This document shows, piece by piece, positions 1 to 64,000 of a DNA stretch of 64,000 bases. The notes beneath the pieces are model-generated. The model was not told where the DNA came from and searched no databases. It saw only the letters and a list, made by a program, of their open reading frames with translations. The first letter of the stretch is position 1. Each line of letters opens with the position of its first letter. Source of the stretch: Pelagomonas calceolata (lineage: Eukaryota; Sar; Pelagophyceae; Pelagomonadales; Pelagomonadaceae). The translations under genes were made by a program, and so were the position numbers. Location: positions 372,001-436,000 of the forward strand of contig CAKKNE010000003.1 in the NCBI GenBank assembly GCA_918797485.1. The letters run 5' to 3'.

Positions 1-2750
1 CAGCAGTAGTCCGTCGCGCCGCCGCCGCCGCCGCCGCCTGCGACCAACATCGTCTGGCCATTCAACCTCACCAGGGACATGCCGCCGCCGCCGCCGCCGC
101 CCCACTCGCCCGCGCCGCCACTCGCACCGCCGTGCCACCCACCAACACCGGGTTTGCCTCTTACCGCTCCACCACCTCCACCCCCGACCAGGATCTCCAG
201 CGCGTCGCCCGGCGTCACTGATAAAGAAGCCCGCGCGAAGCCGCCGCCGCCGCCGCGGCCCCAGAACCTATCGCGTTGGATGTAGTCGGTCTGCGACTCG
301 GTCGCCCGCGACGTTTTGTTCTGCTCGCCGCGCCCGGCCCCCGCGCCGCCGCCCCCACCACCCCAGGCCTTGACGATCACGCGCCGCGCCCCGGGCCGCC
401 CCGAATGTCGGGACGGCACGGCGTACGTCTGGGCCACGCGCGACGCGAAGAAGACCTGGCGGCTGTGCGGGATCGGATGCGCGGCGAGGCCCGTGTAGGC
501 CGCTATCACTACTAACCCACCTCCACCATCTCCATCATTTTCTGCCGAATTCCATCCTGACACGCCGATACCTCCAACAGCGGCGCCTTGCACGTAGTCG
601 GGGTCATTAGCTAAGGCAGGTCGGTAATCGACGGCCGTCCGCGCGTGCGACGTGCCGTCCGCGGCCCGTACTTTACTCCTTCCGGACAATTCGTAGACGC
701 GCGCCGCGTCAGGAGTCTGGAGCCAGTCGCTCGGCTCGGACCACTCGCCTCCCTCCTCATCAACGAAGGCCCTCACGCGAACTCGGTAGTGCGTGTGCGG
801 TTCGAGGTTGCGCACCCTTGCTTCCAGACTCTCTTTCAAAATTTCGGAAGAAGCTAACGACGTCCTCTCAATCAGAACCTCGGGGCCCTGCTCTTGCCTA
901 TTCCATTTTTCAGACGTGCGCACGGACTCTCCCAATAATTGGGGGAACACGTTCGACGCCCTCAAGTCTTCTCCAGCGATGGCATCGGGGTCCTTGAAGT
1001 GGACGCGCCACTTGCCCGGGGATATTAACCGCACGGACACGCTCCCTTGCGACACAGCATCGAGCCCTTCCAGCGCCCGCACGACGTCGCCCGCCAGGCT
1101 CCCTCTGTGCAAATCCGTCGTGATCGTGCCCGTGTCGTAGGACCCTTTGACCGGTAGTCGCAACCGAAACGTGCCATCCACCCGACACGTCACGGTCTGG
1201 ACCTCGTCGCTCTGCGGCGTCTCCACGATGCTAATCGAGTTGTCCGCACGCTCCCACTGGTCCGGCGTGGAGAAGCCGTGGCCGCGCCAGGCCTGCGTTT
1301 CTAGGGAGAAGCGCCGCGCGTTCGTCGTGCCCGCCGCGGCCGGCAGCCACCGGACCTGCATCTCGTCTCCATCGAGTTCCAAAGCGGGCTTCGAGGGCGG
1401 CGGCGGCCGCGCGTCGCGCGTCACGTGGCCCGGCGGCGAGGCGCCCGACCAGGCACTCAAACCGGCCGCATTTCTCGCGCGGACACGTGCGACAACTTTT
1501 CGCTCCACATCCAAATCATCAATGGTCCGGGCCGCCCAGCCGCTCTCGTCGGCGGTCACTCTTCCCCCATCCAACCAGGTGTCGTCTCCCTCATACTTGT
1601 ACTGCACATCAAAAGCCGCCGCCGGCGCGGCGAACTCGGACTCCGTCTGGTCGGGCCGCGACGCGTATAGAGTGGCCGATCCTTGCCTGAACCGGGCGTC
1701 GCTCGGCACGGCCCAGACCGGCGCGATTGGTCTAGGAGGCGGCTCGACGGCGTCCAGGCGTCTATATGAAGACGGCTGCGAGGGCGGCGACCAGCCCGCC
1801 GCGTTGTGGGCCGAGATGCGAAAAGCATACAACCCGCCCGGTCTTTTCAAATTCTCGGCCCGATACGTACATAAAGGTGGGGGTGGCATGGGCTTATCAA
1901 AGTCGTGGCCCAGGTTCAGCTCGTGGTAGTTCCACTCGGCCGACCCGCACGGCTGGTAGTTCGACGCGCGCCAGACCTCGATACCGGCGCCGGGCCCCGA
2001 CCACTTGTACCCGTCTCGCAGCGAGATCGTCTCCTTCCAGACACTGATGAGGGGCATGCGGCCCGCTTCTTGCGCGCTTTTCACGTCCTTCTGGAGGCGC
2101 TCGTTCCAGCCGTCCCGTGCGAGTTCGACAGCACGGGGGTACGCTCCGGACCAGGCCTCGTCCATCTCCGCGCGCGGCCGCTCGAACTCGACGACCCAGG
2201 TGTATCCACCTAAATGGCCGAAGGGGCAGCGCCCGACCCAGGCCTCGGCTCCCGTCCCTGTGAGGTCCTTGTTCGGTAAAAACGAGGCGTCGCAGCGTCT
2301 AACTTGCACGACGTTGACCGTGTCTAATGCTTCTAATGCGCTTTTCATCTGCGCCGCAGACGCGTCCCAGGGGATTTCCGGCGTGACGGCCTGCTTGTGG
2401 TCCGTGTCGATGGGGTGGATGCCGTCGTACGCGAGGTAGAGCCAGAAGCCGCCGCCACTTACCCTTGAACCGCGGTCCACGCGCACGTTGATGAACTGCA
2501 CCTCGTTTCTCGTGCGGGCCTCCTCGACGGCGTCGTCCAGGACCTGCCAGCCCTTGTGCCGCTCCTGCAGCGAGAGCACCTCGACGCGGTAGGCGTCGAC
2601 GGCGTAGGACTCGCTTTCAATTGTAGGTTCCCAGGTCACGGTCATGCCGGTGGTCGTCGCGTTGGACAGCTCCGGGGGGCTCGTCGGCGCTTGCGGGACG
2701 GGGTAGGTCCACTGGGCGCCGACGAGCGCTGCCCAGGCCAGCAGCCTCAT
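1..2750 (-). CDS. Secreted fibronectin type III / glycine-rich protein, C-terminus beyond window
   Basis: The reading frame stays open from the ATG at 2750 to the left edge, so at least 916 residues are present and the C-terminus is missing. The N-terminus starts MRLLAWAALVGAQ, a short hydrophobic signal peptide, so the protein is probably secreted or surface-exposed. At least three fibronectin type III-like repeats follow, recognised by strands such as FRISAHNAAGWSPPS, VRARNAAGLSAWSG and YRVRVRAFVDEEGGEWSEPS. The last 140 residues before the edge are glycine-rich: runs of six to seven Gly alternate with ALEILVGGGG and TMLVAGGGG. This pattern matches the glycine-rich region found next to ALK-type receptors. 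I see no intron. Element copy 1 (2866-2890) lies 115 bp upstream in the same orientation. The function is probably adhesion or binding, by inference from the domains only. Confidence 0.8.
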   Translation of the reverse strand, partial: MRLLAWAALVGAQWTYPVPQAPTSPPELSNATTTGMTVTWEPTIESESYAVDAYRVEVLSLQERHKGWQVLDDAVEEARTRNEVQFINVRVDRGSRVSGGGFWLYLAYDGIHPIDTDHKQAVTPEIPWDASAAQMKSALEALDTVNVVQVRRCDASFLPNKDLTGTGAEAWVGRCPFGHLGGYTWVVEFERPRAEMDEAWSGAYPRAVELARDGWNERLQKDVKSAQEAGRMPLISVWKETISLRDGYKWSGPGAGIEVWRASNYQPCGSAEWNYHELNLGHDFDKPMPPPPLCTYRAENLKRPGGLYAFRISAHNAAGWSPPSQPSSYRRLDAVEPPPRPIAPVWAVPSDARFRQGSATLYASRPDQTESEFAAPAAAFDVQYKYEGDDTWLDGGRVTADESGWAARTIDDLDVERKVVARVRARNAAGLSAWSGASPPGHVTRDARPPPPSKPALELDGDEMQVRWLPAAAGTTNARRFSLETQAWRGHGFSTPDQWERADNSISIVETPQSDEVQTVTCRVDGTFRLRLPVKGSYDTGTITTDLHRGSLAGDVVRALEGLDAVSQGSVSVRLISPGKWRVHFKDPDAIAGEDLRASNVFPQLLGESVRTSEKWNRQEQGPEVLIERTSLASSEILKESLEARVRNLEPHTHYRVRVRAFVDEEGGEWSEPSDWLQTPDAARVYELSGRSKVRAADGTSHARTAVDYRPALANDPDYVQGAAVGGIGVSGWNSAENDGDGGGGLVVIAAYTGLAAHPIPHSRQVFFASRVAQTYAVPSRHSGRPGARRVIVKAWGGGGGGAGAGRGEQNKTSRATESQTDYIQRDRFWGRGGGGGFARASLSVTPGDALEILVGGGGGGAVRGKPGVGGWHGGASGGAGEWGGGGGGGMSLVRLNGQTMLVAGGGGGGGATDYC

Positions 2751-2865
2751 GGTGCCTCGCGTCCGCCTGGCTCCGGCGGTGCCCAGGCTTGGCCGGGAGC
2801 GCTGCCCTGCCCAGGGCTGGGCCCAGGCTGGCCTTGTTTTGTGGCAGCCCAGCGGCACTTGTTTT

Positions 2866-2890
2866 GCTAGTGCCTTTACAGGCCGCTAGC
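2866..2890 (-). promoter_or_regulatory. Oriented upstream element, copy 1
   Basis: Read on the minus strand it is GCTAGCGGCC then TGTAAAGGCACTAGC. It lies 115 bp before the ATG at 2750 and points at that gene. It has the shared terminal GCTAG/CTAGC inverted repeat and the TGTAA..CACTAGC core. It belongs to a 12-copy family in this window, interpreted as a core promoter or 5'-leader element. Confidence 0.6.
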
Positions 2891-2967
2891 GTTTGGGTCG
2901 CAACGTGTCTGCGGGCGTAAATAGAAACGACGTGTCTGTGTTCTTAACAACAGCAAAAATTAAACAA

Positions 2968-4071
2968 CTACAACTTGCGCCGCCCGAACCATCCACTCCC
3001 GGCCCGCTCGCGTTTCTCGGGCGGAAGCGTGGGCTGCATGTGCGGGACCCTAGATCTGCGCAACTGCGTCTCGCGCATGCCGTGCGCGACTCTCCGCGCT
3101 TCGTCGCACCACCTGAGCCGTGTCCCGCCTTGTATAAGCGCGTCGAGCCGCGCCTCGCACGTCCGCAAGCGCGGCAGGCAGTTGAGCGTCGTGCGCACGC
3201 GCGGACTGACGGTCACGTTCGACGCTCGCCGGTAGTTCCCTAAAAAGTTCAGGGCCTCGCCGTACACGTGCGGCCCCGCGCCGAGAAATTCCGTCACTTC
3301 GTTCAAGATTGTCGGTCGCTTCCCTTCGTCCCGCAAATCCTCGGACTTGATCAGTATAAATCTATCCGCGGGAAAGAACGCTAGCCACCGCTCCAGCTTG
3401 TCGATATAACAGTTCTCCTGCAGCAGCTCCTGAAGCTTACTCGGCATCGTATTGTCGCCCCGCCGCAACGAGGCCTGGAATCGCGCAAGCTTCGCTGCGC
3501 TGTTGGGGTTGCTCATGAAGCGATCCGCCGGCGACTTAATCAACACGACCAGCTTCAATTCGGGTAGGCGCGAACGCAGCCACGCGATCGTTCTATCTGA
3601 TGCCGGCACGCCCATGTCGCCGCCCAGTAGCGGCGTCGCGTCGAAGGTGATGTCCTTTTCCGGCTTATCTTTGTAGATAGGGAATTGCTTCGCGTAGGCC
3701 TTGACGTGGCATTTCGGGGATGTGTTCGGGCCGTGCTGCAAATCACAAAACTCGGGCCGGCTGAAGTAGAAGTGCTCCTTTCTGGTGCCGAAGGTGAGGC
3801 GCGGGTGGCTCCTCAGGTATCTCGCCAGTGACGTGGTGCCGCACCTTCCGAAACCGATGATGAGGAAGCTCGGCGCGCAGTAGCGCAGCGCTCTCAAGCG
3901 TCGCTTCTTCGGCTCGTCGTGGCAGCGCGGGCCGTAGTCTCGCGGTTCGGCTCCGAGCTCCGCCGTGAGTGGTGTCGTCGGGACGCGCACGCGTGCTGGG
4001 TCGAGGCGCAGAGTGTGCTGGGCTGTGGCTACTGCTGCGAGGAGTAGTGCGCTCGGCCTTGGTCGTGGCAT
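2968..4071 (-). CDS. Sulfotransferase-family protein, Golgi/secretory type
   Basis: A 367-residue protein starting at the ATG at 4071 (MPRPRPSALLLAAVATAQ), which gives a signal peptide or signal anchor. The open frame extends 19 codons upstream, but that start would put a basic, non-hydrophobic leader before it. The PAPS 5'-phosphosulfate loop is seen as FLIIGFGRCGTTSLARYL and the 3'-phosphate site as KLVVLIKSPADRFMSN. These are in the right order and spacing for the carbohydrate sulfotransferase (Sulfotransfer) fold. A predicted role is transfer of sulfate from PAPS to a glycan in the Golgi lumen; the acceptor cannot be told from sequence. Length is normal for the family. Confidence 0.85.
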   Translation of the reverse strand: MPRPRPSALLLAAVATAQHTLRLDPARVRVPTTPLTAELGAEPRDYGPRCHDEPKKRRLRALRYCAPSFLIIGFGRCGTTSLARYLRSHPRLTFGTRKEHFYFSRPEFCDLQHGPNTSPKCHVKAYAKQFPIYKDKPEKDITFDATPLLGGDMGVPASDRTIAWLRSRLPELKLVVLIKSPADRFMSNPNSAAKLARFQASLRRGDNTMPSKLQELLQENCYIDKLERWLAFFPADRFILIKSEDLRDEGKRPTILNEVTEFLGAGPHVYGEALNFLGNYRRASNVTVSPRVRTTLNCLPRLRTCEARLDALIQGGTRLRWCDEARRVAHGMRETQLRRSRVPHMQPTLPPEKRERAGSGWFGRRKL

Positions 4072-4605
4072 GGCGCAGCGGCGACGGCGTGCAACTGCGA
4101 CGGAATGCTGCTGCTGTGAAAGCAGCACTCTAGGCCTCAGAGGACAGCTTTCACGCTGTTGGAAGCACTGCTGCGTGAAGCATTTGTTCGATCTCGATGG
4201 CTGTCGGCCTCTGCTACCTTAAATGCGACCATTTTAGGCCGCAAATGCTAAAAGACCGTCTTGCGGCTAAAAAAACACTGCCTGGCCGAAAAACTCTAAA
4301 ACGGGTTTTATGAGCTTCAATAAGAGTTCGCTTACTGCTACCACGGTAAGTAGGGGGCGTCCGCGACGCTGCGACGACTCGTTTTGAGCAATGAGAAAGC
4401 GGCAAAACCCGAGCGGATCCTAGGCCTTCCCAAACAGCGGACGCCCAAAGACTCCCAGGGCGTACGTCTTGCCAGTCAAAAATGCTAAGGTAGCACCCTC
4501 TCACACGGCTCTTGCTGTCGTTGCGCTTTGAACTGCGAAAAACGCACGGACGAAGCCGGAAATAAGGGCTTTTATCGTCAAAACGAAAACGCCCCTGCCC
4601 GCGCG
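4072..4605. other. Intergenic region between divergent genes
   Basis: About 530 bp between the sulfotransferase and the disordered protein at 4606. A variant of the GACGC-CATC-GACGC core (read on + as GCGGCGACGGCGTG) sits at about 4078-4091, immediately 5' of the sulfotransferase start. A short imperfect inverted repeat (TGTGAAAGC at about 4116 / GCTTTCACG at about 4147) lies nearby. No copy of the GTAAGACACTAGC element and no further gene are visible. Confidence 0.4.
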
Positions 4606-5895
4606 ATGAGGCCCTTTGCGTGCTTCGGTGGCGCGCCCACAGCGCGTCTGGCGTCGTCGAGCTGCCTGGGAACAAATTTCTGCGATGGCGTGGGCCCCGC
4701 GCGGCCGCATGACGGGATCGAGGTCCCCGACTCGGATATTGACGCGGACCCCACGGACGGCCCCACGGACGACCTGGACGGCGAGCTCCTGTCGCCGCTG
4801 GAAGCCAGTCGAGGCTGGCCCCGCGAGCCCGAGACCTGGGGCCGGCGCAGCGTCATCTCGCCCCATAGAGCTCTTGTTGCCGCGCCCGACGACGGCACCG
4901 CGCCAGGATCTGATAGAGGCAAGAGCCACGGCTCTCCTGGAGCGCCGACGCGCGCCCTGCCCCCCGAGCGCCGAAGTTCGTCAGACGAGGACACGCCGGC
5001 CGACGGCGCGACGCGATCTGTCGGATCCGACTTGACCCGAAGTTCCTCCTCCTCGTCAGAAGAGGACGACGACGCCGTCACGCCTTTGAAGCTCACGACG
5101 CCGACGAAATCTTGCCTCAGACCCCAGAGTAGCTGCTCTTCATTGGACTCCGAGTCTGAAATAGAAGCGTTCGAGGAGACCCAAAAATCTCTGAGGCGGG
5201 CCGAGGACCCGCGGCGCGTCCGGTTCCGGGACAAGACGCTGGATGCGGTCGTGACGATCCCGAATCTGGAGGACTACGGCTGGCGCGCGCGGCGCGACTG
5301 CTACTGGCAGCCCGAGGAGTACGCGCAGATGGCCCGGTCGCGCGTACGGTTGGAGCGGGCCGTGCTGGAGACGGGCGGTCGGGCGGTGATCCCCGGCGAA
5401 AGTCGTCGCGGGCTGGGGCTGGTCTGCGAGCCCGAAACGAGACTAGCACGGGCGTCGAAGATCCAACAAACTGCCAGGGCGGTGCTGCGCATGCACGCGA
5501 ACGGCGCCACGCCGGGTCGCTTGGCGCGCTTCGCGACGGACGCATCGCGGTGGGCGACGCGGAACGCTCTCATATGCGCTGAAAAAGATTTAGCGGCGGC
5601 CCAGGACGCCCTTAGGGATGCGTCGTGGACGCGGCGCGCGCCGTCGCCGCCGCCTTCCCAAAGTTATGTTGTTTCAACACCGGTCGACATGCCGCGCTGC
5701 GACTCGAACACGGCGTCGACGGACGGGTTGGCGTCGATGATCCGCCACGACTCGCTCAACGACCTGACCGACTTGGACCGCCACGTCCACGACGGCTCGC
5801 CCCTCAGCTTCTCGGAGTACCAGACGTCCGAGACGCGCCGGCGCATCGCGCCGGCGACGCCGTCGCCGCCGTGCGCCGTGCGCTCGGCCGCCTGA
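4606..5895 (+). CDS. Mostly disordered protein with a conserved VRF...YWQPEEY core
   Basis: A 429-residue protein starting MRPFACFGGAP. The frame is open further upstream, but no in-frame ATG was found there. Residues 100-200 are acidic and Ser-rich (RSSSSSSEEDDD). A basic segment KSCLRPQSSCSS is followed by the one ordered-looking stretch: RRVRFRDKTLDAVVTIPN, then DYGWRARRDCYWQPEEYAQM. A VRF...IP...D...WW..EEY motif of this kind recurs in uncharacterised diatom and pelagophyte proteins; no function is known to me. The rest is low-complexity Ala/Arg/Pro sequence. I see no signal peptide or membrane segment. Gene reality is supported by length, uninterrupted frame and the motif. Confidence 0.6.
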   Translation: MRPFACFGGAPTARLASSSCLGTNFCDGVGPARPHDGIEVPDSDIDADPTDGPTDDLDGELLSPLEASRGWPREPETWGRRSVISPHRALVAAPDDGTAPGSDRGKSHGSPGAPTRALPPERRSSSDEDTPADGATRSVGSDLTRSSSSSSEEDDDAVTPLKLTTPTKSCLRPQSSCSSLDSESEIEAFEETQKSLRRAEDPRRVRFRDKTLDAVVTIPNLEDYGWRARRDCYWQPEEYAQMARSRVRLERAVLETGGRAVIPGESRRGLGLVCEPETRLARASKIQQTARAVLRMHANGATPGRLARFATDASRWATRNALICAEKDLAAAQDALRDASWTRRAPSPPPSQSYVVSTPVDMPRCDSNTASTDGLASMIRHDSLNDLTDLDRHVHDGSPLSFSEYQTSETRRRIAPATPSPPCAVRSAA

Positions 5896-5975
5896 TGTCA
5901 TCAGGCGGCCCCAATTCTTGACCTGTTCATACGAACCACGACCCTTCCCGTCCCGGACGCAAAAAACGCGGGACC

Positions 5976-6045
5976 CGCCCCACTGACTCGCCTCTCGTAA
6001 CCTTAAGATTACGCCGGAATTAGCTAGTGCCGCGTCGATGGCGTC
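5976..6045 (+). repeat. 70-bp direct repeat, left copy
   Basis: This block (CTCGTAACCTTAAG, TTACGCCGG, CTAGTGCCGCGTCGATGGCG) recurs with few changes at 8596-8665 in the same orientation, on either side of the first RING gene. It contains a near-palindrome (CGTAAcCTTAAGnTTACG) and ends with the GCGTCGATGGCGTC core that is also found in introns of this window. It may be a MITE-like unit or a leftover of the tandem duplication. The remaining intergenic DNA at 5896-6285 shows nothing else. Confidence 0.6.
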
Positions 6046-6285
6046 CCGGGGGCGTGTTGTCTAGGAGCTTGTCTAGGGCGTGGAGCCATAAACAGGGCCG
6101 CGTCGGCAAACATTAGACGCGAAGAAACTTAAGGAAGGGTCTTGCGGTGCGAAACGGTTTTGACTGCAAACGTGGGCGTCGAAATACGCGAAGTGCGGAT
6201 TTCACGACCAGAACCCGTTGGTGTGGTCCTTCGAAGGAAGCGTGAAGATCCAAACGGGAATGAAGTGCTGGTGTGCGTAGTGTGT

Positions 6286-8403
6286 TTACCCGCATCTAAA
6301 CGCAGGGCAGCAGCTGCTGGAAGTGTGAAACCCGTCTGCGCTCGTCCAGGTATCCGTGGTTCCTTGGCAGCAGCCAGTCGTGACTTCAAAAGTATTGCCG
6401 TGCTTACGCGCCAAGTGATCGTCCCAGCAAAAAGGAATAGGAATATAACCGAACATGAGGATAACCACGCCCTTGGATTGGTAGGAATTGCTGTCATGAG
6501 GTATGATGTTTTCGCATGCCAAAGGCGCAAATGGAATGCACGGAAAGATGGTACAAAAGCATCCGGCGAACGACCGCGCGTCGGGGAAAGCATGGCTTGG
6601 AGGACTCGAATGGCCCGGCTGGGCGGTGGTCGCCGCCGCGCGCGCGCCCGGCGTGCCGCAGCCTGAACAGGCCGGGTGGGGGAAATTCCCGCCGCAGACC
6701 CGGCACGCGGAGCGCGGCGGCGGCGCCGCGGGTCCACTCCCCGTGTACCGGCGAATCAGCGATTCGGATTTGCCTCGGGAGATCCCCCCGTCGTCGTAGA
6801 GGATGTCGTACAAGCGGCCGCCGTTAACGGCTGTGATCTTGGCGGGGAACCACTGGTTGCTCCTAGTCGACGTCCGCGCCTCGACGCGCTGGCCAACGTG
6901 GAATGCCGCTCGCATGTGTTCCAACGTTGCGGCGCGGGCCCGCTCCGCTGCCGCTTCCCTCGCGCGGGCGGCCTCGCGGCGCGCCGCCTCGTCTCGCGCG
7001 GCGTCGGCGGAAGGCCTTGCCGAGGCCGGCGCCCCAGTGTGCGGCGTCGATACCCACCGGCGAATCCGCGATTCAGCGACGCGTGCCTCGGACTCCCCGT
7101 CGTCGTATAGGATGTCGTACAAGCGATTGCGCCCAAATGGCGGAGTGGCTGTGATCTTGCCGGTGAACCACTGGTTGCCGCCGCGGCACCGCACCTCGAC
7201 GCGCTGGTTAAACGCGAATGCGGCATTGTAGGATGGGCGCTCTCTCGCTGCCGCGTTTCCCGTCGGCCTCGCCGGGGCCGGCGCGGTTCCGCCTTGGACA
7301 TTGACAACCGCCTGCTCGATGTGTATCTCGTGACCGCCGCCGCCGCCCACGCGGTAGCCGAATTGCACGCGACGCCCGCGGAGCGAAAACGGCAGTTGGA
7401 CCCCCAAGCGGGTGATTGCATGCGGGGCTTCGTTCCCAGAGAGGGGCTGCCACGTGCCATAGTATGGCGTGGCGCCAGTGGTACGCGCGAACACCATGCC
7501 CTTCCGATTGCCCCAGCCTTGATCGTGCCACTGGCACGTGAGACCGGTCGCGCCCTCAATTTCACCGCCCCACGAGGAGATGGCGTCAGTACTCAACCTG
7601 TCGTGCACGTCCCTCAGACGGACGGAGTTGGGGCGCTCTCTCGCTGCCGCTTCCCTCGCGCGGGCGGCCTCGCGGCGCGCCGCCTCGTCGCGCTCCCTCG
7701 CGCGGGCGGCCTCGCGGCGCGCCGCCTCGTCGCGCGCGGCGCGGAGCTCCGCGCGGGCCCGTTCCGCCTCGCGCCGCGACCGCTCGACGGCCTCCGCGCG
7801 CGCGGCCGCCGCGTCTCGCGCGGCGTCGGCGGACGGCCTTGCCGGGGCCGCCGCGGATTGCTCCGCCGCCGAGACGGGGGTTCGACAGACAGGGCAGGAC
7901 CGGTGCTCCGGGAGCCACCGCGCGAGGCACGCGCGGTGGAAGACGTGCGCGCAGGGCAGCCGCTGGTCGCCGCCCCGGATAGTCTCCTGGCAGATGACGC
8001 ACTGAACTTCCTCAGCCCTTGCTGCCGCCGCCTCGCGCTGGCGCTCGCGCTCCTCGGCCGCCTCCCGCCGCGACCGCTCGACGGCCTCGCGCCGCGCCGC
8101 AGCGTCCTCCGCCTCCGCGTGCCGCTGCCGCGTCGCGTCGCGGTCCTGCGCCTCCGAGGCCCTTGCCTCTTCCGCAGGGCGAGGAGCAGCGCCGACACTT
8201 TGTCCATCGACGAGCAGGGCGCCGCCCGGTATGCGCCCGAAGCATCCCTCGCAGAGGGCGTGGCCGCAGGGCAGGGCCACGACGGGTTCCGCCGTCTCTA
8301 AGCAGACGGGACAGTGGGCCGATGCGAAGACTCTGTTCCCACAGGCGCGCCGTGGAGGCTGCGTGCGGCAGATGGGGCAGGCGAGGCGTACAAGTCGTTC
8401 CAT
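6286..8403 (-). CDS. RING-finger / Tudor-like multidomain protein, paralogue A
   Basis: A 705-residue protein. I start it at the ATG at 8403 (MERLVRLACPICR) because the neighbouring paralogue begins at the matching point; the frame is open to 8598. Order of modules: Cys-rich start; RING-HC (CPVCLETAEPV...CGHALCEGCF); Ala/Arg/Glu coiled coil; RING-H2 (CVICQETIRGGDQRLPC...CPVCRTPV); a second coil; a beta-rich module (WGGEIEGATGL...WHDQGWGNRKG); a Tudor-like module (RLYDILYDDGESEARV); a coil; a second Tudor-like module; a zinc-ribbon-like CRVCGGNFPHPACSGCG; and a Cys-rich hydrophobic tail. It is probably a ubiquitin ligase scaffold; substrate and location are unknown. Tandem paralogue of 9042-11204. 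Confidence 0.75.
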   Translation of the reverse strand: MERLVRLACPICRTQPPRRACGNRVFASAHCPVCLETAEPVVALPCGHALCEGCFGRIPGGALLVDGQSVGAAPRPAEEARASEAQDRDATRQRHAEAEDAAARREAVERSRREAAEERERQREAAAARAEEVQCVICQETIRGGDQRLPCAHVFHRACLARWLPEHRSCPVCRTPVSAAEQSAAAPARPSADAARDAAAARAEAVERSRREAERARAELRAARDEAARREAARARERDEAARREAARAREAAARERPNSVRLRDVHDRLSTDAISSWGGEIEGATGLTCQWHDQGWGNRKGMVFARTTGATPYYGTWQPLSGNEAPHAITRLGVQLPFSLRGRRVQFGYRVGGGGGHEIHIEQAVVNVQGGTAPAPARPTGNAAARERPSYNAAFAFNQRVEVRCRGGNQWFTGKITATPPFGRNRLYDILYDDGESEARVAESRIRRWVSTPHTGAPASARPSADAARDEAARREAARAREAAAERARAATLEHMRAAFHVGQRVEARTSTRSNQWFPAKITAVNGGRLYDILYDDGGISRGKSESLIRRYTGSGPAAPPPRSACRVCGGNFPHPACSGCGTPGARAAATTAQPGHSSPPSHAFPDARSFAGCFCTIFPCIPFAPLACENIIPHDSNSYQSKGVVILMFGYIPIPFCWDDHLARKHGNTFEVTTGCCQGTTDTWTSADGFHTSSSCCPAFRCG

Positions 8404-8595
8404 CTGCGCGCGTCGCGAGTCTGGATGGCAGGACGATGTGGGGCCCACTATCGCTTGGGCGGGGCAGCGCTCATGGCAGTCTAGTCCCTTGGCAACTTCG
8501 CATGCCCGCCGCGCTGCAGCAAAAAGTGCGCATGCCGATCTGGTCGGGTTTTCGACGTTTTTACTACGAGCTTTTGTACGAATCGTTCTACGTCC

Positions 8596-8665
8596 CACCC
8601 CACTGAATCGCGTCTCGTAACCTTAAGCTTACGCCGGACTTACCTAGTGCCGCGTCGATGGCGTC
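8596..8665 (+). repeat. 70-bp direct repeat, right copy
   Basis: Second copy of the block at 5976-6045, in the same orientation, with the same CTCGTAACCTTAAG / CTAGTGCCGCGTCGATGGCG content. The two copies bracket the paralogue A gene. The surrounding intergenic DNA (8404-9041) contains otherwise only the A/T microsatellite listed next. Confidence 0.6.
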
Positions 8666-8743
8666 GGGCGTGTTATCTGCAGCATAATCTGCTGCGGCGC
8701 CAGGTCGGCCGGGGCGGTGGGCGCGGGCCGCCGTTCATGACAG

Positions 8744-8790
8744 CATAAATAAATATGAATAATAAATAAATAAATAAATAAATAAATAAT
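8744..8790. repeat. AATA microsatellite
   Basis: A run of AAAT/AATA tetranucleotides (about ten units, slightly interrupted at its left end) in otherwise GC-rich DNA. It lies between the 3' end of paralogue B and the 5' side of paralogue A. It is the most A/T-rich spot in this part of the window. Confidence 0.85.
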
Positions 8791-9041
8791 CAAGGAAGGA
8801 ATATCCTAGAGGAAAGAGGACATACACCAAGCCTCTAAAGGCCATAACAGCATGCACTTCCTTCTGAGCAGAACGGCCTCGGTAACAATGTGGAACGTCC
8901 GCCCTCTCTATCAGCTTGTCGCGCGCGTCTGGGGGCAGGGGCCTCGCGCGGCGCGTGCTCCTCGCCCGCGGGCCGTCGTCTCTCCCGTCGCGCCTTCGGA
9001 AGTACGGAGGATGTCAAACTCGTGCGCGTCGGCAAGCATCC

Positions 9042-11204
9042 TCAGCAGACCTTCATGCTGCAAGCCAGCCCGTTGCAGGCGCAGTCGCTCGAATCGTACT
9101 GGTCCACGTCCTGCGGTTCCCCGACCTTGTAAAAGCCGTTGGTGCCGGGATGACGGATGCGGTGTTCCTCAAAGGGCCAGAATACTGGGCTGAGGATGAG
9201 GCCCGCGTGCTTGAGCGAGTTGGGCCCCGTGGCTTCCTTGCTGAAGATGGCTGTAGCGCCGAACGGGAAGCACATGCACACCCAGCAGCCCGCGATCTCG
9301 TCCGTCGAGATCAGGCCGCCCGGCGGGCTATGGCTTGGAGGACTCGAATGGCCCGGCTGGGCGGTGGTCGCCGCCGCGCGCGCTCCCGGCGTGCCGCAGC
9401 CTGAACAGGCTGGGTGGGGGAAATTCCCGCCGCAGACCCGGCACGCGGTGGTCGGCGCCACGCGCGCGGCGGCCCTTGCGCGCTCAAGGCGCGCCGCCTC
9501 AAGGCGCGCCGCCTCGTCTCGCCGGGCCCGCTCCGCTGCCGCTTCCCTCGCGCGGGCGGCCTCGCGGCGCGCCGCCTCGTCTCGCGCGGCGTCGCGGTTA
9601 TGCTCTTCGTGTTGCGCTTGCAGCCGCGCATAGAGAGCTGCGTTTGGATCACTCGCTGCCGCGTTTCCCGTCGGCCTCGCCGGGGCCGGCGCGGTTCCGC
9701 CTTGGACATTGACAATCGCCTGCACGATGTGTATCTCGTGACCGCCGCCGACGCCGCTGCCGCCCACGCGGTAGCCGAATTGCACGCGACGCCCGCGGAG
9801 CGAAAACGGCAGTTGGACCCCCAAGCGGGTGATTGCATGCGGGGCTTCGTTCCCAGAGAGGGGCTGCCACGTGCCATAGTATGGCGTGCCGCCAGTGGTA
9901 CGCGCGAACACCATGCCCTTCCGATTGCCCCAGCCTTGGTCGTGCCACTGGCACGTGAGACCGGTCGCGCCTTCAATTTCACCGCCCCACGAAGAAATGG
10001 CGTTGGTACTCAAAGTGTCGTGCACGTCCCTCAGACTGACGGAGTTGGGGCGCTCTCTCGCTGCCGCTTGCACGTGATGGGCTGCAAGCCTCAGGGATTC
10101 AACTCCGCGGAGATATGCGTCTTGCGCGGCGTCGGCGCTGCCCCGCTCCATCGGCCTCGCCGAGGTCGGCGCCCCAGTGTGCGGCGTCGATACCCACCGG
10201 CGAATCAGCGATTCAGCGACGCGTGCCTCGGACTCCCCGTCGTCGTATAGGATGTTGTACAGCTTGTTATTGTAGCCGCCGCGAACGGCTGTGATCTTGC
10301 CGGTGAACCACTGGTTGCCGCCGCGGCACCGCACCTCGACGCGCTGGTTAACCGCGAATGCGGCTCGCGCGCGCTCGCGGCGCGCCGCCTCGTCTCGCCG
10401 GGCCCGCTCCGCTGCCGCTTCCCTCGCGCGGGCGGCCTCGCGGCGCGCCGCCTCGTCGCGCTCCCTCGCGGCGCGGGCGGCCTCGCGGCGCGCCGCCTCG
10501 TCGCGCTCCCTCGCGCGGGCGGCCTCGCGGCGCGCCGCCTCGTCGCGCTCCCTCGCGCGGGCGGCCTCGCGGCGCACCGCCTCGTCGCGTGCGGCGCGGA
10601 GCTCCGCGCGGGCCCGCTCCGCCTCGGCTCGCGCGGCGTCGGCGCGGCCCCGCTCCGGGGCCGGCGCGGATTCCGCCGAGACGGGGGTTCGACAGACAGG
10701 GCAGGACCGGTGCGCCGGGAGCCACCGCTGCAGGCACGCGCGGTGGAAGACGTGCGCGCAGGGCAGCCGCTGGTCGCCACCCCGGATCGGTTCCTGGCAG
10801 ATGACGCACTGAACCGCCTCAGCCCTTGATGCCGCCGCCTCGCGCTGGCGCTCGCGCTCCTCGGTCTCCTCCCGCCGGGACCGCTCGACGGCCTCGCGCC
10901 GCGCCGCCGCGTCCTCCGCCTCCGCGTGCTGCTGCCGCGTCGCGTCGCGGTCCTGCGCCTCCGAGGCCCTCGCGTCTTCCGCAGGGCGAGGAGCAGCGCC
11001 GACACTTTGTCCATCGACGAGCTGGGCGCCGCCCGGTATGCGCCCGAAGCATCCCTCGCAGAGGGCGTGGCCGCAGGGCAGGGCCACGACGGGTTCCGCC
11101 GTCTCTAAGCAGACGGGACAATGGGCCGATGCGAAGACTCTGTTCCCACAGGCGCGCCGCGGGGGCCGCGTGCGGCAGATGGGGCAGGCGAGACGGCCTG
11201 CCAT
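9042..11204 (-). CDS. RING-finger / Tudor-like multidomain protein, paralogue B
   Basis: A 720-residue protein from MAGRLACPICR. It shares RING-HC, coil, RING-H2 and long Ala/Arg/Glu coil with paralogue A at near identity. Then the order changes: here one Tudor-like module (KLYNILYDDGESEARV) precedes the beta-rich WGGEIEGATGL module, and the second Tudor-like module of A is absent. The coil is encoded by a repeated unit of about 42 bp (10378-10600), with DEAARREAARARER repeated four times. The protein ends with the same zinc ribbon but a different Cys-rich tail (GCWVCMCFPFG ... CACNGLACSMKVC). Predicted role: ubiquitin ligase-type scaffold. The divergent KDEL receptor lies upstream; element copy 2 faces that gene, not this one. 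Confidence 0.75.
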   Translation of the reverse strand: MAGRLACPICRTRPPRRACGNRVFASAHCPVCLETAEPVVALPCGHALCEGCFGRIPGGAQLVDGQSVGAAPRPAEDARASEAQDRDATRQQHAEAEDAAARREAVERSRREETEERERQREAAASRAEAVQCVICQEPIRGGDQRLPCAHVFHRACLQRWLPAHRSCPVCRTPVSAESAPAPERGRADAARAEAERARAELRAARDEAVRREAARARERDEAARREAARARERDEAARREAARAARERDEAARREAARAREAAAERARRDEAARRERARAAFAVNQRVEVRCRGGNQWFTGKITAVRGGYNNKLYNILYDDGESEARVAESLIRRWVSTPHTGAPTSARPMERGSADAAQDAYLRGVESLRLAAHHVQAAARERPNSVSLRDVHDTLSTNAISSWGGEIEGATGLTCQWHDQGWGNRKGMVFARTTGGTPYYGTWQPLSGNEAPHAITRLGVQLPFSLRGRRVQFGYRVGGSGVGGGHEIHIVQAIVNVQGGTAPAPARPTGNAAASDPNAALYARLQAQHEEHNRDAARDEAARREAARAREAAAERARRDEAARLEAARLERARAAARVAPTTACRVCGGNFPHPACSGCGTPGARAAATTAQPGHSSPPSHSPPGGLISTDEIAGCWVCMCFPFGATAIFSKEATGPNSLKHAGLILSPVFWPFEEHRIRHPGTNGFYKVGEPQDVDQYDSSDCACNGLACSMKVC

Positions 11205-11453
11205 CGGTCAATAAGGCGCTTGGCAGGGCAGCGCAGCACCGGCCGTGGGCTGCGAGTTCCCGTCGACTACTAGTTCGCCCTGCATGCAGATATTTGGGCT
11301 GCCTTAAACTTTAGGCAGCCACTAATAATGCTGCAAGCCATCGGAGGCTCTAGAGCCGCCAGGCTGGACGGCGTCCGGACGCTCCGGCCGGACTCCGGAC
11401 CCGTCGGCCGACGACTGGATCAGTCCGGCCTGGCCGACCGAAACCCGCACCTC
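11205..11453. other. Intergenic region, no feature seen
   Basis: About 250 bp between paralogue B and element copy 2. It holds a short run of CGGCCGGACTCCGG-like palindromic repeats near 11370-11410. No ORF or recognisable signal is present. Confidence 0.4.
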
Positions 11454-11477
11454 GCTAGCGGCTGGTAAGACACTAGC
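11454..11477 (+). promoter_or_regulatory. Oriented upstream element, copy 2
   Basis: Reads GCTAGCGGCTG then GTAAGACACTAGC on the plus strand, 220 bp before the KDEL receptor ATG at 11697. It has intact GCTAG/CTAGC ends. Of the divergent pair (RING protein and KDEL receptor), only the KDEL receptor side is matched. Confidence 0.65.
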
Positions 11478-11696
11478 AAGCAGGCAAAAACGCGGCGGCC
11501 GGGCCGATTGCGTGAAACGAGGGTAAGCGAAGCAGCCGAGGTCCTTCATTTTTACTGCGTCGACGCCAGCGCCGCGTTCCCGGAAAAGCAGCCGTCTGCG
11601 GGTCCAGGGAACGAAAAACAGCTAAACCCAGCCACTAATAGAGTTCCACGCCGCGCGCGCACGACAAGCCGCCAGGAGGCGCAACCCGCCGCGAAA

Positions 11697-12359
11697 ATGA
11701 ACATCTTTCGCTTCGCCGGCGACATGTCCCACGTCGTCTCCATCCTCGTGTTACTGTTGCGGCTCCGGTCGAGCAAAAGCGCCGTCGGCATCTCCCTAAA
11801 GACGCAGGAACTCTTCCTCATCGTCTTCGTGACGCGCTACCTCGATTTGTTCACGACGTTTTATAGTTTGTACAACTCCTTCATGAAGGTCGCGTACATC
11901 GCGTCCACAACCTACATCATCTGGATGATCCGGTTCCAGGAGCCGTACAAGTCGAAGTACGACGCGTCCCAGGACTCCTTCCTGCACATCAAGTTCGCGG
12001 TGGCGCCCTGCGCGGGATTAGCATTATTTGCCTGCCTGGTCAAGGGCGAGCTGTCGCCGATCGACATTTTGTGGACGTTTTCCATTTTCCTGGAGGCCTT
12101 GGCCATCGTGCCCCAGTTGTTTGTGCTGCAGAGATACCGAGAAGTGGAAAATCTCACAGGACACTACGTCTTCTTCCTGGGCGCCTACCGCGGCTTATAC
12201 ATCCTCAACTGGGTGTACCGGTCCTACTACGAGCAGTTCTACCGCCACAACTGGCTGGTCTACGTCTCGGGGGCGGTGCAGACGGCGCTCTACGTCGACT
12301 TTTTCTACTACTACGTCGTCTCGAAGTACTACGGCGGCAAGCTGACGCTGCCCACGTGA
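11697..12359 (+). CDS. ERD2: KDEL receptor (ER lumen protein retention receptor)
   Basis: A 220-residue seven-helix protein starting MNIFRFAGDMSHVVSIL. It retrieves escaped ER-resident proteins carrying C-terminal KDEL/HDEL-like signals from the Golgi, via COPI vesicles. Family hallmarks visible: the N-terminal LLLRLRSSKSAVGIS.KTQELF, the DLFTTFYSLYNSFMK segment, the VKGELSPIDILWTFSIFLEALAIVPQL region, and the Tyr-rich last helix ending KYYGGKLTLPT. Length matches the family. The frame is open to 11508, but the ATG at 11697 matches the universal start of the family. A convergent glycosyltransferase follows 100 bp downstream, with a GACGC-CATC-GACGC-type core between them (12438-12452). Confidence 0.97.
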   Translation: MNIFRFAGDMSHVVSILVLLLRLRSSKSAVGISLKTQELFLIVFVTRYLDLFTTFYSLYNSFMKVAYIASTTYIIWMIRFQEPYKSKYDASQDSFLHIKFAVAPCAGLALFACLVKGELSPIDILWTFSIFLEALAIVPQLFVLQRYREVENLTGHYVFFLGAYRGLYILNWVYRSYYEQFYRHNWLVYVSGAVQTALYVDFFYYYVVSKYYGGKLTLPT

Positions 12360-12437
12360 GCGCGTACACCAGGCCCTTCCTCGCGTAAACACACAATCAT
12401 TAAATTACTCTGCGTCGGTGGCATGCGGCCGGGCGCC

Positions 12438-12452
12438 ACACGCCATCGACGC
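12438..12452 (-). repeat. GACGC-CATC-GACGC-type core in a convergent 3' intergenic gap
   Basis: Reads ACACGCCATCGACGC on the plus strand, in the 100-bp gap between the stop codons of the KDEL receptor and the exostosin-like gene. It is the same core as in several introns of this window. No splice sites are apparent here. Confidence 0.5.
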
Positions 12453-12462
12453 GACGCTCGCC

Positions 12463-13740
12463 TTAAGAGTCGTCGTAGAACGGTTTCCGCGCGCCCGCCG
12501 TCGCGAGGCTCGACAGGACGAGCTCGACGTAGAGGCGCGCACCGTTGGCCGTGAAGAGCGGCCGGACCCACGCCGTCGTCCGGAGCCGCCGCCGAACGTC
12601 GGCCGCGGCGAGCGCCGCGAGCCGCGCCGGCAGCGCTTCAATTTCGTCGTCCGTGGCGACGGCGCCGACGTCGCCCCAGCGCAAACCCAAATTCGCGTAG
12701 GGCAGCTGCGCCTCGATCGCCGCGTGGGTCAAGTGCGTCTCGTCCGCCGCGGGCGCGCGCCGGAAGCCGCCCTTCACGCGCTTGCCCCCCAGCCGCTTCC
12801 CCCGTATCATGTGCGCCTCGTACACGTAGACGGCCAGCGCGCCGGCCTGCACGGCCTCCCCGAGCATGAAGGTGGCGGGGTAGGACCCGCGCGGCGCGAG
12901 CACGAAGAGCGACTTCCGCAAGTTCTCCGCGTAGTCCGGATACTTGCTCTTGCCGCCCTGGCCGCAGCGCCCGACGTCGACCGCCAGCGTCGCCGTCGCC
13001 ACGACGTCGCGCGCCAGGCGGTTGCGGAGCTTCGACGTGCACGAGCCGCGGAAGAAGATTCGATGAATACGCTCTTGTGACGACGCGTTGACCTCGCGGC
13101 TCGCGCGGAAGAGTAAAGGCAGCGGGACGTCGTGCGGGTCGGGCCGTTTCCCCGCCGAGAGGCGGGCCAGGCTCTCGAGGCGCGTCGTGAAGCGCACGGC
13201 CACTTTACTTAACGCGTCGGAGAGCGGCGTCGCCACGCTGAGCGACCCCGGCGTGTGGGCCTCGCGCGCGGTCGCGCCGCCCGCGCGGCGCTCCATGACC
13301 AGGATCTGGCGCCGGTCCGCCTGGCTCAACACAACAACGTGCGGATAATGTGGAGAGAGCTTGGAGAAGAGCGCCGCCGCGTCTCGCAAAGGCGCATAAT
13401 TCAGACCCGGCGCGTGCCGCCGGAAGCCGTGCAATTCCACGATGTGGTGCCACGGCAGTAATACGAACGTGAAGTTCCCGAAGCGCGGTGGGTGGTGGGA
13501 CCACGCCTCCCACAAATCACGATCCAACAAGACGTCGTAGTCGGAAACGATCTCCGGCCGCCAGAAGGGCGCGCACCAGTCGAGGACTCGCCGCTGGTAC
13601 GCGGCCCAGCCATCATTAGCTTGTGTGTGGTGGATGTGGCTGTGCAGCCATTGCTCGAGGTCCTCGGTCTGCGGCGGCAGCTGGGGCAGCGGCACCATGC
13701 GCGTGGCCGCCGCTATTCCAACTAGCCAGAGCCCTTTCAT
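12463..13740 (-). CDS. Exostosin-family (GT47-like) glycosyltransferase
   Basis: A 425-residue protein with a short hydrophobic start (MKGLWLVGIAAATRM) consistent with a signal peptide or anchor, so probably Golgi-luminal. The C-terminal half has the exostosin signature: RIFFRGSCTS, then YAENLRKSLFVLAPRGSYPATFMLGEAVQAGALAVYVYE, which is the sugar-nucleotide binding region of GT47-like enzymes. The N-terminal half (DYDVLLDRDLWEAW, FTFVLLPWHHI) also fits the family. The sugar donor and acceptor are unknown. The start at 13740 is followed closely by the hydrophobic stretch. Both the oriented element (13849-13872) and a GACGC-CATC-GATGC motif (13791-13804) lie upstream. Confidence 0.82.
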   Translation of the reverse strand: MKGLWLVGIAAATRMVPLPQLPPQTEDLEQWLHSHIHHTQANDGWAAYQRRVLDWCAPFWRPEIVSDYDVLLDRDLWEAWSHHPPRFGNFTFVLLPWHHIVELHGFRRHAPGLNYAPLRDAAALFSKLSPHYPHVVVLSQADRRQILVMERRAGGATAREAHTPGSLSVATPLSDALSKVAVRFTTRLESLARLSAGKRPDPHDVPLPLLFRASREVNASSQERIHRIFFRGSCTSKLRNRLARDVVATATLAVDVGRCGQGGKSKYPDYAENLRKSLFVLAPRGSYPATFMLGEAVQAGALAVYVYEAHMIRGKRLGGKRVKGGFRRAPAADETHLTHAAIEAQLPYANLGLRWGDVGAVATDDEIEALPARLAALAAADVRRRLRTTAWVRPLFTANGARLYVELVLSSLATAGARKPFYDDS

Positions 13741-13790
13741 GCTGCCCGCCGCATGCTGCCCATCGGTTGGTGTCTACAGCGATAGCTGCC

Positions 13791-13804
13791 GCATCGATGG
13801 CGTC
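13791..13804 (-). promoter_or_regulatory. GACGC-CATC-GATGC core near a start codon
   Basis: Read on the minus strand it is GACGCCATCGATGC followed by GGCAG, about 50 bp before the ATG at 13740. The same core sits next to the start codons of AIP1 and the alpha/beta hydrolase. It could be a start-region motif or the 3' end of a 5'-UTR intron, because a CAG follows. It overlaps the left edge of a hairpin (GTCTCAC at 13802 / GTGAGAC at 13825). Confidence 0.4.
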
Positions 13805-13848
13805 TCACAAGAGCATTTAATGGCGTGAGACCATCGTGTGCCCAGCTT

Positions 13849-13872
13849 TCTAGTGTCTTACATGCCGCTAGC
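13849..13872 (-). promoter_or_regulatory. Oriented upstream element, copy 3
   Basis: Minus strand: GCTAGCGGCA then TGTAAGACACTAGA, 109 bp before the exostosin-like gene start at 13740. The divergent alpha-galactosidase (start 13936) has no copy facing it. Confidence 0.65.
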
Positions 13873-13935
13873 TCTGCGCACCGGAGCTGAGAGCAAAAAT
13901 CGACCCAGTGGGCCACACGCTTGAGCCTGGCAGCA

Positions 13936-15305
13936 ATGCCGCACTCCTTAGCATCAATGCTGCTCTTGTTGGCAAGCGCTGCAGCCCAAAAGCCACAGCT
14001 AGCACAAACACCACCGATGGGCTGGATGTCGTGGCAAGCCTTCCGGTGCGAAGTGGACTGCGCAAAACCAGACGCGTGCATCAACGAGCGCCTGTACAAA
14101 GAAATGGCCGACAGGCTCCGCGACGACGGCTACGTCGCTGCTGGGTACCGCACCATCAGCATCGACGATTGCTGGGAGGCTGGCGTGCCAGGCATGCTGC
14201 GCCGCCCTGGTGAACAACTGATGATGAACGCGACTCGCTTCTCCAGTGGGCCGAAAAGTCTAGCTGACTACATCCACGCGCGCGGCGCAAAGTTCGGCAT
14301 CTACAGCGACGAGGGCACAAAAACGTGCCAGGGCTACTACGGTTCAGAAGGATACGAAGACCTCGACGCCAAAACGTTCGCGGCCTGGGGCGTGGACTAC
14401 CTCAAGCTCGACGGGTGTAATAATGACGCCAAGGGCTTCGCGACGGGCTACCCCGCGATGGGCCGGGCGCTGCAGCAGTCGGGCCGCGACATCGTGTACA
14501 GCTGCAGTTGGCCCGCCTACATCGGGGACGACGAATCCGTGAAACCGTACGATGCGATGTCCGAGGCTGGTTGCCACCTCTGGCGGAACTGGCACGACGT
14601 CCAGTGCGAGTGGTCTTCTGTCCGGACGATCATGAACCACTGGGGCAATAACACGGCGGCCCTCGAGAAGGCCGCGGGCCCCGGACGCTGGAACGACCCG
14701 GCACGCCCCCGCGCTTAAATTTACAATTCAAGGTTCCTCCGCGTCACGGATTGATTCCGCACAGGACATGCTTCTCGCTGGCAACGACTGCGTGACCGAC
14801 GACGAGGCGACGACGCAATTTGTTATCTGGTCGATCGTGGCGGCTCCGCTCATCATGGGCAACGTAGCATCCTGCGTCCTTCCTTCGACTTGCGTGGGTC
14901 ACATCGGCGACCATTGACGCGTCCGCCGCGCAGGACCTACGCAAAGTGCCAGCCTCGATGAAAAAGCTCCTCCTGAACCCGGAGATCATTGCGATCGACC
15001 AGGACCCGCTCGGCAAGCCAGGCGGGCGGCGGACCAAGTACCCGGGTAGCATCGAGGTCTGGACGCGGGAGCTGAGCGGTGGGGATCTCGGGGTGGCGGT
15101 CTACTTCGACGCGCCGGGCAGGTTCGCCCTCGAGGCCGGGCGCGTGGGCTGGACCGCGCCGCTGGTGGCCGTGCGCGACGTGGTCAACCGGACGTCTCTG
15201 GGCTTATTCAGGCGTGACGCGGTGATCGGCGTGGAGTCGTCGACCGCGCATTCCGTGCGGTGCTTTCGGTTCTCACGGCTCTTCGGCTCGGCGACTATTG
15301 TGTAA
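13936..15305 (+). CDS. Alpha-galactosidase (GH27), three exons
   Basis: Exons 13936-14700, 14765-14863 and 14934-15305. Spliced, the protein is about 411 residues and starts with a signal peptide (MPHSLASMLLLLASAAAQ). It should hydrolyse terminal alpha-galactose from glycans. Hallmarks: TPPMGWMSWQAF, ISIDDCWE, FGIYSDEGTKTC, the nucleophile Asp in YLKLDGC (about residue 159), the GRWNDP|DMLLAGND junction, APLIMGN|DLRKV and AIDQDPLG. The splice joins restore these conserved motifs exactly. Intron 1 (14701-14764) is GC-AG: no GT lies before the in-frame stop. Intron 2 (14864-14933) is GT-AG and carries a degenerate GGCGACCATTGACGCG core. No copy of the GTAAGACACTAGC element faces this gene. Confidence 0.93.
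14864..14933 (+). mobile_element. Introner-like intron in the alpha-galactosidase
   Basis: A 70-bp GT-AG intron. It contains GGCGACCATTGACGCGTC, a degenerate copy of the GACGC-CATC-GACGC core, placed just before the CAG acceptor. It may be an old introner copy; the ends show no clear terminal inverted repeat. Confidence 0.35.
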
Positions 15306-15398
15306 GTGAAATAGATACCCTCTTTAACACACAACACGGGGTGACACACAGCAAAGGGTAGGCGGGGCAGGCGCTTCTGCGCGGCCCGGCATTGAATT

Positions 15399-18300
15399 CT
15401 AGCGCGGATCTTCGTCGGCGCCACCGGTCTCGTCGGTCTCGTCGGTCGGCAAAGGTGTCGGCGACGGCGCGCGATAACGCCAACTATTGCGGTAAACGTC
15501 GCGGACATAGCCCCGCAAGCCACCTGGCGACTGGGGCCCAGCATAGCGCTCGAGCCCTTCGAGCACAGCCGCGTCCGGCGCCGGCGCGCGCCGTCTCGTT
15601 TGGGGAGGCGTGGATGGTGTGGGGTTCGCATAGTTCTGGAGCGCGGAAACTTGGTCAGGCGACGGTGAGCGGTCTGGCATCGGCGTGGCGTACGCTCGTA
15701 AAGCGGCTTCCTCGTCCGGCGAGGGCGTCCGGGACGGCTCCACCGGACCGGCTGCGCCCTCCGCGTAAGACGTGAGAGCCGCGACCTCGGCGTCCTCGGG
15801 CCCGGGGGACGGCACCGAGGCGAGGAGCCCCGCGAGATGGGCCCTTTCGCTCGAACTGACGCCGCCCGAGCGCTCGAGGCGTTGCTCGCCGCGCGCGCGG
15901 GAGCGTGCCCGGCTGCGGGAGCGGCTGCGGGAGCGACGGCCACGGGGCCGCGTCGGTGGCGCGGGAGGCTCGTCGACGGCCGCAACATCCCCGACAATCT
16001 CCCCAGTCGGCGTGCCCTCGAGAGCGCTGGCCATGGCTTCGATGTCGTCCGCAGTCGACCGACGCGGCCGCACGGTGTCGCCGAAGCGGCGGGCGAGGTC
16101 GCCCACCGACGGTGCCGGTTCCTCGGGCGCCGCTTCCTCTTTCACGCGGTAGATCGCCGCCTCGTCGTCGCGGGTCAGCGGATCGTCGTTCTTGGCCTCC
16201 GCGACGCCTTCGTCGTCATCGTCGTCGTCGTCTTCGATCGTCAAGGTGACGGCCTCGGCCTTCGCCTCGGCCTTCGCCTCGGCGACGCCTTCGTCGTCGT
16301 CGTCCTCGACGGTGAGAGTCACGGCGTCGGCCTTTGCCTCCTCGTTGGCGTCGTAGAGGCCGCGGACGGGGCTCAGGGCGGGGTGCACCGGTGGTGGATC
16401 TCCTCGTCTGTAGCGATCGGCCAAGGTCCGCGTCCGCGCCATCACTCTTGGAGGTAACGCCTGCAGGGCACTCGAGATCTCGCCAAAGTCCCGCGCAGCC
16501 GACCGGCCGCGCTCCACCCGTGCCGTGGCCCGGTCCTCGGACCGCGCGCGCCGCTGCCGCGTCGCCGGCGAGGGGTCTCGCATGCGCGCGTGGCGCCGGC
16601 GCCGCGCCTCGTTCTCCGCGCGGAGCGCCTCCGTCGACCGCCGGGCGGCCTCGGCCGCCTGCCGCAGGTTCGACGCCGCCTCGGTCGCGGCGACGGCGGC
16701 GGCCGTCGTCGCCGACGCGGCGAAGGAGCCCGGCGGCGGCGGCGGCACGTCGGCCAGCTTGCGTTGTAACGCGTCCATGTGCGGGTGCGCGGGTGCCGGC
16801 GCTTCGAAGCGGCGGCGGAGGTCGTCCACCGACGGCGACGACGGTTCGGCGGGCGGCGGCGGCGGCTCGATCGGTTCGGCCTCGGGCGGCGGCGGTGGTT
16901 CGAGGGGCGGCCGCGGCTTGATCTTCTTCTTCTTCGGCGGCGGCGCGGGCTGATCGACCGGAACGGGCGTCTCCAGCGCGCGCATGAGCGCGTCCTCGAC
17001 CGACGGTGACGACGGTTCGGGGTCGGGCAGCGGCGGCTCGGTCGGCGGACGGGGCTTGATCTTCTTCTTCTTGGGTGGCACAGGCTCATCGAGCGCGCGC
17101 ATGAGCCCATCTAAATCATCCCGGTCGTCGATCTGGACGTCGATGATCGTATCGTCCGTCGTGTCGTCCACGCAGCACGCGCGGGGCTTCCACTGCTTCT
17201 TCGTCGGCCTGTCCGCCTTGTGGGGCTTCGGGTGCTTGTTGCGATACGCCCGGCGCCACATGTCGATGGCCAAGCCAATCGTGGCCAGGACCACTAAACC
17301 ATTAATCGCCGCGCAGAGCCTCGCGGCATTGTCTGAAGGGTCCTCCTGATACGCCCGGAACTTGACCAAGAAATGCAACACCGCAAACCCACCGGACGAC
17401 AGCGCCGCCAACACGCAAAATCTAGAATCGGGAAATCCGATCTTCTCGACGCGCTTGCCGTGCCGCCCGTGGTGCTTCATGATCGTCCCGTGCACGACCC
17501 TACCGTCGCGCGCCGGGTGGTGGAAGGCCACGCGCTGCCCCTCCTTCAAGCGATGGTGCGCCTTGACGGCGTGCACGAGCCTCCGACCCATCGCCGAGGC
17601 CTGGTGTTCCAATCCTCTGCCTAGCCGCGACGCCTGGTGCTCCAACCCATGAGCCATGTGCGACAGCCCGTCCATGAGCCCGTGGCCGACGTGGCCGAGG
17701 TGCGACGCCTGATGCTCCAGGTCGTGATGCAGGTCGTGGCCGAGCGTGTGGTGGGGGTGCGTGACGCGAAACGACAGTTCCTTCGCCGTCGTTTCGACGC
17801 GGTGCTCCGACGCGTGCTCCCGCCCCTCGAGCGCGCTCATCAGCGCGTGCGCGTCGTGCGCGTGCACCAGAATGTGCGGGTCCCTCCGCAGTTTCTCCGC
17901 CGCGATGACGGCGTGCCCGGCCGCCCGGAAGCGGGGGAGCAGGCTCCGCGACTGGTCCGGCGTTACCGGTGGCGATTCGACTTTGAGGTCGCGCGTGCTC
18001 GCCGCGCGGACCTTCTGCACGATGTCGCAGCGGTGGAGTTCGTGATCTTCATGGATGTCGCGCGTGTACTTCTTCACGATGGCCTCCAGGAGCTCGGGCT
18101 CGTGGACGCCCTTGGCCTTGTACTTGTCGATCAGAGCGGGCGCTTCTTTCACTTTCTCCGGGTTATGTTTCGCATAAAAAGCGTGGATGTCCTCCCTCGC
18201 TTCTCGATGCCGCTCGGCCCAGGCGTGCGTCCGCGCCAGCATTCTCGCCGACAAATGCGGTGACTCCTCCGCCGCGGGTGGCGCGCCCGCCGCGAAGCCC

Positions 18301-21300
18301 CCGACGAAGTGGTGGCCGTCGGTGTCGTCGTAGACCAGATCAAAGGTCTCGTCGTCGTCGGAGTCCTCGGGTCCTAGACCACCGATGAAGTGGTGGTCCG
18401 GCGACGGCGGCGCGCCTTTGTCGTCGCCGTCGTCGTCGTCCATGCGGTGGGACCGCAGGAAGCCGTGGCGGACCTTCCTCCACACAGTCCCATCATCACA
18501 AACGACGTCGTAGCGCTGGTGGCCCTCGGACGCCTTCCACGGCAGCACGACGCCGATCTCGATTTTTCCTAAGATCGCACAGGTCCAGATCATTATCTTC
18601 GTGAAGGGATAGGCCGCGAAGGGCCGGTCGTCCCAGACGTCCGGGCGGCAGTAGGCTAAGTATATGAGGATCAGCAAATTCACCAAAGCGTGCGCGATCC
18701 ACAGATAGATGGACAAGCGGAGGGCCCGCTCCGCCCGTGACGAACTCGTCAGGCGCCGCCGCTCCTCCTCAAGGACCTCCTCGCCCTCGTTCGCCCGGCG
18801 CCGTCTATCACATATGAAGTAGAGGTCGCCGCCCGTGTCCGCCATGCCCCCCGCCAATACGAATTGGGCGGCGAGCGGGAACCCAACTAACCCGGCGTGG
18901 CTCGCCTTGACGCCGGCGGCGACCGCGACGGCCGCGCCGCCGAACGCCGCGGGCGCGACGCTCGCGACGGAGCACTCGCCGCCCGGCACGGCCGCCAGGA
19001 GCGGCTGGTCTTCTTGTATGGGCTCGGCGACGGCTTCCGGTGACGGCGGGAGCGTTGGTACGGGCGACGGCATCTTCGAGGGCCGCGCCGTTGTCGGTAG
19101 GGGACTCAACGAAGGTGATGGTGAAGGTACATGCGAAGGATGGTGACTTGGCGCGGGCGACGCCGTCGGCGCCGGACTTATGGAAGGTTGCGGACTAGGA
19201 TAAGGCGAGACGCTCGGCGCGGCCGTCGTCGGCGCGGCCGTCGTCGGCACGTGCGTCGGGTCCCGCCAGCACCCGTTCAGCGTCTGTGTGACTTCATCAG
19301 AAGGCTCCGAGGCGCCCGCGTTGTTCTCGGCCACGACCGTCAGCGTCACCGTCGAAAAGCAGGCCACGTTCTCCTCGAGCGCGAAACTGAGCGTTTCCGC
19401 GGTGCGCCGCCGCCAGCCCTTCTTCGCGTCCCACTCTCGTTTTGATCCGTCTTTGTTAAAACCGTCCGTCTCGCCGTGCGTCCGGTTCCGGTTGTGGCGC
19501 TCGCGGTTGCTCGACCGCGCGAGCCGTCTCCTCCTCAACCGCCGGTCGCCCGAGTCCACGGCGACCGCCAACACATCGCCGTCGTACAATAAGTAGGTCG
19601 CCGCCTCGCCCCCATAACCCTCGTCGGTCCAGGCCGTCTCAGAGGTATCTGGGTCCAGGGTAATATTCACCGGCGGGTCCGGCGGATCTAATGTAGTGGG
19701 CTGGATCGTTGGCAGAGGCGAGATCGACGGGAAGGGTGAAGGTTGTGCTGTGGTCGGTGTGGCCGTCGTCGGCATAAATGAGGGGTTGGACGTGGTCGGG
19801 AAAGGGACGGGCTGGAGCGAGGGCGCGACGGTCTTCGTGGCGACGGCCGTTACCGAGCAGACCTCGGTACCTGGCTTAAAGGTCGCGTTCACGAAGGTGG
19901 CCGTCATTACCGTCTCGAAGACCTCGGCGACCTCTATCACACTTCCCGAGCCGCCCGTGTAGACGGGCAGCTCGACGGCCGGGAGGACCACGGTCACGAC
20001 GTACGACGTGATGATTGTAGTGGTATTCGTAGAAAAGCACTGGTCGTCCAGCAGGCGTCTCCTACTGAGCGTCGGCAGGGGCGTGGGCATCGATGAAGGT
20101 ATGATGGTGGGCTGGGGTGTCGGCGCGGCCGTGGGGACCTCGGACGGCATCGATGAAGACGGTATTGATGAAGGCGCGCTCGTCGGCTCGACCGTCGTCG
20201 GCGGCGCCGTCGTCGGCTCCGCGGTGGCCTCCACCGTCGGCGGCGCCGTCGTCGGCATGGACGACGGCGCCGCCGCCGGCGCGACGGTCGGCATGGCCGT
20301 CACATTCATGTCCGCACAGACCATGTGCCCGATGCGGCTGCGCTCGACGCCTAGCAACTCCGCGAGGTAGTCCTCGGCCACCGCGACGCCGTCCGAGAAC
20401 TCGAGGGGGTCGCAGTCGGACGCGTTGGCGCCCGCGGTGGTCGCCGTGGCGTTCGAGAGCCGCGTAGAGGTACGATTCCGCCGCGCCGACCACGAGACGT
20501 CGATGGCGACCGTCGCGATCGTCGGCGCCAGTGAGGCCTCGCGCGTCGGCGGCGACGTCGGTGTCGGCGACGGCAGGAACGACGGCGCGGGCGACGGCGG
20601 GGTCGTCGGCATGGATGTCGGTGTCGGCGACGGCAGGAACGACGGCGCGGGCGACGGCGGGGTCGTCGGCATGGATGACGGCACCGAGGAGGGCACGCCC
20701 GTCGGATACCAGGTATATAGGACGGCGAGCGGCCGCGTCGCGACCACACAGGTCCCGTCGGTGCAAGCCACGTGCACGCCGTAGACGCCGATGTTCGTGC
20801 CGTAGGGCAAGTCAAAGGAGAAGGCGCCGTCGTTCGGCGTCGTCAGCGGGCCGACGATGGTCGCGTCGTCTCGAAAACACGTCACGTCGACGTCGAGGCA
20901 GCTGGTCGCGGGGCCGGTGTAGGTCCACGTGACGGGGCACGGCAAGTCGGCGACGCAATCAAGGTCTGCGGGCTGGGTCAGGAAGCAGCCCGTCGGGGCC
21001 GGCGAGGGCAGTGGCGACGGCGGCGTCGTCGGGACGAACGTGGGCTCGGTTGTTGGTGTGCCGCTCGGCCGTGACGACGGCGGCGTCGTCGGGACGAATG
21101 TGGGCGCGGTTGTTGGTGTGCCGCTCGGCCGCGACGACGGCGGCGTCGTCGGGACGAATGTGGGCGCGTTTGTTGGCGTGCCGCTCGGCCGCGACGACGG
21201 CGGCGTCGTCGGGACGAATGTGGGTGCGGCCGTCGGCGCGCGCGTCGGCGTCGGCGTCGGCACGGACGTCGGGGTGGCCGTCGGGGCGGACGTCGGCATG

Positions 21301-24238
21301 GATGACGGCACCGGGGAGGGCGCGATCGTCGGCGCAAAGCTATAGGCGACGGCGAGCCGCCGCGTCGCGTCGACGCACGTCCCGTCGGTGCAAGCCACGC
21401 GCACGCCGTAGATCCCGCCTTGAATGCCGTAGGGCAAATTGAAGGAGAAGGAGCCGTCGTTTGGCGTCGTCAGCGGGCCGACGATGGTCGCGTTGTCTCG
21501 CGTCGCGATCACGTCGACGTCGAGGCAGTCGGTCGCGGGGCCGGTGTAGGTCCACGTGACGGCGCACGGCGAGTCGGCGAGGCACATCTTCTTGAACGCG
21601 GGCTGGGTCAGGAAGCAGCCCGTCGGGGCCGGCGAGGGCAGCGGCGACGGCGCCGTCGTCGGGACGATTGTGGGCTCGGATGTCGGTATTGTGGACGGGA
21701 CGGACGTCGGCGCAGCCGTTGGCACCGCCGTCGGCTCGGCCGTCGGTATTGTGGATGGGACGGACGTCGGCGCAGCCGTCGGCACCGCCGTCGGCGCGGC
21801 CACGGGCACGCCCGTTGGCTCGGGCGACGGCTGCGTCGTGGGCTCGCCCGTCGGCGTGCCCGTGGGCACGCTCGTGGGCTCAGCCGTCGGCACCGCCGTG
21901 GGCTCGGGCGACGGCACCGCCGTGGGCACGCTCGTGGGCTCGGGCGACGGCGGCGTCGTGGGCGCGGCCGTCGGTATCATGGATGGAACGGCCGTCGGCT
22001 CGCTTGTCGGCACCGCCGTCGGCCCGGCGAAGGGCACGCTCGTGGGCACGCTCGTGGGCTCGGGCGACGGCGGCGTCGTGGGCGCGCCCGTCGGCGTGCC
22101 CGTGGGCACGCTCGTGGGCTCAGCCGTCGGCGGCGTCGTGGGCTCGGGCGACGGCGGCGTCGTGGGCGCGCTCGTGGGCTCAGCCGTCGGCACCGCCGTC
22201 GGCGAAGCCGTCGGCATTGTGGACGGGACGGCCGTCGGCTCGCCCGTCGGCACCGCCGTCGGCGCGGCCGACGGTCGTGTGGACGGGACGGCCGTCGTCG
22301 GCACGGGCGACGGGTAGAAGGTCGAGGAGACGGTGATGTTCGCCGGACAGTTGAGGCCGTCGTTGTTCGCGCTGCTGTCGGAGTTCGACCGCCAGACGAG
22401 GGTCGCGTTCCTCTCCTTGCATATCGTGTGCGTACTGCTATCCGTGCCCGTGTTGAAACAGGAAGAAGGTACTTGGAGCGGGAGCATGAGCTCGAAGAGG
22501 CCCCAGCCGTCATTACTGGCGAAGAAGACGCGCCACTTGCCCGAGATGGGGTAGCTGAAGGCACTTCCAAACAGGCTCTTGCCCGTGATCGGCGTCGTTT
22601 CCTGCCAGTTCAGGTTCGCCCGGAGGACGGCGTATCTGTCCGGTAATCTGGTGGATGCGTCGATCCTAATCACAACAAGCTTCGTGGCGCCCGTCTCCAA
22701 TCCTACGAGATAGGTCGCATCATCAACACCGTCGTCAAAGACCTCGCGGCCCCCTTCTACCACTCCCGTGATATCGACCAAACCAGCGTACCACAGGTCC
22801 GCGGAGAAGGCGACGGCCGTGGACGTGGAGAAGACTGGAGATTTGGTATCAACGTCTTTCACCAGAAAGACCTTGGTCTGGCCCCCAGGGTCCTGGCCCA
22901 ACGATTTGGTATAGTAGTAGTCCGACCCGACCACGACTCCAGCGTTCGGCGCCCTGTGATCTAAAGTACCGTCGAAGCAGGCCATGCCCTCCCCGTCGAA
23001 GAAGCAGAGCTCCGTCGAGAACGCGCCAAGCAAGTAATTCTGTTTGACGCCGCCGATCCTGGCGTTCACTAGACCCACGGCGTTCGTGTGCGCGGAAGCG
23101 TGCATCCAGTCGAGCTCGTAGATGAGGGTGTAGGTGCCGGTCGCGAAATCGAGTTCGACCACTCGATAGGTCCCATCGACGCGCATGACCTGGATCGGGT
23201 TGTTGTACCGCGAACAGTTAAAAGGCTCGCGCGCGAAGGCCAGCGTCGGCACGGGCCTGCGTTTGGAGATATTCTATCCCAGCAGCACGCCATCGACGCG
23301 ACGCGACACATTTTGAAGCATTTCCGCACAGATCTTTGCGTCGGGAGCGTGGTCGGCGTGAACGTCGGGACGCCCGTCGGCAGGGCCGAGGGTTTGCTGC
23401 TCGGCACTCCGGTCGGCACGGGCGTCGGGCCCGGCGTCGTCGGCAGCGCCGTGAAGCTCGGGTGCGGCGACGGGGCCGTCGTCGGCACGGTCGTGGGCAC
23501 CGACGTGGGTATGTTCGTGGGGACGGGCGTCGGCTGGTCCGTAGGTGCCTCGGACGGGGCCGCCGTCGACGGGACCGGCGTGGGCACGGCCGTCGGCGCG
23601 GGCCTCGGCGCCCGGCTACCGGTGGGTTTCATCGTCGGCCCGGCCGTCGGCAGCCCCGTCGGCACGCCCGTGGGCACGGGCGTTGGGTGCCGCGAGGGCC
23701 CCGGCGAGGGGTAGCCGGACGGCGGGTCCGTGGGAGGCGACGTCGGCACGCGCGACGGTACTGAGGTGGGAACCTGGCTGGGGTTCTTCGTGAACAGCGT
23801 AGGCACGGGCGTCGGCACGCCCGTCGGCTCCGCACTAAAAGATGGGTGCGGCGTCGGCGATCCGGATGGTACCGCGGTCGGTTCTGTGGTTGGGACTTGC
23901 GTCGGCGCGGACGACGGTGGCGTCGTCGGCGTTGACGTCGGCGTCGCCGTCGGCACGGGAATCGGCACCTTGCTCGGGGGCGATGTCGGCACGATCGAGG
24001 GCTGTATCGTCGGCGGGTCCGACAGCGCGTCTACGAGAGGCGCGCACCAGAGCAGCGCCAGCGCGGTCCGCCAGCGCGGCCGCGGCCGTCGCGCGCTGCC
24101 GGGCCGCCGTCGCACGACGGGCGCCGCCGCGGCCGTCCGCCGGCGCGCGCGAGGCCGGACGTCAGGCGCGTCGTCGCGCGCCGGACGAGCCGGCGGCCCG
24201 TTTGGGGGCAGCCCCTGCTGTGCTGCCTCCGTCGTCAT
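15399..24238 (-). CDS. Giant Pro-Thr repeat membrane protein with propeller-like and Ig-like modules
   Basis: Two exons, 24238-23340 and 23256-15399, give about 2,918 residues. The 83-bp intron is GC-AG and joins ..TTLPT|PVPTLAF in the repeat register. Order: basic N-terminus; signal-anchor (WRTALALLWCAPLVDALS); PTxxPT repeats; a globular region from about 305 to 620 starting FAREPFNCSRYNNPIQ, like large propeller-type (DUF6923-like) domains; more PT repeats with two Kre9/Knh1-like Ig folds (GCFLTQPA...VTWTYTGPAT; about 844 and 1057); a fibronectin-like stretch; membrane helices near 1749, 1822, 1855, 2251 and 2285; and long charged disordered regions to the C-terminus. It looks like a heavily O-glycosylated surface protein with a cytoplasmic tail. 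Many DNA-level tandem repeats lie inside. Confidence 0.78.
20540..22310 (-). repeat. Coding tandem repeats, Pro-Thr units
   Basis: Repeats inside the giant protein. Examples: a 60-bp unit near-identical four times at about 21010-21235 (encoding FVPTTPPSSRPSGTPT), a 60-bp exact pair at about 20560-20680, and a longer array at 21660-22290 built from 12- to 24-bp units (PTAVPT, PTGEPT). Near-identity of adjacent units suggests recent expansion or homogenisation and makes the region prone to assembly error. Confidence 0.85.
23257..23339 (-). mobile_element. Introner-like GC-AG intron in the giant repeat protein
   Basis: An 83-bp intron starting GCAAAGATCTGTGCGGAAA and ending CCAAACGCAG in gene sense. 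It contains the core GCGTCGATGGCGTG in sense orientation. The GTGCGGAAA near the 5' end and the core match the intron at 58512-58571 in order, which points to a common insertion family. Confidence 0.6.
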
Positions 24239-24479
24239 CTAGCGGCGAATCCGCGGGGCGTGCGCATCACTGCGGTACCGCGCGGGCCGGCCGCGGGCTG
24301 CGGGCAGCGTGTACGCGCCGCGATTCATTTTTTGATCGACTTGTACAACTTGTCGTTGTGTCAAATCTGCAGTTTGCGCTGTGCGAAATTTTGAGTTGAG
24401 ACCCGTATCACGGCCTGTTGGGGTGTTCGCACTTCGCTTTGGACAGGTTTGGACGGGTGGAGAGGGCTAGCTCCTACTT

Positions 24480-24505
24480 GCTAGTGTCTTTACTTGCACG
24501 CTAGC
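24480..24505 (-). promoter_or_regulatory. Oriented upstream element, copy 4
   Basis: Minus strand: GCTAGCGTGCA then AGTAAAGACACTAGC, 242 bp before the giant protein's ATG at 24238. An extra GCTAGC lies beside it at 24466. The divergent AIP1 gene has no copy facing it. Confidence 0.62.
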
Positions 24506-24693
24506 TCGATCATTTTTTCGCGCATTTTGCCGGTGGGTTCGAGCTGCTTGGAGCTAGCTGATCCACAGCGCAGCTGCAGAAGTTCTCTATTTCGAAAACA
24601 TACCAGCGCGAGCAGCGACTATCCGCGCTCCGAGCCCTGCTAGCTACAGATAGCCAGGCCTCTGCCCGGCCACCACTCGCGCGGCGACCGCGA

Positions 24694-24706
24694 GACGCCA
24701 TCGATG
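24694..24706 (+). promoter_or_regulatory. GACGC-CATC-GATG core containing the AIP1 start codon
   Basis: The sequence GACGCCATCGATG includes the AIP1 ATG as its last three bases. The same core lies near other starts (13791, 55060) and inside introns. It may affect initiation context or be the remnant of an inserted element. Confidence 0.4.
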
Positions 24707-26509
24707 TGCGACTTCCTCGCGAGCGACGGCCTCCAGGCGCGATTAGTACCGGGCCCGTCGCTAGAACGAGGCCACGCCCTCGCAATCAAGGCGCATCCCA
24801 AGGAGCCCAAATTAATCTACTGCTTCGGCAAGTATGTAGTAGTAAGAAGTCTGAACGATGCAGGAGACAACTTTGTGTATCGCGGCCACAAGCATACTGT
24901 AGGAGCCGCAGCCTTCGCGCCGAATGGGTTTTGGGTCGCGTCGGGCGACGCAAATGGTTTCTTACGGGTCTGGGCCTGGGACAACCCGGAGCACATTCTG
25001 AAGGTCGAAGTCCAGGTCTTCGCGGGCGCCATCAAAGACATACAGTGGGACGGCGAGTCGAAGAGGATCGTGGTCGTCGGCGCCGGCTCGAATATAAAAA
25101 CGAAGTGCGTCATGTGGGACACGGGCAATGCGGTGGGAGAGATGGTCGGCCACCAGAAGACCGTGTTGTCGGTCGCTTACAGACAACAGAGACCCTTCAG
25201 AATTTTTACTGGAGGCGAGGATTTCAAATGCGTTTTTTACAAGGGCCCGCCCTTCAAGCTCGACCACTCCTGCACGGAGCACACGAATTATGTCAATCAG
25301 GTCTGCTACTCGAGGGATGGGTCGCATATCGCGTCCGTTGGGTCTGATAAAAAGGTGGTGCTGTACGAGGGCAAAGAAGGGACGGTCGAGGAGACGTTGC
25401 CCGTGAAGCACCAGGGGAGCGTTTATTGTGTTGCGTTTTCCGAGGATGGCACGAAGTTAATAACTGGTGGTGCGGACAAGGCCCTGAAAGTCTGGAAGGT
25501 CGGCCGCGGCGCGGACGCGCTCGAAAGTTCGACAGAGATGGGTAAAGATGTGGCCGACATGCAGTTGGGGGTCTTCTGGGGCCACGGTCAAGCTTTATCG
25601 GTGTCGCTGTCAGGTGATGTGAACTACCTTGATGTATCATCGAGCGGCATCTCGACGTCGAAGACAGTCCAGGCTCCTTCCTCTCCAGTATCTTGTGTGA
25701 CCGTGGCCCACTCTGAAATCGTGATAGGGTGCAACGACGGCACGGTCTTCACTGCGTCTGGCGCAGAATGGACCAAAATACAGGGGACCGCGCCGCGCTC
25801 GATCAATCGAGCGGCGCACGGCGGGAAAGTGACATCAGTGTGTGCCACTTCGGATGGATTCGCGACGTGCGGCTTTGATGATAAGGTGCGGTTTGTCGTG
25901 AAGGGTGCCTATACTTCCACCGTTGTTGATGTGGAGGGCCAGCCGCTTGGACTTGGTCAAGTCGGCACAAATGTCGCGGTCGCGACGACGAAAGGTATTG
26001 GTATCATCAGCAACGGCGCGGTGGCCAAATTTGAAAGTACAAACTGGGACCCTACAACTCTAGCGACGCATGACTCGTTGATTGCCGTCGGTAGCAAAGA
26101 CGGGATCGTGCGCGTCTTCGACGCTTCGTTGAAAGAAGTGTTTTCATCAGTGGCCCACCGGTCGCAGATTACGGCGTTATCCTGGTCTTTAGATGGCTCC
26201 AAACTAGCCGCCGGCGACGCTGAAAGAGAAATCAAGGTCTACGATGCTTCCAACAAGTATACGACAGTACTGGCCAACAAGTGGCGCCACCACAACGCCC
26301 GCGTGACCGCTCTCGCGTGGGGCCCCTCCGACAGGCTCGCGTCCACCTCAAACGACGAGACCATTTATGTGTGGGACTTTGGGAAGCCCGCGACAGCCGT
26401 CAAGGAGTACAAGTTCGCCCACAAGGACGGCGGGCTCGGGCTGGCGTGGAAGGGTGCTGAATTGGTGTCGGCGGGCATGGACGGCGTGGTCTGCGTCTGG
26501 GACGCTTGA
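24704..26509 (+). CDS. AIP1: WD40 actin-interacting protein 1 (AIP1/WDR1)
   Basis: A 601-residue protein that fits the two seven-bladed WD40 propellers of AIP1/WDR1, which works with cofilin/ADF to disassemble actin filaments. Diagnostic stretches: LERGHALAIKAHPKEPKLIYCFGKYVV at the N-terminus, then FAPNGFWVASGDANGFLRVWAW, VFAGAIKDIQWDGESKRIVVVG, FTGGEDFKCVFYKGPPFKL and ASVGSDKKVVLYEGKEG. They follow the WDR1 order closely. The C-terminal propeller ends with GLAWKGAELVSAGMDGVVCVWDA. Length matches the family. The ATG lies inside a GACGCCATCGATG motif (24694-24706). No intron is seen. Confidence 0.95.
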   Translation: MCDFLASDGLQARLVPGPSLERGHALAIKAHPKEPKLIYCFGKYVVVRSLNDAGDNFVYRGHKHTVGAAAFAPNGFWVASGDANGFLRVWAWDNPEHILKVEVQVFAGAIKDIQWDGESKRIVVVGAGSNIKTKCVMWDTGNAVGEMVGHQKTVLSVAYRQQRPFRIFTGGEDFKCVFYKGPPFKLDHSCTEHTNYVNQVCYSRDGSHIASVGSDKKVVLYEGKEGTVEETLPVKHQGSVYCVAFSEDGTKLITGGADKALKVWKVGRGADALESSTEMGKDVADMQLGVFWGHGQALSVSLSGDVNYLDVSSSGISTSKTVQAPSSPVSCVTVAHSEIVIGCNDGTVFTASGAEWTKIQGTAPRSINRAAHGGKVTSVCATSDGFATCGFDDKVRFVVKGAYTSTVVDVEGQPLGLGQVGTNVAVATTKGIGIISNGAVAKFESTNWDPTTLATHDSLIAVGSKDGIVRVFDASLKEVFSSVAHRSQITALSWSLDGSKLAAGDAEREIKVYDASNKYTTVLANKWRHHNARVTALAWGPSDRLASTSNDETIYVWDFGKPATAVKEYKFAHKDGGLGLAWKGAELVSAGMDGVVCVWDA

Positions 26510-26561
26510 GGGTAACGATGTGTCTTATGACTTGCTTGGGGAGGGAGAGGGCCTTTGTGCC

Positions 26562-27599
26562 CTAGGAGCGCCTCGGCGGCGTCGGCGAGAAGCGGCAGCT
26601 CACGCGGCGGCGGACCTTGCGCGCGGTCTTGACGAGGGCCGTGCACGCCTCCGCGGGCTCGAAGTAGGCCTTGAGGAAGAAGTCGAAGAGCGCCGCCGCG
26701 CCCTCGAAGTGCACGAGGAAGAGCGTGACGGCGAACTGAACCTGCGTGGAAATTCGTCAGTGGTTCGTCTCCGCCGCGACGCGCGCGCGCCAGTCCGCCG
26801 TCGAGTTCTGTCCATGGAATTTGATTTCTACTCGGAGCTCTACATTGAACGGCACCCACCAGCAGACCGGGACCAACTGGTGGAGCGACGCTAACACGAA
26901 GTAGAGGAGCAGGTTCTTCCGGTCCGCGGCCGCCTTGTCATCCGAACAGGCGTTCGCGGCCAACAGGATGGGGTAGAGCGTACCCACGCATAGGAGCGCG
27001 GCCGAGCGCCACGAGGCGACGAAGCAGGGCATCGCGACGACCGCCGCGGCCACGTGCGCGCGCTTGACGCCCGTCGCCACGTAGAGGTTGTCCAGCGCGT
27101 CGTCGATGCGCTCCCTGGCAATTTGGATCGGCGACGGGGGGCGATCAGACGGAGGGCAGACTCCACCGGCCTCGGGGACGAAGCGCGCCTTCGGCGTCTC
27201 GGTGCAGGTCGAGTCGCTGCTGAAGCCGACGCGTCGCAGCGGGAAGCCGTCCGCGTCCGACCGCGCGAGGAAGCTTGAACCGGCGGCGTCGGCGCGCACC
27301 GTCGGCGGCGACTCCAGGTCGGATGGCGCTGGCGGCACCGGCGTGTCGGAGAATGAGGACTCCGGCGAGGTGCTGAGATACTCCACCGAGCTCGCGGGCG
27401 ACGACGCGGGCATCGGCGTCTCGGCGTAGGTGGTCTCGGAGAAGGTCGTCGACGGCGTCTCGATCTCGTTCACGGTCGTCGCCGCGGCGAACTTGGACGG
27501 CACCACGCAGTCGTCGCTGCTGAAGGCGCTATCGTTGCGCGCGGCGAGGGCGCGGCGGCGGCGGCGGGCCGCGTGCGAGGTCGGCGCGACGGCGTCCAT
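26562..27599 (-). CDS. TB2/DP1/HVA22-like (reticulon-type) membrane protein
   Basis: Two exons, 27599-26844 and 26741-26562, with a 102-bp GT-AG intron; the protein is about 311 residues. The first 150 residues are Ser/Thr/Pro-rich and look disordered. The last 150 have a hairpin pattern of hydrophobic segments: AAVVAMPCFVASWRSAALLCVGTLYPILLAANA, KNLLLYFVLASLHQLVPVCWWVPFN|VQFAVTLFLV, then FEGAAALFDFFLKAYFEPAEA. The YP...D(D)K...LYF...L spacing resembles REEP/HVA22 proteins that shape ER tubules. The splice junction falls inside the fourth hydrophobic segment and keeps it continuous. The family call is moderate because similarity is mainly hydrophobic pattern. It ends 53 bp from AIP1 (convergent). 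Confidence 0.6.
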
Positions 27600-28400
27600 G
27601 CTATTCTTCCGGCGCGCTCGTTGCGCTTTCTTGCGGTGGCGGGCTGACGAACCCGTGGTTTCCCGCGCCGCGTGGGGCGACGGTACGTAAAAAGTACTGC
27701 AAACTGTTTTGGCTCTTGCTCCGCCCTGGGCGCGAGTCTCGTGGCGGCGCGGCGGCCGGGTGGCACTTATGTATCAGCGCGTACTACAGAGTGACGCGCC
27801 GTCTCAACGCGTCGTTTTTTGGCGTGATTAGAGTCGATTATTTCGACAGCTTTTGGGCAACGACGGCGCTTTGGCGGATTACCACGCGTCGTCGCGAGGA
27901 AGGGAGCTCTCTAGAGCCGTACACCGGACCATCGGGCGGAATGTTGGGTGCTCGGCGAACCAACGGGGCCCGCGGCCCGCGGGGCCATTCGGAGGACCCC
28001 GCGCAAAATCTTCAAAGCAGGTCTCTCCGGAGGCTCTCGGACGCTTAAGGCTGCGGCCTGATGGCTTCGCGGAGCAGCGGCCAAAAGGATTGCTTGCGGC
28101 AAGCGTCGTGGTCACAGCCAGCGTACGCGCCAGAGCCGTGCCGAGAAGGACTCACGATTGTCTCGCATCTACATTCATCCTAAATCGTGTCGCAAGCCGC
28201 GAATTTGTGCCCCGCGCGAGCTCTGGCGGTGTTTTTTGCAGACACATCTGCCTTGCGTAGCCGGCGCGCGGCCTAGGCGACATCGCGGCATCGCATGCGT
28301 CGCGCGGAGGCCGAGGGTATTTACGGCTCTACGCTGGGAGAGTGGACCGCGAGGTTGCTCGAGCGCGGCCCTGAACGAGTCGATCGACGCGCAGGTAAAG
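27600..28400. other. Intergenic region without a supported gene
   Basis: About 800 bp. Short ORFs occur on the plus strand, but none has a recognisable domain, signal peptide or consistent composition. The stretch ends with GATCGACGCGCAG at about 28381-28393, just before the ATG at 28401; this resembles the 3' end of the introner-type introns and could be a 5'-UTR acceptor. Confidence 0.35.
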
Positions 28401-28784
28401 ATGAAGCTCGTCCTCGCTCTCGCCGTCGGCGCGTCCGCCTTCGGGGGCTTCGGCAAGAAGTCCGCCGCGCCGGCGCCGTCGCGCGGCGGTGGGAACCAGG
28501 TGGCGCAGGGCGGCCAGACGCCGACGAACATCCAGGTGGTCCCGCGGCGACGCGTGTTTTTGCCGACGTGTCAACGCGACGATCCTGACGACGAATTCGG
28601 CCACCCGCGTACGCGCGGCACTATTTTGGGGCGGCCCCTGCACGCAGGCTCAGCTCAAGCAAGGCGCTGGCGCGTGTTGACGCGGCCGGATGCGAAAGCT
28701 GTCGCCCACGTGGTCTCACGCGCTGCCGAGACGCGCAGTTTTGGCAAAAAGACGACGCGTGCTACACCAGGCGCGCGCTGGTGA
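28401..28784 (+). CDS. Small ORF with plastid/secretory leader, probably an incomplete gene model
   Basis: 127 residues starting MKLVLALAVGASAFGGFGKK. A signal peptide followed by ASAF is the bipartite plastid-targeting pattern of algae with secondary plastids (the ASAFAP motif). The leader is convincing; the remainder (Arg-rich, no domain) is not. A possible donor (CCAG|GTGGTCCC) near 28538 suggests that the ORF reads into an intron and that the true downstream exons are elsewhere or decayed. It may be the first exon of a light-harvesting or other plastid protein, but I could not identify a following exon. Confidence 0.35.
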   Translation: MKLVLALAVGASAFGGFGKKSAAPAPSRGGGNQVAQGGQTPTNIQVVPRRRVFLPTCQRDDPDDEFGHPRTRGTILGRPLHAGSAQARRWRVLTRPDAKAVAHVVSRAAETRSFGKKTTRATPGARW

Positions 28785-28872
28785 CGAGATGGCCACGATT
28801 TTGTGGCTAACTGGCGCGTATGCAGCGAGTCGAGCTCGGAATTAAGACAGCTACAAGTTACAAACTACATAG

Positions 28873-31052
28873 CTACCCGTGCTGCTGCGCGAACTCGTCC
28901 CACTCGCGGTCTGTCCAGGCGTTGCGCGGGTCGGTGTCATTCACATTCGTCGGCTGCGGCGCCGGCGCCGGCGCCGGCGGCGGATCCGGCGTCGGGCAAC
29001 TACAGAGGATGTGCCCGAGCGGGCCGACGGCCTTCGAGATATCGGCGATGTTGGGCATCGAATCTATCAAATTCCTGAGCGCGCCCACGTCAACGCCAAA
29101 ACCGGTCCCTACACCGCCGTCGCTGGACTCGAGGCTCGCGAGCGCGCCGGACGACGACGCCGACGCGACCCGCGCAGCTAACAAGCGCACCGACGCGTCC
29201 GTGGTGTTGTTCTCGCCGATGACTTTGACCGCTCTGGCCATCACCGTGTCCATCTGCGCAGCTAATTTCGGAGCGACGCACTTCACACTAGCTTTCATCT
29301 CCTGATCAGAGGCCTCGCCTACCATAACGCCGCCGTCGTCGGACGTGACCATCTTGACCGCAGGTACGAGAGACGTAGACTGTCGATATCCCAACGCTAA
29401 AACAGTCAAGAATTTCGTAGCAAGCATCATGAAGCAGTTTGGTGTAAAGGGATTCAACATGGCGAAGTGTCCTGGATTGCCCATGACGTGCCACACTTCA
29501 TTCCCTACAAGGCACGCGACGACGACTCGGCCAGCAGCAGCTTCTTTCGTATTTTCCACGTCTCTCACGGCACCCGAAATCACGTAGCAGCGCGCCACGC
29601 CCGTCGTCGTCAATAAACTATCTACGTTTAATTTGGCGTCGCCCTCATCAAGAAGAGAAAGGCGGCCTCGACCTACTTTCGTACACTCGGGCAAGCCCTG
29701 CTTCGTCATCAAGGTCGTCGTGAACTTCTTTCCTATTTCAAAGCCGCGATCTTCCCGATTACCAGGTCCACTATAAAATTTTTCGAGGTTGCCTATCTCG
29801 CCCTTCTGCTCGGCCTCTAAATACTGATCTCGCCGCCTCAAAACTGCACGTTCATCCAATACCGCACAGTGTCTGTTGGTCAGTAAAGTATCACCGTGCG
29901 CCATAGCTACAATCGTCTTCACGAGACGTGCCATCTCGTCCAGAGTACTAGGATAGGTAACGAGGGCTTCAAACAACTCATGGTGTCGACTCATCTGTTC
30001 CAAAGGCGTAACGTACTTCTGGCGTTTCTTTTCTACTAGCATATTGAATTTTTCGGACTCTTCGAGTTTCCGAGCATCATCTTGTGACATGCCACACTCT
30101 TTGACGACCATGCTGTCGAGTTTCTCAGCTCGATTGTTCCCGGACCACCTAGTTGATGGCTGTAAATCTTTTTCAATGCTTCTACGGCACGTGGCCTCAA
30201 CAAATTTATGCTCCGGCGGCCACTGCAAGCCCTCCATCGTGCGCCACGCGCCGGAAGCGGCCGTTTCTAACTGCGCCTCGACGTCTCCATCTAACTTCGG
30301 GATCTGCTTCATGCTTGTCACCTGTGTGTAAATCAGTGAATCCGAAGACGTCGTAAAACTTTGATTTCCACACTGGCGTCCACGAGGTACGTGGATTTCT
30401 GCTCGTCGCCCATGGACGCCAAGACCGACGACGCCTCGGCCCCGTGCTTCGCCCGGAACGCCTCAGCCGCGAACCACGTCATCAAGACCCACGCGCACAT
30501 AACACCGTGTGCTCCCGCGCACTCGCACATCCCGTGCTTCATGATGGCCTCGATCGCGGGCCGCATCGACTCGTTTTCTATCAACGCCTCGATCTCCGTG
30601 ACAAAGGCCTCCTTGTCCTTATCTAATTTGTCCTGCATTTTCGCGAGGAACGCCGCGCGTGCCTTCTCATCTTCGGCGGCCTTTTGCAGCTCGTCTTCCT
30701 TGTCCTTGTCGCGCTTCCGTTTGCGGTCTCCAACGCTTCCAGCCTTGTACACCTCCTCGGGCGCGTTGCGCTGCGCCTCCTCGTACTCGCTGCACGCGCG
30801 GCGGTACTTGGCCCAGACCTCGTCGCGCTTGGCCCATGCCGCGTCGCGTATTTTGACCTGATCTGGTGACGCGGTGGACGCCATCAGGTCGATGGCTAGG
30901 CTTCTCGAATCCGGTTGGGACAGCTTGTGGCCCACGATCTCCACGGCGTGATGGAAGAGGATCAGTTTGAGCTGATGTGCGCTCGGTTGTCCTCGATAGT
31001 GTTTTTCTGTATACGGCGGCTCCTTCGGCTTCCAGGGGGGCGTCTGCTCCAT
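28873..31052 (-). CDS. Uncharacterised two-exon protein (about 707 residues)
   Basis: Exons 31052-30378 and 30321-28873, joined over a short intron (30322-30377, GC-AG, phase 0). An alternative GT donor would give only 38 bp. The two frames join without a stop as ..TYLVD|VTSMKQIPKL. The N-terminal part is charged and helical (residues 70-160 Lys/Glu/Arg-rich, probable coiled coil: KRKRDKDKEDELQKAAEDEK), followed by a Cys/Trp segment (HGMCECAGAHGVMCAWVLMTWFA). The second exon has mixed alpha/beta composition, with hydrophobic stretches near CFMMLATKFLTVLALG and a Pro-rich C-terminus (PDPPPAPAPAPQPT). I recognise no family. It could instead be two adjacent genes. Element copy 5 faces its start. 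Confidence 0.5.
30322..30377 (-). mobile_element. Introner-like short intron
   Basis: A 56-bp intron. In gene sense it begins GCCAGTGTGGAAATC and ends GATTTACACACAG. The GTGTGGAAA / TTTaCACAC pair matches the ends of the intron at 58512-58571 (GTGTGGAAA / TTTCCACAC), with a shorter interior that has lost the GACGC core. Confidence 0.5.
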
Positions 31053-32418
31053 ATTTTGGAACGTTACGCGACGCGAGGGCGACCGCTGAGAGTGGGAATA
31101 GCTGGAATAGCTGTAAATGCAGCGCAGGGCTCCCGAATTATCTCAAGTTGTGGAGCGGTTCCGTCGCAGTAATTGATGCCCTCAAACGGCTGGTGAGCAC
31201 AGCGTTCACCGGCAGCAAGGCGCCGCGCAAAATGCTGGCTAGTGTCTTACAGGTCGCTAGCTGGTCCAGCCGTCGGTCAGCGCTGCTCCTCAGCTACAAG
31301 CGCCGACGTCCGCATAGCTGGAGCGCGGAATTAGCCACAAATTATGCTCACGTTGCCAACGGCCCCGTCCCGACAACTGCGCGCACGCGATAAGCAGCAG
31401 TCTGCTAGGCTGCCTGTCAAGCAGAGCTGCTCCGCGGCGTCGTGTGGCACGCGCGGTAGAAAATATCTGCCGCGGACACAGATCGTCGCTGTTGACAGAA
31501 CTGTGGAAGCCGCGGAGTCTCACGGAGCGATGCGCGGCGACGCCTCCGCTCTCGCGGCGCTAGAAGGGCGGAGGGGCGAACAGAGCTACGACACGTTCGT
31601 GACCGCGCCGCGCTAGCCATCCAGCCGATGCAGCGAGCGCCGCCAGCGTGTGTCAGCTCCTGACGCCGACCGCAAGACCAGCCAGGCCCTACGCGCCCGT
31701 CGTTTCCGACAGCCTACGGCCGCCCGGCCGCCTCGGCGACGGCCTCAAGTCGTGCCCTCCGCTCCTGGAGCCCCAAGGCGAAATGTGGTGGCCGAGGTTG
31801 GCCGGTACCCTGCCTGGCGGCGCCAGGCCCTCGAAAGCCGGGCCGGTCCCGCAGCAGTTGCCTGCGCCCTTCGGCGCCGGCCCCAAGGGTTCAGTCCGTG
31901 CTCATAGGACTCAAAGAACCCCGGCGTTGTCAGGATTCAGCGACTGCCTCGCCCCGCGAGGTGGAAGAGCAACCTGGAGCGTGACCGGACGCCTTTTCCA
32001 GCAAACAGTGTTTTCGCGTCGGTATCCGGCACGAACAGACTACGTGGGTTGGCTCCTACAAACGCTGTAACTCCCTGGACTAATTGCTGGCGGCGAGGAA
32101 ATGCACGGAGATCCAACAATGCGACATCAAGCTCGCGGGCACCGCGGACCACTTCGACTCGCCTCGTCGGTTTTTTGCCGTGCGCTGATGCTCAAAATGT
32201 GATCTAGGACTGCTGGCGACGCGCTCCACGACGATGCGAGTTTTACAATTTTCATGCGCCTGCGGCCCTCGCCCCTTAGCCACTCACGAAGTTGGAGCGC
32301 GCCCAGATCGAGCAGGGCCGCGAGGCCTACAAGCGCCTCACGGGCCAGATCTAGATGGCTCGCGGCGACGGCGTCTTTCCCGGGTAACAATTGAACCATT
32401 AGTCACACCATTACTCAA
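31053..32418. other. Intergenic region of 1.4 kb without a supported gene
   Basis: Apart from element copy 5 it has no feature I can support. A plus-strand ORF at 31648-32070 has low-complexity Pro/Arg composition and no domain. A GCGGCGACGGCGTC variant of the introner core lies near 32360, just past the 3' end of the ADP-ribosylglycohydrolase gene. A non-coding transcript or a decayed gene is possible. Confidence 0.4.
31238..31261 (-). promoter_or_regulatory. Oriented upstream element, copy 5
   Basis: Minus strand: GCTAGCGACC then TGTAAGACACTAGC, 186 bp before the ATG at 31052. Perfect terminal repeats. It is one of the closest matches to consensus. Confidence 0.68.
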
Positions 32419-33558
32419 TCAGAGCTCGCCCGAGTCGTCGTCGCGCAGCAGCGGCATGCGGTCGAGCAATGCGAGCGCCCGGTCCCACTCGACGAGCTTG
32501 CCCGCGCCCAGCTCCGGCGGTATGGCGCCCAGGCCCCCCGCCGCGCCGAGGACGGCGCCGATCGCGACGGCGCGCGACGCGGAGTCGCCTCCGACCTCTG
32601 CATTCGCCCGCGCCGCAGCCACGAGATTATTGTCATACTTCACGATAAAATAGACGGCGCCCGGGAGCGTGCCTTCCGTCGGCGAGGCCTTGCCGACTTT
32701 GATCGGCTCGCTCTTCCCGACGTCCCACAGCCGCGCCATCGACGTGAGGGCGAGGTCGTCCACGAAGTCTTCTTTCGAAAGCGGTTGCGCCGGGTCCGTC
32801 GCCTCGTCGACCTTGGCCAGTGCCTGCGCTACCTTCTTCTGCACGAATGGCGACGACGCCGCGGCGACTTCCTGGATGGCGTCCCGCGGCGCCGCCCCGC
32901 GCGACACGCGGAAGGCCACGCGCGCGAAGAACTCGCTTCCGTCGAGGGCCGTCGCCTCGCGGTGCGTGAACGACGCCTTCCGCGCCGCGTTTGCGACGGC
33001 GTCCTCGTCGTTGTAGTAGCCGAGCAGGGCGGCGCCGCGGAACGACATGGCGTTCGAGTTGCCGCCGAGCGATGACACGGGCGCCCCCTGCGCCACCTGG
33101 TTGTACGTGAGCCGCGTCTGCGTGCAGATCCAGCTCCGCCACGTCGCCAGCGCCTCGCGCCAGCGCGGCAGGAACTCGGCCACGTCGAAGGGCCGCGAGG
33201 GCGCCGTAGCCGCGAGATGTTCGGCGACCAGCAGGTTGTAATCGCCGTAGTCCGTCTGCTCACCGGCTTGTTTCGCCGGTCCGTTGCCGTTGCCGTCGTG
33301 GAAGTTGCGTGCGCCCCAGCCCACGCCGTGCGTCGTGCCCCCCGTCTTCTCGCCAGGCGCGTAGTACCGGTCGATCGCGCCGTAGAACTTCTTAATGCGG
33401 GTCGCATCGTACTCGTAGTGGGTCGCCAGCGACAGCGCGTCCGCCACCAAGGCGCCGACAAAGGCACCTCGGATTCGGTCAGCGGTGGCTGGGTCCAGCT
33501 GCGCACAGCGTACCGTGCGTGCTGCTGCCGAGAAGAAGAGGAGAGCGCGGCGCACCAT
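32419..33558 (-). CDS. ADP-ribosylglycohydrolase / crystallin J1-like protein
   Basis: 379 residues from the ATG at 33558 (MVRRALLFFSAAARTVRC), giving a signal peptide; the frame extends upstream but only from a non-ATG codon. The family removes ADP-ribose from modified side chains using two metal ions. Visible: RIRGAFVGALVADALSLATHYEYD at the N-terminus, GGNSNAMSFRGAALLGYY in the middle, and VGGDSASRAVAIGAVLGAAGGLGAIP near the C-terminus. In active enzymes the last motif usually reads GGDtDt; here the second Asp is replaced (GGDSAS), so metal binding may be altered, as in crystallin-like members. A secretory leader is unusual for this family. Confidence 0.75.
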   Translation of the reverse strand: MVRRALLFFSAAARTVRCAQLDPATADRIRGAFVGALVADALSLATHYEYDATRIKKFYGAIDRYYAPGEKTGGTTHGVGWGARNFHDGNGNGPAKQAGEQTDYGDYNLLVAEHLAATAPSRPFDVAEFLPRWREALATWRSWICTQTRLTYNQVAQGAPVSSLGGNSNAMSFRGAALLGYYNDEDAVANAARKASFTHREATALDGSEFFARVAFRVSRGAAPRDAIQEVAAASSPFVQKKVAQALAKVDEATDPAQPLSKEDFVDDLALTSMARLWDVGKSEPIKVGKASPTEGTLPGAVYFIVKYDNNLVAAARANAEVGGDSASRAVAIGAVLGAAGGLGAIPPELGAGKLVEWDRALALLDRMPLLRDDDSGEL

Positions 33559-34126
33559 GCTGCGATACGAGCTCGTATTAGCTGGCACCAGCGGTGCACC
33601 CACAGCGTCTAGCAGCCTCTGCAGCTCTTCGATGCGGTAAAAAGCTGGTCGCGGCGGGTAACTGGACCCTGCCGCCACGCTGGATGGGCGCTACGGTGCG
33701 TAGGGCCTCCGTACGATGCGGGAGAGCAGCGCCAGCTCTGCGAGACCAAAATGCTAACTGAGACAGCCTAGCGGAGTGAACCAGTTTGAACTTTCGTTCG
33801 TTCGTCGAGTTCATTCAGTATCACAGCGAAAAATCCTGGCGCGTGCGCATGAGGCCGCAAAACCCGATACGCTGCCAGCTGCGAGGCTGAGAGGCGCAGT
33901 GCAGCGACACACGCACGAATACAACGACGCGCGAAGCGCTGCAGTAGTGCAAGAGTAGCGAGTACACAAATTGCTCCAGTCCTTCTGTTGCTGGACGAGA
34001 AGTAGCGGTAAAACACGTCTGAGAGCAGTGAGTGCAACCAGCCCAAAGGACCACAACCCCGCGTGAAACCGGCCATCAGTGGAACCGACGAGCACACGTG
34101 CGCGCGCATCAAACACCGCTAAAGAA
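33559..34126. other. Divergent intergenic region
   Basis: About 570 bp between the ADP-ribosylglycohydrolase-like gene and the CobW gene. A weak element-like sequence (CTAACTGAGACAGCCTAGCGG, 33752-33772) is too divergent to call. Nothing else is visible. Confidence 0.35.
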
Positions 34127-35140
34127 ATGGCTGCACTAACCACAAGGGTGCCATGCAACATCCTCACCGGCCCGCTGGGCGCCGGCAAGTCCACGGCCAT
34201 CCTCAAGCTCCTGCAGACGCGCGGCGACGGCAACTGGGCCGTGCTAGTGAATGAGATGGGCGACGTGGGCATAGACGGCGTCATCGCCGGGAGCGGCGGC
34301 GCCGCCACGGCCGAAGTAAGTGGAGGCTGCATTTGTTGCGCGAACGGTGTGGCCGTGCGCGTCGCGTTGACGCGACTGCTGAAGAAGCGCCCGACGCGTT
34401 TATTGATCGAGCCTTCTGGTTTAGGCCACGTCGCGGAGCTGAGCGAACACCTCCAGAAGGAGCCTTTGTCGAACGCGTTGGAGCTAAGGGCCGTGGCCTG
34501 CGTCGTGCCGTGCGACCGCCATTCGCTGTTGTGGGCCGAGGCGCCGCTTTATAGAGATATGGTCCACGCCTCGGACCTGTTGATCCTGAACCGGCGGGAC
34601 GTCGATGCAGGCATGACGTCTGATGTTGATAATTGGGCCCGGGAGCTGTATCCGCCAAAAACCATACTTCTGGCCGACCGCGGCGCGTGTTCCACAGATT
34701 GGGTCGACGCGCCGCGCGACGCTATTACGATAGAACAGGAGCACGCGCCCGGCGCCGAGGAGGACGACGAATATCGGCCGAAGCGTACCTTCACGCACAT
34801 CGACGGCTCGAAGCGCACCGAGTCACACGGCGGCGGCAAGGCTTATGTGGGTGTGATCTTCGGGAAGCTGGGCGCGCCCTTCGAGGCGGATCGGCTCGAG
34901 AGCGCGTGCGCGACGGCGTGTGCGTTCGACGGCGCGGAGCGGTTCAAGGGCGTCTTCTATGTCAGGACGCGGGGCTGGGTCCTCGTGCAGTGGGTGCGCA
35001 ACGGCGGGCCCGCGGACACGCAGATCCTGTCGCGGGCGGCGGACTCGCGCTTCCAGCTGATTCTTTGTGGGGACGAGCCGGCGCCCGTCGCGGTCGCGGC
35101 TCTTGAGTCCGCTTTTATGGGGGCCCGAGGAAAGGTGTAG
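34127..35140 (+). CDS. CobW/COG0523-type metallochaperone GTPase
   Basis: 337 residues from MAALTTRVPCNILTGPLGAGKST; an in-frame codon at 34079 would add 16 residues. The G1 P-loop (GPLGAGKST), the CxCC metal motif in SGGCICCANG, the G2/Walker-B region (RLLIEPSGLGHV) and the guanine-specificity site (DLLILNRRD) are in place. Members deliver zinc or cobalt to client enzymes using GTP. The C-terminal CobW_C domain is present (KAYVGVIFGKLGAPFEAD...FKGVFYVRTRGWVLVQW), preceded by an acidic linker and a His-containing segment (THIDGSKRTESHGGG). Length is normal. The client is unknown; a zinc role (ZNG1-like) is the default for eukaryotes. Confidence 0.88.
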   Translation: MAALTTRVPCNILTGPLGAGKSTAILKLLQTRGDGNWAVLVNEMGDVGIDGVIAGSGGAATAEVSGGCICCANGVAVRVALTRLLKKRPTRLLIEPSGLGHVAELSEHLQKEPLSNALELRAVACVVPCDRHSLLWAEAPLYRDMVHASDLLILNRRDVDAGMTSDVDNWARELYPPKTILLADRGACSTDWVDAPRDAITIEQEHAPGAEEDDEYRPKRTFTHIDGSKRTESHGGGKAYVGVIFGKLGAPFEADRLESACATACAFDGAERFKGVFYVRTRGWVLVQWVRNGGPADTQILSRAADSRFQLILCGDEPAPVAVAALESAFMGARGKV

Positions 35141-35204
35141 TGTAACGGTATTGTAGTTACTTTCATGTGTCGCGGCGACGGCGTCGACGACGGCTGATTT
35201 CTGT

Positions 35205-35265
35205 TGCGGTGCTAGGACTAGTGGGCGGAGCCCCTGCCCAGGGCTGGGGGGGAGACACCGCGCGT
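35205..35265 (+). repeat. Duplicated promoter-proximal block, copy 1
   Basis: TGCGGTGCTAGGACTAGTGG, GCGGAGCCCC and GGGGGGAGACACCGCGCG recur at 37562-37612 with one substitution and a 10-bp length difference. Each copy lies about 70-100 bp 5' of an oriented upstream element, so a promoter-bearing segment seems to have been copied. A third partial GGAGACACCGCGCG is at about 35317. Confidence 0.7.
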
Positions 35266-35332
35266 CGCCTATTCATCCGGCGGCGGGCGCGAGCCGATTC
35301 TTGCATAACAGCGTGAGGAGACACCGCGCGGC

Positions 35333-35362
35333 GATAGCGGCCTGTACAGGTAAGACACTAGC
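35333..35362 (+). promoter_or_regulatory. Oriented upstream element, copy 6
   Basis: Reads GATAGCGGCC, TGTACAG, GTAAGACACTAGC; the spacer is about five bases longer than usual. It lies 92 bp before the ATG at 35454. Confidence 0.58.
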
Positions 35363-35453
35363 AGAGATCTCCAGGTCGTGCGCCGGGCGCCGCAGCCTCC
35401 CCTAAAGGGCTGCCCAACGCTGCAGAGAGCACGCTACAAGCGCTGCAGCATAA

Positions 35454-37466
35454 ATGCCGAAAGTGGCGCCGGCGGACGAGGCGGAGGCCAAGGCGCGTCT
35501 GCTGCCGCAAAGCCATGGAGACGTCGCCGCGTTCGCGCGGACCGCGTCGCGGTGGCTGGAACGCAGCGATCTGGAGGGCACGAAGATCGGCGCCGCGCAC
35601 GCGCACCTCGTGAAGGCCGAACACGCGGAGCTCGCAAAAGCCACGGTGCTGGTGCGGCGCGCGCCAGAGCCGGAGAGCCTCGTCGGGTCGCTCGAGCTCC
35701 ACGAGACGCGAGCTCTGGCGCGCCAGGGCGAGGTCGAGACGGACGAGGCCTTCAGCGGCGCCGGCCTCTTCGGCGGGCGGAGACCCTTCGCGATCTTCCT
35801 GTGGTTCTTATTCGGCGCAATCATGCTCGTCCTGAGTATCCAGTATGCGTGTTCCCTGGCTGTGCGCGACGCGGAGGCCGAGCCGGCGGTGTACTTCGAC
35901 GTGCGTGCCGTGGCGCGGGGCAAACCGGCCTTCATGGTACCGCCAACCGTCGACCGCTGCATGGGGCCGTGCACGCACCGGGACGCGCGGCGCGCGTGCG
36001 AAATTTTGGGTGGTACGCTGCCGTGGGGCCCGTCGACGGCGTCGCTCTCGTACGACCAATTCCGGGACGAGGAACGCTTCCACGACGCGGACACGTGGTT
36101 GGGCCCGCGGCGGCGCGCGCCCGCCGGGGCGTTCCAGTGGCTTGACGGTGCTCTCGTCGCCGACGGGCCCTGGGCGAGCGGCGCGGCGCCGCCGACGATG
36201 GCGGAGGACGATTGCCTGTACGTGGTCTCCGGGACCGACGGCCGCTGGGCCGCCGCGGCCTGCGGCGAAAAGAAGATCGCGCGGTGCCAGGGGAACGCCG
36301 CGAGGACCACGCGCATGGAACTCTCCATCTTCCTCATGGTCTTCTGCATGGCCGCGACGCTCCTGTGGCGGGCGTGGGCGCTGTGGCGCGGCCGCGACTA
36401 CCTGGCCTACCACGCGCTGACCTCGTTCACGGTCGTCTTCGCCCTTACGTTCCAGTTCTTCGGCATCGCGGTATACGCGCATCGGCCGTGGGCCGGCGGC
36501 GTCTTCACCCTATGCCTGGTCACGTCCGGCGCGCTCATCGCGCTGCAGGTGGGGTACCACCTGGCGCTGCGGGACGTCTACGTGGCGCAGCTGTGGATCA
36601 CGATACTCTTTTACTACTTTGGAATCGGCTTCGTGTTACTCATCGCGGTCTTCTCGTGGGCGTGGCCCATCGGTCCGCTGCTCCTGGTCGTCGCCGCGTA
36701 TCTCCACTATTCCCGGAACCAGGCATTGAAGACGTCGTGGGACATGATCAAGGGCGACTTCGAAAAATACGAGGCGACGTGGGCGCGGCTGGTGGCGGAG
36801 ACGGGCGACATCGATGCGCACGTGGCGCGCCTGCAGGACGAGCTCGCCGCGGCGCTGGGCGGCGGGTCGACCGGCGTGGCGGCTGCCATCGGCCGGAGCG
36901 TCCGCCGGGGGCGGACGGGGGACCACCCGCGCCAGTGCGTCGGCGACCTGGCCGTCCTCTTCGGGCAGGCGTGCAAGCTGAACGCGTACTACCAGCTCGC
37001 GGTCGCCACCTGGAGCGCCGGGCTGACTGGAGCGGTCGTGTCGCACGCGCCCATCAAGCGGCGCGACCGGGCGATCGAGAAGCTGTGGCGGAGCTACCGG
37101 GGCGACGCGCGGTTCTGCATCGACCTGGTCCGGGCGTCGATCACCTTCCAGAGCTTCGACGCGATCACCGAGTGCGTCAAGCGCATTCGCGAGGACCCAC
37201 GGGCCTGCGTCGTACATGCGAAGAATCGCTTCCGGCGAGAGTACGACGCCAAGGGGACGGCGGGCTACCGGAACGTCTCGCTTTCCATCGTGCTCGTCGA
37301 CGCGGTGACGTCGTCGCTCGGCGTCGAGACCCACGTGTGTGAACTGCAGCTGGGCATCGCCCCCTTCGAGGACCTGAAGCACTCGATGGGGGGCGACGTC
37401 GAGGCCGGCGGCGGCGAGTCCGGCCACCAGAGGTACAAGCGATTTCGTAACCTCCGGGCGATTTGA
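35454..37466 (+). CDS. C-type-lectin / multi-TM / RelA-SpoT-like receptor protein
   Basis: 670 residues, single exon. Order: a soluble N-terminus; TM1 near 112-135 (FAIFLWFLFGAIMLVLSIQYACSLAV); a C-type-lectin-like domain at about 168-280 (WLGPRRRAPAGAFQWLDG, DDCLYVVSGTDGRWAAAACGEKKIARCQG, with the expected WLG, QWLDG and paired Cys); four to five TM helices at about 288-415; a helical linker; and at 531-670 a region resembling the RelA/SpoT nucleotide-synthetase fold (IKRRDRAIEKLWRSYRGDARFCIDLVRASI, KNRF, GYRNVSLSIVLV, HVCELQLG, GHQRYKRFR). The CELQL Glu corresponds to the conserved Glu of EIQIRT in Rel enzymes. Inference: extracellular sensing coupled to a cytosolic (p)ppGpp-like or related domain. 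Activity is unproven. Confidence 0.7.
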   Translation: MPKVAPADEAEAKARLLPQSHGDVAAFARTASRWLERSDLEGTKIGAAHAHLVKAEHAELAKATVLVRRAPEPESLVGSLELHETRALARQGEVETDEAFSGAGLFGGRRPFAIFLWFLFGAIMLVLSIQYACSLAVRDAEAEPAVYFDVRAVARGKPAFMVPPTVDRCMGPCTHRDARRACEILGGTLPWGPSTASLSYDQFRDEERFHDADTWLGPRRRAPAGAFQWLDGALVADGPWASGAAPPTMAEDDCLYVVSGTDGRWAAAACGEKKIARCQGNAARTTRMELSIFLMVFCMAATLLWRAWALWRGRDYLAYHALTSFTVVFALTFQFFGIAVYAHRPWAGGVFTLCLVTSGALIALQVGYHLALRDVYVAQLWITILFYYFGIGFVLLIAVFSWAWPIGPLLLVVAAYLHYSRNQALKTSWDMIKGDFEKYEATWARLVAETGDIDAHVARLQDELAAALGGGSTGVAAAIGRSVRRGRTGDHPRQCVGDLAVLFGQACKLNAYYQLAVATWSAGLTGAVVSHAPIKRRDRAIEKLWRSYRGDARFCIDLVRASITFQSFDAITECVKRIREDPRACVVHAKNRFRREYDAKGTAGYRNVSLSIVLVDAVTSSLGVETHVCELQLGIAPFEDLKHSMGGDVEAGGGESGHQRYKRFRNLRAI

Positions 37467-37561
37467 GTTTGCTAAGAAACTTGAAGAATGTATTATCCGC
37501 GGCTAGGCGGCCTAGCTCTAGGCAAAGCAATGTATTACTAGTACGGTGTCCGAATCTATTG

Positions 37562-37612
37562 TTACGGTGCTCGGACTAGTGGGCGGAGCCCCTGGGGGGA
37601 GACACCGCGCGT
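37562..37612 (+). repeat. Duplicated promoter-proximal block, copy 2
   Basis: Second copy of the block at 35205-35265, again just 5' of an oriented element (copy 7). It precedes the small secreted ORF at 37801. Confidence 0.7.
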
Positions 37613-37635
37613 GGTCGATTCCGCGGAGGCTGCGA

Positions 37636-37658
37636 GCTAGCGGCCGTGAGACTCTAGC
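37636..37658 (+). promoter_or_regulatory. Oriented upstream element, copy 7 (divergent)
   Basis: Reads GCTAGCGGCC then GTGAGACTCTAGC. The ends are intact, the core has two changes. It is 143 bp before the ATG at 37801. Confidence 0.5.
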
Positions 37659-37800
37659 ATGATCTTCGCAGAGCACAAGTTGTCACGCTGCTATACAGAA
37701 CAGAACCACTTGCGTACCAATTCGTGAGCTTCGCAAAGCGATCTCCGTCCGCTGAACTCGCTCTCAGCCAATCCGCGCTCCGAAAGACGCCGTCTACGCG

Positions 37801-38121
37801 ATGTGGCGCCTCTTCTGGTGCTTGCTAGCTTCTGTGGCTGCCATACGCGAGCCGAGCGCAGAGAAGACTGCCGGCAGCCCGAGACCATCGATGTGGCGCG
37901 ACCATCGACACGGCCGCATCGAAGAACGAAAGCACGACGAGACCATCGACACGGGCTTCGTCCAGGGCGTCCGCCTCGTAAGACAAGACCGACAAAACGT
38001 TACAAGAGTCGTCGTCGACGAGGGCGTCGGCGTCCGCTTCGTAAGACACGACCGGCGCCCCAAGCAACCGGCGAACGCCTCGAAGACGATCTTCGTCGAG
38101 GATCCCGTCTGGCTCATCTGA
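37801..38121 (+). CDS. Small secreted basic protein, unknown
   Basis: 106 residues starting MWRLFWCLLASVAA, a clear signal peptide, then a charged Arg/Asp/Val-rich body with an internal repeat (GVRLVRQDRQ / GVRFVRHDRR) and the C-terminus EDPVWLI. I recognise no domain. Support for a real gene comes from the signal peptide and the upstream element. Against it: the body has no conserved feature, and the region holds duplicated promoter DNA. A start-proximal CCATCGATG and CCATCGACAC pair lies at 37886-37910, inside the coding part. Confidence 0.4.
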   Translation: MWRLFWCLLASVAAIREPSAEKTAGSPRPSMWRDHRHGRIEERKHDETIDTGFVQGVRLVRQDRQNVTRVVVDEGVGVRFVRHDRRPKQPANASKTIFVEDPVWLI

Positions 38122-38457
38122 TCCCTCTTGTTCGTTCCCGCTTGACGCGCCAGCTGTGCCGTAGGCCGCGTAAGGTTACTGTGTCAAACGCACTTACTGG
38201 GGCAACCGCGGGTTCACTTCGGTTGGAAGTTGGAACTTGCTGGCTCTGTCCTGCGCTTTTATTACGCGCGTCGGCAACCATTAAGGATTGTCCGCGTGGC
38301 GCTCTTAGAGTTTTCACTTGGAGCGTTCTCCTGCGGACAACTTCGCCGTCGCAAGCACTCTAGGGTCCGTGACTGCTTTGTGTAACTAACTCTCCTCGAG
38401 ATCAAAGCGTCCGTGACCGCGCTTAACTACTCTCTTTCTCTCAAAAACCAGTTTGCA
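38122..38457. other. Intergenic region, no feature seen
   Basis: About 340 bp. It contains two similar CGTGAC-rich phrases near 38370 and 38410 (GTCCGTGACTGC / GTCCGTGACCGC). No element copy and no ORF of note. Confidence 0.35.
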
Positions 38458-38806
38458 ATGCTCCGCAAGGTAGTCATCGCTCTTGCGTGCCACGGCGTCA
38501 ACCCTTCAGGCTGTCCGGCTCGAACGCCGAACGCCGCGTCGCGCGCCCGGTCACATTGATTCCTCACAGGCGCTCGGCGCCGCCAACGGCATGGGTTACG
38601 GCGGCGTCGGCAAGTGCGTCATCCCAGATGATGATAATAATCCGCAGGGCAAGTTCGCAGGTGACCGCTGTCAGGCCGTCTGGACAACCGATGACTCCGC
38701 GGCCTGCGAAGTGGACCAGTACGGCTGCCCCAGTGTCGCGTGCGACGGCTCTGACAAACCGTGGTGCATGATGGAAGACGGGCTGAATTGGTGCTACTGC
38801 GAGTGA
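38458..38806 (+). CDS. Small secreted cysteine-rich protein, two exons
   Basis: Exon 1 38458-38484 and exon 2 38570-38806, with an 85-bp intron (GC-AG, phase 0). The spliced 87-residue protein begins MLRKVVIAL|ALGAANGMGYGG, a good signal peptide, followed by KCVIPDDDNNPQG and a C-terminal Cys/Trp-rich segment with six Cys (ACEVDQYGCPSVACDG, KPWCMMEDGLNWCYCE). A GT donor inside exon 1 (AAG|GTAGTC) would also keep frame but would break the hydrophobic core. The mature part resembles small disulfide-rich secreted proteins; no family identified. Confidence 0.6.
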
Positions 38807-38874
38807 GACCGGAACGAGGACGTGACAGATCAGCGCCACCTGTAGATAAGAACATACTTTCGTGATAGTAGTAC

Positions 38875-39726
38875 TTACTCGAAGTCGCACGCCGCGCTCG
38901 CGACGGCCTCCTGCGCGGCCTTGGCGCCCTCGCCCATGGGCGGCGTTTTCGCGATCACCACATTCCTAGAAGCCGCCGGCTCGTTGGCGAAGACCGCCTC
39001 GTACATTTTGGGAGCCGCTTGGGCGACCCACGCGTCGCCCTCGTTCTGCAGGATGACGCTCATTTGTTTATAAGCGTGCCGCCGGTAGCCCCAGGCCTCG
39101 CCCTCCGCCCAAACCACTCCGCCCACGGGCGACTCGATCTTCTTCGTCGACGCCCCTTCCACCTGTTCTAGCCAGTCCGCCAGACTCAGTGACAAAAAGT
39201 CGAGCCACTCGGCGCGCGACTTCAGAGGCATCGCGAAGGCCCCCAACTCGGGTCTTGCCCTAAACACCAACGGTTTTGATGCATCAAGAACCGTCTCGTC
39301 GACCGTCAGCCGGTCGACCATGCAGAATATCCACGCCAAGCGTTCCGCTCGAGCTCCGATCAGATCCGCGATGTCCTTCCTTTGTGAAAGTGGTAGAGAA
39401 AAACCTTGAAACCCTTCCGTGCCATAGATGGAGTGGAAGAGCGCGGCGTCGGTGATGTGTTCCGGTGCGCCCCACGCCCGCAGCACGGATTGGACGCCCA
39501 CTAGATGGTCGTCGAAGGACTCCTCGCCGTTATGTGCTAAAGCCGCCGGCACGCGCTTGCGCATCTCGGCGTGGAGACCGACGTCTCGTTGCGCCCACGC
39601 TTCTCGCTGTGATGCCGGCACATCTCTTAATTCGCGGTACGGCGCCGACGCGTAGGCGCTCTTCGTCGACAGCGTTCTTGAAGCGGGACGGCGCAGTGCT
39701 TGCGCGGCGGTGCGGAGCGCCAGCAT
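38875..39726 (-). CDS. DUF6817-like (HD-type) protein, probably mitochondrial
   Basis: 283 residues. The N-terminus MLALRTAAQALRRPASRTLSTKS is Arg/Ser/Ala-rich without acidic residues, as in mitochondrial presequences. The core NGEESFDDHLVGVQSVLRAWGAPEHITDAALFHSIYGTEGFQG has the His pattern (DHL...LFHSIYGTE) of an HD-like domain of unknown function common in stramenopiles and bacteria. DLIGARAERLAWIFCMVDRLTVDE continues it. A helical C-terminal half follows (EWLDFLSLSLADWLEQVEG). The activity is unknown; HD folds often are phosphohydrolases, but the full catalytic set cannot be verified here. The divergent partner is the HCF101-like gene. Confidence 0.7.
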   Translation of the reverse strand: MLALRTAAQALRRPASRTLSTKSAYASAPYRELRDVPASQREAWAQRDVGLHAEMRKRVPAALAHNGEESFDDHLVGVQSVLRAWGAPEHITDAALFHSIYGTEGFQGFSLPLSQRKDIADLIGARAERLAWIFCMVDRLTVDETVLDASKPLVFRARPELGAFAMPLKSRAEWLDFLSLSLADWLEQVEGASTKKIESPVGGVVWAEGEAWGYRRHAYKQMSVILQNEGDAWVAQAAPKMYEAVFANEPAASRNVVIAKTPPMGEGAKAAQEAVASAACDFE

Positions 39727-39962
39727 CTTAGGTGCTCACTGCCGCGTCGCCACGCGTCGCAAGGGGCTGGATAGCTCTGGGCCTGTCTTCGCGCGTTCCG
39801 CACGTCTCGCACGCGTCCAAAACTGGCGCACGGCACCTAGATCGCGTTGCCAAAAAAGCTGGCTCCCTCCAGCTCTGAAGGCAGAGATACACGCCGGCCG
39901 CTAGACGCCCGCGGACGACAAACGAGACTCGCAGCGCTCAAATCCACGATAAATAACGACGA

Positions 39963-41384
39963 ATGCGGGCCGCAGTAGCACCGCTGCGGCGCCTCGCGGC
40001 CAGACACCACCGCTGCCAAAGCACTGTGGTCGAGCAAGCGCGCGCCCTGCTGCGCGGCGTCGAGGATCCCTTGCTCGGCCGCGACGTCATTACTACGGAT
40101 TGCGTGTCCATAGACCAGCGAGACAACAACTTGCGCGTGACGTTGGACGTGCGGACGGCCGCGCACCCACATGCGCATAAAATAGCGGAACGGTGTCGCG
40201 ACGCGCTCGAACACTTGCGAGGCGTCGAGGAGATCACCATCTCATTACAAGCGAACGGCTTCGGGCGGTCTATCGGAAGGCCCGCGGGCCTCGCTTCAGT
40301 AAGGTCCGCGGTCGCCGTCGCTTCTTGCAAGGGCGGCGTCGGCAAGTCGACAATTTGTACCCAGACTGCATTTGCTCTAGCATCGAAGGGTGCGCGCGTG
40401 GGTGTCGTGGACGCGGACGTGCACGGGCCCTCGATCCCGACGCAACTGAACCTCGAAGGCGCAACCATGGAGCCGTCGCCGGCCGGCGGTCGCTTGGTGT
40501 TGCCCGTCGAGCACAACGGTGTGAGGTTTGCGTCGTTCGGGTTCAAGCGGCCCCATTCTTCAACTGATGAAGGCGTAATAGCGATGCGGGGCCCCGTCGC
40601 CGGCGCCGCGGCGCGGAGACTGCTCAATGCGACGGACTGGGGCGAGCTCGACTATTTACTTGTTGATTTACCGCCGGGTATTGGGGACGTGACGTTGGCC
40701 GTCGCGGCGGAGATCGCGATTGATGGTGCTATCGTGATAACGACGCCGTCGAAGCTCGCGCAGGCCGACGTGGTGAAGGGTTTAGCTTTACACAGAGAGC
40801 TGGGCATCCCCACGCTGGCCGTGGTCGAGAACTTCGCTTCCGTATCTTGTCCCGAATGTGGAACTAGTCATCGCCCGTTGGGTGTTGGCCACGCGGCCGA
40901 GCTCGCGGCCTTGTCGGCGTCGGCCGACGAGGACCTGCCGGGCGTCTTTATCTTACCCATGGACGCTGCTTTAGCGGACGCGAACGAGCGCGGTCTAGTG
41001 GGTGAAGCGCCGCCGCACGCGTCCATCGACGCGCTGGCGTCTTCCATCATACGAAAGGTCTACGCCTACCAGCACGCGATGGTGAATCGCCAGCTCGATG
41101 TCTTGTATGATAAGAACGTGCAGCGCGTCGTCCTACGGCGGTTCACGGAGCAGGGGGCCGCGGAGACATTTCTTAAACCGCAGGACGTCGTCGCGGCCCG
41201 GCGGACCGGCGACGTGCCCGCCGACCTGTCGCCGACGCGCGTGGCCCTCGTGGGCAACAAGAGCGTGGTCTTCGACTGGTCGGACCGCGTCCGCGACGAC
41301 GTGTACGCCGTCGACGATCTGTTGGCGTTGGCCGAGCGGCTTTCTTCACCGGGCCCTGGGCGAGCGGTTCGGGGGAATGATTGA
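39963..41384 (+). CDS. Mrp/NBP35-family Fe-S carrier, HCF101-like
   Basis: 473 residues. The leader MRAAVAPLRRLAARHHRCQSTVV looks mitochondrial. Then comes a DUF59/FeS-assembly-like domain at about 20-100, and the deviant P-loop ASCKGGVGKST near residue 121. Next are DADVHGPSIPTQL, the VDLPPGIGDVTL switch region, ITTPSKLAQADVVKG, and SCPECG near 296. This CxxC differs slightly from the canonical CPxC of cluster binding. The C-terminus has a DUF971-like domain (RVALVGNKSVVFDWSD...AVDDLLALA), which is typical of HCF101 rather than IND1. These proteins carry 4Fe-4S clusters to apo-proteins. Targeting (mitochondrion or plastid) is not settled by sequence. Confidence 0.85.
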   Translation: MRAAVAPLRRLAARHHRCQSTVVEQARALLRGVEDPLLGRDVITTDCVSIDQRDNNLRVTLDVRTAAHPHAHKIAERCRDALEHLRGVEEITISLQANGFGRSIGRPAGLASVRSAVAVASCKGGVGKSTICTQTAFALASKGARVGVVDADVHGPSIPTQLNLEGATMEPSPAGGRLVLPVEHNGVRFASFGFKRPHSSTDEGVIAMRGPVAGAAARRLLNATDWGELDYLLVDLPPGIGDVTLAVAAEIAIDGAIVITTPSKLAQADVVKGLALHRELGIPTLAVVENFASVSCPECGTSHRPLGVGHAAELAALSASADEDLPGVFILPMDAALADANERGLVGEAPPHASIDALASSIIRKVYAYQHAMVNRQLDVLYDKNVQRVVLRRFTEQGAAETFLKPQDVVAARRTGDVPADLSPTRVALVGNKSVVFDWSDRVRDDVYAVDDLLALAERLSSPGPGRAVRGND

Positions 41385-41429
41385 TGTCTAAAATGTTGTA
41401 TTTATTTCGTGCGACCCCAGGGGCCCCTT

Positions 41430-42029
41430 CTAGTAGTCTAAGTCGGCGTCTTGTGCGTCATTGGCATTGTGTGTGTACATATAGACACCCGCATTCCAGC
41501 AATTGCGCAAACCGTCGTGGCTTGAGCTCAAGTAATCAGTCCCATCATCCCCGGGCCTGGCTACGGCACCGTTTCTGAGACTGCATCTCCACTGCTCGAG
41601 ACGCACCAATAACGTGGGGAAACGGTTGGGATGACTCCCGCTCTTAAACAACTTTTCCAAGATAACAGTATCACCCCGGACATCAATAATTTTGTGCCAT
41701 TGATCCATCCCCACTCGGACTCGGGCCGCTCGGTTAAGGTCGAAGTCACTTCCCGAGAGGTTGACAAAACAATTATCGTCGCGTAGACGTAAGACCTCCC
41801 GACGCAGCGCGGCCAATTTGCCGAGGCGCCGCCGCCGATAGAGCACCCCACTGCGTTGGATCTCTTCGTTCGCCGCGTAGAGTGCGCACCCGTTTTTCAT
41901 CCACGGCGCCAAAAACTCAAAGAGGGCGTGATCGCAGGCGGCCATTAGCGCCGCCGGCGCGAGGTGGGAAGTCCGTACGCGCGCTCGGGTGCGCGGCCGG
42001 TCGGACGCCGCGGCGGGAGCTGAATCCAT
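41430..42029 (-). CDS. Hypothetical 199-residue protein
   Basis: Basic, Arg-rich N-terminus (RPRTRARVRTS), then a helical segment MAACDHALFEFLAPWMKNGCALYAANEEIQR and a charged helix RRRRLGKLAALRREVLRLRDDN, with a beta-like C-terminal half (KIIDVRGDTVILEKLFKSG). I recognise no family. The coding frame is continuous and the composition is like neighbouring genes. It ends 45 bp from the HCF101-like stop (convergent) and lies divergent to the proteasome gene. Confidence 0.5.
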   Translation of the reverse strand: MDSAPAAASDRPRTRARVRTSHLAPAALMAACDHALFEFLAPWMKNGCALYAANEEIQRSGVLYRRRRLGKLAALRREVLRLRDDNCFVNLSGSDFDLNRAARVRVGMDQWHKIIDVRGDTVILEKLFKSGSHPNRFPTLLVRLEQWRCSLRNGAVARPGDDGTDYLSSSHDGLRNCWNAGVYMYTHNANDAQDADLDY

Positions 42030-42177
42030 GATGCAATTTAGTAGGGTTATTGGCCGAGGTCGATTCGTATATTAGCGAACCGATCGGATTCTGGGCTATC
42101 TCAAGCACATCCACCGTGGCGGCCGCGGTGGCTCGCGAAACCGCCGGGCTCCCGCGCACAGCTGCGTAAAATTGCGG

Positions 42178-42201
42178 GCTAGCGGCATGTAACACACTAG
42201 C
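42178..42201 (+). promoter_or_regulatory. Oriented upstream element, copy 8
   Basis: Reads GCTAGCGGCA then TGTAACACACTAGC, 173 bp before the proteasome subunit ATG at 42374. The single G-to-C change in the core (TAACACAC) is shared with copy 9. It argues against a simple GTAAGA splice-donor reading. Confidence 0.65.
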
Positions 42202-42373
42202 AAGGAAGGAGGACGGCCGCCGCGGACCATACGAGCTTGTAGCGCGCTTAGCAGACGTGCAAATTGCTCTACGGCTCGCCTTTTTTGTTGCTGAGGACCG
42301 CTGGCTGGTTTGTGCTAGCGCCGGCACCGCGCGCGCGCCTAAGAGGTCGACCCGCTGAGTCGCCGCCGCCGCG

Positions 42374-43156
42374 ATGGCGCGCCGCTACGACGCCAACGTC
42401 ACAACCTTTAGTCCGGAGGGCCGCCTCCACCAGGTCGAGTACGCCGTGGAAGCTATCAACAACGCCGGCACCGCCGTCGGTCTGTTGGCCACGGACGGCG
42501 TCGTCATGGCGGGAGAAAAGCAAAAAGTAACTAAGTTGCTGGAACCCCCCAAGTCCTCCGAAAAAATCTACAAGCTCGACGACCACGCCGCTACTGTAGT
42601 AGCCGGCCTGACCGCGGACGCAAATATACTCATAAACGCGGCAAGAGTCGCAGCAGGACGCTACAAGTACCAGTACGGCGAGCCCATGCCGGTAGAACAA
42701 CTAGTATCCAAAGTCTGCGACCACAAGCAGCTCTACACGCAGTACGGCGGCCAGCGGCCGTTTGGGGTCAAGTTTCTGTTCGCAGGGTACGACTCCCACC
42801 ACGGCTACCAGCTCTACCTCAGCGACCCCTCCGGCAATTACAGCGGATGGCGCGCGACGTGCATGGGCCAGAACGCCAATAGTGGACAGGGCGTGCTGAA
42901 GGCCGAGTACGAGGAGACGATGGACTCGGACGCGTGCGTGAAATTAGCGCTGAAGGTCCTGAACAAGACCATGGAGTCCTTGAGCGCGGAGAACATCGAT
43001 TTATTCGCACTGAAGCGGAAGGACGACGGGACTATGATTCATGAAGTGTATGCGAATGATGTGGTTGCTGCTTTATTAGAGGAGGTCAAGGCCGAGCAGG
43101 AGGCGGCGGATGCCGAGAAGGAGCGGCTCGCGTCCGGTGGGCCGGCGGCGAAGTAG
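42374..43156 (+). CDS. PSMA4: 20S proteasome subunit alpha type 4
   Basis: 260 residues. The alpha-subunit N-terminal signature RRYDANVTTFSPEGRLHQVEYAVEAINNAG is complete. PSMA4-specific stretches follow: SSEKIYKLDDHAATVVAGLTADANILIN, YQYGEPMPVEQLVSKVCDHKQLYTQYGGQRPFGV, and YLSDPSGNYSGWRATCMGQN. The C-terminal KAEQEAADAEKE tail is the acidic/Lys extension typical of this subunit. It forms part of the outer ring of the 20S core, with a structural and gating role rather than a catalytic one. Length is normal, no introns. The start ATG follows a GCCGCC-rich context. Element copy 8 faces it. Confidence 0.97.
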   Translation: MARRYDANVTTFSPEGRLHQVEYAVEAINNAGTAVGLLATDGVVMAGEKQKVTKLLEPPKSSEKIYKLDDHAATVVAGLTADANILINAARVAAGRYKYQYGEPMPVEQLVSKVCDHKQLYTQYGGQRPFGVKFLFAGYDSHHGYQLYLSDPSGNYSGWRATCMGQNANSGQGVLKAEYEETMDSDACVKLALKVLNKTMESLSAENIDLFALKRKDDGTMIHEVYANDVVAALLEEVKAEQEAADAEKERLASGGPAAK

Positions 43157-43190
43157 TCTTGGGAGTTTTCGGTAACATAACGTATACTTA

Positions 43191-44786
43191 TTAGTGCTCA
43201 AATTTGGCCAACTTCGCTAAATGACTCTTGCGCGCCCAGCGGTGCACGCTCTTGCCCGACCCCAGGGCCTTGGCTTTCGAGGACGTGCCGACCCAGGAGG
43301 GCAGCGTAGCGTTATCACCACCTTCTTCAAACACCGTCTCCTCGCGGGTCTCCGCCGTGGGCCCGGCACCGATCACAATAGGAGGTAGTAATGAAGGCGC
43401 GCACGCCACGGGACAGGCAATAACGGCCGGCACGCCGTCTTCACCAACTTTTGTAGAGCACTTGTTCTTTTTCGCGACCCCTTTGCACGTCTTCTTGTCG
43501 CTCCGCCACGCGGGGTCGTCCTTGCCCGTGCGCTTTCGAGGCGTATCCCATAAAGCTTTCGCGTACGTTTGTCGATCCCGAAAGGCCAAAACACGCCTAC
43601 GCCACGTGTCCCGTCGCAGCTCACGATAGTCGTAGGACTCGCGCCGATCTAGGACGGCGCCCCACGCCCTTTCTAGAGTTCGGGCCGTCACCTTCGTCCA
43701 CTGCCTCACAAACACCATGGGTAGATTTCTATACAATTCTACCAATGTCTCGGAGTAGTCCACGAGGGGAACGGCTCCAAAAGACAAAATTTCGTAGTGG
43801 CGGTGGCAGTCCAGGCCCGAACCGATCGGCGAGAAGGCGAACTTCGTCGTTCGTAACTTGTAGAGGTACGACGCTAAGGCTACCGATCTCATGTCATTGG
43901 TCGTATTGCGCGTCTGCTGGAAGCTGCCGTGCTTCCCGCCCGCTAACCGTCGCGCATGGACCTTGGTCGTCCACTCCTCGGCGTTCATGGAGATGGGAGG
44001 CATATCTGTTGTTTGGACGGGAAATTCATTTTCTAGGGAAACGTCACCCCGCTTCAGGGCGTTGCGCAGCTGGTCGAAGGCGAAGGCCCGTTCGTGGTTG
44101 TGGAGCGAGACGTGGGACGCTATTAACGATCGCTTTGTAGAAGTAGAGGCCCAGGCGGCTTCGAGGCCTCGCGCGGCCGCCAGAGTTAAGTGGACACCTA
44201 ATGGTATTTGTTGAACTTTTTCCAAGCGCATCTGCCGTCTTAACCTTTTGGACGAGGACATGTTCCGGGCGTGGGGCGGCGGCGCCCAGTGCTGCGAGAC
44301 GTACCAGGCTTGGAGCTTCGGCTGGGCCAGCAACGCCGCGACGGCGCCGGGGCACGCCTGTTCACAACCCTTCAGGGAGTGGGGGTGGAAGGGCGAGCCA
44401 TTTGCCGCGGTTCCTACTGATGTGAGAGCGTAGGCCTCGATATGCTTGGCCTGCTCGAGCGCCGGCACCGCGACCTCAACAAAGGCACACAACCCACTCG
44501 CATTCCGCTTCGCGACCCGCAAACCGATGACGGGTCGCCGCGGCAACGCCGAGATGTTCCTCACAAAAGCTGCGACACCTTCAGGGCCCGTCGCGCCCGC
44601 GTCGTCGCCGAGCGCGGCGTCGAGCCGATCATCCAACCACTTGCTGAAGTGCGAGTGGACGATCGTCGACGCTGGGGATGCGCCGAGGGCTTCTTTCGCC
44701 TTCTGCCACAGGGCGTCGTCGAGTTTTTCGTCGACGACGGGGGCACCAATGCATATGAAGTGCAGGAGCAGCAGCGCCAGCCGCAT
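43191..44786 (-). CDS. Exostosin-like glycosyltransferase with C-terminal Cys module
   Basis: 531 residues with a signal peptide (MRLALLLLHFICIGAPVV), so secretory. The catalytic-type signature is KFAFSPIGSGLDCHRHYEILSFGAVPLVDYSETLVELYRNLPMVFVRQWTKVT. Algal exostosin-related transferases have this SP.G.G.DchR..E.L..G..P pattern followed by LP.V.V..W. The N-terminal half is less conserved but has the SLHNHERAFAFDQLRNAL segment preceding it. After residue 430 a short Cys-rich module follows (DPAWRSDKKTCKGVAKKNKCSTK...CPVAC), an ShK/SXC-like arrangement that I believe is common next to such enzymes in pelagophytes. Donor sugar unknown. The divergent neighbour is the SEC14-EXPERA gene. Confidence 0.75.
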   Translation of the reverse strand: MRLALLLLHFICIGAPVVDEKLDDALWQKAKEALGASPASTIVHSHFSKWLDDRLDAALGDDAGATGPEGVAAFVRNISALPRRPVIGLRVAKRNASGLCAFVEVAVPALEQAKHIEAYALTSVGTAANGSPFHPHSLKGCEQACPGAVAALLAQPKLQAWYVSQHWAPPPHARNMSSSKRLRRQMRLEKVQQIPLGVHLTLAAARGLEAAWASTSTKRSLIASHVSLHNHERAFAFDQLRNALKRGDVSLENEFPVQTTDMPPISMNAEEWTTKVHARRLAGGKHGSFQQTRNTTNDMRSVALASYLYKLRTTKFAFSPIGSGLDCHRHYEILSFGAVPLVDYSETLVELYRNLPMVFVRQWTKVTARTLERAWGAVLDRRESYDYRELRRDTWRRRVLAFRDRQTYAKALWDTPRKRTGKDDPAWRSDKKTCKGVAKKNKCSTKVGEDGVPAVIACPVACAPSLLPPIVIGAGPTAETREETVFEEGGDNATLPSWVGTSSKAKALGSGKSVHRWARKSHLAKLAKFEH

Positions 44787-45161
44787 GGCTCGCGGGGCAG
44801 CCGGCTTACGGCGCGGAGGGGCGGTCCATGAGTCCTGCTGGCCGCGTCGGCAGGCGTGGGCAGCGCTTCGAGCCCAAAGCCCAAAAAAGGCAAGCTGTTA
44901 GCGTGAGAGACACTCTAGCTGGCACTTCTTGTGAAATTTGATCGCACGCGCGCGCGCGTGGTATTTCAAATAAGTCGTTGCGGCAGCCGCCGCGGACCAT
45001 CTCGCCGAGACGGCCAGCCACAGCGCGCTGCCCCTTGGTTCCGGCTCACTGCCACCCAGATAAAAATATTCTTCCGGCTGAAGCCGCGCTGCACACGCCG
45101 TCGCGCTGCCCCACCTGGATAAAAGTACTCTGCGCATCAGCCTAACGCGACGAGCAGCAGG
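44787..45161. other. Divergent intergenic region with degenerate element
   Basis: At 44897-44919 GTTAGC, GTGAGAGACACTCTAGC resembles the oriented upstream element (compare copy 7) and would point to the gene at 45162, 243 bp downstream. Two GATAAAA/GGATAAAAGTAC A/T-rich phrases lie at about 45058 and 45117. The match is weak, so it is not counted in the 12 copies. Confidence 0.35.
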
Positions 45162-48146
45162 ATGCCGCCGCCCCTCCAGACGTATGAGGACGAGCTGCGG
45201 GACCGCACGGCCTTGCACATGCAGGTGGCCGACCTGACACAATCACAAGATTTCAGGCGCGTCTACGGCATTCCCGATGATACTGATGATGCCGACGCGG
45301 CCTGGGAGCGCGATGCTATCCTGGGCCGGTTTTCGCGCGCGCGGCGCGGGGACGTGCGGGCGGCGGCGGCGTTGCTACGGAACGACATGAAGTGGCGCGC
45401 GGAGCATAGAGTCTGTGAACTGCGCTCTACCTCAGCAGCCCAGGTTCTGGGCTGCGACCACAACGCCCCGCAGACGCTGGCGCACTACTACCAGCGAAGG
45501 TTGCTGGGTGTCGACGCGGCCGGTAGAGTTACTTTGTACCAAAACTACCGGACGATGCTCGCGAAAGATTTGAAGAGACACATCCCTTTGGATACGGTAT
45601 TACGATTCCACGTCTGGGAGCAGGAGCGGTGTGCTAGTATTGCGGATCATATACGACGCATTTCTCGGAGCAGAGGTGATGATGGCTCGTTGGACTTCCC
45701 CGCAGCCTCGACCCTAGCCGTACTGATAGATGTGGGCGACATGAGCATAACACGGCATGCAACGAGAGATTTTATGGCCATCATCAAGGAGGTCGCGCGG
45801 CTGGACCAGGACCACTTCTGCGAGCGGATGGGCGTGTGCTTCATCCTGAACGCTCCCGGCGCGTTCGGCCTCGTTTGGAGGATCGTGCGGCCGTGGCTCG
45901 CGCATGAAACCATAAGAAGAATACATGTGTTGCATGCCAAGGACGACTGGCGGAAAGTAGTGTCGTCGAAGTGCGGTCGCGAGATTTTACGGAATTTAGA
46001 TGAAGGCGTGGATCTCGACGATGCCGCTTTAGATCCGGCGCTCAAGCTCAAGAAGGAGAAGACCCCAGAAGCAGTGGCGAAGATGCTCGTGGAGCACCGA
46101 GATCGACTGGCCGAGCTCCAGATGGACCCCGAGCATCGCTCGGCGGCAGCGAGGGCGCGGTCGGCCATGGCTCTCATGCGGACGCCGTCGGAACTGAGCT
46201 CGACGGAGGCCGGGGCCACGACGTCCGTCGAGATGGTCCGCCAAGCTTCTACAATAGAACAATCGTCGGAGGGCGATCTCGAGGCGTTCGCCGACTGCGT
46301 GAGCCCCCAGCTGTCGCCGCGCGAGGCCATGCGCGAGCTGCGGGAGGCCGACGAGCGGCGGTCGGGCAAGACGGTCGCGTGGTTGGCTACGTGTCTGACG
46401 CGGTTGGTGTTACTCCAAGTCCTGGCGACGGGGACGCTCTTCGTGTTAGCTTTGATTGCTATTTATTCACGGTTCGACTGGGACCCGCACCTGCCCGAGG
46501 TCGGGATTCTGTTAGGCGTGGCCTCCGTGATGTTCGCGACTCTCGGCTATGTGGGTGCGTCTCGATTGAATTTAGGTGTACTACGTGTACACGCCACGGC
46601 CCAAGGTCTATTGACCGTGGCCTTTCTGGTCCTAGCCATTGCATCGTTGGAGGTCGCGTTAGGTTCGTCCAAAGGATTCTTTTTTAGTAGAGCGGCTCGA
46701 GCGTCGGTACGACGACATAACCTGTCCGTGGGACTCGCGTCGTTGGCCGAGCTCGTGATAGGCGTGCCCCAAGTAGCCTCGTCGATACTCCTCCGAAGGA
46801 GACTGTCCATTTTATTATCCTCGAAAGGCTTTGATGATGTGGCCGACGCGCGCTTTGCTCTGCGAGTGAACGCGGGTGTGTTGGTACTGTTAGGTTTGGC
46901 TGGTTTATCCTTCGCGTCGGCGACGGTGTCGTACTTCGTGCAGCACCATCTCGGCGCGTCGGCCTTCGCGCCCTACATGTTGTTGGAAGGTAGTATCGCT
47001 TTGCTGGTCATCGCGGCGGTGGCGAAGTGGTGCTCGGTGCAAGGTACTCGTGTTTCAGCTGTTAGTGGGTACACAAAGCTCGCTCGGTTAGGCACGGTCT
47101 ACTTCGGCACGGCGGCGGCGGTGGCCGTCATCGTCCTTATCAATATAGGGGATAAGGTCCGGCGGAAGGGCGTCGAGAAGAAGTCGGTGGAGGCGCGGGC
47201 GACGGGGTTACTCTTGCTTCTAGCTACTTGTGACGCCGTCGTCGCTGCGGCATTGCTAGCCTCCGCTGATAGCGCCAGGAAGCTCCACGCGTCGCGCGTT
47301 GCTGAACGGGAGAAGGAGCAGGAAAGACGCACAATACTACGGAACCGGCGGCGCGCGCGTCGACGGCCCTCGCAAGAAGAAAGAAGACCGTCGCATGAGG
47401 ACCGGCCGGGCCCCTCGCCGTTAAGAGCGGCTTTACGATTGGTCGCGGAGCCGGGCCAGTTAAGAGACGAAGACGAGGACGCGATCGACGACGAGGTGGA
47501 TATCAGTGAAGCGCAGTTCGACGACGAGGAGGATCCCGAGGACGCGCCGCCGCTGACACGTTATGAAAGGGGCGCCGTGGCCTGGGGCTTGTTCACGGGG
47601 CTGATTCATATTTTTCTGGACGGGACGTTCGCGGTGTTCAACCACCTGGTGAGCTTCGAGAACGACCAGGGTCGACTGCAGCGGCCCTGGTTCGTGGAGG
47701 CGTGGCACCTCTGGGGCGGCGTCGATAAGCGCTACCGCAAGTCGGACTCCTTCATCGTGGTCCAGGTCGCCGCGATGGCGTTGGTGGCCGGGCCGGCGTG
47801 TCTCATCTTCGCCTGGGCGACCTTTGAAAGGACGGTCTGGCGCCATGCCCTTGGGGTCTTGGTCACGACGGCGCAGATGTGGACGCTCGGGTTGTACTTC
47901 GCCACCGAAGCACATGTGGATTTCGAGGACACGGACCGAAGCGACTTCGTCAAGTTCTGGCTGCTGTTCGTGGGCACGACAGTCATCAGATTTCTGCTGC
48001 CCGTGCCGGTCCTGTGGGGCTCGATCAAGGGCGTGATGCGGGACGCGGAGTTCCACCACCGGTGGCATTTGCAATATAGGCAGCTGTCCTCGTCGGAACG
48101 GAAGCGGGCGCTCGAGCTCGAGCCTGCTTTAGACGATCCGCTGTAG
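45162..48146 (+). CDS. SEC14 (CRAL-TRIO) / multi-TM / EXPERA fusion protein
   Basis: 994 residues, single exon. Residues 45-85 match the CRAL-TRIO N-terminal helix region (LGRFSRARRGDVRAAAALLRNDMKWR). Residues 105-280 match the SEC14 lipid-binding fold (VTLYQNYRTML, AVLIDVGDMS, ICFILNAPGAFGLVWRIVRPWL-type sequence). At about 406-710 eight or so TM helices follow. An acidic linker leads to residues 800-975, which resemble the emopamil-binding (EXPERA) domain: GLIHIFLDGTFAVFNH, LWGGVDKRYRKSDSFIVVQ, GPACLIFAWATF, TTAQMWTLGLYFATE, KFWLLFVGTTVIRFLLP. By my alignment the catalytic Glu and Asn of EBP sterol isomerase are not kept. Probable role: membrane sterol or lipid binding and transfer. Confidence 0.78.
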   Translation: MPPPLQTYEDELRDRTALHMQVADLTQSQDFRRVYGIPDDTDDADAAWERDAILGRFSRARRGDVRAAAALLRNDMKWRAEHRVCELRSTSAAQVLGCDHNAPQTLAHYYQRRLLGVDAAGRVTLYQNYRTMLAKDLKRHIPLDTVLRFHVWEQERCASIADHIRRISRSRGDDGSLDFPAASTLAVLIDVGDMSITRHATRDFMAIIKEVARLDQDHFCERMGVCFILNAPGAFGLVWRIVRPWLAHETIRRIHVLHAKDDWRKVVSSKCGREILRNLDEGVDLDDAALDPALKLKKEKTPEAVAKMLVEHRDRLAELQMDPEHRSAAARARSAMALMRTPSELSSTEAGATTSVEMVRQASTIEQSSEGDLEAFADCVSPQLSPREAMRELREADERRSGKTVAWLATCLTRLVLLQVLATGTLFVLALIAIYSRFDWDPHLPEVGILLGVASVMFATLGYVGASRLNLGVLRVHATAQGLLTVAFLVLAIASLEVALGSSKGFFFSRAARASVRRHNLSVGLASLAELVIGVPQVASSILLRRRLSILLSSKGFDDVADARFALRVNAGVLVLLGLAGLSFASATVSYFVQHHLGASAFAPYMLLEGSIALLVIAAVAKWCSVQGTRVSAVSGYTKLARLGTVYFGTAAAVAVIVLINIGDKVRRKGVEKKSVEARATGLLLLLATCDAVVAAALLASADSARKLHASRVAEREKEQERRTILRNRRRARRRPSQEERRPSHEDRPGPSPLRAALRLVAEPGQLRDEDEDAIDDEVDISEAQFDDEEDPEDAPPLTRYERGAVAWGLFTGLIHIFLDGTFAVFNHLVSFENDQGRLQRPWFVEAWHLWGGVDKRYRKSDSFIVVQVAAMALVAGPACLIFAWATFERTVWRHALGVLVTTAQMWTLGLYFATEAHVDFEDTDRSDFVKFWLLFVGTTVIRFLLPVPVLWGSIKGVMRDAEFHHRWHLQYRQLSSSERKRALELEPALDDPL

Positions 48147-48178
48147 GGTATAAGATTATTGTGTGATACTTTTAAGAC

Positions 48179-49264
48179 CTAGATGCTGAGGAGCGCGGTA
48201 ATCTCGTCCGCCTTCTGCGCCGCAGCCTCTCTGCGCGCCTCGGGGTCCGCAATCGCGCTGAGGCCCGAGCGGTCGGCGAACGCGGTAAGGGCGTCCAGGT
48301 CCCGTTGGGGGAGGTGGGGTCCTAATCCGCCAGGCGTCCATTGGGCCGACGCGTCGTGCTGCGTCCACCGACGGGCTACTGGGGTTTTATGGCTACCATC
48401 ATCGACCCAGTAGCCCGTGTGGCCGTCGCGCGTTTTGAACACGAAGCCCGGCCGATGGCCTCCGTACGTCGGCGCCGGACGGTACAGCGACGCCGGCAGG
48501 TACAAGTAATCGCACCGCGGCGGCCAGAAGGAGAGCACGTTCCAAAGGACGCCGTCGGGCAGGCGGAAGCTGGGCTCGAGCATGGCGTCCGACGACTTTT
48601 TGGCGCGCCCGCGGACCACGAGCGACCGGAGCCGCAGGACCTCCTTCCGCTTCGCCACAAATCTGCGGCGCCGCTCGTCGGCGATCAATTTCTTGCACGC
48701 GAGGAAGTGTTCGTTGTTTGCTGTCCCTGGACGATGCCAGTAGTCATATAAACTGTTGATTGAATCATCAAAAGCCTCCGGATGCTCTATGTGCCGGAGG
48801 CACTCCTCCGCCGACATCCCGCCCCAGCAGTCGTCGAGTGAGGCGCCGCGACGCAATAAAAGAGTTGCGAATCTCAGGCGTTTTTCTGCAAAACTTCGAT
48901 GAGCTTGCCGGCACCAGTCTAAAGAGGTGCTTAATGCTGTCTCGCCCGCTATCCCAACAACACGCTCAGCTTCACACTCTGTCGTCGTCTTGGCATCGAT
49001 GTCGGCGCCGGCGTCCAGAATCATGTTAACTATTTCAGTGGCCCGCGAAACATCCTGGTTATTGCAGGCGTGGTACAATGGGGTCGCCCCGTACTCGTCG
49101 ACACAATTCACATCAGCGCCGCGCTCCAAGAGAAGTCTGGCGAGATGCGGGTGGCGGCATCGGCCTAGGAGACATAAAGTTTGTCCGTCCCAGTCATCGG
49201 TCTCAGCATCGTTGACGTCTCCTCCGCTGTCCAACCACTCCCGTATCCGTTGAAAATGTTCATC
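48179..49264 (-). CDS. Ankyrin-repeat protein, 5' end unresolved
   Basis: The frame reads from about 49264 (GDDEHFQRIREWLDSGGDVND) to the stop at 48179, about 360 residues. Three to four ankyrin repeats are seen: WLDSGGDVND, GQTLCLLGRCRHPHLARLLLERGADVN, GATPLYHACNNQD...MILDAGADIDAK, and a degenerate one (ATLLLRRGASLDD). A basic helix (LIADERRRRFVAKRKEVLRLRSL) and LPDGVLWNVLSFWPP follow; the C-terminus is not recognised. No in-frame ATG exists between the repeats and the upstream stop. The true start must lie upstream through splicing, the gene must be truncated, or it starts at a non-ATG codon. It follows the methyltransferase in the same direction with only about 115 bp between. Confidence 0.6.
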   Translation of the reverse strand, partial: DEHFQRIREWLDSGGDVNDAETDDWDGQTLCLLGRCRHPHLARLLLERGADVNCVDEYGATPLYHACNNQDVSRATEIVNMILDAGADIDAKTTTECEAERVVGIAGETALSTSLDWCRQAHRSFAEKRLRFATLLLRRGASLDDCWGGMSAEECLRHIEHPEAFDDSINSLYDYWHRPGTANNEHFLACKKLIADERRRRFVAKRKEVLRLRSLVVRGRAKKSSDAMLEPSFRLPDGVLWNVLSFWPPRCDYLYLPASLYRPAPTYGGHRPGFVFKTRDGHTGYWVDDGSHKTPVARRWTQHDASAQWTPGGLGPHLPQRDLDALTAFADRSGLSAIADPEARREAAAQKADEITALLSI

Positions 49265-49380
49265 GTCGCCTTGGCCGTTGTGGCACGCGGCGCTACTGCA
49301 GTGAAGAGTGCCAGAGAGAAGACTGGGAGGCCGGTCACTCGCAGAAGTGTGTGGGCTGCGTGTAGGGGTATAACTAACAA

Positions 49381-49965
49381 TTAACTTATAACGCTTTCCT
49401 CATCACTCGTCGACTCGCGTGCGTGGACCTCGTACACCCGCGCGACGAGCCCGCCCGCGGCGACCTCAAAACTACTCCGCCAGCCCCGCAGCTCGAAGCC
49501 GACGCAGACCAGGGTCCCGCACCGCAGCTCCCGCTCGAGCTTCTCGCGTAGCTTCGCGCAGCCCTCGCGGAACAGGTAGGCGACGACGACGTCGCCGTCT
49601 TCGAAAATGTTCTCCGATTCGAAGAAGTCGGCCTCGACGAGCGTATGATCCGCGCCGTCCAGGGCCGCCCGGCCCTTCTCAAGTAGTTTCCCGTCGATGT
49701 CGTAGCCGACGAGGCGCCGGCAGTGTTTTCGGGCGGCGACGAGCCACCGGCAGTCGCCGCAGCCCAGGTCCACCAATCGATTGTCTCGCAGCAGGCCGCG
49801 CGCCTCGAGCTCGCGCAGCGTCTTCTCAATCAATTCGGGCGGCGACGGGCTGATCGGCGCGACGAGCTGATGACTGCTCGCACTCTGCTGTTCCGCGAAG
49901 CGCTGCTTAGCTAGCGCGATGAGTGCTGCTTTCGCGCACTTCTTCCGGCTCGAGAGCTCAGCCAT
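49381..49965 (-). CDS. SAM-dependent methyltransferase (FAM173/ATPSCKMT-like)
   Basis: 194 residues. Motif I is LVDLGCGDCRWLVAARKHCRRLVGYDIDGKLL (residues 64-95), followed by LVEADFFESENIFEDGDVVVAYLFREGCAKLREKLERELRCGTLVCVGF. The LIEKTLRELEARGLL helix just before motif I and the short total length resemble the FAM173/ATPSCKMT lysine methyltransferase group, which modifies the mitochondrial ADP/ATP carrier and ATP synthase subunit c. That assignment is tentative, because the DxGxGxxR Rossmann core is shared widely. No targeting peptide is obvious (MAELSSRKKCAKAALIALAKQR is weakly amphipathic). Element copy 9 faces it. Confidence 0.72.
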   Translation of the reverse strand: MAELSSRKKCAKAALIALAKQRFAEQQSASSHQLVAPISPSPPELIEKTLRELEARGLLRDNRLVDLGCGDCRWLVAARKHCRRLVGYDIDGKLLEKGRAALDGADHTLVEADFFESENIFEDGDVVVAYLFREGCAKLREKLERELRCGTLVCVGFELRGWRSSFEVAAGGLVARVYEVHARESTSDEESVIS

Positions 49966-50136
49966 TTTACGCTACCAGCTGCCAATAATCACTGCCTGCA
50001 GCAGGGCTACTCTCCAGTGGCACGAAATCAACGCACGCTTCGCACACCGCCAGGAATGGAAATATTACAATCCTCCGCAGCTCTTGGAGCCTGTGGCACC
50101 GCAGGAATGGCGCTACCGACAAAAAATCGACTGCTT

Positions 50137-50160
50137 GCTAGTGTGTTACAGGACGCTAGG
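50137..50160 (-). promoter_or_regulatory. Oriented upstream element, copy 9
   Basis: Minus strand: CCTAGCGTCC then TGTAACACACTAGC, 172 bp before the methyltransferase ATG at 49965. The rest of the 400-bp divergent gap (to the TFIIIC-like gene at 50364) shows nothing else. Confidence 0.62.
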
Positions 50161-50363
50161 CTCGAGCGCTGTTGATCAACAAACGCCCTGCCCAGCGCGC
50201 CTACGCGTAAGTAGGGACGTTGAGCAGCGCGGTACTGCACCACACTGTTCGTCTGCACGCCGCCCGGTGGCCCCTGGGAGCCGTGAGGACCCGCAACAGG
50301 CAGCCTTGACCACAGCGCGTTCTCGACCGCAGAGCTCGTCGTCCCAGAAAACCAAGCAACGCC

Positions 50364-53300
50364 ATGTCGAGCGTCAACCCCAACGCCGGCAGCGTCTTCG
50401 GCCCGGCCATGGCCGACGTCTGGGGCGTCACTACCAAAAAGCGGAAACGCAAGCAAGCGCAACGGGACGAACGTATTCAATCGGACTACGAAGCTCGACA
50501 CGGCGCTCCGAGAACGAATGCGAAATCGTTGCATCCGGAAGTCGCCGCCGTCGCCGGTGAGGCGCATGGTGCGCTGATCGTCGGGAACAGAGATAGAGCG
50601 ATCCAGCTCTTCGGGGAGGTCGTGCGGCGGGCGCCGGACCACCCCGACGCCTATGCTACCTTATCAGAAGTGTTTGAGGCTCGTTCAGATGAAGGTGACC
50701 TCGAGAAGGCTCTGCAGTTAGCGCTAGTCGCGGCCCACTTGCAGACCGAAGATCCAGAAGGCTGGCGGCGCGTCGCGATCTTAGCCTTGGATTCGAATGA
50801 TGATTCTACAGCAAAAGACGCGTTGGATCGAGTCCTGCGCATGGATCCTTCGGATTGCGCCGCATTAGGTGATCTGGCGCAACTCTTAGGGAGGATGGGC
50901 AAGCATGCCGAAGCTGCGGACCGGTGCGACTCCTTTTTATCTCAGAGAGATGATGTGACGCCGGAAGTCACTTCATTATACTTAGTACTGGCGGAGCACT
51001 GTAGTCAGAGCGAGCGCTACGACGAGGCCAAAAAAGCCCTCAAAAGAGCTCTGGACGATGCGCAAAGATTGGTGTCGAACGGCGACGTCGATGCGCGAGA
51101 GACGAAGGAGCGGGCCGCCGTCGAGTTGGCACGACTGAAACTGCGAGAAAATGATATTGACGGGGCTCGTCAACTACTAGGTGAAGCGTCGGCGAATGAA
51201 CCTTTGGATGTCTCGGTGTTAAGGGGTTGTTGCGACCGCGACGCGTCGAAATGGGCTCCGTTGATCCCGCATTTACGACGCGTTTCCACGGAGATCGGCG
51301 CGGGCAACGAGGCGTCGTGTCGGGCCCACGAGCGCTTAGCAGTTTTGGTGGAGTGCTGCTCATCATGCGCGGGCGACGACCAAGAAGATGTTGTTAGAGC
51401 CTTGTTAGACGGGGCCGCGAGGTGCGCCGCGGCGCGCGGCTCTCTGAAGAGACCGGACGCGGCGCTGTGGCGCCGCAAGGAGTCCGACGCCCACGCGTCG
51501 TTGTCGAACCGCTTTTTGCAGCGCGGTTCCTTGTATGCGGCGTCCCAACGCGCCGAACGCGCTTTGAAAGCCGACGCGACGCATGTCCCGGCGTTGCGGG
51601 CCTTCGTCGAGTGTATTAACAGAGGCGCGTCGGTCCGTCTGGAGGCCGTGGCGCAGCCCTTTGCGCGTTTAGCAAGAAGTACGAAAACCGCATCCAATGA
51701 GTTGGAGGCGTGGGTGGCCTACGCTGCCGCGCTCGAGGCCGCGCTCGAGGTCGCTTCCGGAAACGCGACGTTGTTGGCGATCGCGTCAGCTAGAGTGGCC
51801 ACGAAGTTGCGAAGGGTGGCTACACAACAACCTTTGGCCATCGCCGCCATGACCGTCGCGTGCGGCGAGGACCCCTTACTGGCGTTGAGCGCGGCACTCG
51901 CAAAATGCGGCCGGGACGCCGCCGACGTGTTTCGGAGGGTTGAGAGGTTGTGCAAGACCGACGAGGAAGCTTCTATTGCGGGTACTTTGAAACAGTGCGG
52001 TAATGCTTTAGATTGCACCGACACGGCGGATCGCGTCGTGAGGGCGATGGCCTTCGTAGAAAAGTTAGGGTTTGTTTTATTTGAGGGCGACGAACTTGCT
52101 TCCTTAGTGAGTGCGCGCTCTATGAACATAGAGGACGGTATGAACATGGACCTCGCGCGCGTGACGTTACAAACAGGCAAGGCGCCGCGCGACGCGGCCA
52201 CCGTTGAGACTTTACGGCAAGCTCTGATAAAAGCGGAGGAGCTGGACATGACATCAAGCGTGGAGTGCGTCGACGACGCCCTGTCCGACCTTTGTAGACG
52301 AGTGCAATCGCCGCCGATTACCTCCCTGGTCCAGTCGCGCCAGCGCTGCCAGCCGCGGAAGAGTACAACGCCCATGGAGGAGTCGTCGTCGTCGGACAGT
52401 GATCAAGAACCTGTTCAAAAGCGCCCTCCGTGCATGAAGACCTGCCCCGGGTGTTCCACAAAACTCCACAACTGCGTCAAGACCTGCAACACCTGCGGCA
52501 CGACGTTCGGGAGCAAGCCCCAACGACCGGTGGAATCATCTGATGACGACATGCCGCCGCCGCGCCAGGAGGACTCGTCGTCGTCTTCCGAGGGCGAGGC
52601 CTGCGTGCCGCGAAGCCGCGTCTACTTCGAAAGTTCCTCATCATCATCCTCGTCCGAGGAAGAAATTATCATACGGCCGTCGCGCTTCGGGCGCCAGCGC
52701 CAGAAGACGCAGCGCCTCTCGGACATGATGGGCGGCCGGGGCAAGAGCTACGACGAACCACGGGACATGGCGGGGCGCCGGCTGCCGTCGTCGTCGGAGG
52801 ACGAGTCGTCGTCAGATGATGATAGTGAGCCGCGGCGGAAGCGATACGTGGAGAAGCCCCACCATCGCGCCGGGAAAGCACCTTCCAAGGTCTGCCCGAA
52901 GTGCCAGACGCGCATGCACTCGTGCAAGAAGAAGTGCCCGACGTGCGGCGAGTGCTTTGGCACCGCAAAGGCCGGCGGCGCCCACGCCGAGCGCTGGAAG
53001 CACATCCAGTCGCACGCTTCCGGGAACACCGAGGCCGACGTCATGATCTTGAGAGTGGAGGAGCTGCGCGAGCGGTTGGAATCGCGGGGGCTGTCGTCCG
53101 AGGGCCTGAAGAAGGAGCTGCAGGCGCGGCTGCTCGCCGAGTACCGGAAGCCGCCGGGAGATCCGGCGGCCGACGCGGCGGCGGCCGCGGCCGCGGCCGA
53201 CGCGCGGCGCGCGGCGCCCGCGCCCGCCGCCGGAAGGAAGAAGCCCGCGGCCGGCGGCCCTCGGAAGAAACAAACACCGGCGCCGGCGCCGGTCAGCGGC

Positions 53301-53978
53301 CGGAAGAAGCAGACGATCGCGCCGCGGAAGGCGCCCAAGAAGAAGAAGGACGGCGACGGCGCCGCCTGCGCGCCGCGGCGGGCGGCGAAGCCCCTGGTCG
53401 GCGGCGAGGACGCGCGGTCGCTCATCGAGCGCGCGGCGCCGATCTCCGTGCGGCAGGACAACCCGAAGAAGGGCGCCTCGGCGCTGCGGTATGCCAAGTA
53501 CATGGCCGCGACCACCGCCAAGGAGTATATTGACCTCGGTGGTTCTAGGGCGGACCTGAAGCACGACATCAACAAGGGCTTCGTGAAGGTGCTCGCGCCG
53601 GCCGCGCCCGCGCCCGCTGTTGTCGTGATGCCTCCGCCGGCTCCGGCGGCGGCGGTCCCGCCCGCGGCCGGCTCCGACGACGGCGCCGTCGCCGCGCCCG
53701 CACCGGCGCCGCCGGTCGCCGCGCCCGCGCCGGCCGCCGCGGCGGCGCCCGCCGACCCGCGGCTCCGGGTCGGCCGCGCGGTGCGAAAGAAGTTCACGGG
53801 CAGCGGCTGGTTCGACGGCTCAGTGACGTCCATCGCCGACGGGAGCTTCGAGGTGCGCTGGTCCGACGGCGACGAAGTCTCGTACCCCTTCAAGGCGGCG
53901 ACGAAAATGCTCGACGCCGCCGAGGGCACGGCTGTCGCGCCCGTTGCCGCCGCCGTGGCCGCGCCGGTCGTCGAGTAG
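50364..53978 (+). CDS. TFIIIC-like TPR protein fused to zinc-finger, SAP and Tudor-like modules
   Basis: 1204 residues, single exon. Residues 20-330 contain TPR-like repeats. The opening (SLHPEVAAVAGEAHGALIVGNRDRAIQLFGEVVRRAPDHPDAYATLSEVFE, KALQLALVAAHLQTEDPEGWRRVA) closely follows the TFC4/GTF3C3 subunit of TFIIIC, which recognises tRNA and 5S gene promoters for RNA polymerase III. A helical region reaches about 650. Then come two UPF0547-like zinc knuckles (CPGCSTKLHNC...CNTCG near 693; CPKCQTRMHSC...CPTCG near 843) separated by Ser/acidic linkers, a SAP DNA-binding motif at about 894-928 (VEELRERLESRGLSSEGLKKEL), a low-complexity Ala/Pro/Lys region, and a Tudor-like module near 1132-1180 (GRAVRKKFTGSGWFDGSVTSIADGSFEVRWSDGDE). 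The second half is not part of known GTF3C3. Confidence 0.78.
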   Translation: MSSVNPNAGSVFGPAMADVWGVTTKKRKRKQAQRDERIQSDYEARHGAPRTNAKSLHPEVAAVAGEAHGALIVGNRDRAIQLFGEVVRRAPDHPDAYATLSEVFEARSDEGDLEKALQLALVAAHLQTEDPEGWRRVAILALDSNDDSTAKDALDRVLRMDPSDCAALGDLAQLLGRMGKHAEAADRCDSFLSQRDDVTPEVTSLYLVLAEHCSQSERYDEAKKALKRALDDAQRLVSNGDVDARETKERAAVELARLKLRENDIDGARQLLGEASANEPLDVSVLRGCCDRDASKWAPLIPHLRRVSTEIGAGNEASCRAHERLAVLVECCSSCAGDDQEDVVRALLDGAARCAAARGSLKRPDAALWRRKESDAHASLSNRFLQRGSLYAASQRAERALKADATHVPALRAFVECINRGASVRLEAVAQPFARLARSTKTASNELEAWVAYAAALEAALEVASGNATLLAIASARVATKLRRVATQQPLAIAAMTVACGEDPLLALSAALAKCGRDAADVFRRVERLCKTDEEASIAGTLKQCGNALDCTDTADRVVRAMAFVEKLGFVLFEGDELASLVSARSMNIEDGMNMDLARVTLQTGKAPRDAATVETLRQALIKAEELDMTSSVECVDDALSDLCRRVQSPPITSLVQSRQRCQPRKSTTPMEESSSSDSDQEPVQKRPPCMKTCPGCSTKLHNCVKTCNTCGTTFGSKPQRPVESSDDDMPPPRQEDSSSSSEGEACVPRSRVYFESSSSSSSSEEEIIIRPSRFGRQRQKTQRLSDMMGGRGKSYDEPRDMAGRRLPSSSEDESSSDDDSEPRRKRYVEKPHHRAGKAPSKVCPKCQTRMHSCKKKCPTCGECFGTAKAGGAHAERWKHIQSHASGNTEADVMILRVEELRERLESRGLSSEGLKKELQARLLAEYRKPPGDPAADAAAAAAAADARRAAPAPAAGRKKPAAGGPRKKQTPAPAPVSGRKKQTIAPRKAPKKKKDGDGAACAPRRAAKPLVGGEDARSLIERAAPISVRQDNPKKGASALRYAKYMAATTAKEYIDLGGSRADLKHDINKGFVKVLAPAAPAPAVVVMPPPAPAAAVPPAAGSDDGAVAAPAPAPPVAAPAPAAAAAPADPRLRVGRAVRKKFTGSGWFDGSVTSIADGSFEVRWSDGDEVSYPFKAATKMLDAAEGTAVAPVAAAVAAPVVE

Positions 53979-54087
53979 TAATTCCTTGTGTTTCGTGACT
54001 CTTCCTAGGTGGCGCCACCGACGCCGTCGACGCGCACAAGGTACTACTAGTCGAGGTTAATCATTGGTGTTAGAGCTCAAGGCGGCC

Positions 54088-54627
54088 TCACGCGTCCTTG
54101 TGCTTCTGCACGGCTTTGGTGACGGCCTCGATGTTCGCGCCGTTGATGACCTCGACGCGCGAGTTGCCCTTCCAGAAGTGGAAGCTCGGCACCGTGCGGA
54201 CGCCCTCGCGCTTCATGAGCTTGGAGGCGTCGGCGGACGCGTCGCCGACGACCTTGTAGAACTCGGCGTCGGTGTACTCCTCGGAGATCTGGTTCATCTT
54301 GGGCTCCATGACCTTGCACGGCCCGCACCACGTCGTCGCAAAATCCACAACCACGAGCTTGTCCGTCTTCTGGACGATGTCGTCAAAGGCCTGCTCGGAG
54401 CCGATCTCGGTCATGGCCCGGCATCGCGTGTCGCGTGCCCTGCGTGGTGTTATCGCGTGAGGGCGTGGGAGGCGGGTGGCGCGGTGCGGCGCTCCGGCGT
54501 TTTTTGAACTTTGATGGGCTCGGCGCGCGCACCTGCTGACCGCTCGACCACTGATGGCAGGCGCAGGGGTCCATGCGGCGGAGGTTGTCAACAGGGCAAG
54601 TGCAGCTACTCTGCTTGCTGTCTTCAT
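54088..54627 (-). CDS. Thioredoxin with N-terminal leader, two exons
   Basis: Exons 54627-54533 and 54439-54088 with a 93-bp GT-AG intron. The intron length is a multiple of three and has no stop, so an unspliced version also reads through. Spliced, the protein is about 148 residues. Active site WCGPCK in VDFATTWCGPCKVMEPKM is intact; other marks are KVVGDASADAS, the cis-Pro in RTVPSFHFWKG and a final helix. The leader MKTASRVAALALLTTSAAWTPAP is a signal peptide with a SAAWTP-like cleavage motif, resembling bipartite plastid targeting with W in the +1 position. A mature start at MTEIGSEQAFDD is probable. Role: disulfide reductase, possibly plastid-located. Confidence 0.85.
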   Translation of the reverse strand: MKTASRVAALALLTTSAAWTPAPAISGRAVSRCARRAHQSSKNAGAPHRATRLPRPHAITPRRARDTRCRAMTEIGSEQAFDDIVQKTDKLVVVDFATTWCGPCKVMEPKMNQISEEYTDAEFYKVVGDASADASKLMKREGVRTVPSFHFWKGNSRVEVINGANIEAVTKAVQKHKDA

Positions 54628-54870
54628 CTCTCCTCCCGCGACAGCGCGTGCTTCACTGGCTCTATGTTTCGACTCGCTGCACCTCTGATGTGTCGCTGCG
54701 TGATCGCTGTCGCAGTCGGCCGTCTCTCGCGGCTCGTCAAGACGGCGCCTCGTGTTGGCTCGGCTGTGCGGAGATGATGAGCTTGGGCGGGGCCGCAAAG
54801 ACACGCGTTCCAACGACTGCTGTCGCCGGGGTGGTGTCCTGGATCGCTCTGAAGCAAAACTGCGATAACC

Positions 54871-54890
54871 GCTAGCTGTAAGACACTAGC
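54871..54890 (+). promoter_or_regulatory. Oriented upstream element, copy 10 (short spacer)
   Basis: Reads GCTAGCTGTAAGACACTAGC without the usual GGNN spacer, 190 bp before the hydrolase ATG at 55080. It is the shortest copy. The divergent thioredoxin gene has none facing it. Confidence 0.65.
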
Positions 54891-55059
54891 AGCCCAGCAA
54901 GCGGCTCTGGGAGGCCTTCCTGGGCGCACGAGCAAGTAGAAGTACCAAATTCCTTTTCCAGACGCCTCTTGGTGCATTCCTTCAAGGCGGCAGGGCTGTG
55001 CCGGCGTTCAGACGCTTGCAGACATTGCATCTCACAAGGTGCTCTCTGGCACTACCCAG

Positions 55060-55073
55060 ACGCCATCGACGCA
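55060..55073 (+). promoter_or_regulatory. GACGC-CATC-GACGC core before a start codon
   Basis: GACGCCATCGACGCAG ends six bases before the ATG at 55080. It is identical in its first 14 bases to the intron cores. Because CAG follows, it might be the 3' end of a 5'-UTR intron. Confidence 0.45.
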
Positions 55074-55079
55074 GCGATC

Positions 55080-55703
55080 ATGACCGAGCGCGAAGCCGTC
55101 GTCACGCTGGAGAGCGGCGCGACGGCCGCCCTGCGACGCGGCGCGAACGATCTCGGCGTCGTGTGTCTGCATCCGTGGGGCCCGCTGGGCGGGTCTCGCG
55201 ACGACCCGCACGTGGTCACGGCCTCGAACTTCTTCGCGGGCCGGGGCTGTCACACGTGCCGCGTGGACTTCCGCGGCGGCGTGGGCCGCGGCCACGGCAG
55301 TGTGGCCGACGCCGTCGCGGCGGCTGCCGTATTAAGGGACGCCGGCACCCAGCGCATCGTCGTGGTCGGCTACTCGTACGGCTCGCTGATTGCCATAAGG
55401 GCGGCGGCGAAGCTGCCCGATTGTGTCGGGTGGGTCGCCGTGAACCCGCCTTTATCGTACGCGTGGTTCCTCTACTCGTTCTGCGGCGACCACGCCGCGG
55501 CCGCGCGCGCCTCAACCCTCCCAAAAATGCTGCTCCACGCGACGGAGGACGTCTTCTGCTCGAATTCCACCTTCGACAGCTTCGTGGAAACCGTCCCGGA
55601 GCCGCGGACCATTGTTCGCGTCGAGGGCGCCTCGCACTTCGACGTGCGGCGGCCGCTCGCGGCGGCGCTGGCGGAGTGGGGCGGGGCGATTCTTGATAAG
55701 TGA
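55080..55703 (+). CDS. Alpha/beta-hydrolase fold protein
   Basis: 207 residues from MTEREAVVTLES; the frame is open upstream but the ATG at 55080 places strand one correctly. The nucleophile elbow is GYSYGS (Ser near residue 98); LGVVCLHPWGPLGGSRDDP holds the oxyanion-type strand and VDFRGGVGRGHGS follows. A late Asp (ATEDVF) and His (GASHFDVRR) complete the triad in order. The closest general type is the small bacterial dienelactone/KANL3-like hydrolases, but the substrate is unknown. No targeting signal is seen. Confidence 0.82.
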   Translation: MTEREAVVTLESGATAALRRGANDLGVVCLHPWGPLGGSRDDPHVVTASNFFAGRGCHTCRVDFRGGVGRGHGSVADAVAAAAVLRDAGTQRIVVVGYSYGSLIAIRAAAKLPDCVGWVAVNPPLSYAWFLYSFCGDHAAAARASTLPKMLLHATEDVFCSNSTFDSFVETVPEPRTIVRVEGASHFDVRRPLAAALAEWGGAILDK

Positions 55704-55731
55704 GTTCTGTTGTTAGTCGTGTGACTCGTGT

Positions 55732-56454
55732 CTAGCGGCGGCGGCGCTTGTAGCGCGGTCCGTGGCCGGCCGCCGGGCGCTCGCGTGGCACCAGCTTCCC
55801 GTCGACGACCGGGTTCGTCTTGCGCTTCCCTTGGAGGCCCGCCCGCCGGATCGCCGCGTTAACGGCGTGCGCCGCCTGCTCCTGGGTGTCGAAGAGGCCG
55901 ATGTAGAGCCGCTCGCAGTTCGCGTCGCTGTAGCACGCCTTCCACCGTCGCCTCTGCTTGCTCCAAGACACGCCCCAATACTTGGACGTCGTCTCCGTCG
56001 GCGCGCGCGCCGTGTCCGGGGCGATCACGCCGGAGCGATCGAGCTTGTTGTGCGGGCCAGACGGCTTCGGCACCAGCGCGCCCGTCGCGTCGACCGCGTT
56101 CGTTTTGCGCTTGCCTTCGAGGCCGGCGTCGCGGATGGCTTTATTTACCGCGCGCGCGGCCTCCTCCTCGTCGTCGAAGCGGCCGATGGAGCGCCGCTTG
56201 CCATCCGCGTCCAAATATTGCGCCTGCCACTTATTTCTTTCCCGATTCCAGACCACGCCCCAGAACCGCGACGACATCGTCCTCGCGCCGCCCGAGACGT
56301 AGGCGACCGTCTCGTCGCCTGAATCATACGCGACGGTCGTGTCGCCGTCTTCGTCCGGCGCGTCACCAACGCGCTCATTGTCGCCGTCGCTCTCGCGTTG
56401 AGCGACGATGATGGCGTCGAGCTGGAGCAAAACGTGTGGGGGGGGCAACTCCAT
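55732..56454 (-). CDS. Two-AP2-domain DNA-binding protein
   Basis: 240 residues. Two AP2/ERF-type domains: SSRFWGVVWNRERNKWQAQYLDADGKRRSIGRFDDEEEAARAVNKAI and SKYWGVSWSKQRRRWKACYSDANCERLYIGLFDTQEQAAHAVNAAI. Both have the three-stranded sheet and the helix with A.AV. A basic tail (RYKRRRR) and an acidic N-terminus (DNERVGDAPDEDGDTT) flank them. Such AP2 proteins are abundant in stramenopile algae and are presumed transcription factors; target genes are unknown. The divergent neighbour is the HAD-HIT gene; the upstream element faces that gene. Confidence 0.9.
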   Translation of the reverse strand: MELPPPHVLLQLDAIIVAQRESDGDNERVGDAPDEDGDTTVAYDSGDETVAYVSGGARTMSSRFWGVVWNRERNKWQAQYLDADGKRRSIGRFDDEEEAARAVNKAIRDAGLEGKRKTNAVDATGALVPKPSGPHNKLDRSGVIAPDTARAPTETTSKYWGVSWSKQRRRWKACYSDANCERLYIGLFDTQEQAAHAVNAAIRRAGLQGKRKTNPVVDGKLVPRERPAAGHGPRYKRRRR

Positions 56455-56629
56455 GTCCGTCGGCTTCAGAGAGCACTCAGAGTCTCCCAGAGCCAGGACT
56501 CTCCCTGTCTCAGTGAATAGTATTGAGCCTTCCGCGCCTGGACCCTGGACTCAGTGGACCAAGGTTAAAACGCGACAAGTACGGAGAAACCGCAAATCGA
56601 CTTGTTCTTGTCCCTCAGTCTAGAAGCAA

Positions 56630-56652
56630 CCTAGCGTTCAGTAAGACACTAG
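56630..56652 (+). promoter_or_regulatory. Oriented upstream element, copy 11
   Basis: Reads CCTAGCGTTC then AGTAAGACACTAGA, 193 bp before the HAD-HIT ATG at 56845. Outer bases are slightly degenerate; the GTAAGACACTAG core is intact. Confidence 0.62.
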
Positions 56653-56844
56653 AAACCTAGCAGGTGCGCATTGCGGCAGCCACGCTGTTGGTGGGCTGGT
56701 GCACGGTGAAACTTCGGCATTGTGTCGCCTATAACGCGTCGTTGCGCGTGCACCATCGATTCCGGCTTTAAACCCCTAAGAGCGCTACAACAAGCGGCAA
56801 GCTGAGCTGCGTGAGCACACGGCCGCCTACCTGCACGAGAAATC

Positions 56845-57969
56845 ATGGAGACAACGCCGCCGCCCGCACCCACCGTGCTGCGAGCCGTGAGCCTCGACTT
56901 CGACGACACCCTCATCGAATCCGAGGCCATGAAACGCGCCGCGCTCGTGCGCGTCGCGTCGGCCTTCGACGGCGGCGAGGCGGCGCTCGGCCGCATCCAG
57001 ACCGACTCGCGCACCGGCGCCAAGGTGACGCGGCACACCATCTTTCGGGATTTCTGCCGAGAGGTGCCGGCGGCGCGCGCCGTCGGCGCCGAGGCGCTCG
57101 TGGACCGCTACTCAGAGGCCGTGCGCGAGGGCATCGCCAGCGCGACGGAGGTGCACGGCGCCTCGCGATTACTTGCCGAGCTACGCGACCGAAATGTGCC
57201 CACGTTCATCAACTCGGCGACGCCAACGTCCGCGCTGCAAGACGCCGTCAAGGCGCGGGGCTGGGACCGCTTCGTCTCGGCGGCGCTCGGCGCGCCCGAG
57301 GGCGGCGGCGACAAGGTCGACAATCTCGCGGAGATCGCGAAGCGAGCCGGTTGTACGGCCGCGGCGGTGGCGCATATCGGCGACGGCGCCAACGACGCGT
57401 CGGCAGCGCAGCGCTTCGGCAGCGCGTTCTTCCGCATCGGCGGCGAGGGCTACCGTGACATTAGTGCCTTGATGCCGGTGTTGCTGGCGCGCCTCGGGCT
57501 GCCGGCGCCGGCGACGTGCCGCATCTGCGAGAAGAATTCAAAGCTCGACGCCTTACCCTACGGCGGCCTCGTGTGGTCGTCGCCGCGCTGGTTGTTGCTC
57601 CACGCCTCCAAACCAACAGGCGTCGCGGGCCACTTGATGCTCCACGCGCGAAGGCACGTCGTCGGGCCCGCGGACTTCAATGATTGCGAAGCCGCCGAGT
57701 TCGGCCCCGTGCTACGGCGCGTCTCCGACGCGCTCCAGACGGCTACTGGCGCGAAGCGCATCTATACCTGCTTCATGTCGGAGTCGTCGCCGCATTTGCA
57801 CGTGCACCTGGTGCCGCGCCTCCACGACGCCGACGTCACGGGCTTCGACGTGTTCCAGCTGCAGGCGCGGGCCAAGAGCGGTGCGGTCGAGGCGGCGGGC
57901 GATGACGCGTGCCGAGCGATCGTGGACGCGGTGCGCGCGGATTTGGCGGCGCGGCCGCCGTCATTGTGA
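56845..57969 (+). CDS. HAD hydrolase - HIT domain fusion protein
   Basis: 374 residues. N-terminal HAD-superfamily phosphatase: motif I in VSLDFDDTLIES (Asp 18 and Asp 20), motif II in FINSATPTS, Lys in GGDKVDN, motif IV AHIGDGANDASAAQ. C-terminal HIT domain from about residue 215: CRICEKN.KLDALPYGGLVWSS, HLMLHARRHV, and the histidine triad HLHVHLVPR near 317. HIT enzymes cleave or transfer nucleotides from dinucleotides (Hint/FHIT/GalT type). The joining is within one uninterrupted frame. Possible function: coupled removal of a phosphate and a nucleotide in one pathway. Substrate unknown. No targeting peptide is seen. Confidence 0.87.
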   Translation: METTPPPAPTVLRAVSLDFDDTLIESEAMKRAALVRVASAFDGGEAALGRIQTDSRTGAKVTRHTIFRDFCREVPAARAVGAEALVDRYSEAVREGIASATEVHGASRLLAELRDRNVPTFINSATPTSALQDAVKARGWDRFVSAALGAPEGGGDKVDNLAEIAKRAGCTAAAVAHIGDGANDASAAQRFGSAFFRIGGEGYRDISALMPVLLARLGLPAPATCRICEKNSKLDALPYGGLVWSSPRWLLLHASKPTGVAGHLMLHARRHVVGPADFNDCEAAEFGPVLRRVSDALQTATGAKRIYTCFMSESSPHLHVHLVPRLHDADVTGFDVFQLQARAKSGAVEAAGDDACRAIVDAVRADLAARPPSL

Positions 57970-58113
57970 GTAGTAAAAGTAGTGTTTGTCGTTGACAAAA
58001 AGTATTCTGCCCACTAATGTACCGTTTAAGGTTAGGAGCTCGACTTAATCCAGAGGGCCCGAGGTAAGTTCTCGCGCCAGTCGAGGGATGGGGATGGGAT
58101 GGAGAAGAGAGGC

Positions 58114-59075
58114 CTAGGCGTTGATCTTCTTGAGGAACTCCTCGCCCGTCATCGGCGACGAGAACATGCCGAACGTGCCCTCGGTAGCGCCTCGGTGCCC
58201 CTCGGCGGACGTCGTCGCGCAGCAGTCAGTCAGCGTGATCGTGTTGAACCCCTTCTCGTAAGCCGTGCGCATCGTAGACTCCACGCAGCAGTTCGTGAGG
58301 AAGCCAGAAAGGACAACAGTTTCAATCTTCTTCTTCACGAGGTGGGACTCGAGGTCCGTGCCCGGGAAGCCGTCGAGGCCCCGCTTGCCGTTGACGACGA
58401 TGTCGCCCTTGAGTGGCTTCATCGATTCGTGGAAGTCCGCGTTCCACGTGCCCTGCGTGAAGAGACGGTCCTTGGCGCAGCCGGCGAGGATGCCGAGGCA
58501 CTTGTTCGGGTCTGTGTGGAAATTAGATTTCGGACGCCCCACGCCATCGACGCGACGTCGGTTTTCCACACAGGCCGAACTGTCCGAGGCGTCCTCCTTG
58601 AACATGATCGGCGCGTGGATCACGGTGATGCCCTTGGCGCGCGCGGCGGCCACCACTTTCGCGCTCTTCTCAAGCATACCCGTCTCCTTCATGGACTCGG
58701 CGACGGCGCCGTGCAGCTTGCCGCCCTCGGTCGTGAACTCGTTCCTGCGTCGATGGCGCCGCGTTAACGACGGCGTGACGGGCGCGGGTGCGGCGGGTAA
58801 CGGCGTGCGGCGCGCGCGCCATATCTGACTCGGGTCGCGGGAAAAAACGGCGCGCTCAGGAAAATTGCTGCGCGGCGTAGTTACTGGTACTCGATCAGGA
58901 CCAGGGCTGTTTTGGACGTATCCAACTCGCATCCACCCTTAGCTTTCGCGGGCTTGAACACGCGGGCCGATTTGGAGGACGTAAGACCTGCACAGCGATC
59001 TCGAGGGTTACAGAGCCGCCGGCCGAGCGCGCGATGGCGCGGCGGCGAGCGGAGATTGCGGCGCGGCTCACGCAC
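58114..59075 (-). CDS. Isochorismatase-like cysteine hydrolase, three or more exons
   Basis: Exon with ..TSKTALVLIEYQ ends at 58885; then exons 58744-58572 and 58511-58114. Introns 58745-58884 and 58512-58571 are GT-AG. Splicing restores ALVLIEYQ|NEFTTEGGKLHG and ASDSSA|YPNKCLGILAGC. Family core: QNEFTTEGG, VIHAPIMF, FPGTDLESHLVKKKIETVVLSGFLTNCCVESTMRTAYEKGFN, with the catalytic Cys in FLTNCCV. The first-strand Asp of the triad is replaced by Glu (LIEYQ rather than vvDmQ). The frame before TSK has no in-frame ATG (nearest is out of frame at about 59079), so the first exon probably has another small intron and the start is not settled. Function: hydrolase of unknown substrate. Confidence 0.75.
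58512..58571 (-). mobile_element. Introner-like intron with terminal inverted repeats
   Basis: A 60-bp GT-AG intron. In gene sense it starts GTGTGGAAAACC and ends AATTTCCACACAG, so GTGTGGAAA and TTTCCACAC are exact inverted repeats at its ends. The interior has GTCGCGTCGATGGCGTGG. This is the clearest copy of the family. Confidence 0.7.
58745..58884 (-). mobile_element. Introner-core intron
   Basis: A 140-bp GT-AG intron, longer than the others. The core GGCGCCATCGACGC abuts the CAG acceptor, in reverse orientation compared with 58512-58571. No inverted-repeat ends are evident. Confidence 0.5.
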
Positions 59076-59251
59076 CCATTCTTAGCCTAGATCTGCTTCA
59101 AATCGCGTTGAAATACAGGATCGTCTGAGCAAAAACCCGTGCCCCGTCTTAGCGAGGAGCGGCTAGGGGGGCGCGCGACGTAAGAAACCCGAAGCAAAAA
59201 TTGCACAAACGGGGAAAGTTACTCGGAGGAGGGAGGGCAAAAGAGCGCGAC

Positions 59252-61247
59252 CTAGGCCGCCACGGCCACGTCCTCGCCGTCGCCGTACAGCCCGTCGATG
59301 TCGAGCTGGTGCGCGGCCAACACCGCCGCCCGCTTCACCGAGAGCTTGGGAGTGACCATACCTCTCGCCGCATTGAACCCCTCCGAAACCACGCCAACCC
59401 GTTCCGGCTTCTCGAAGGACTTGAATTTGGAACCATGATACTCAACTTCAGCTTCCATGAGGTGCACGATCTCCGTCCTGTGGTTCTCCAGCAGCTCTTC
59501 GATCTTCGCTCTAGGTTCAAACGTGAACGGCGCCGGCATCGTCACACCTTCCACCCCAAATTTGTTCGCCACGTTCACCCAGTCGGGCGCCACCAAACAA
59601 ACGTTGTGCTCCTTGTTCTCGCCGTACACAAAGGCCTGGGCGATGAAGCGCGATCTTGCGAGCGTATCTTCGAGCGGTGCCGGCGCCACGTACTTCCCGT
59701 TGGCCAGTTTATACAGCTCCTTGACCCGTCCTACTACTCTGACATGTCCGTCGGCCTCCATGACGCACCGGTCGCCCGTCTTGAACCATATCTCATTATT
59801 ATCTTCGTAGAGGACTTCACTCGTTTCCTCCGGCCGCTTCCAGTAGCCCCGCATCACGCCTGGTCCTGAAGCTACCAATTCGCCCGGCTCGCCGTTCGGG
59901 ACTTCGTTATTATCAGGATCAATGCATTTTAATTGCACACCTTTGAGAGCCTTGCCTATCGATCCCGGGAGTAGGTTCTTCGGGTCGAAGGGCTGCTCCT
60001 TTGCTAGTACTGGTGACGTTTCTGTCAAGCCATACCCAGAGGTCATCGGGATGCCGATGGCCTCGATGAACTCTCTGACCGACGGCGAGACGGCCGCGCC
60101 GCCGTTCCCGCAGAACTTGACCTCTCCACCTAAAGCTCCGCGCACCTTCTTCAGGATGAGCGCGTCGAGGATCGAATGTTGGATCTTCTCGACGAAGGAA
60201 GGACCCGGTAGTGATGAATCGTACCGGCGCTTCGCCTGGGCACTACCTAACGCGATGGCCTTGTCCGCTAGAGCCTTCTTGCCGTCGGACATGCCTCTCC
60301 TATTCGCCCGGAAGCCGTCGTAGATCTTGTTGTAGAGCGCGGGGACCTGCGTGATTGTTGTGTGACGCGTCGATGGCGTCAACGAAAGTATAAAGGACGC
60401 CGCTTCATGCGGCAAACAACACGTCCGGCTTGGCCTCTTTCGCTTCGTCGAGGAATTGCGTCGGATCGGAACAGAGCGCGACCTCGTGGCCGCCCGCGAG
60501 CATGCCGTGCAGTTCGAGGGTCTGGCCGTAGATGTGCGCCCATGGGAGCACCGCGAGCGACCGGACGGGAGTTTTCAGGCACCCGACGCTGACCAACTCG
60601 TCGACCATGCCGTCGCGCATGGTCAGGGCGTTCCACACTAGATTACTATGAGTCAATTCGACCCCTTTGGGTCTTCCGGTAGTTCCAGAGGTGTAGATCA
60701 ACGCCGCGGCGTCGTCCGGTCGGCAAGGATCTAGCGCGAGATCAGATCCACTTCCCTCGTTAATCAGAGCTTCCAACCCCCCGTCCTCGAAGCAGACCAC
60801 ATCTATATCCGTGACTTGACGCGCGGCCTCCGCTAATTCTGAAGTAGACACAAATAGCAACTTCGCGCCGGAGTCCTCGAGGATGTGCTTCCACTCCGCG
60901 GGCTTCTGCTGTTCATACAAGGGCACGTGGGCCGCGCCGACGGCGTAGGCGCCGTACATCGTACAAGCGAGGTTTTCGCGGTTCTTCGAGACACAAGCTA
61001 CTCTATCTCCTCTTCCGATAGACTTCTGGGCGAGGGCCCGCCCCAGATTCTGGGCCCGCTCGTTGCGTTCGGCGTAGGACGTCCAGGTCCACTCGCCTGA
61101 TGACGCGTCCTTGGCGCCTAAGCTCTTTTGATCGGCGTAGACGTCGCCGGCCGCTACTCCTAGCTCGTGGAGCGTGGCGACGCTCGTCGCTGGGATGGCT
61201 GTGCTGGAGAAGGCTCGCGCCGTGTTACGGGCCGTGTGGCGCAGCAT
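59252..61247 (-). CDS. Long-chain acyl-CoA synthetase (AMP-binding), two exons
   Basis: Exons 61247-60411 and 60346-59252; spliced length about 643 residues. The 64-bp intron is GC-AG, and the join DVLFA|VPALYNKIYDG restores a family-conserved stretch. Motifs: the AMP loop LIYTSGTTGRPKGVELTHSNL, LPWAHIYGQT, SGYGLTETSPV, GEPGELVASGPGVMRGYWKRPEETSE, and KTGDRCVMEADGHVRVVGRVKELYKLANGKYVAPAPLE with the C-terminal Lys. The N-terminus MLRHTARNTARAFSSTAIPATS is compatible with an organellar presequence. The enzyme activates fatty acids to acyl-CoA with ATP; chain preference is unknown. Confidence 0.93.
60347..60410 (-). mobile_element. Introner-like GC-AG intron in the acyl-CoA synthetase
   Basis: A 64-bp intron, GCATGAAGCGGCG...CACGCAG in gene sense, with the core GACGCCATCGACGCGTC in reverse orientation. 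The in-frame TGA right after GC forces splicing before it. Confidence 0.6.
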
Positions 61248-61766
61248 TTTTGCTCCTCAGTCTGCACTCAGAGCACTTTATTTATGATTATCAGTCCAGA
61301 GCACGCGGCTTTCGCTGGCTCACGTCTCACGGCTGGCGAGGTTGCTTTCCGAAGCTCAGATCTCTTATGCGTGCCCACACTGTGCTGTACAAGGGCTCTT
61401 TACCGATTCTGGGGAGCTGCTAACTTTTAGAAGCAGGCCCCCCATCGCCAGCGGTACGCCTCCAAGCAGCCGTCGGGAGTCATTCTGAGTCGTACTGCGG
61501 GCCGCAAAATGGCGCAAGGGCGCGCAACAAAGAAAGTGCGGGTTTCAGCCCCGTCCCGCGGCCGGATCCCGTCGCGGCCCCGCCGTCCGGCTAGCTGTAT
61601 CATCAGAGTAGGCTATCGTGAGGGGGCGCATACAAGGTCCGCTCAAGCTCCAGGACCCCGCTGAGCGCCCGAAGGAGCGCGGCCCTACGGCGTGAATCCC
61701 GACGTCGACGTCACCCGGTCCCAGGGCAAAGAATAAACACATCACTTATGTCAAGAGGGAGTCGGA
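61248..61766. other. Intergenic region, no feature seen
   Basis: About 520 bp between the acyl-CoA synthetase start and the cathepsin stop, both on the minus strand. No element copy, core motif or ORF of note. The acyl-CoA synthetase promoter should be here. Confidence 0.35.
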
Positions 61767-62933
61767 TCAGGAGGCCTCGCGCCGGCGCAGCATCAAATAA
61801 GCAACAAAAAACGCGACGACGGCGACCAGGAGCACCAACGCGGCGCGCTCCGGCTCGACGGGGCCGACGGCGGGCTCCCAGACCCAGGAGACTGGAGTGG
61901 AGACGAGCTCGATCGCGTCGCCCTCATCATCGGATGCCGCCTGATAATTGACGCCCGGCGCGCCCCAGCCGCCGACGTCGGCAAAAGTGCACGAACTCTC
62001 GATCATCGAGTCGTCGACGCCCCGCAGCACCCGCCCGAAGCCGGCCTCGCCCCAGTACTCGCCCCACGAGTTGCGGATCTCCCAGAACTCCGTGCCTTCA
62101 TGTACGCCCCAGCCGACGACTTCGACCACATGATCCGTGTCGTTCGCGCCGCGGCCGTTCGGCGGGTTCGCCTCGGCAATACCAGAAGTGTAGGTGAGTA
62201 GGGGCTCCGCGTCCAGGTTGCACGTCACGGGCCCGGCGCGCACGATTTCCCGTTGAATAGCTTCGGAGGCGGCCTTGGCGCCTACTTCATTCGACCCGGG
62301 CAGCTTGCCGTGCTCTGCCACCACTATGCGCGGGTACGGCGACGTCGCGCAAACGCCGCCGTTGTCGCAGGCGTGCTCATCCGACGCATCGCCGGGCACG
62401 GCCCAGCACGCGTGCTCTCCATCATGAGTAGGCATGCAGTTGCGGCAGATCGTGTCGCCACGACACCCGAGGCCGTCCTCGGCCTGGTAGGGGAAGCACG
62501 TCGCCGAGGGGTAGCCGCCAAAATTCTTGGCCCACGCGTAGGCGGACGTCGCCGAGCCGCCCTCGTGGCAGTTGCCGGCCTTGCCCCAGCCAGAATCTTC
62601 GCCGCCGCAGTTCAGCAGAACTTGCACGGCGACTAGTAGATCGGGCCCTGGATACGCGTCGTCCTTGACGCGCGCCCGAGCAATTTTTGTTCTATCTTGC
62701 AACGCGTGCGCGGTCCCAAAGGCGAAGCAGGCGCCGCAGTATTTGGGCACGTGCTGGTTCCACGACGGCGCCAGGAGACCGTGGTCGCGCCACGAGAAGC
62801 TTTTGGGGAGCTTTGTCGTTTTTGCGTCCGGTGGGGTCGTCGTGGCGGCCAAATCTTCGTGGGCGCGGACGTTCGCGAGGCGCGCTTGTGCCGTCGCGAG
62901 GAGTGCGAGGAGCAGCATTTGGGTGGCGCGCAT
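61767..62933 (-). CDS. Cathepsin X/Z-like cysteine protease with C-terminal membrane anchor
   Basis: 388 residues with a signal peptide (MRATQMLLLALLATAQA). Papain family C1: LPKSFSWRDHG, NQHVPKYCGACFAFGTAHALQDR (oxyanion Gln 60 and catalytic Cys 69; FAF replaces the usual WAF), the His in DTDHVVEVVGWG near 267, and the Asn in EIRNSWGEYWGEAGFGRV near 289. The NQH..YCGaC spacing and short propeptide are those of cathepsin X. Residues 362-383 form a TM helix (AALVLLVAVVAFFVAYLML) followed by RRREAS. Most cathepsin X proteins lack it, so this one is predicted to be a type I membrane protein of lysosome or vacuole, or of the surface. It is divergent to the MYND gene. Confidence 0.88.
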   Translation of the reverse strand: MRATQMLLLALLATAQARLANVRAHEDLAATTTPPDAKTTKLPKSFSWRDHGLLAPSWNQHVPKYCGACFAFGTAHALQDRTKIARARVKDDAYPGPDLLVAVQVLLNCGGEDSGWGKAGNCHEGGSATSAYAWAKNFGGYPSATCFPYQAEDGLGCRGDTICRNCMPTHDGEHACWAVPGDASDEHACDNGGVCATSPYPRIVVAEHGKLPGSNEVGAKAASEAIQREIVRAGPVTCNLDAEPLLTYTSGIAEANPPNGRGANDTDHVVEVVGWGVHEGTEFWEIRNSWGEYWGEAGFGRVLRGVDDSMIESSCTFADVGGWGAPGVNYQAASDDEGDAIELVSTPVSWVWEPAVGPVEPERAALVLLVAVVAFFVAYLMLRRREAS

Positions 62934-63074
62934 GCTTCCTGGTGTATAGGTGCCTTGCAGCCTCGATTTCTGCAGCGAGCGCGGCGACGGCGTAAGCGTG
63001 GACGTATGCTTGCTTCACGTAGGCGCTGGTTGCGTCTCAGGGCCGGTCTCACTCCTTTTGTGCTAGCCACTAAA

Positions 63075-63099
63075 GCTAGCGGCCTTTAAAGACACTAGA
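63075..63099 (+). promoter_or_regulatory. Oriented upstream element, copy 12
   Basis: Reads GCTAGCGGCC then TTTAAAGACACTAGA, 60 bp before the ATG at 63159 - the shortest distance of the family. A second GCTAGC lies at 63062. Confidence 0.6.
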
Positions 63100-63158
63100 A
63101 AGCTATCAATTAACTCAACCACGCGCGCGACCCTCATACCGCCCCAAACCAGACCAAA

Positions 63159-64000
63159 ATGATCCTCACAACATGCCCCGCCTGCGCCAAGCCACTGGCC
63201 CACGACGCGCCGCGTTGCGTTAGATGTAAGTTGAGGTACTGCAACAAAACTTGCCAGCACGACCACTGGCGCCGCGGCCACAAGCAAATGTGTAAGAAAA
63301 TACACCGCGGCGGCAACGCGGAACAGTATAATGCAGACAAAAAATACAAGGAGGCCGTCGCGGTCGCGGTCGAGGCGTGCGCGGCCGACACAAAGGGGCA
63401 GAAATGCTACATCTGCACGCAAGCCGTCCACTGGAAGACAAAGGAGGGCCTCGTGCGCGGGTGCGCGTGCCGCGGGACGGCGGGCTTCGCTCATGTGTCG
63501 TGCTTAGCGGAGCAGGCGAAGATTGTGGTCGCGGAGGCGGAGGAGAATAATTTGGATGGCGAGCGATGGTCTTCGAGGTGGAACCAGTGGTTTGCATGTA
63601 GCATGTGCAAGCAGAACTACCACGGCGTCGTGCGGTGTGCGCTCGGGTGGGCGTGCTGGAAGACGTACGTGGGGCGGCCGGAGGAAGACCGACTTCGGCG
63701 CTTGGCGATGGGCGTGCTTGGGACCGGTTTATCCCTTGCGAATCGCCCAGAGGAAGAATTGTCTGTGAAAGAGGCCGAGTTGGCTATGGTGCGGCGCCTT
63801 GGCGCATCAGAAGAAGAATTGCTCGCCACGCAGGGCAACCTTGCAAATACGTATGCATTTCTGGGACGGTTTGAGCAGGCCCTAGATATGAACCAAGAAT
63901 CTTACTTGGGATATTTGAAGCTCCATGGGGAGGAAAACGTATATACCCTCCGGGCGGCCAATAACCTTGCGGACGTTCTTTTATCTCTACAGCGCTTCGA
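63159..64000 (+). CDS. MYND zinc finger / RING-variant / TPR protein, 3' end beyond window
   Basis: At least 280 residues, open to the right edge. N-terminal MYND-type finger (CPACAKPLAHDAPRCVRCKLRYCNKTCQHDHWRRGHKQMC), then a RINGv-like Cys set (CYICTQAVHW...GCACRGTAGFAHVSCL...WFACSMCKQNYHG), then TPR repeats of kinesin-light-chain type (NLANTYAFLGRFEQALDMNQESYLGYLKLHGEENVYTLRAANNLADVLLSLQRF). This order is a large expanded family in stramenopile algae. MYND fingers bind Pro-rich peptides; a RINGv part could act as an E3. The role is unknown. The start follows CCAAAATG. Confidence 0.85.
   Translation, partial: MILTTCPACAKPLAHDAPRCVRCKLRYCNKTCQHDHWRRGHKQMCKKIHRGGNAEQYNADKKYKEAVAVAVEACAADTKGQKCYICTQAVHWKTKEGLVRGCACRGTAGFAHVSCLAEQAKIVVAEAEENNLDGERWSSRWNQWFACSMCKQNYHGVVRCALGWACWKTYVGRPEEDRLRRLAMGVLGTGLSLANRPEEELSVKEAELAMVRRLGASEEELLATQGNLANTYAFLGRFEQALDMNQESYLGYLKLHGEENVYTLRAANNLADVLLSLQRF

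Follow-up and report, generated by a model that had tools for sequence, protein, structure and literature searches.

A bipartite promoter-proximal sequence element in Pelagomonas calceolata, probably an orientation-independent site for a general promoter factor

A bipartite, asymmetric sequence element lying about 200 bp upstream of start codons in Pelagomonas calceolata is probably a DNA-binding site, independent of orientation, for a general promoter factor. The element appears to serve the genes on both of its sides, as a general on-switch site and not as a one-way arrow. Counts directly give the number of copies, the consensus, the spacing of the arms, the placement close to starts, a deficit of outward ATG on both sides and, in a 344 kb sample, the lack of an orientation bias; the action of the factor we infer.

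The element is real and spread genome-wide. In the 32.4 Mb genome of P. calceolata the core GTAAGACACTAG gave 2,364 matches versus one for the reversed control, and the two-armed pattern CTAGCG-N3-13-TAANNCACTAG gave 2,834 matches versus none in the control. The consensus is GCTAGCGGCATGTAAGACACTAGCAAG (about 27 bp), which can be written as a bipartite, asymmetric sequence, GCTAGCGG-N2-TGTAAGACACTAGCAAG. In the 344 kb sample the two CTAG arms are spaced by 18 bp in 32 of 50 copies, and the summed information is about 34 bits over 26 positions (added by hand, and inflated since near-exact cores were selected). Sequence flanking the consensus carries little information in the same sample, falling to at most 0.26 bits per position within the 15–20 bp aligned outside it. 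Introner elements and MITEs are repeats some 200 bp long that end in terminal inverted repeats, and the drop in information within the aligned 15–20 bp argues against an element of this kind. A second class of CTAG pairs, CTAGTGTR..GACAYACTAG, is small, with 31 matches genome-wide versus none in the control.

The core string GTAAGACACTAG had no match in the literature searched. Three element patterns had no match in viral contigs, a collection that may omit records near this genome, and one pattern searched in bacterial and archaeal genomes gave a single match, in a metagenome-assembled genome labelled Spirochaeta. On that contig (L029) a GC-rich stretch has bacterial genes on both sides; the contig looks chimeric and of doubtful origin, and the GC-rich stretch could stem from P. 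calceolata or a relative. Apart from this doubtful contig, the viral, bacterial and archaeal collections searched held no match.

The whole stretch of DNA analysed, 64 kb in length and called the window here, holds all twelve copies listed by the first-pass annotation. They are given below with the start codons next to them; ahead and behind follow the strand of the copy.

2866..2890, minus strand: element copy GCTAGCGGCCTGTAAAGGCACTAGC; start 115 bp ahead, at 2750(-), of an open frame that carries fn3
11454..11477, plus strand: element copy; start ahead at 11697(+), 219 bp, ER lumen protein retaining receptor
13849..13872, minus strand: element copy flanked by a divergent gene pair; the start ahead, 13740(-), is 108 bp away (Exostosin match that stays under the Pfam cut-off) and the start behind, 13936(+), 63 bp away (alpha-galactosidase)
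24480..24505, minus strand: element copy flanked by two divergent starts; the one ahead, 24238(-), is 241 bp away (ORF with no match in Pfam) and the one behind, 24704(+), 198 bp away (WD40)
31238..31261, minus strand: element copy; ORF ahead at 31052(-), 185 bp, no Pfam match
35333..35362, plus strand: variant copy with extra bases (..CCTGTACAGGTAAGACACTAGC) and a degenerate left arm; gene ahead at 35454(+), 91 bp
37636..37658, plus strand: degenerate copy GTGAGACTCTAG; short ORF ahead at 37801(+), 142 bp, no Pfam match
42178..42201, plus strand: element copy; proteasome subunit gene ahead at 42374(+), 172 bp
50137..50160, minus strand: element copy flanked by a divergent gene pair; the start ahead, 49965(-), is 171 bp away (methyltransferase domain) and the start behind, 50364(+), 203 bp away (TPR, SAP)
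54871..54890, plus strand: short copy with an arm spacing of 14 bp and without CGG; alpha/beta hydrolase gene ahead at 55080(+), 189 bp
56630..56653, plus strand: element copy flanked by a divergent gene pair; the start ahead, 56845(+), is 191 bp away (HAD hydrolase) and the start behind, 56454(-), 175 bp away (AP2 domain)
63075..63099, plus strand: copy that lacks GT (TTTAAAGACACTAG), flanked by a divergent gene pair; the start ahead, 63159(+), is 59 bp away (MYND/RING-variant) and the start behind, 62933(-), 141 bp away (papain-family protease)

At up to two mismatches the core matched 12 times in the window, compared with a mean of 1.46 and a maximum of 6 in 100 shuffles. Eleven of these matches are elements and the one at 38041 is not; copy 2866, with three core mismatches, was detected through its arms. 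The sequence formula of the first-pass annotation does not suit every copy: the left arm of 54871 is missing its CGG, and that of 35333 is degenerate (GATAGC), with additional bases in front of GTAAG. The description of all copies as intergenic holds for called genes, which contain none of the twelve, but uncalled ORFs overlap some copies, among them 50137 (49919–50560(+) and 50028–50567(-)) and 63075 (63063–63494(-)). Every copy does have a start codon ahead, at 59–241 bp (60–245 bp had been given). For four copies this start belongs to an ORF left uncalled by the gene caller: an open frame running off the window with an fn3 domain (2866), an open frame with MYND and RING-variant domains (63075), ORF 23069–24238 without a Pfam match (24480) and a 106-aa ORF without a Pfam match (37636). 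Five of the twelve copies (13849, 24480, 50137, 56630 and 63075) have a second start codon 63–203 bp behind them, and none has a start only behind, an absence that we treat as sampling.

Placement was analysed over 344 kb, in which genes are the 198 single-ORF calls made here without introns. Among intergenic regions of at least 40 bp, a copy was present in 20 of 61 divergent, 23 of 70 tandem and 2 of 38 convergent ones; thus 43 of the 131 start-bearing regions carry the element and about two thirds do not. The distance to the nearest start has a median of 207 bp (43 copies), and 79% of these copies lie 120–280 bp from it; for points drawn at random from these regions the share is 30%. Counter-evidence comes from 2 of 46 strict copies that fall within called ORFs and from 5 of 44 for which the 400 bp on either side hold no start. 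As far as tested, the proposed tie to gene starts is supported. Presence in only about a third of the start-bearing regions, together with the two-armed, dyad-like build, would also suit a regulatory transcription factor that controls a particular regulon. We regard such a specific site as unlikely, given thousands of copies and flanking genes that, judged by their Pfam matches, appear mixed and unrelated in function.

The first-pass annotation took the element to be a core promoter or 5′-leader element with one shared orientation to a gene. A core promoter element of INR/FPR or TATA type with a fixed orientation, or a leader element aimed at one gene, would account for the tight distance to start codons and for the window, where all twelve copies have a start ahead at 59–241 bp and none only behind. 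The larger sample argues against it. Among 44 strict intergenic copies, a start within 400 bp was found only ahead for 14, only behind for 11, on both sides for 14 and on neither for 5 (p = 0.69). The 44 copies are 46 strict or composite matches less the two inside called ORFs; the counts omit all 18 relaxed matches, including window copies 2866, 24480, 37636 and 63075, and 14 of the 18 have three mismatches, most of these 14 probably not being elements. Outside the window, a start no more than 400 bp away lies only ahead of 9 strict copies and only behind 11, so that, with five window copies also having a start behind, a shared orientation fails as a rule. The 11 genes that form the sole start, behind, include 8 that were scanned with Pfam, 6 of them with a match (kinase, MFS, PP2C, ankyrin, GDSL lipase, FHA/KH). 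A clear case is locus L021: behind the element, at 209 bp, is the start of a PP2C gene, whereas the gene ahead of it, with an EF-hand, faces it with its end, 62 bp away. Oomycete core elements, by comparison, have forward:reverse ratios of 1.8–5.9 (PMC3599244). Only in the window does each copy face a start, and no fixed orientation is seen in the 344 kb sample.

Further evidence came from outward ATG and CAT triplets, tallied genome-wide per match and not per site. Ahead of the element ATG:CAT was 510:720 in the near bin and 478:973 in the far bin, and behind it 347:661 and 442:1,005 (p < 1e-8 each). On both sides the deficit of ATG can already be seen in the first 30 bp or so from the element. 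No difference between the two sides was seen in the far bins (p = 0.17); in the near bin the deficit is weaker ahead (ratio 0.71) than behind (0.52, p = 0.0007), so that the sides are not fully alike. Since CAT counts climb from near to far bin (720 to 973 ahead, 661 to 1,005 behind), the far ratio reflects gain of CAT as well as loss of ATG. In the 344 kb sample, ATG:CAT was 24:79 on start-facing sides (out of frame with the start) versus 25:29 on sides facing gene ends (all frames; p = 0.004), for 48 copies (the 44 plus four relaxed matches with two mismatches) and sides with the next gene edge within 400 bp. Leaders that extend outward from the element in both directions would produce a deficit on both sides, and this deficit argues against an oriented core promoter or leader element as well as against a splice donor. 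With starts ahead and behind about equally frequent and the far-bin deficit similar on both sides, the oriented reading is distinctly improbable.

The same annotation had offered a 5′-UTR splice donor as an alternative, to which we add the remnant of an introner element. GTAAGA suits a donor, CAG|GTAAG occurs in three variants, and intron lengths in this genome show a peak near 210 bp, which its authors liken to introner elements (PMC9481584). Yet the element occurs in either orientation, outward ATGs are depleted directly beside it, copy 63075 has no GT and the conserved body ends at about 27 bp, which leaves this explanation with hardly any credibility. An RNA hairpin in the 5′ leader is only marginally less improbable: folding of the consensus gives an outer stem of 5 bp at −7 kcal/mol, but the z-scores of five folded sequences were −1.4 to −2.8, the outer bases form a standard pair in 27 of 47 copies without covariation (odds 1.16, p = 1.0), and the orientation is not fixed. 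Rfam (gathering threshold) and tRNA scans gave no match in the window.

If the element is a site for a general promoter factor, a sequence-specific protein would contact both CTAG-flanked arms, 18 bp or about 1.7 helical turns apart, and might keep the site free of nucleosomes. Transcription would then start a short distance away on one or both sides, and one copy could serve a divergent gene pair. By analogy, the element would act like the yeast general regulatory factor sites of Abf1 and Reb1. More speculatively, and as a possibility we hold only tentatively, pelagophytes may use one long bipartite site, to which a lineage-specific factor binds, as an element that combines nucleosome clearing with the positioning of initiation, fires outward to both sides at short distance and replaces oriented core motifs at about a third of promoters. 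A long, common and orientation-free promoter site offers a handle for finding the factor and for annotating starts and divergent pairs. It also opens a test of whether stramenopile lineages have exchanged their general promoter factors for others over time, as yeasts have.

Sites of the yeast general regulatory factors Abf1, Reb1 and Cbf1 are independent of orientation and are used by divergent genes; the element shares this use of either orientation by position only, not by function. To our knowledge its sequence is unrelated to theirs. Among stramenopiles, the oomycete INR+FPR and DPEP are also promoter motifs; they lie close to gene starts and occur in part of the genes. PMC3599244 describes these core elements as orientation-biased and commonest within 50–100 nt of the start codon, whereas the element shows no orientation bias in the 344 kb sample and lies near 200 bp. 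The CCAAT box, an upstream element counted in both orientations in oomycetes (PMC3599244), differs in sequence, since our consensus has two CTAG arms and no CCAAT. The yeast sites are linked to the chromatin of promoters throughout the genome, and their repertoire varies by lineage (PMC2897762). The element is longer than these sites and carries more information (the inflated 34 bits or so given above), and it resembles them, by position, as a short site found genome-wide and tied to promoters.

All twelve copies of the upstream element reported for the window by the first-pass annotation were recovered. A search of the window (64.1% GC) with the core, the conserved inner string of the element, gave 12 matches at up to 2 mismatches, of which 11 are elements; 100 shuffled sequences averaged 1.46 matches. 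Genome-wide counts covered 32,445,274 bases in 8 contigs; the P. calceolata RCC100 assembly is described as 6 nuclear contigs (32.4 Mb) plus plastid and mitochondrion, with 63.6% GC (PMC9481584). The exact core occurred 1,178 + 1,186 times, and its reversed control 1 + 0 times. Searches with the complete 27-mer, two bases left free, and with a less strict two-armed pattern yielded 194 and 2,834 matches, respectively, and 0 in either control.

Closer analysis was based on a 344 kb sample, consisting of the window, C1:300001-500000 and C4:1000001-1080000 (C1 and C4 being contigs of the same genome, G000). From 45 cores with at most 1 mismatch the consensus GCTAGCGGCATGTAAGACACTAGCAAG was derived, in which the information content of the core is inflated because near-exact cores were selected. 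No position in the profiled part of the aligned flanks exceeded 0.26 bits. The repeated body expected of a mobile element or introner was not seen across these flanks, and this reading was rejected. Arm spacing was determined for 50 copies (45 strict, 1 composite and 4 with two mismatches). The two CTAG arms were 18 bp apart in 32 of these, 16–17 bp in 11, 14 bp in 2 and 19–20 bp in 2, and the left CTAG was absent within range in 3. An RNA hairpin was also rejected, as no covariation was found (odds 1.16, p = 1.0). At window position 35333 and at C4 sample offsets 3982 and 42677, extra bases create TACAG/GTAAG, a splice-site-like junction within the element. A similar stretch (about TTTGAGTATCGTTCGGTTCGCTAATGGTC.AAAGAGATCA) lies ~30 bp past the element at several listed places (e.g., G000:C1:3827716-3827798). 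A subfamily reading CTAGGGATG, with GGATG directly after the element, made up 10 among 100 places listed (e.g., G000:C1:2455608). An exact element was also present at positions 2146-2168 of a locus in CAJWEZ010000013.1, a chimeric-looking contig from a MAG labelled Spirochaeta.

The core string had no match in the literature searched. No such motif appeared in titles or abstract openings among the matches listed for pelagophyte, Pelagomonas and Aureococcus genomes, introners, promoters and regulation, nor among those listed for stramenopile core promoters and algal promoters, and a word search in PMC13284251 gave no match. The early promoter motif described for an Aureococcus virus, AAAAATGA (PMC5917014), is unrelated to the element.

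Placement was analysed against 198 single-ORF genes called across the sample. With no distance limit applied, 19 of 46 strict or composite copies lay between divergent genes, 13 had a start ahead and a gene end behind (in the element's own orientation), 11 had the opposite arrangement, 1 lay between two gene ends and 2 within called ORFs. Among intergenic regions no shorter than 40 bp, a copy was found in 20/61 divergent, 23/70 tandem and 2/38 convergent ones. The median distance to the nearest start codon was 207 bp. Of 43 copies, 79% had their nearest start at 120–280 bp and none had it under 60 bp; the corresponding figures for random points in these regions were 30% and 18%. The adjoining genes are functionally diverse (ER lumen receptor, proteasome subunit, kinase, MFS transporter, hydrolases, homoserine dehydrogenase).

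Two further motifs were seen upstream of genes in the sample. One, ACGCCATCG, occurred in 25 regions (0.81 expected), and its 8-mer CGCCATCG was found upstream of starts 23 times in sense and 8 times in antisense. The other, around GGGCAGCC / GGCTGCCC, had two of its 9-mers in 23 and 24 regions (1.2 expected), with 33 and 24 places by orientation. The window also contains reading frames with repeated sequence:

15399-23186, minus strand, 2,595-aa ORF with long arrays of 12-base repeats at about 19,050-22,320
23069-24238, overlapping frame with repeats from the same families as the 2,595-aa ORF
6286-8403 and 9042-11204, minus strand, two similar large ORFs with 300-base blocks of 94–96% identity

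The strongest argument for an oriented core promoter or 5′-leader element had been that all twelve copies point the same way relative to a gene. A start does lie ahead of every window copy, at 59–241 bp, but in 5 of the 12 a second start also lies behind, at 63–203 bp. Among 44 strict intergenic copies of the sample, a start within 400 bp was found only ahead for 14, only behind for 11 (p = 0.69), on both sides for 14 and on neither for 5. A Pfam scan of 8 of the 11 genes with the only start behind the element gave matches for 6; in the clearest case the element has the start of a PP2C gene 209 bp behind it and the end of an EF-hand gene 62 bp ahead of it.

Upstream ATGs in 5′ leaders are usually selected against, and in 191 called genes out-of-frame ATG was scarcer than CAT to ~175 bp upstream of the start codon. 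We read ATG and CAT outward around all exact cores genome-wide, independently of gene calls. ATG:CAT was 510:720 ahead in the near bin (about 2–34 bp) and 347:661 behind, just past the left arm. In the far bin (about 62–94 bp) it was 478:973 ahead and 442:1,005 behind at matching distance, ratios that do not reflect ATG loss alone, since CAT counts exceed those of the near bins. All four bins were strongly off 1:1, and the far bins showed no ahead-behind difference (p = 0.17). The near-bin deficit was weaker ahead (0.71) than behind (0.52; p = 0.0007), to which the CTAGGGATG subfamily may contribute. In the sample, start-facing sides had 24:79 (16:40 ahead, 8:39 behind) and end-facing sides 25:29 (p = 0.004); thus, the ATG deficit belongs to starts. 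The most parsimonious interpretation is a leader running outward on either side and beginning near the element.

Counted by segment, copies with a start only ahead numbered 5 in the window, 4 in C1 and 5 in C4, against 0, 5 and 6 with a start only behind. The window stands out, with 7:0 once the hand-found copies 2866 and 37636 are added. This skew counts against an orientation-free reading; we attribute it to sampling, since the ATG/CAT test across the genome does not favour the side ahead. The orientation counts do not fit an oriented core element: oomycete core motifs are biased, with forward:reverse ratios of 1.8 to 5.9 (PMC3599244), in contrast to 14 ahead only and 11 behind only for the element. 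A 5′-UTR splice donor, the weaker alternative proposed initially, fits neither the variable orientation nor the ATG deficit beside the GT, nor copy 63075, which has no GT.

Being two-armed, asymmetric, indifferent to orientation, ~200 bp from starts and beside genes of many functions, the element is consistent with a site bound by a general promoter factor. A candidate protein would bind the element and clear nucleosomes there, which would permit initiation on either side. The nearest working analogy is offered by the yeast Abf1 and Reb1 sites, whose use shifts between lineages (PMC2897762). The element is likened to such sites of yeast general regulatory factors, rather than assigned to them.
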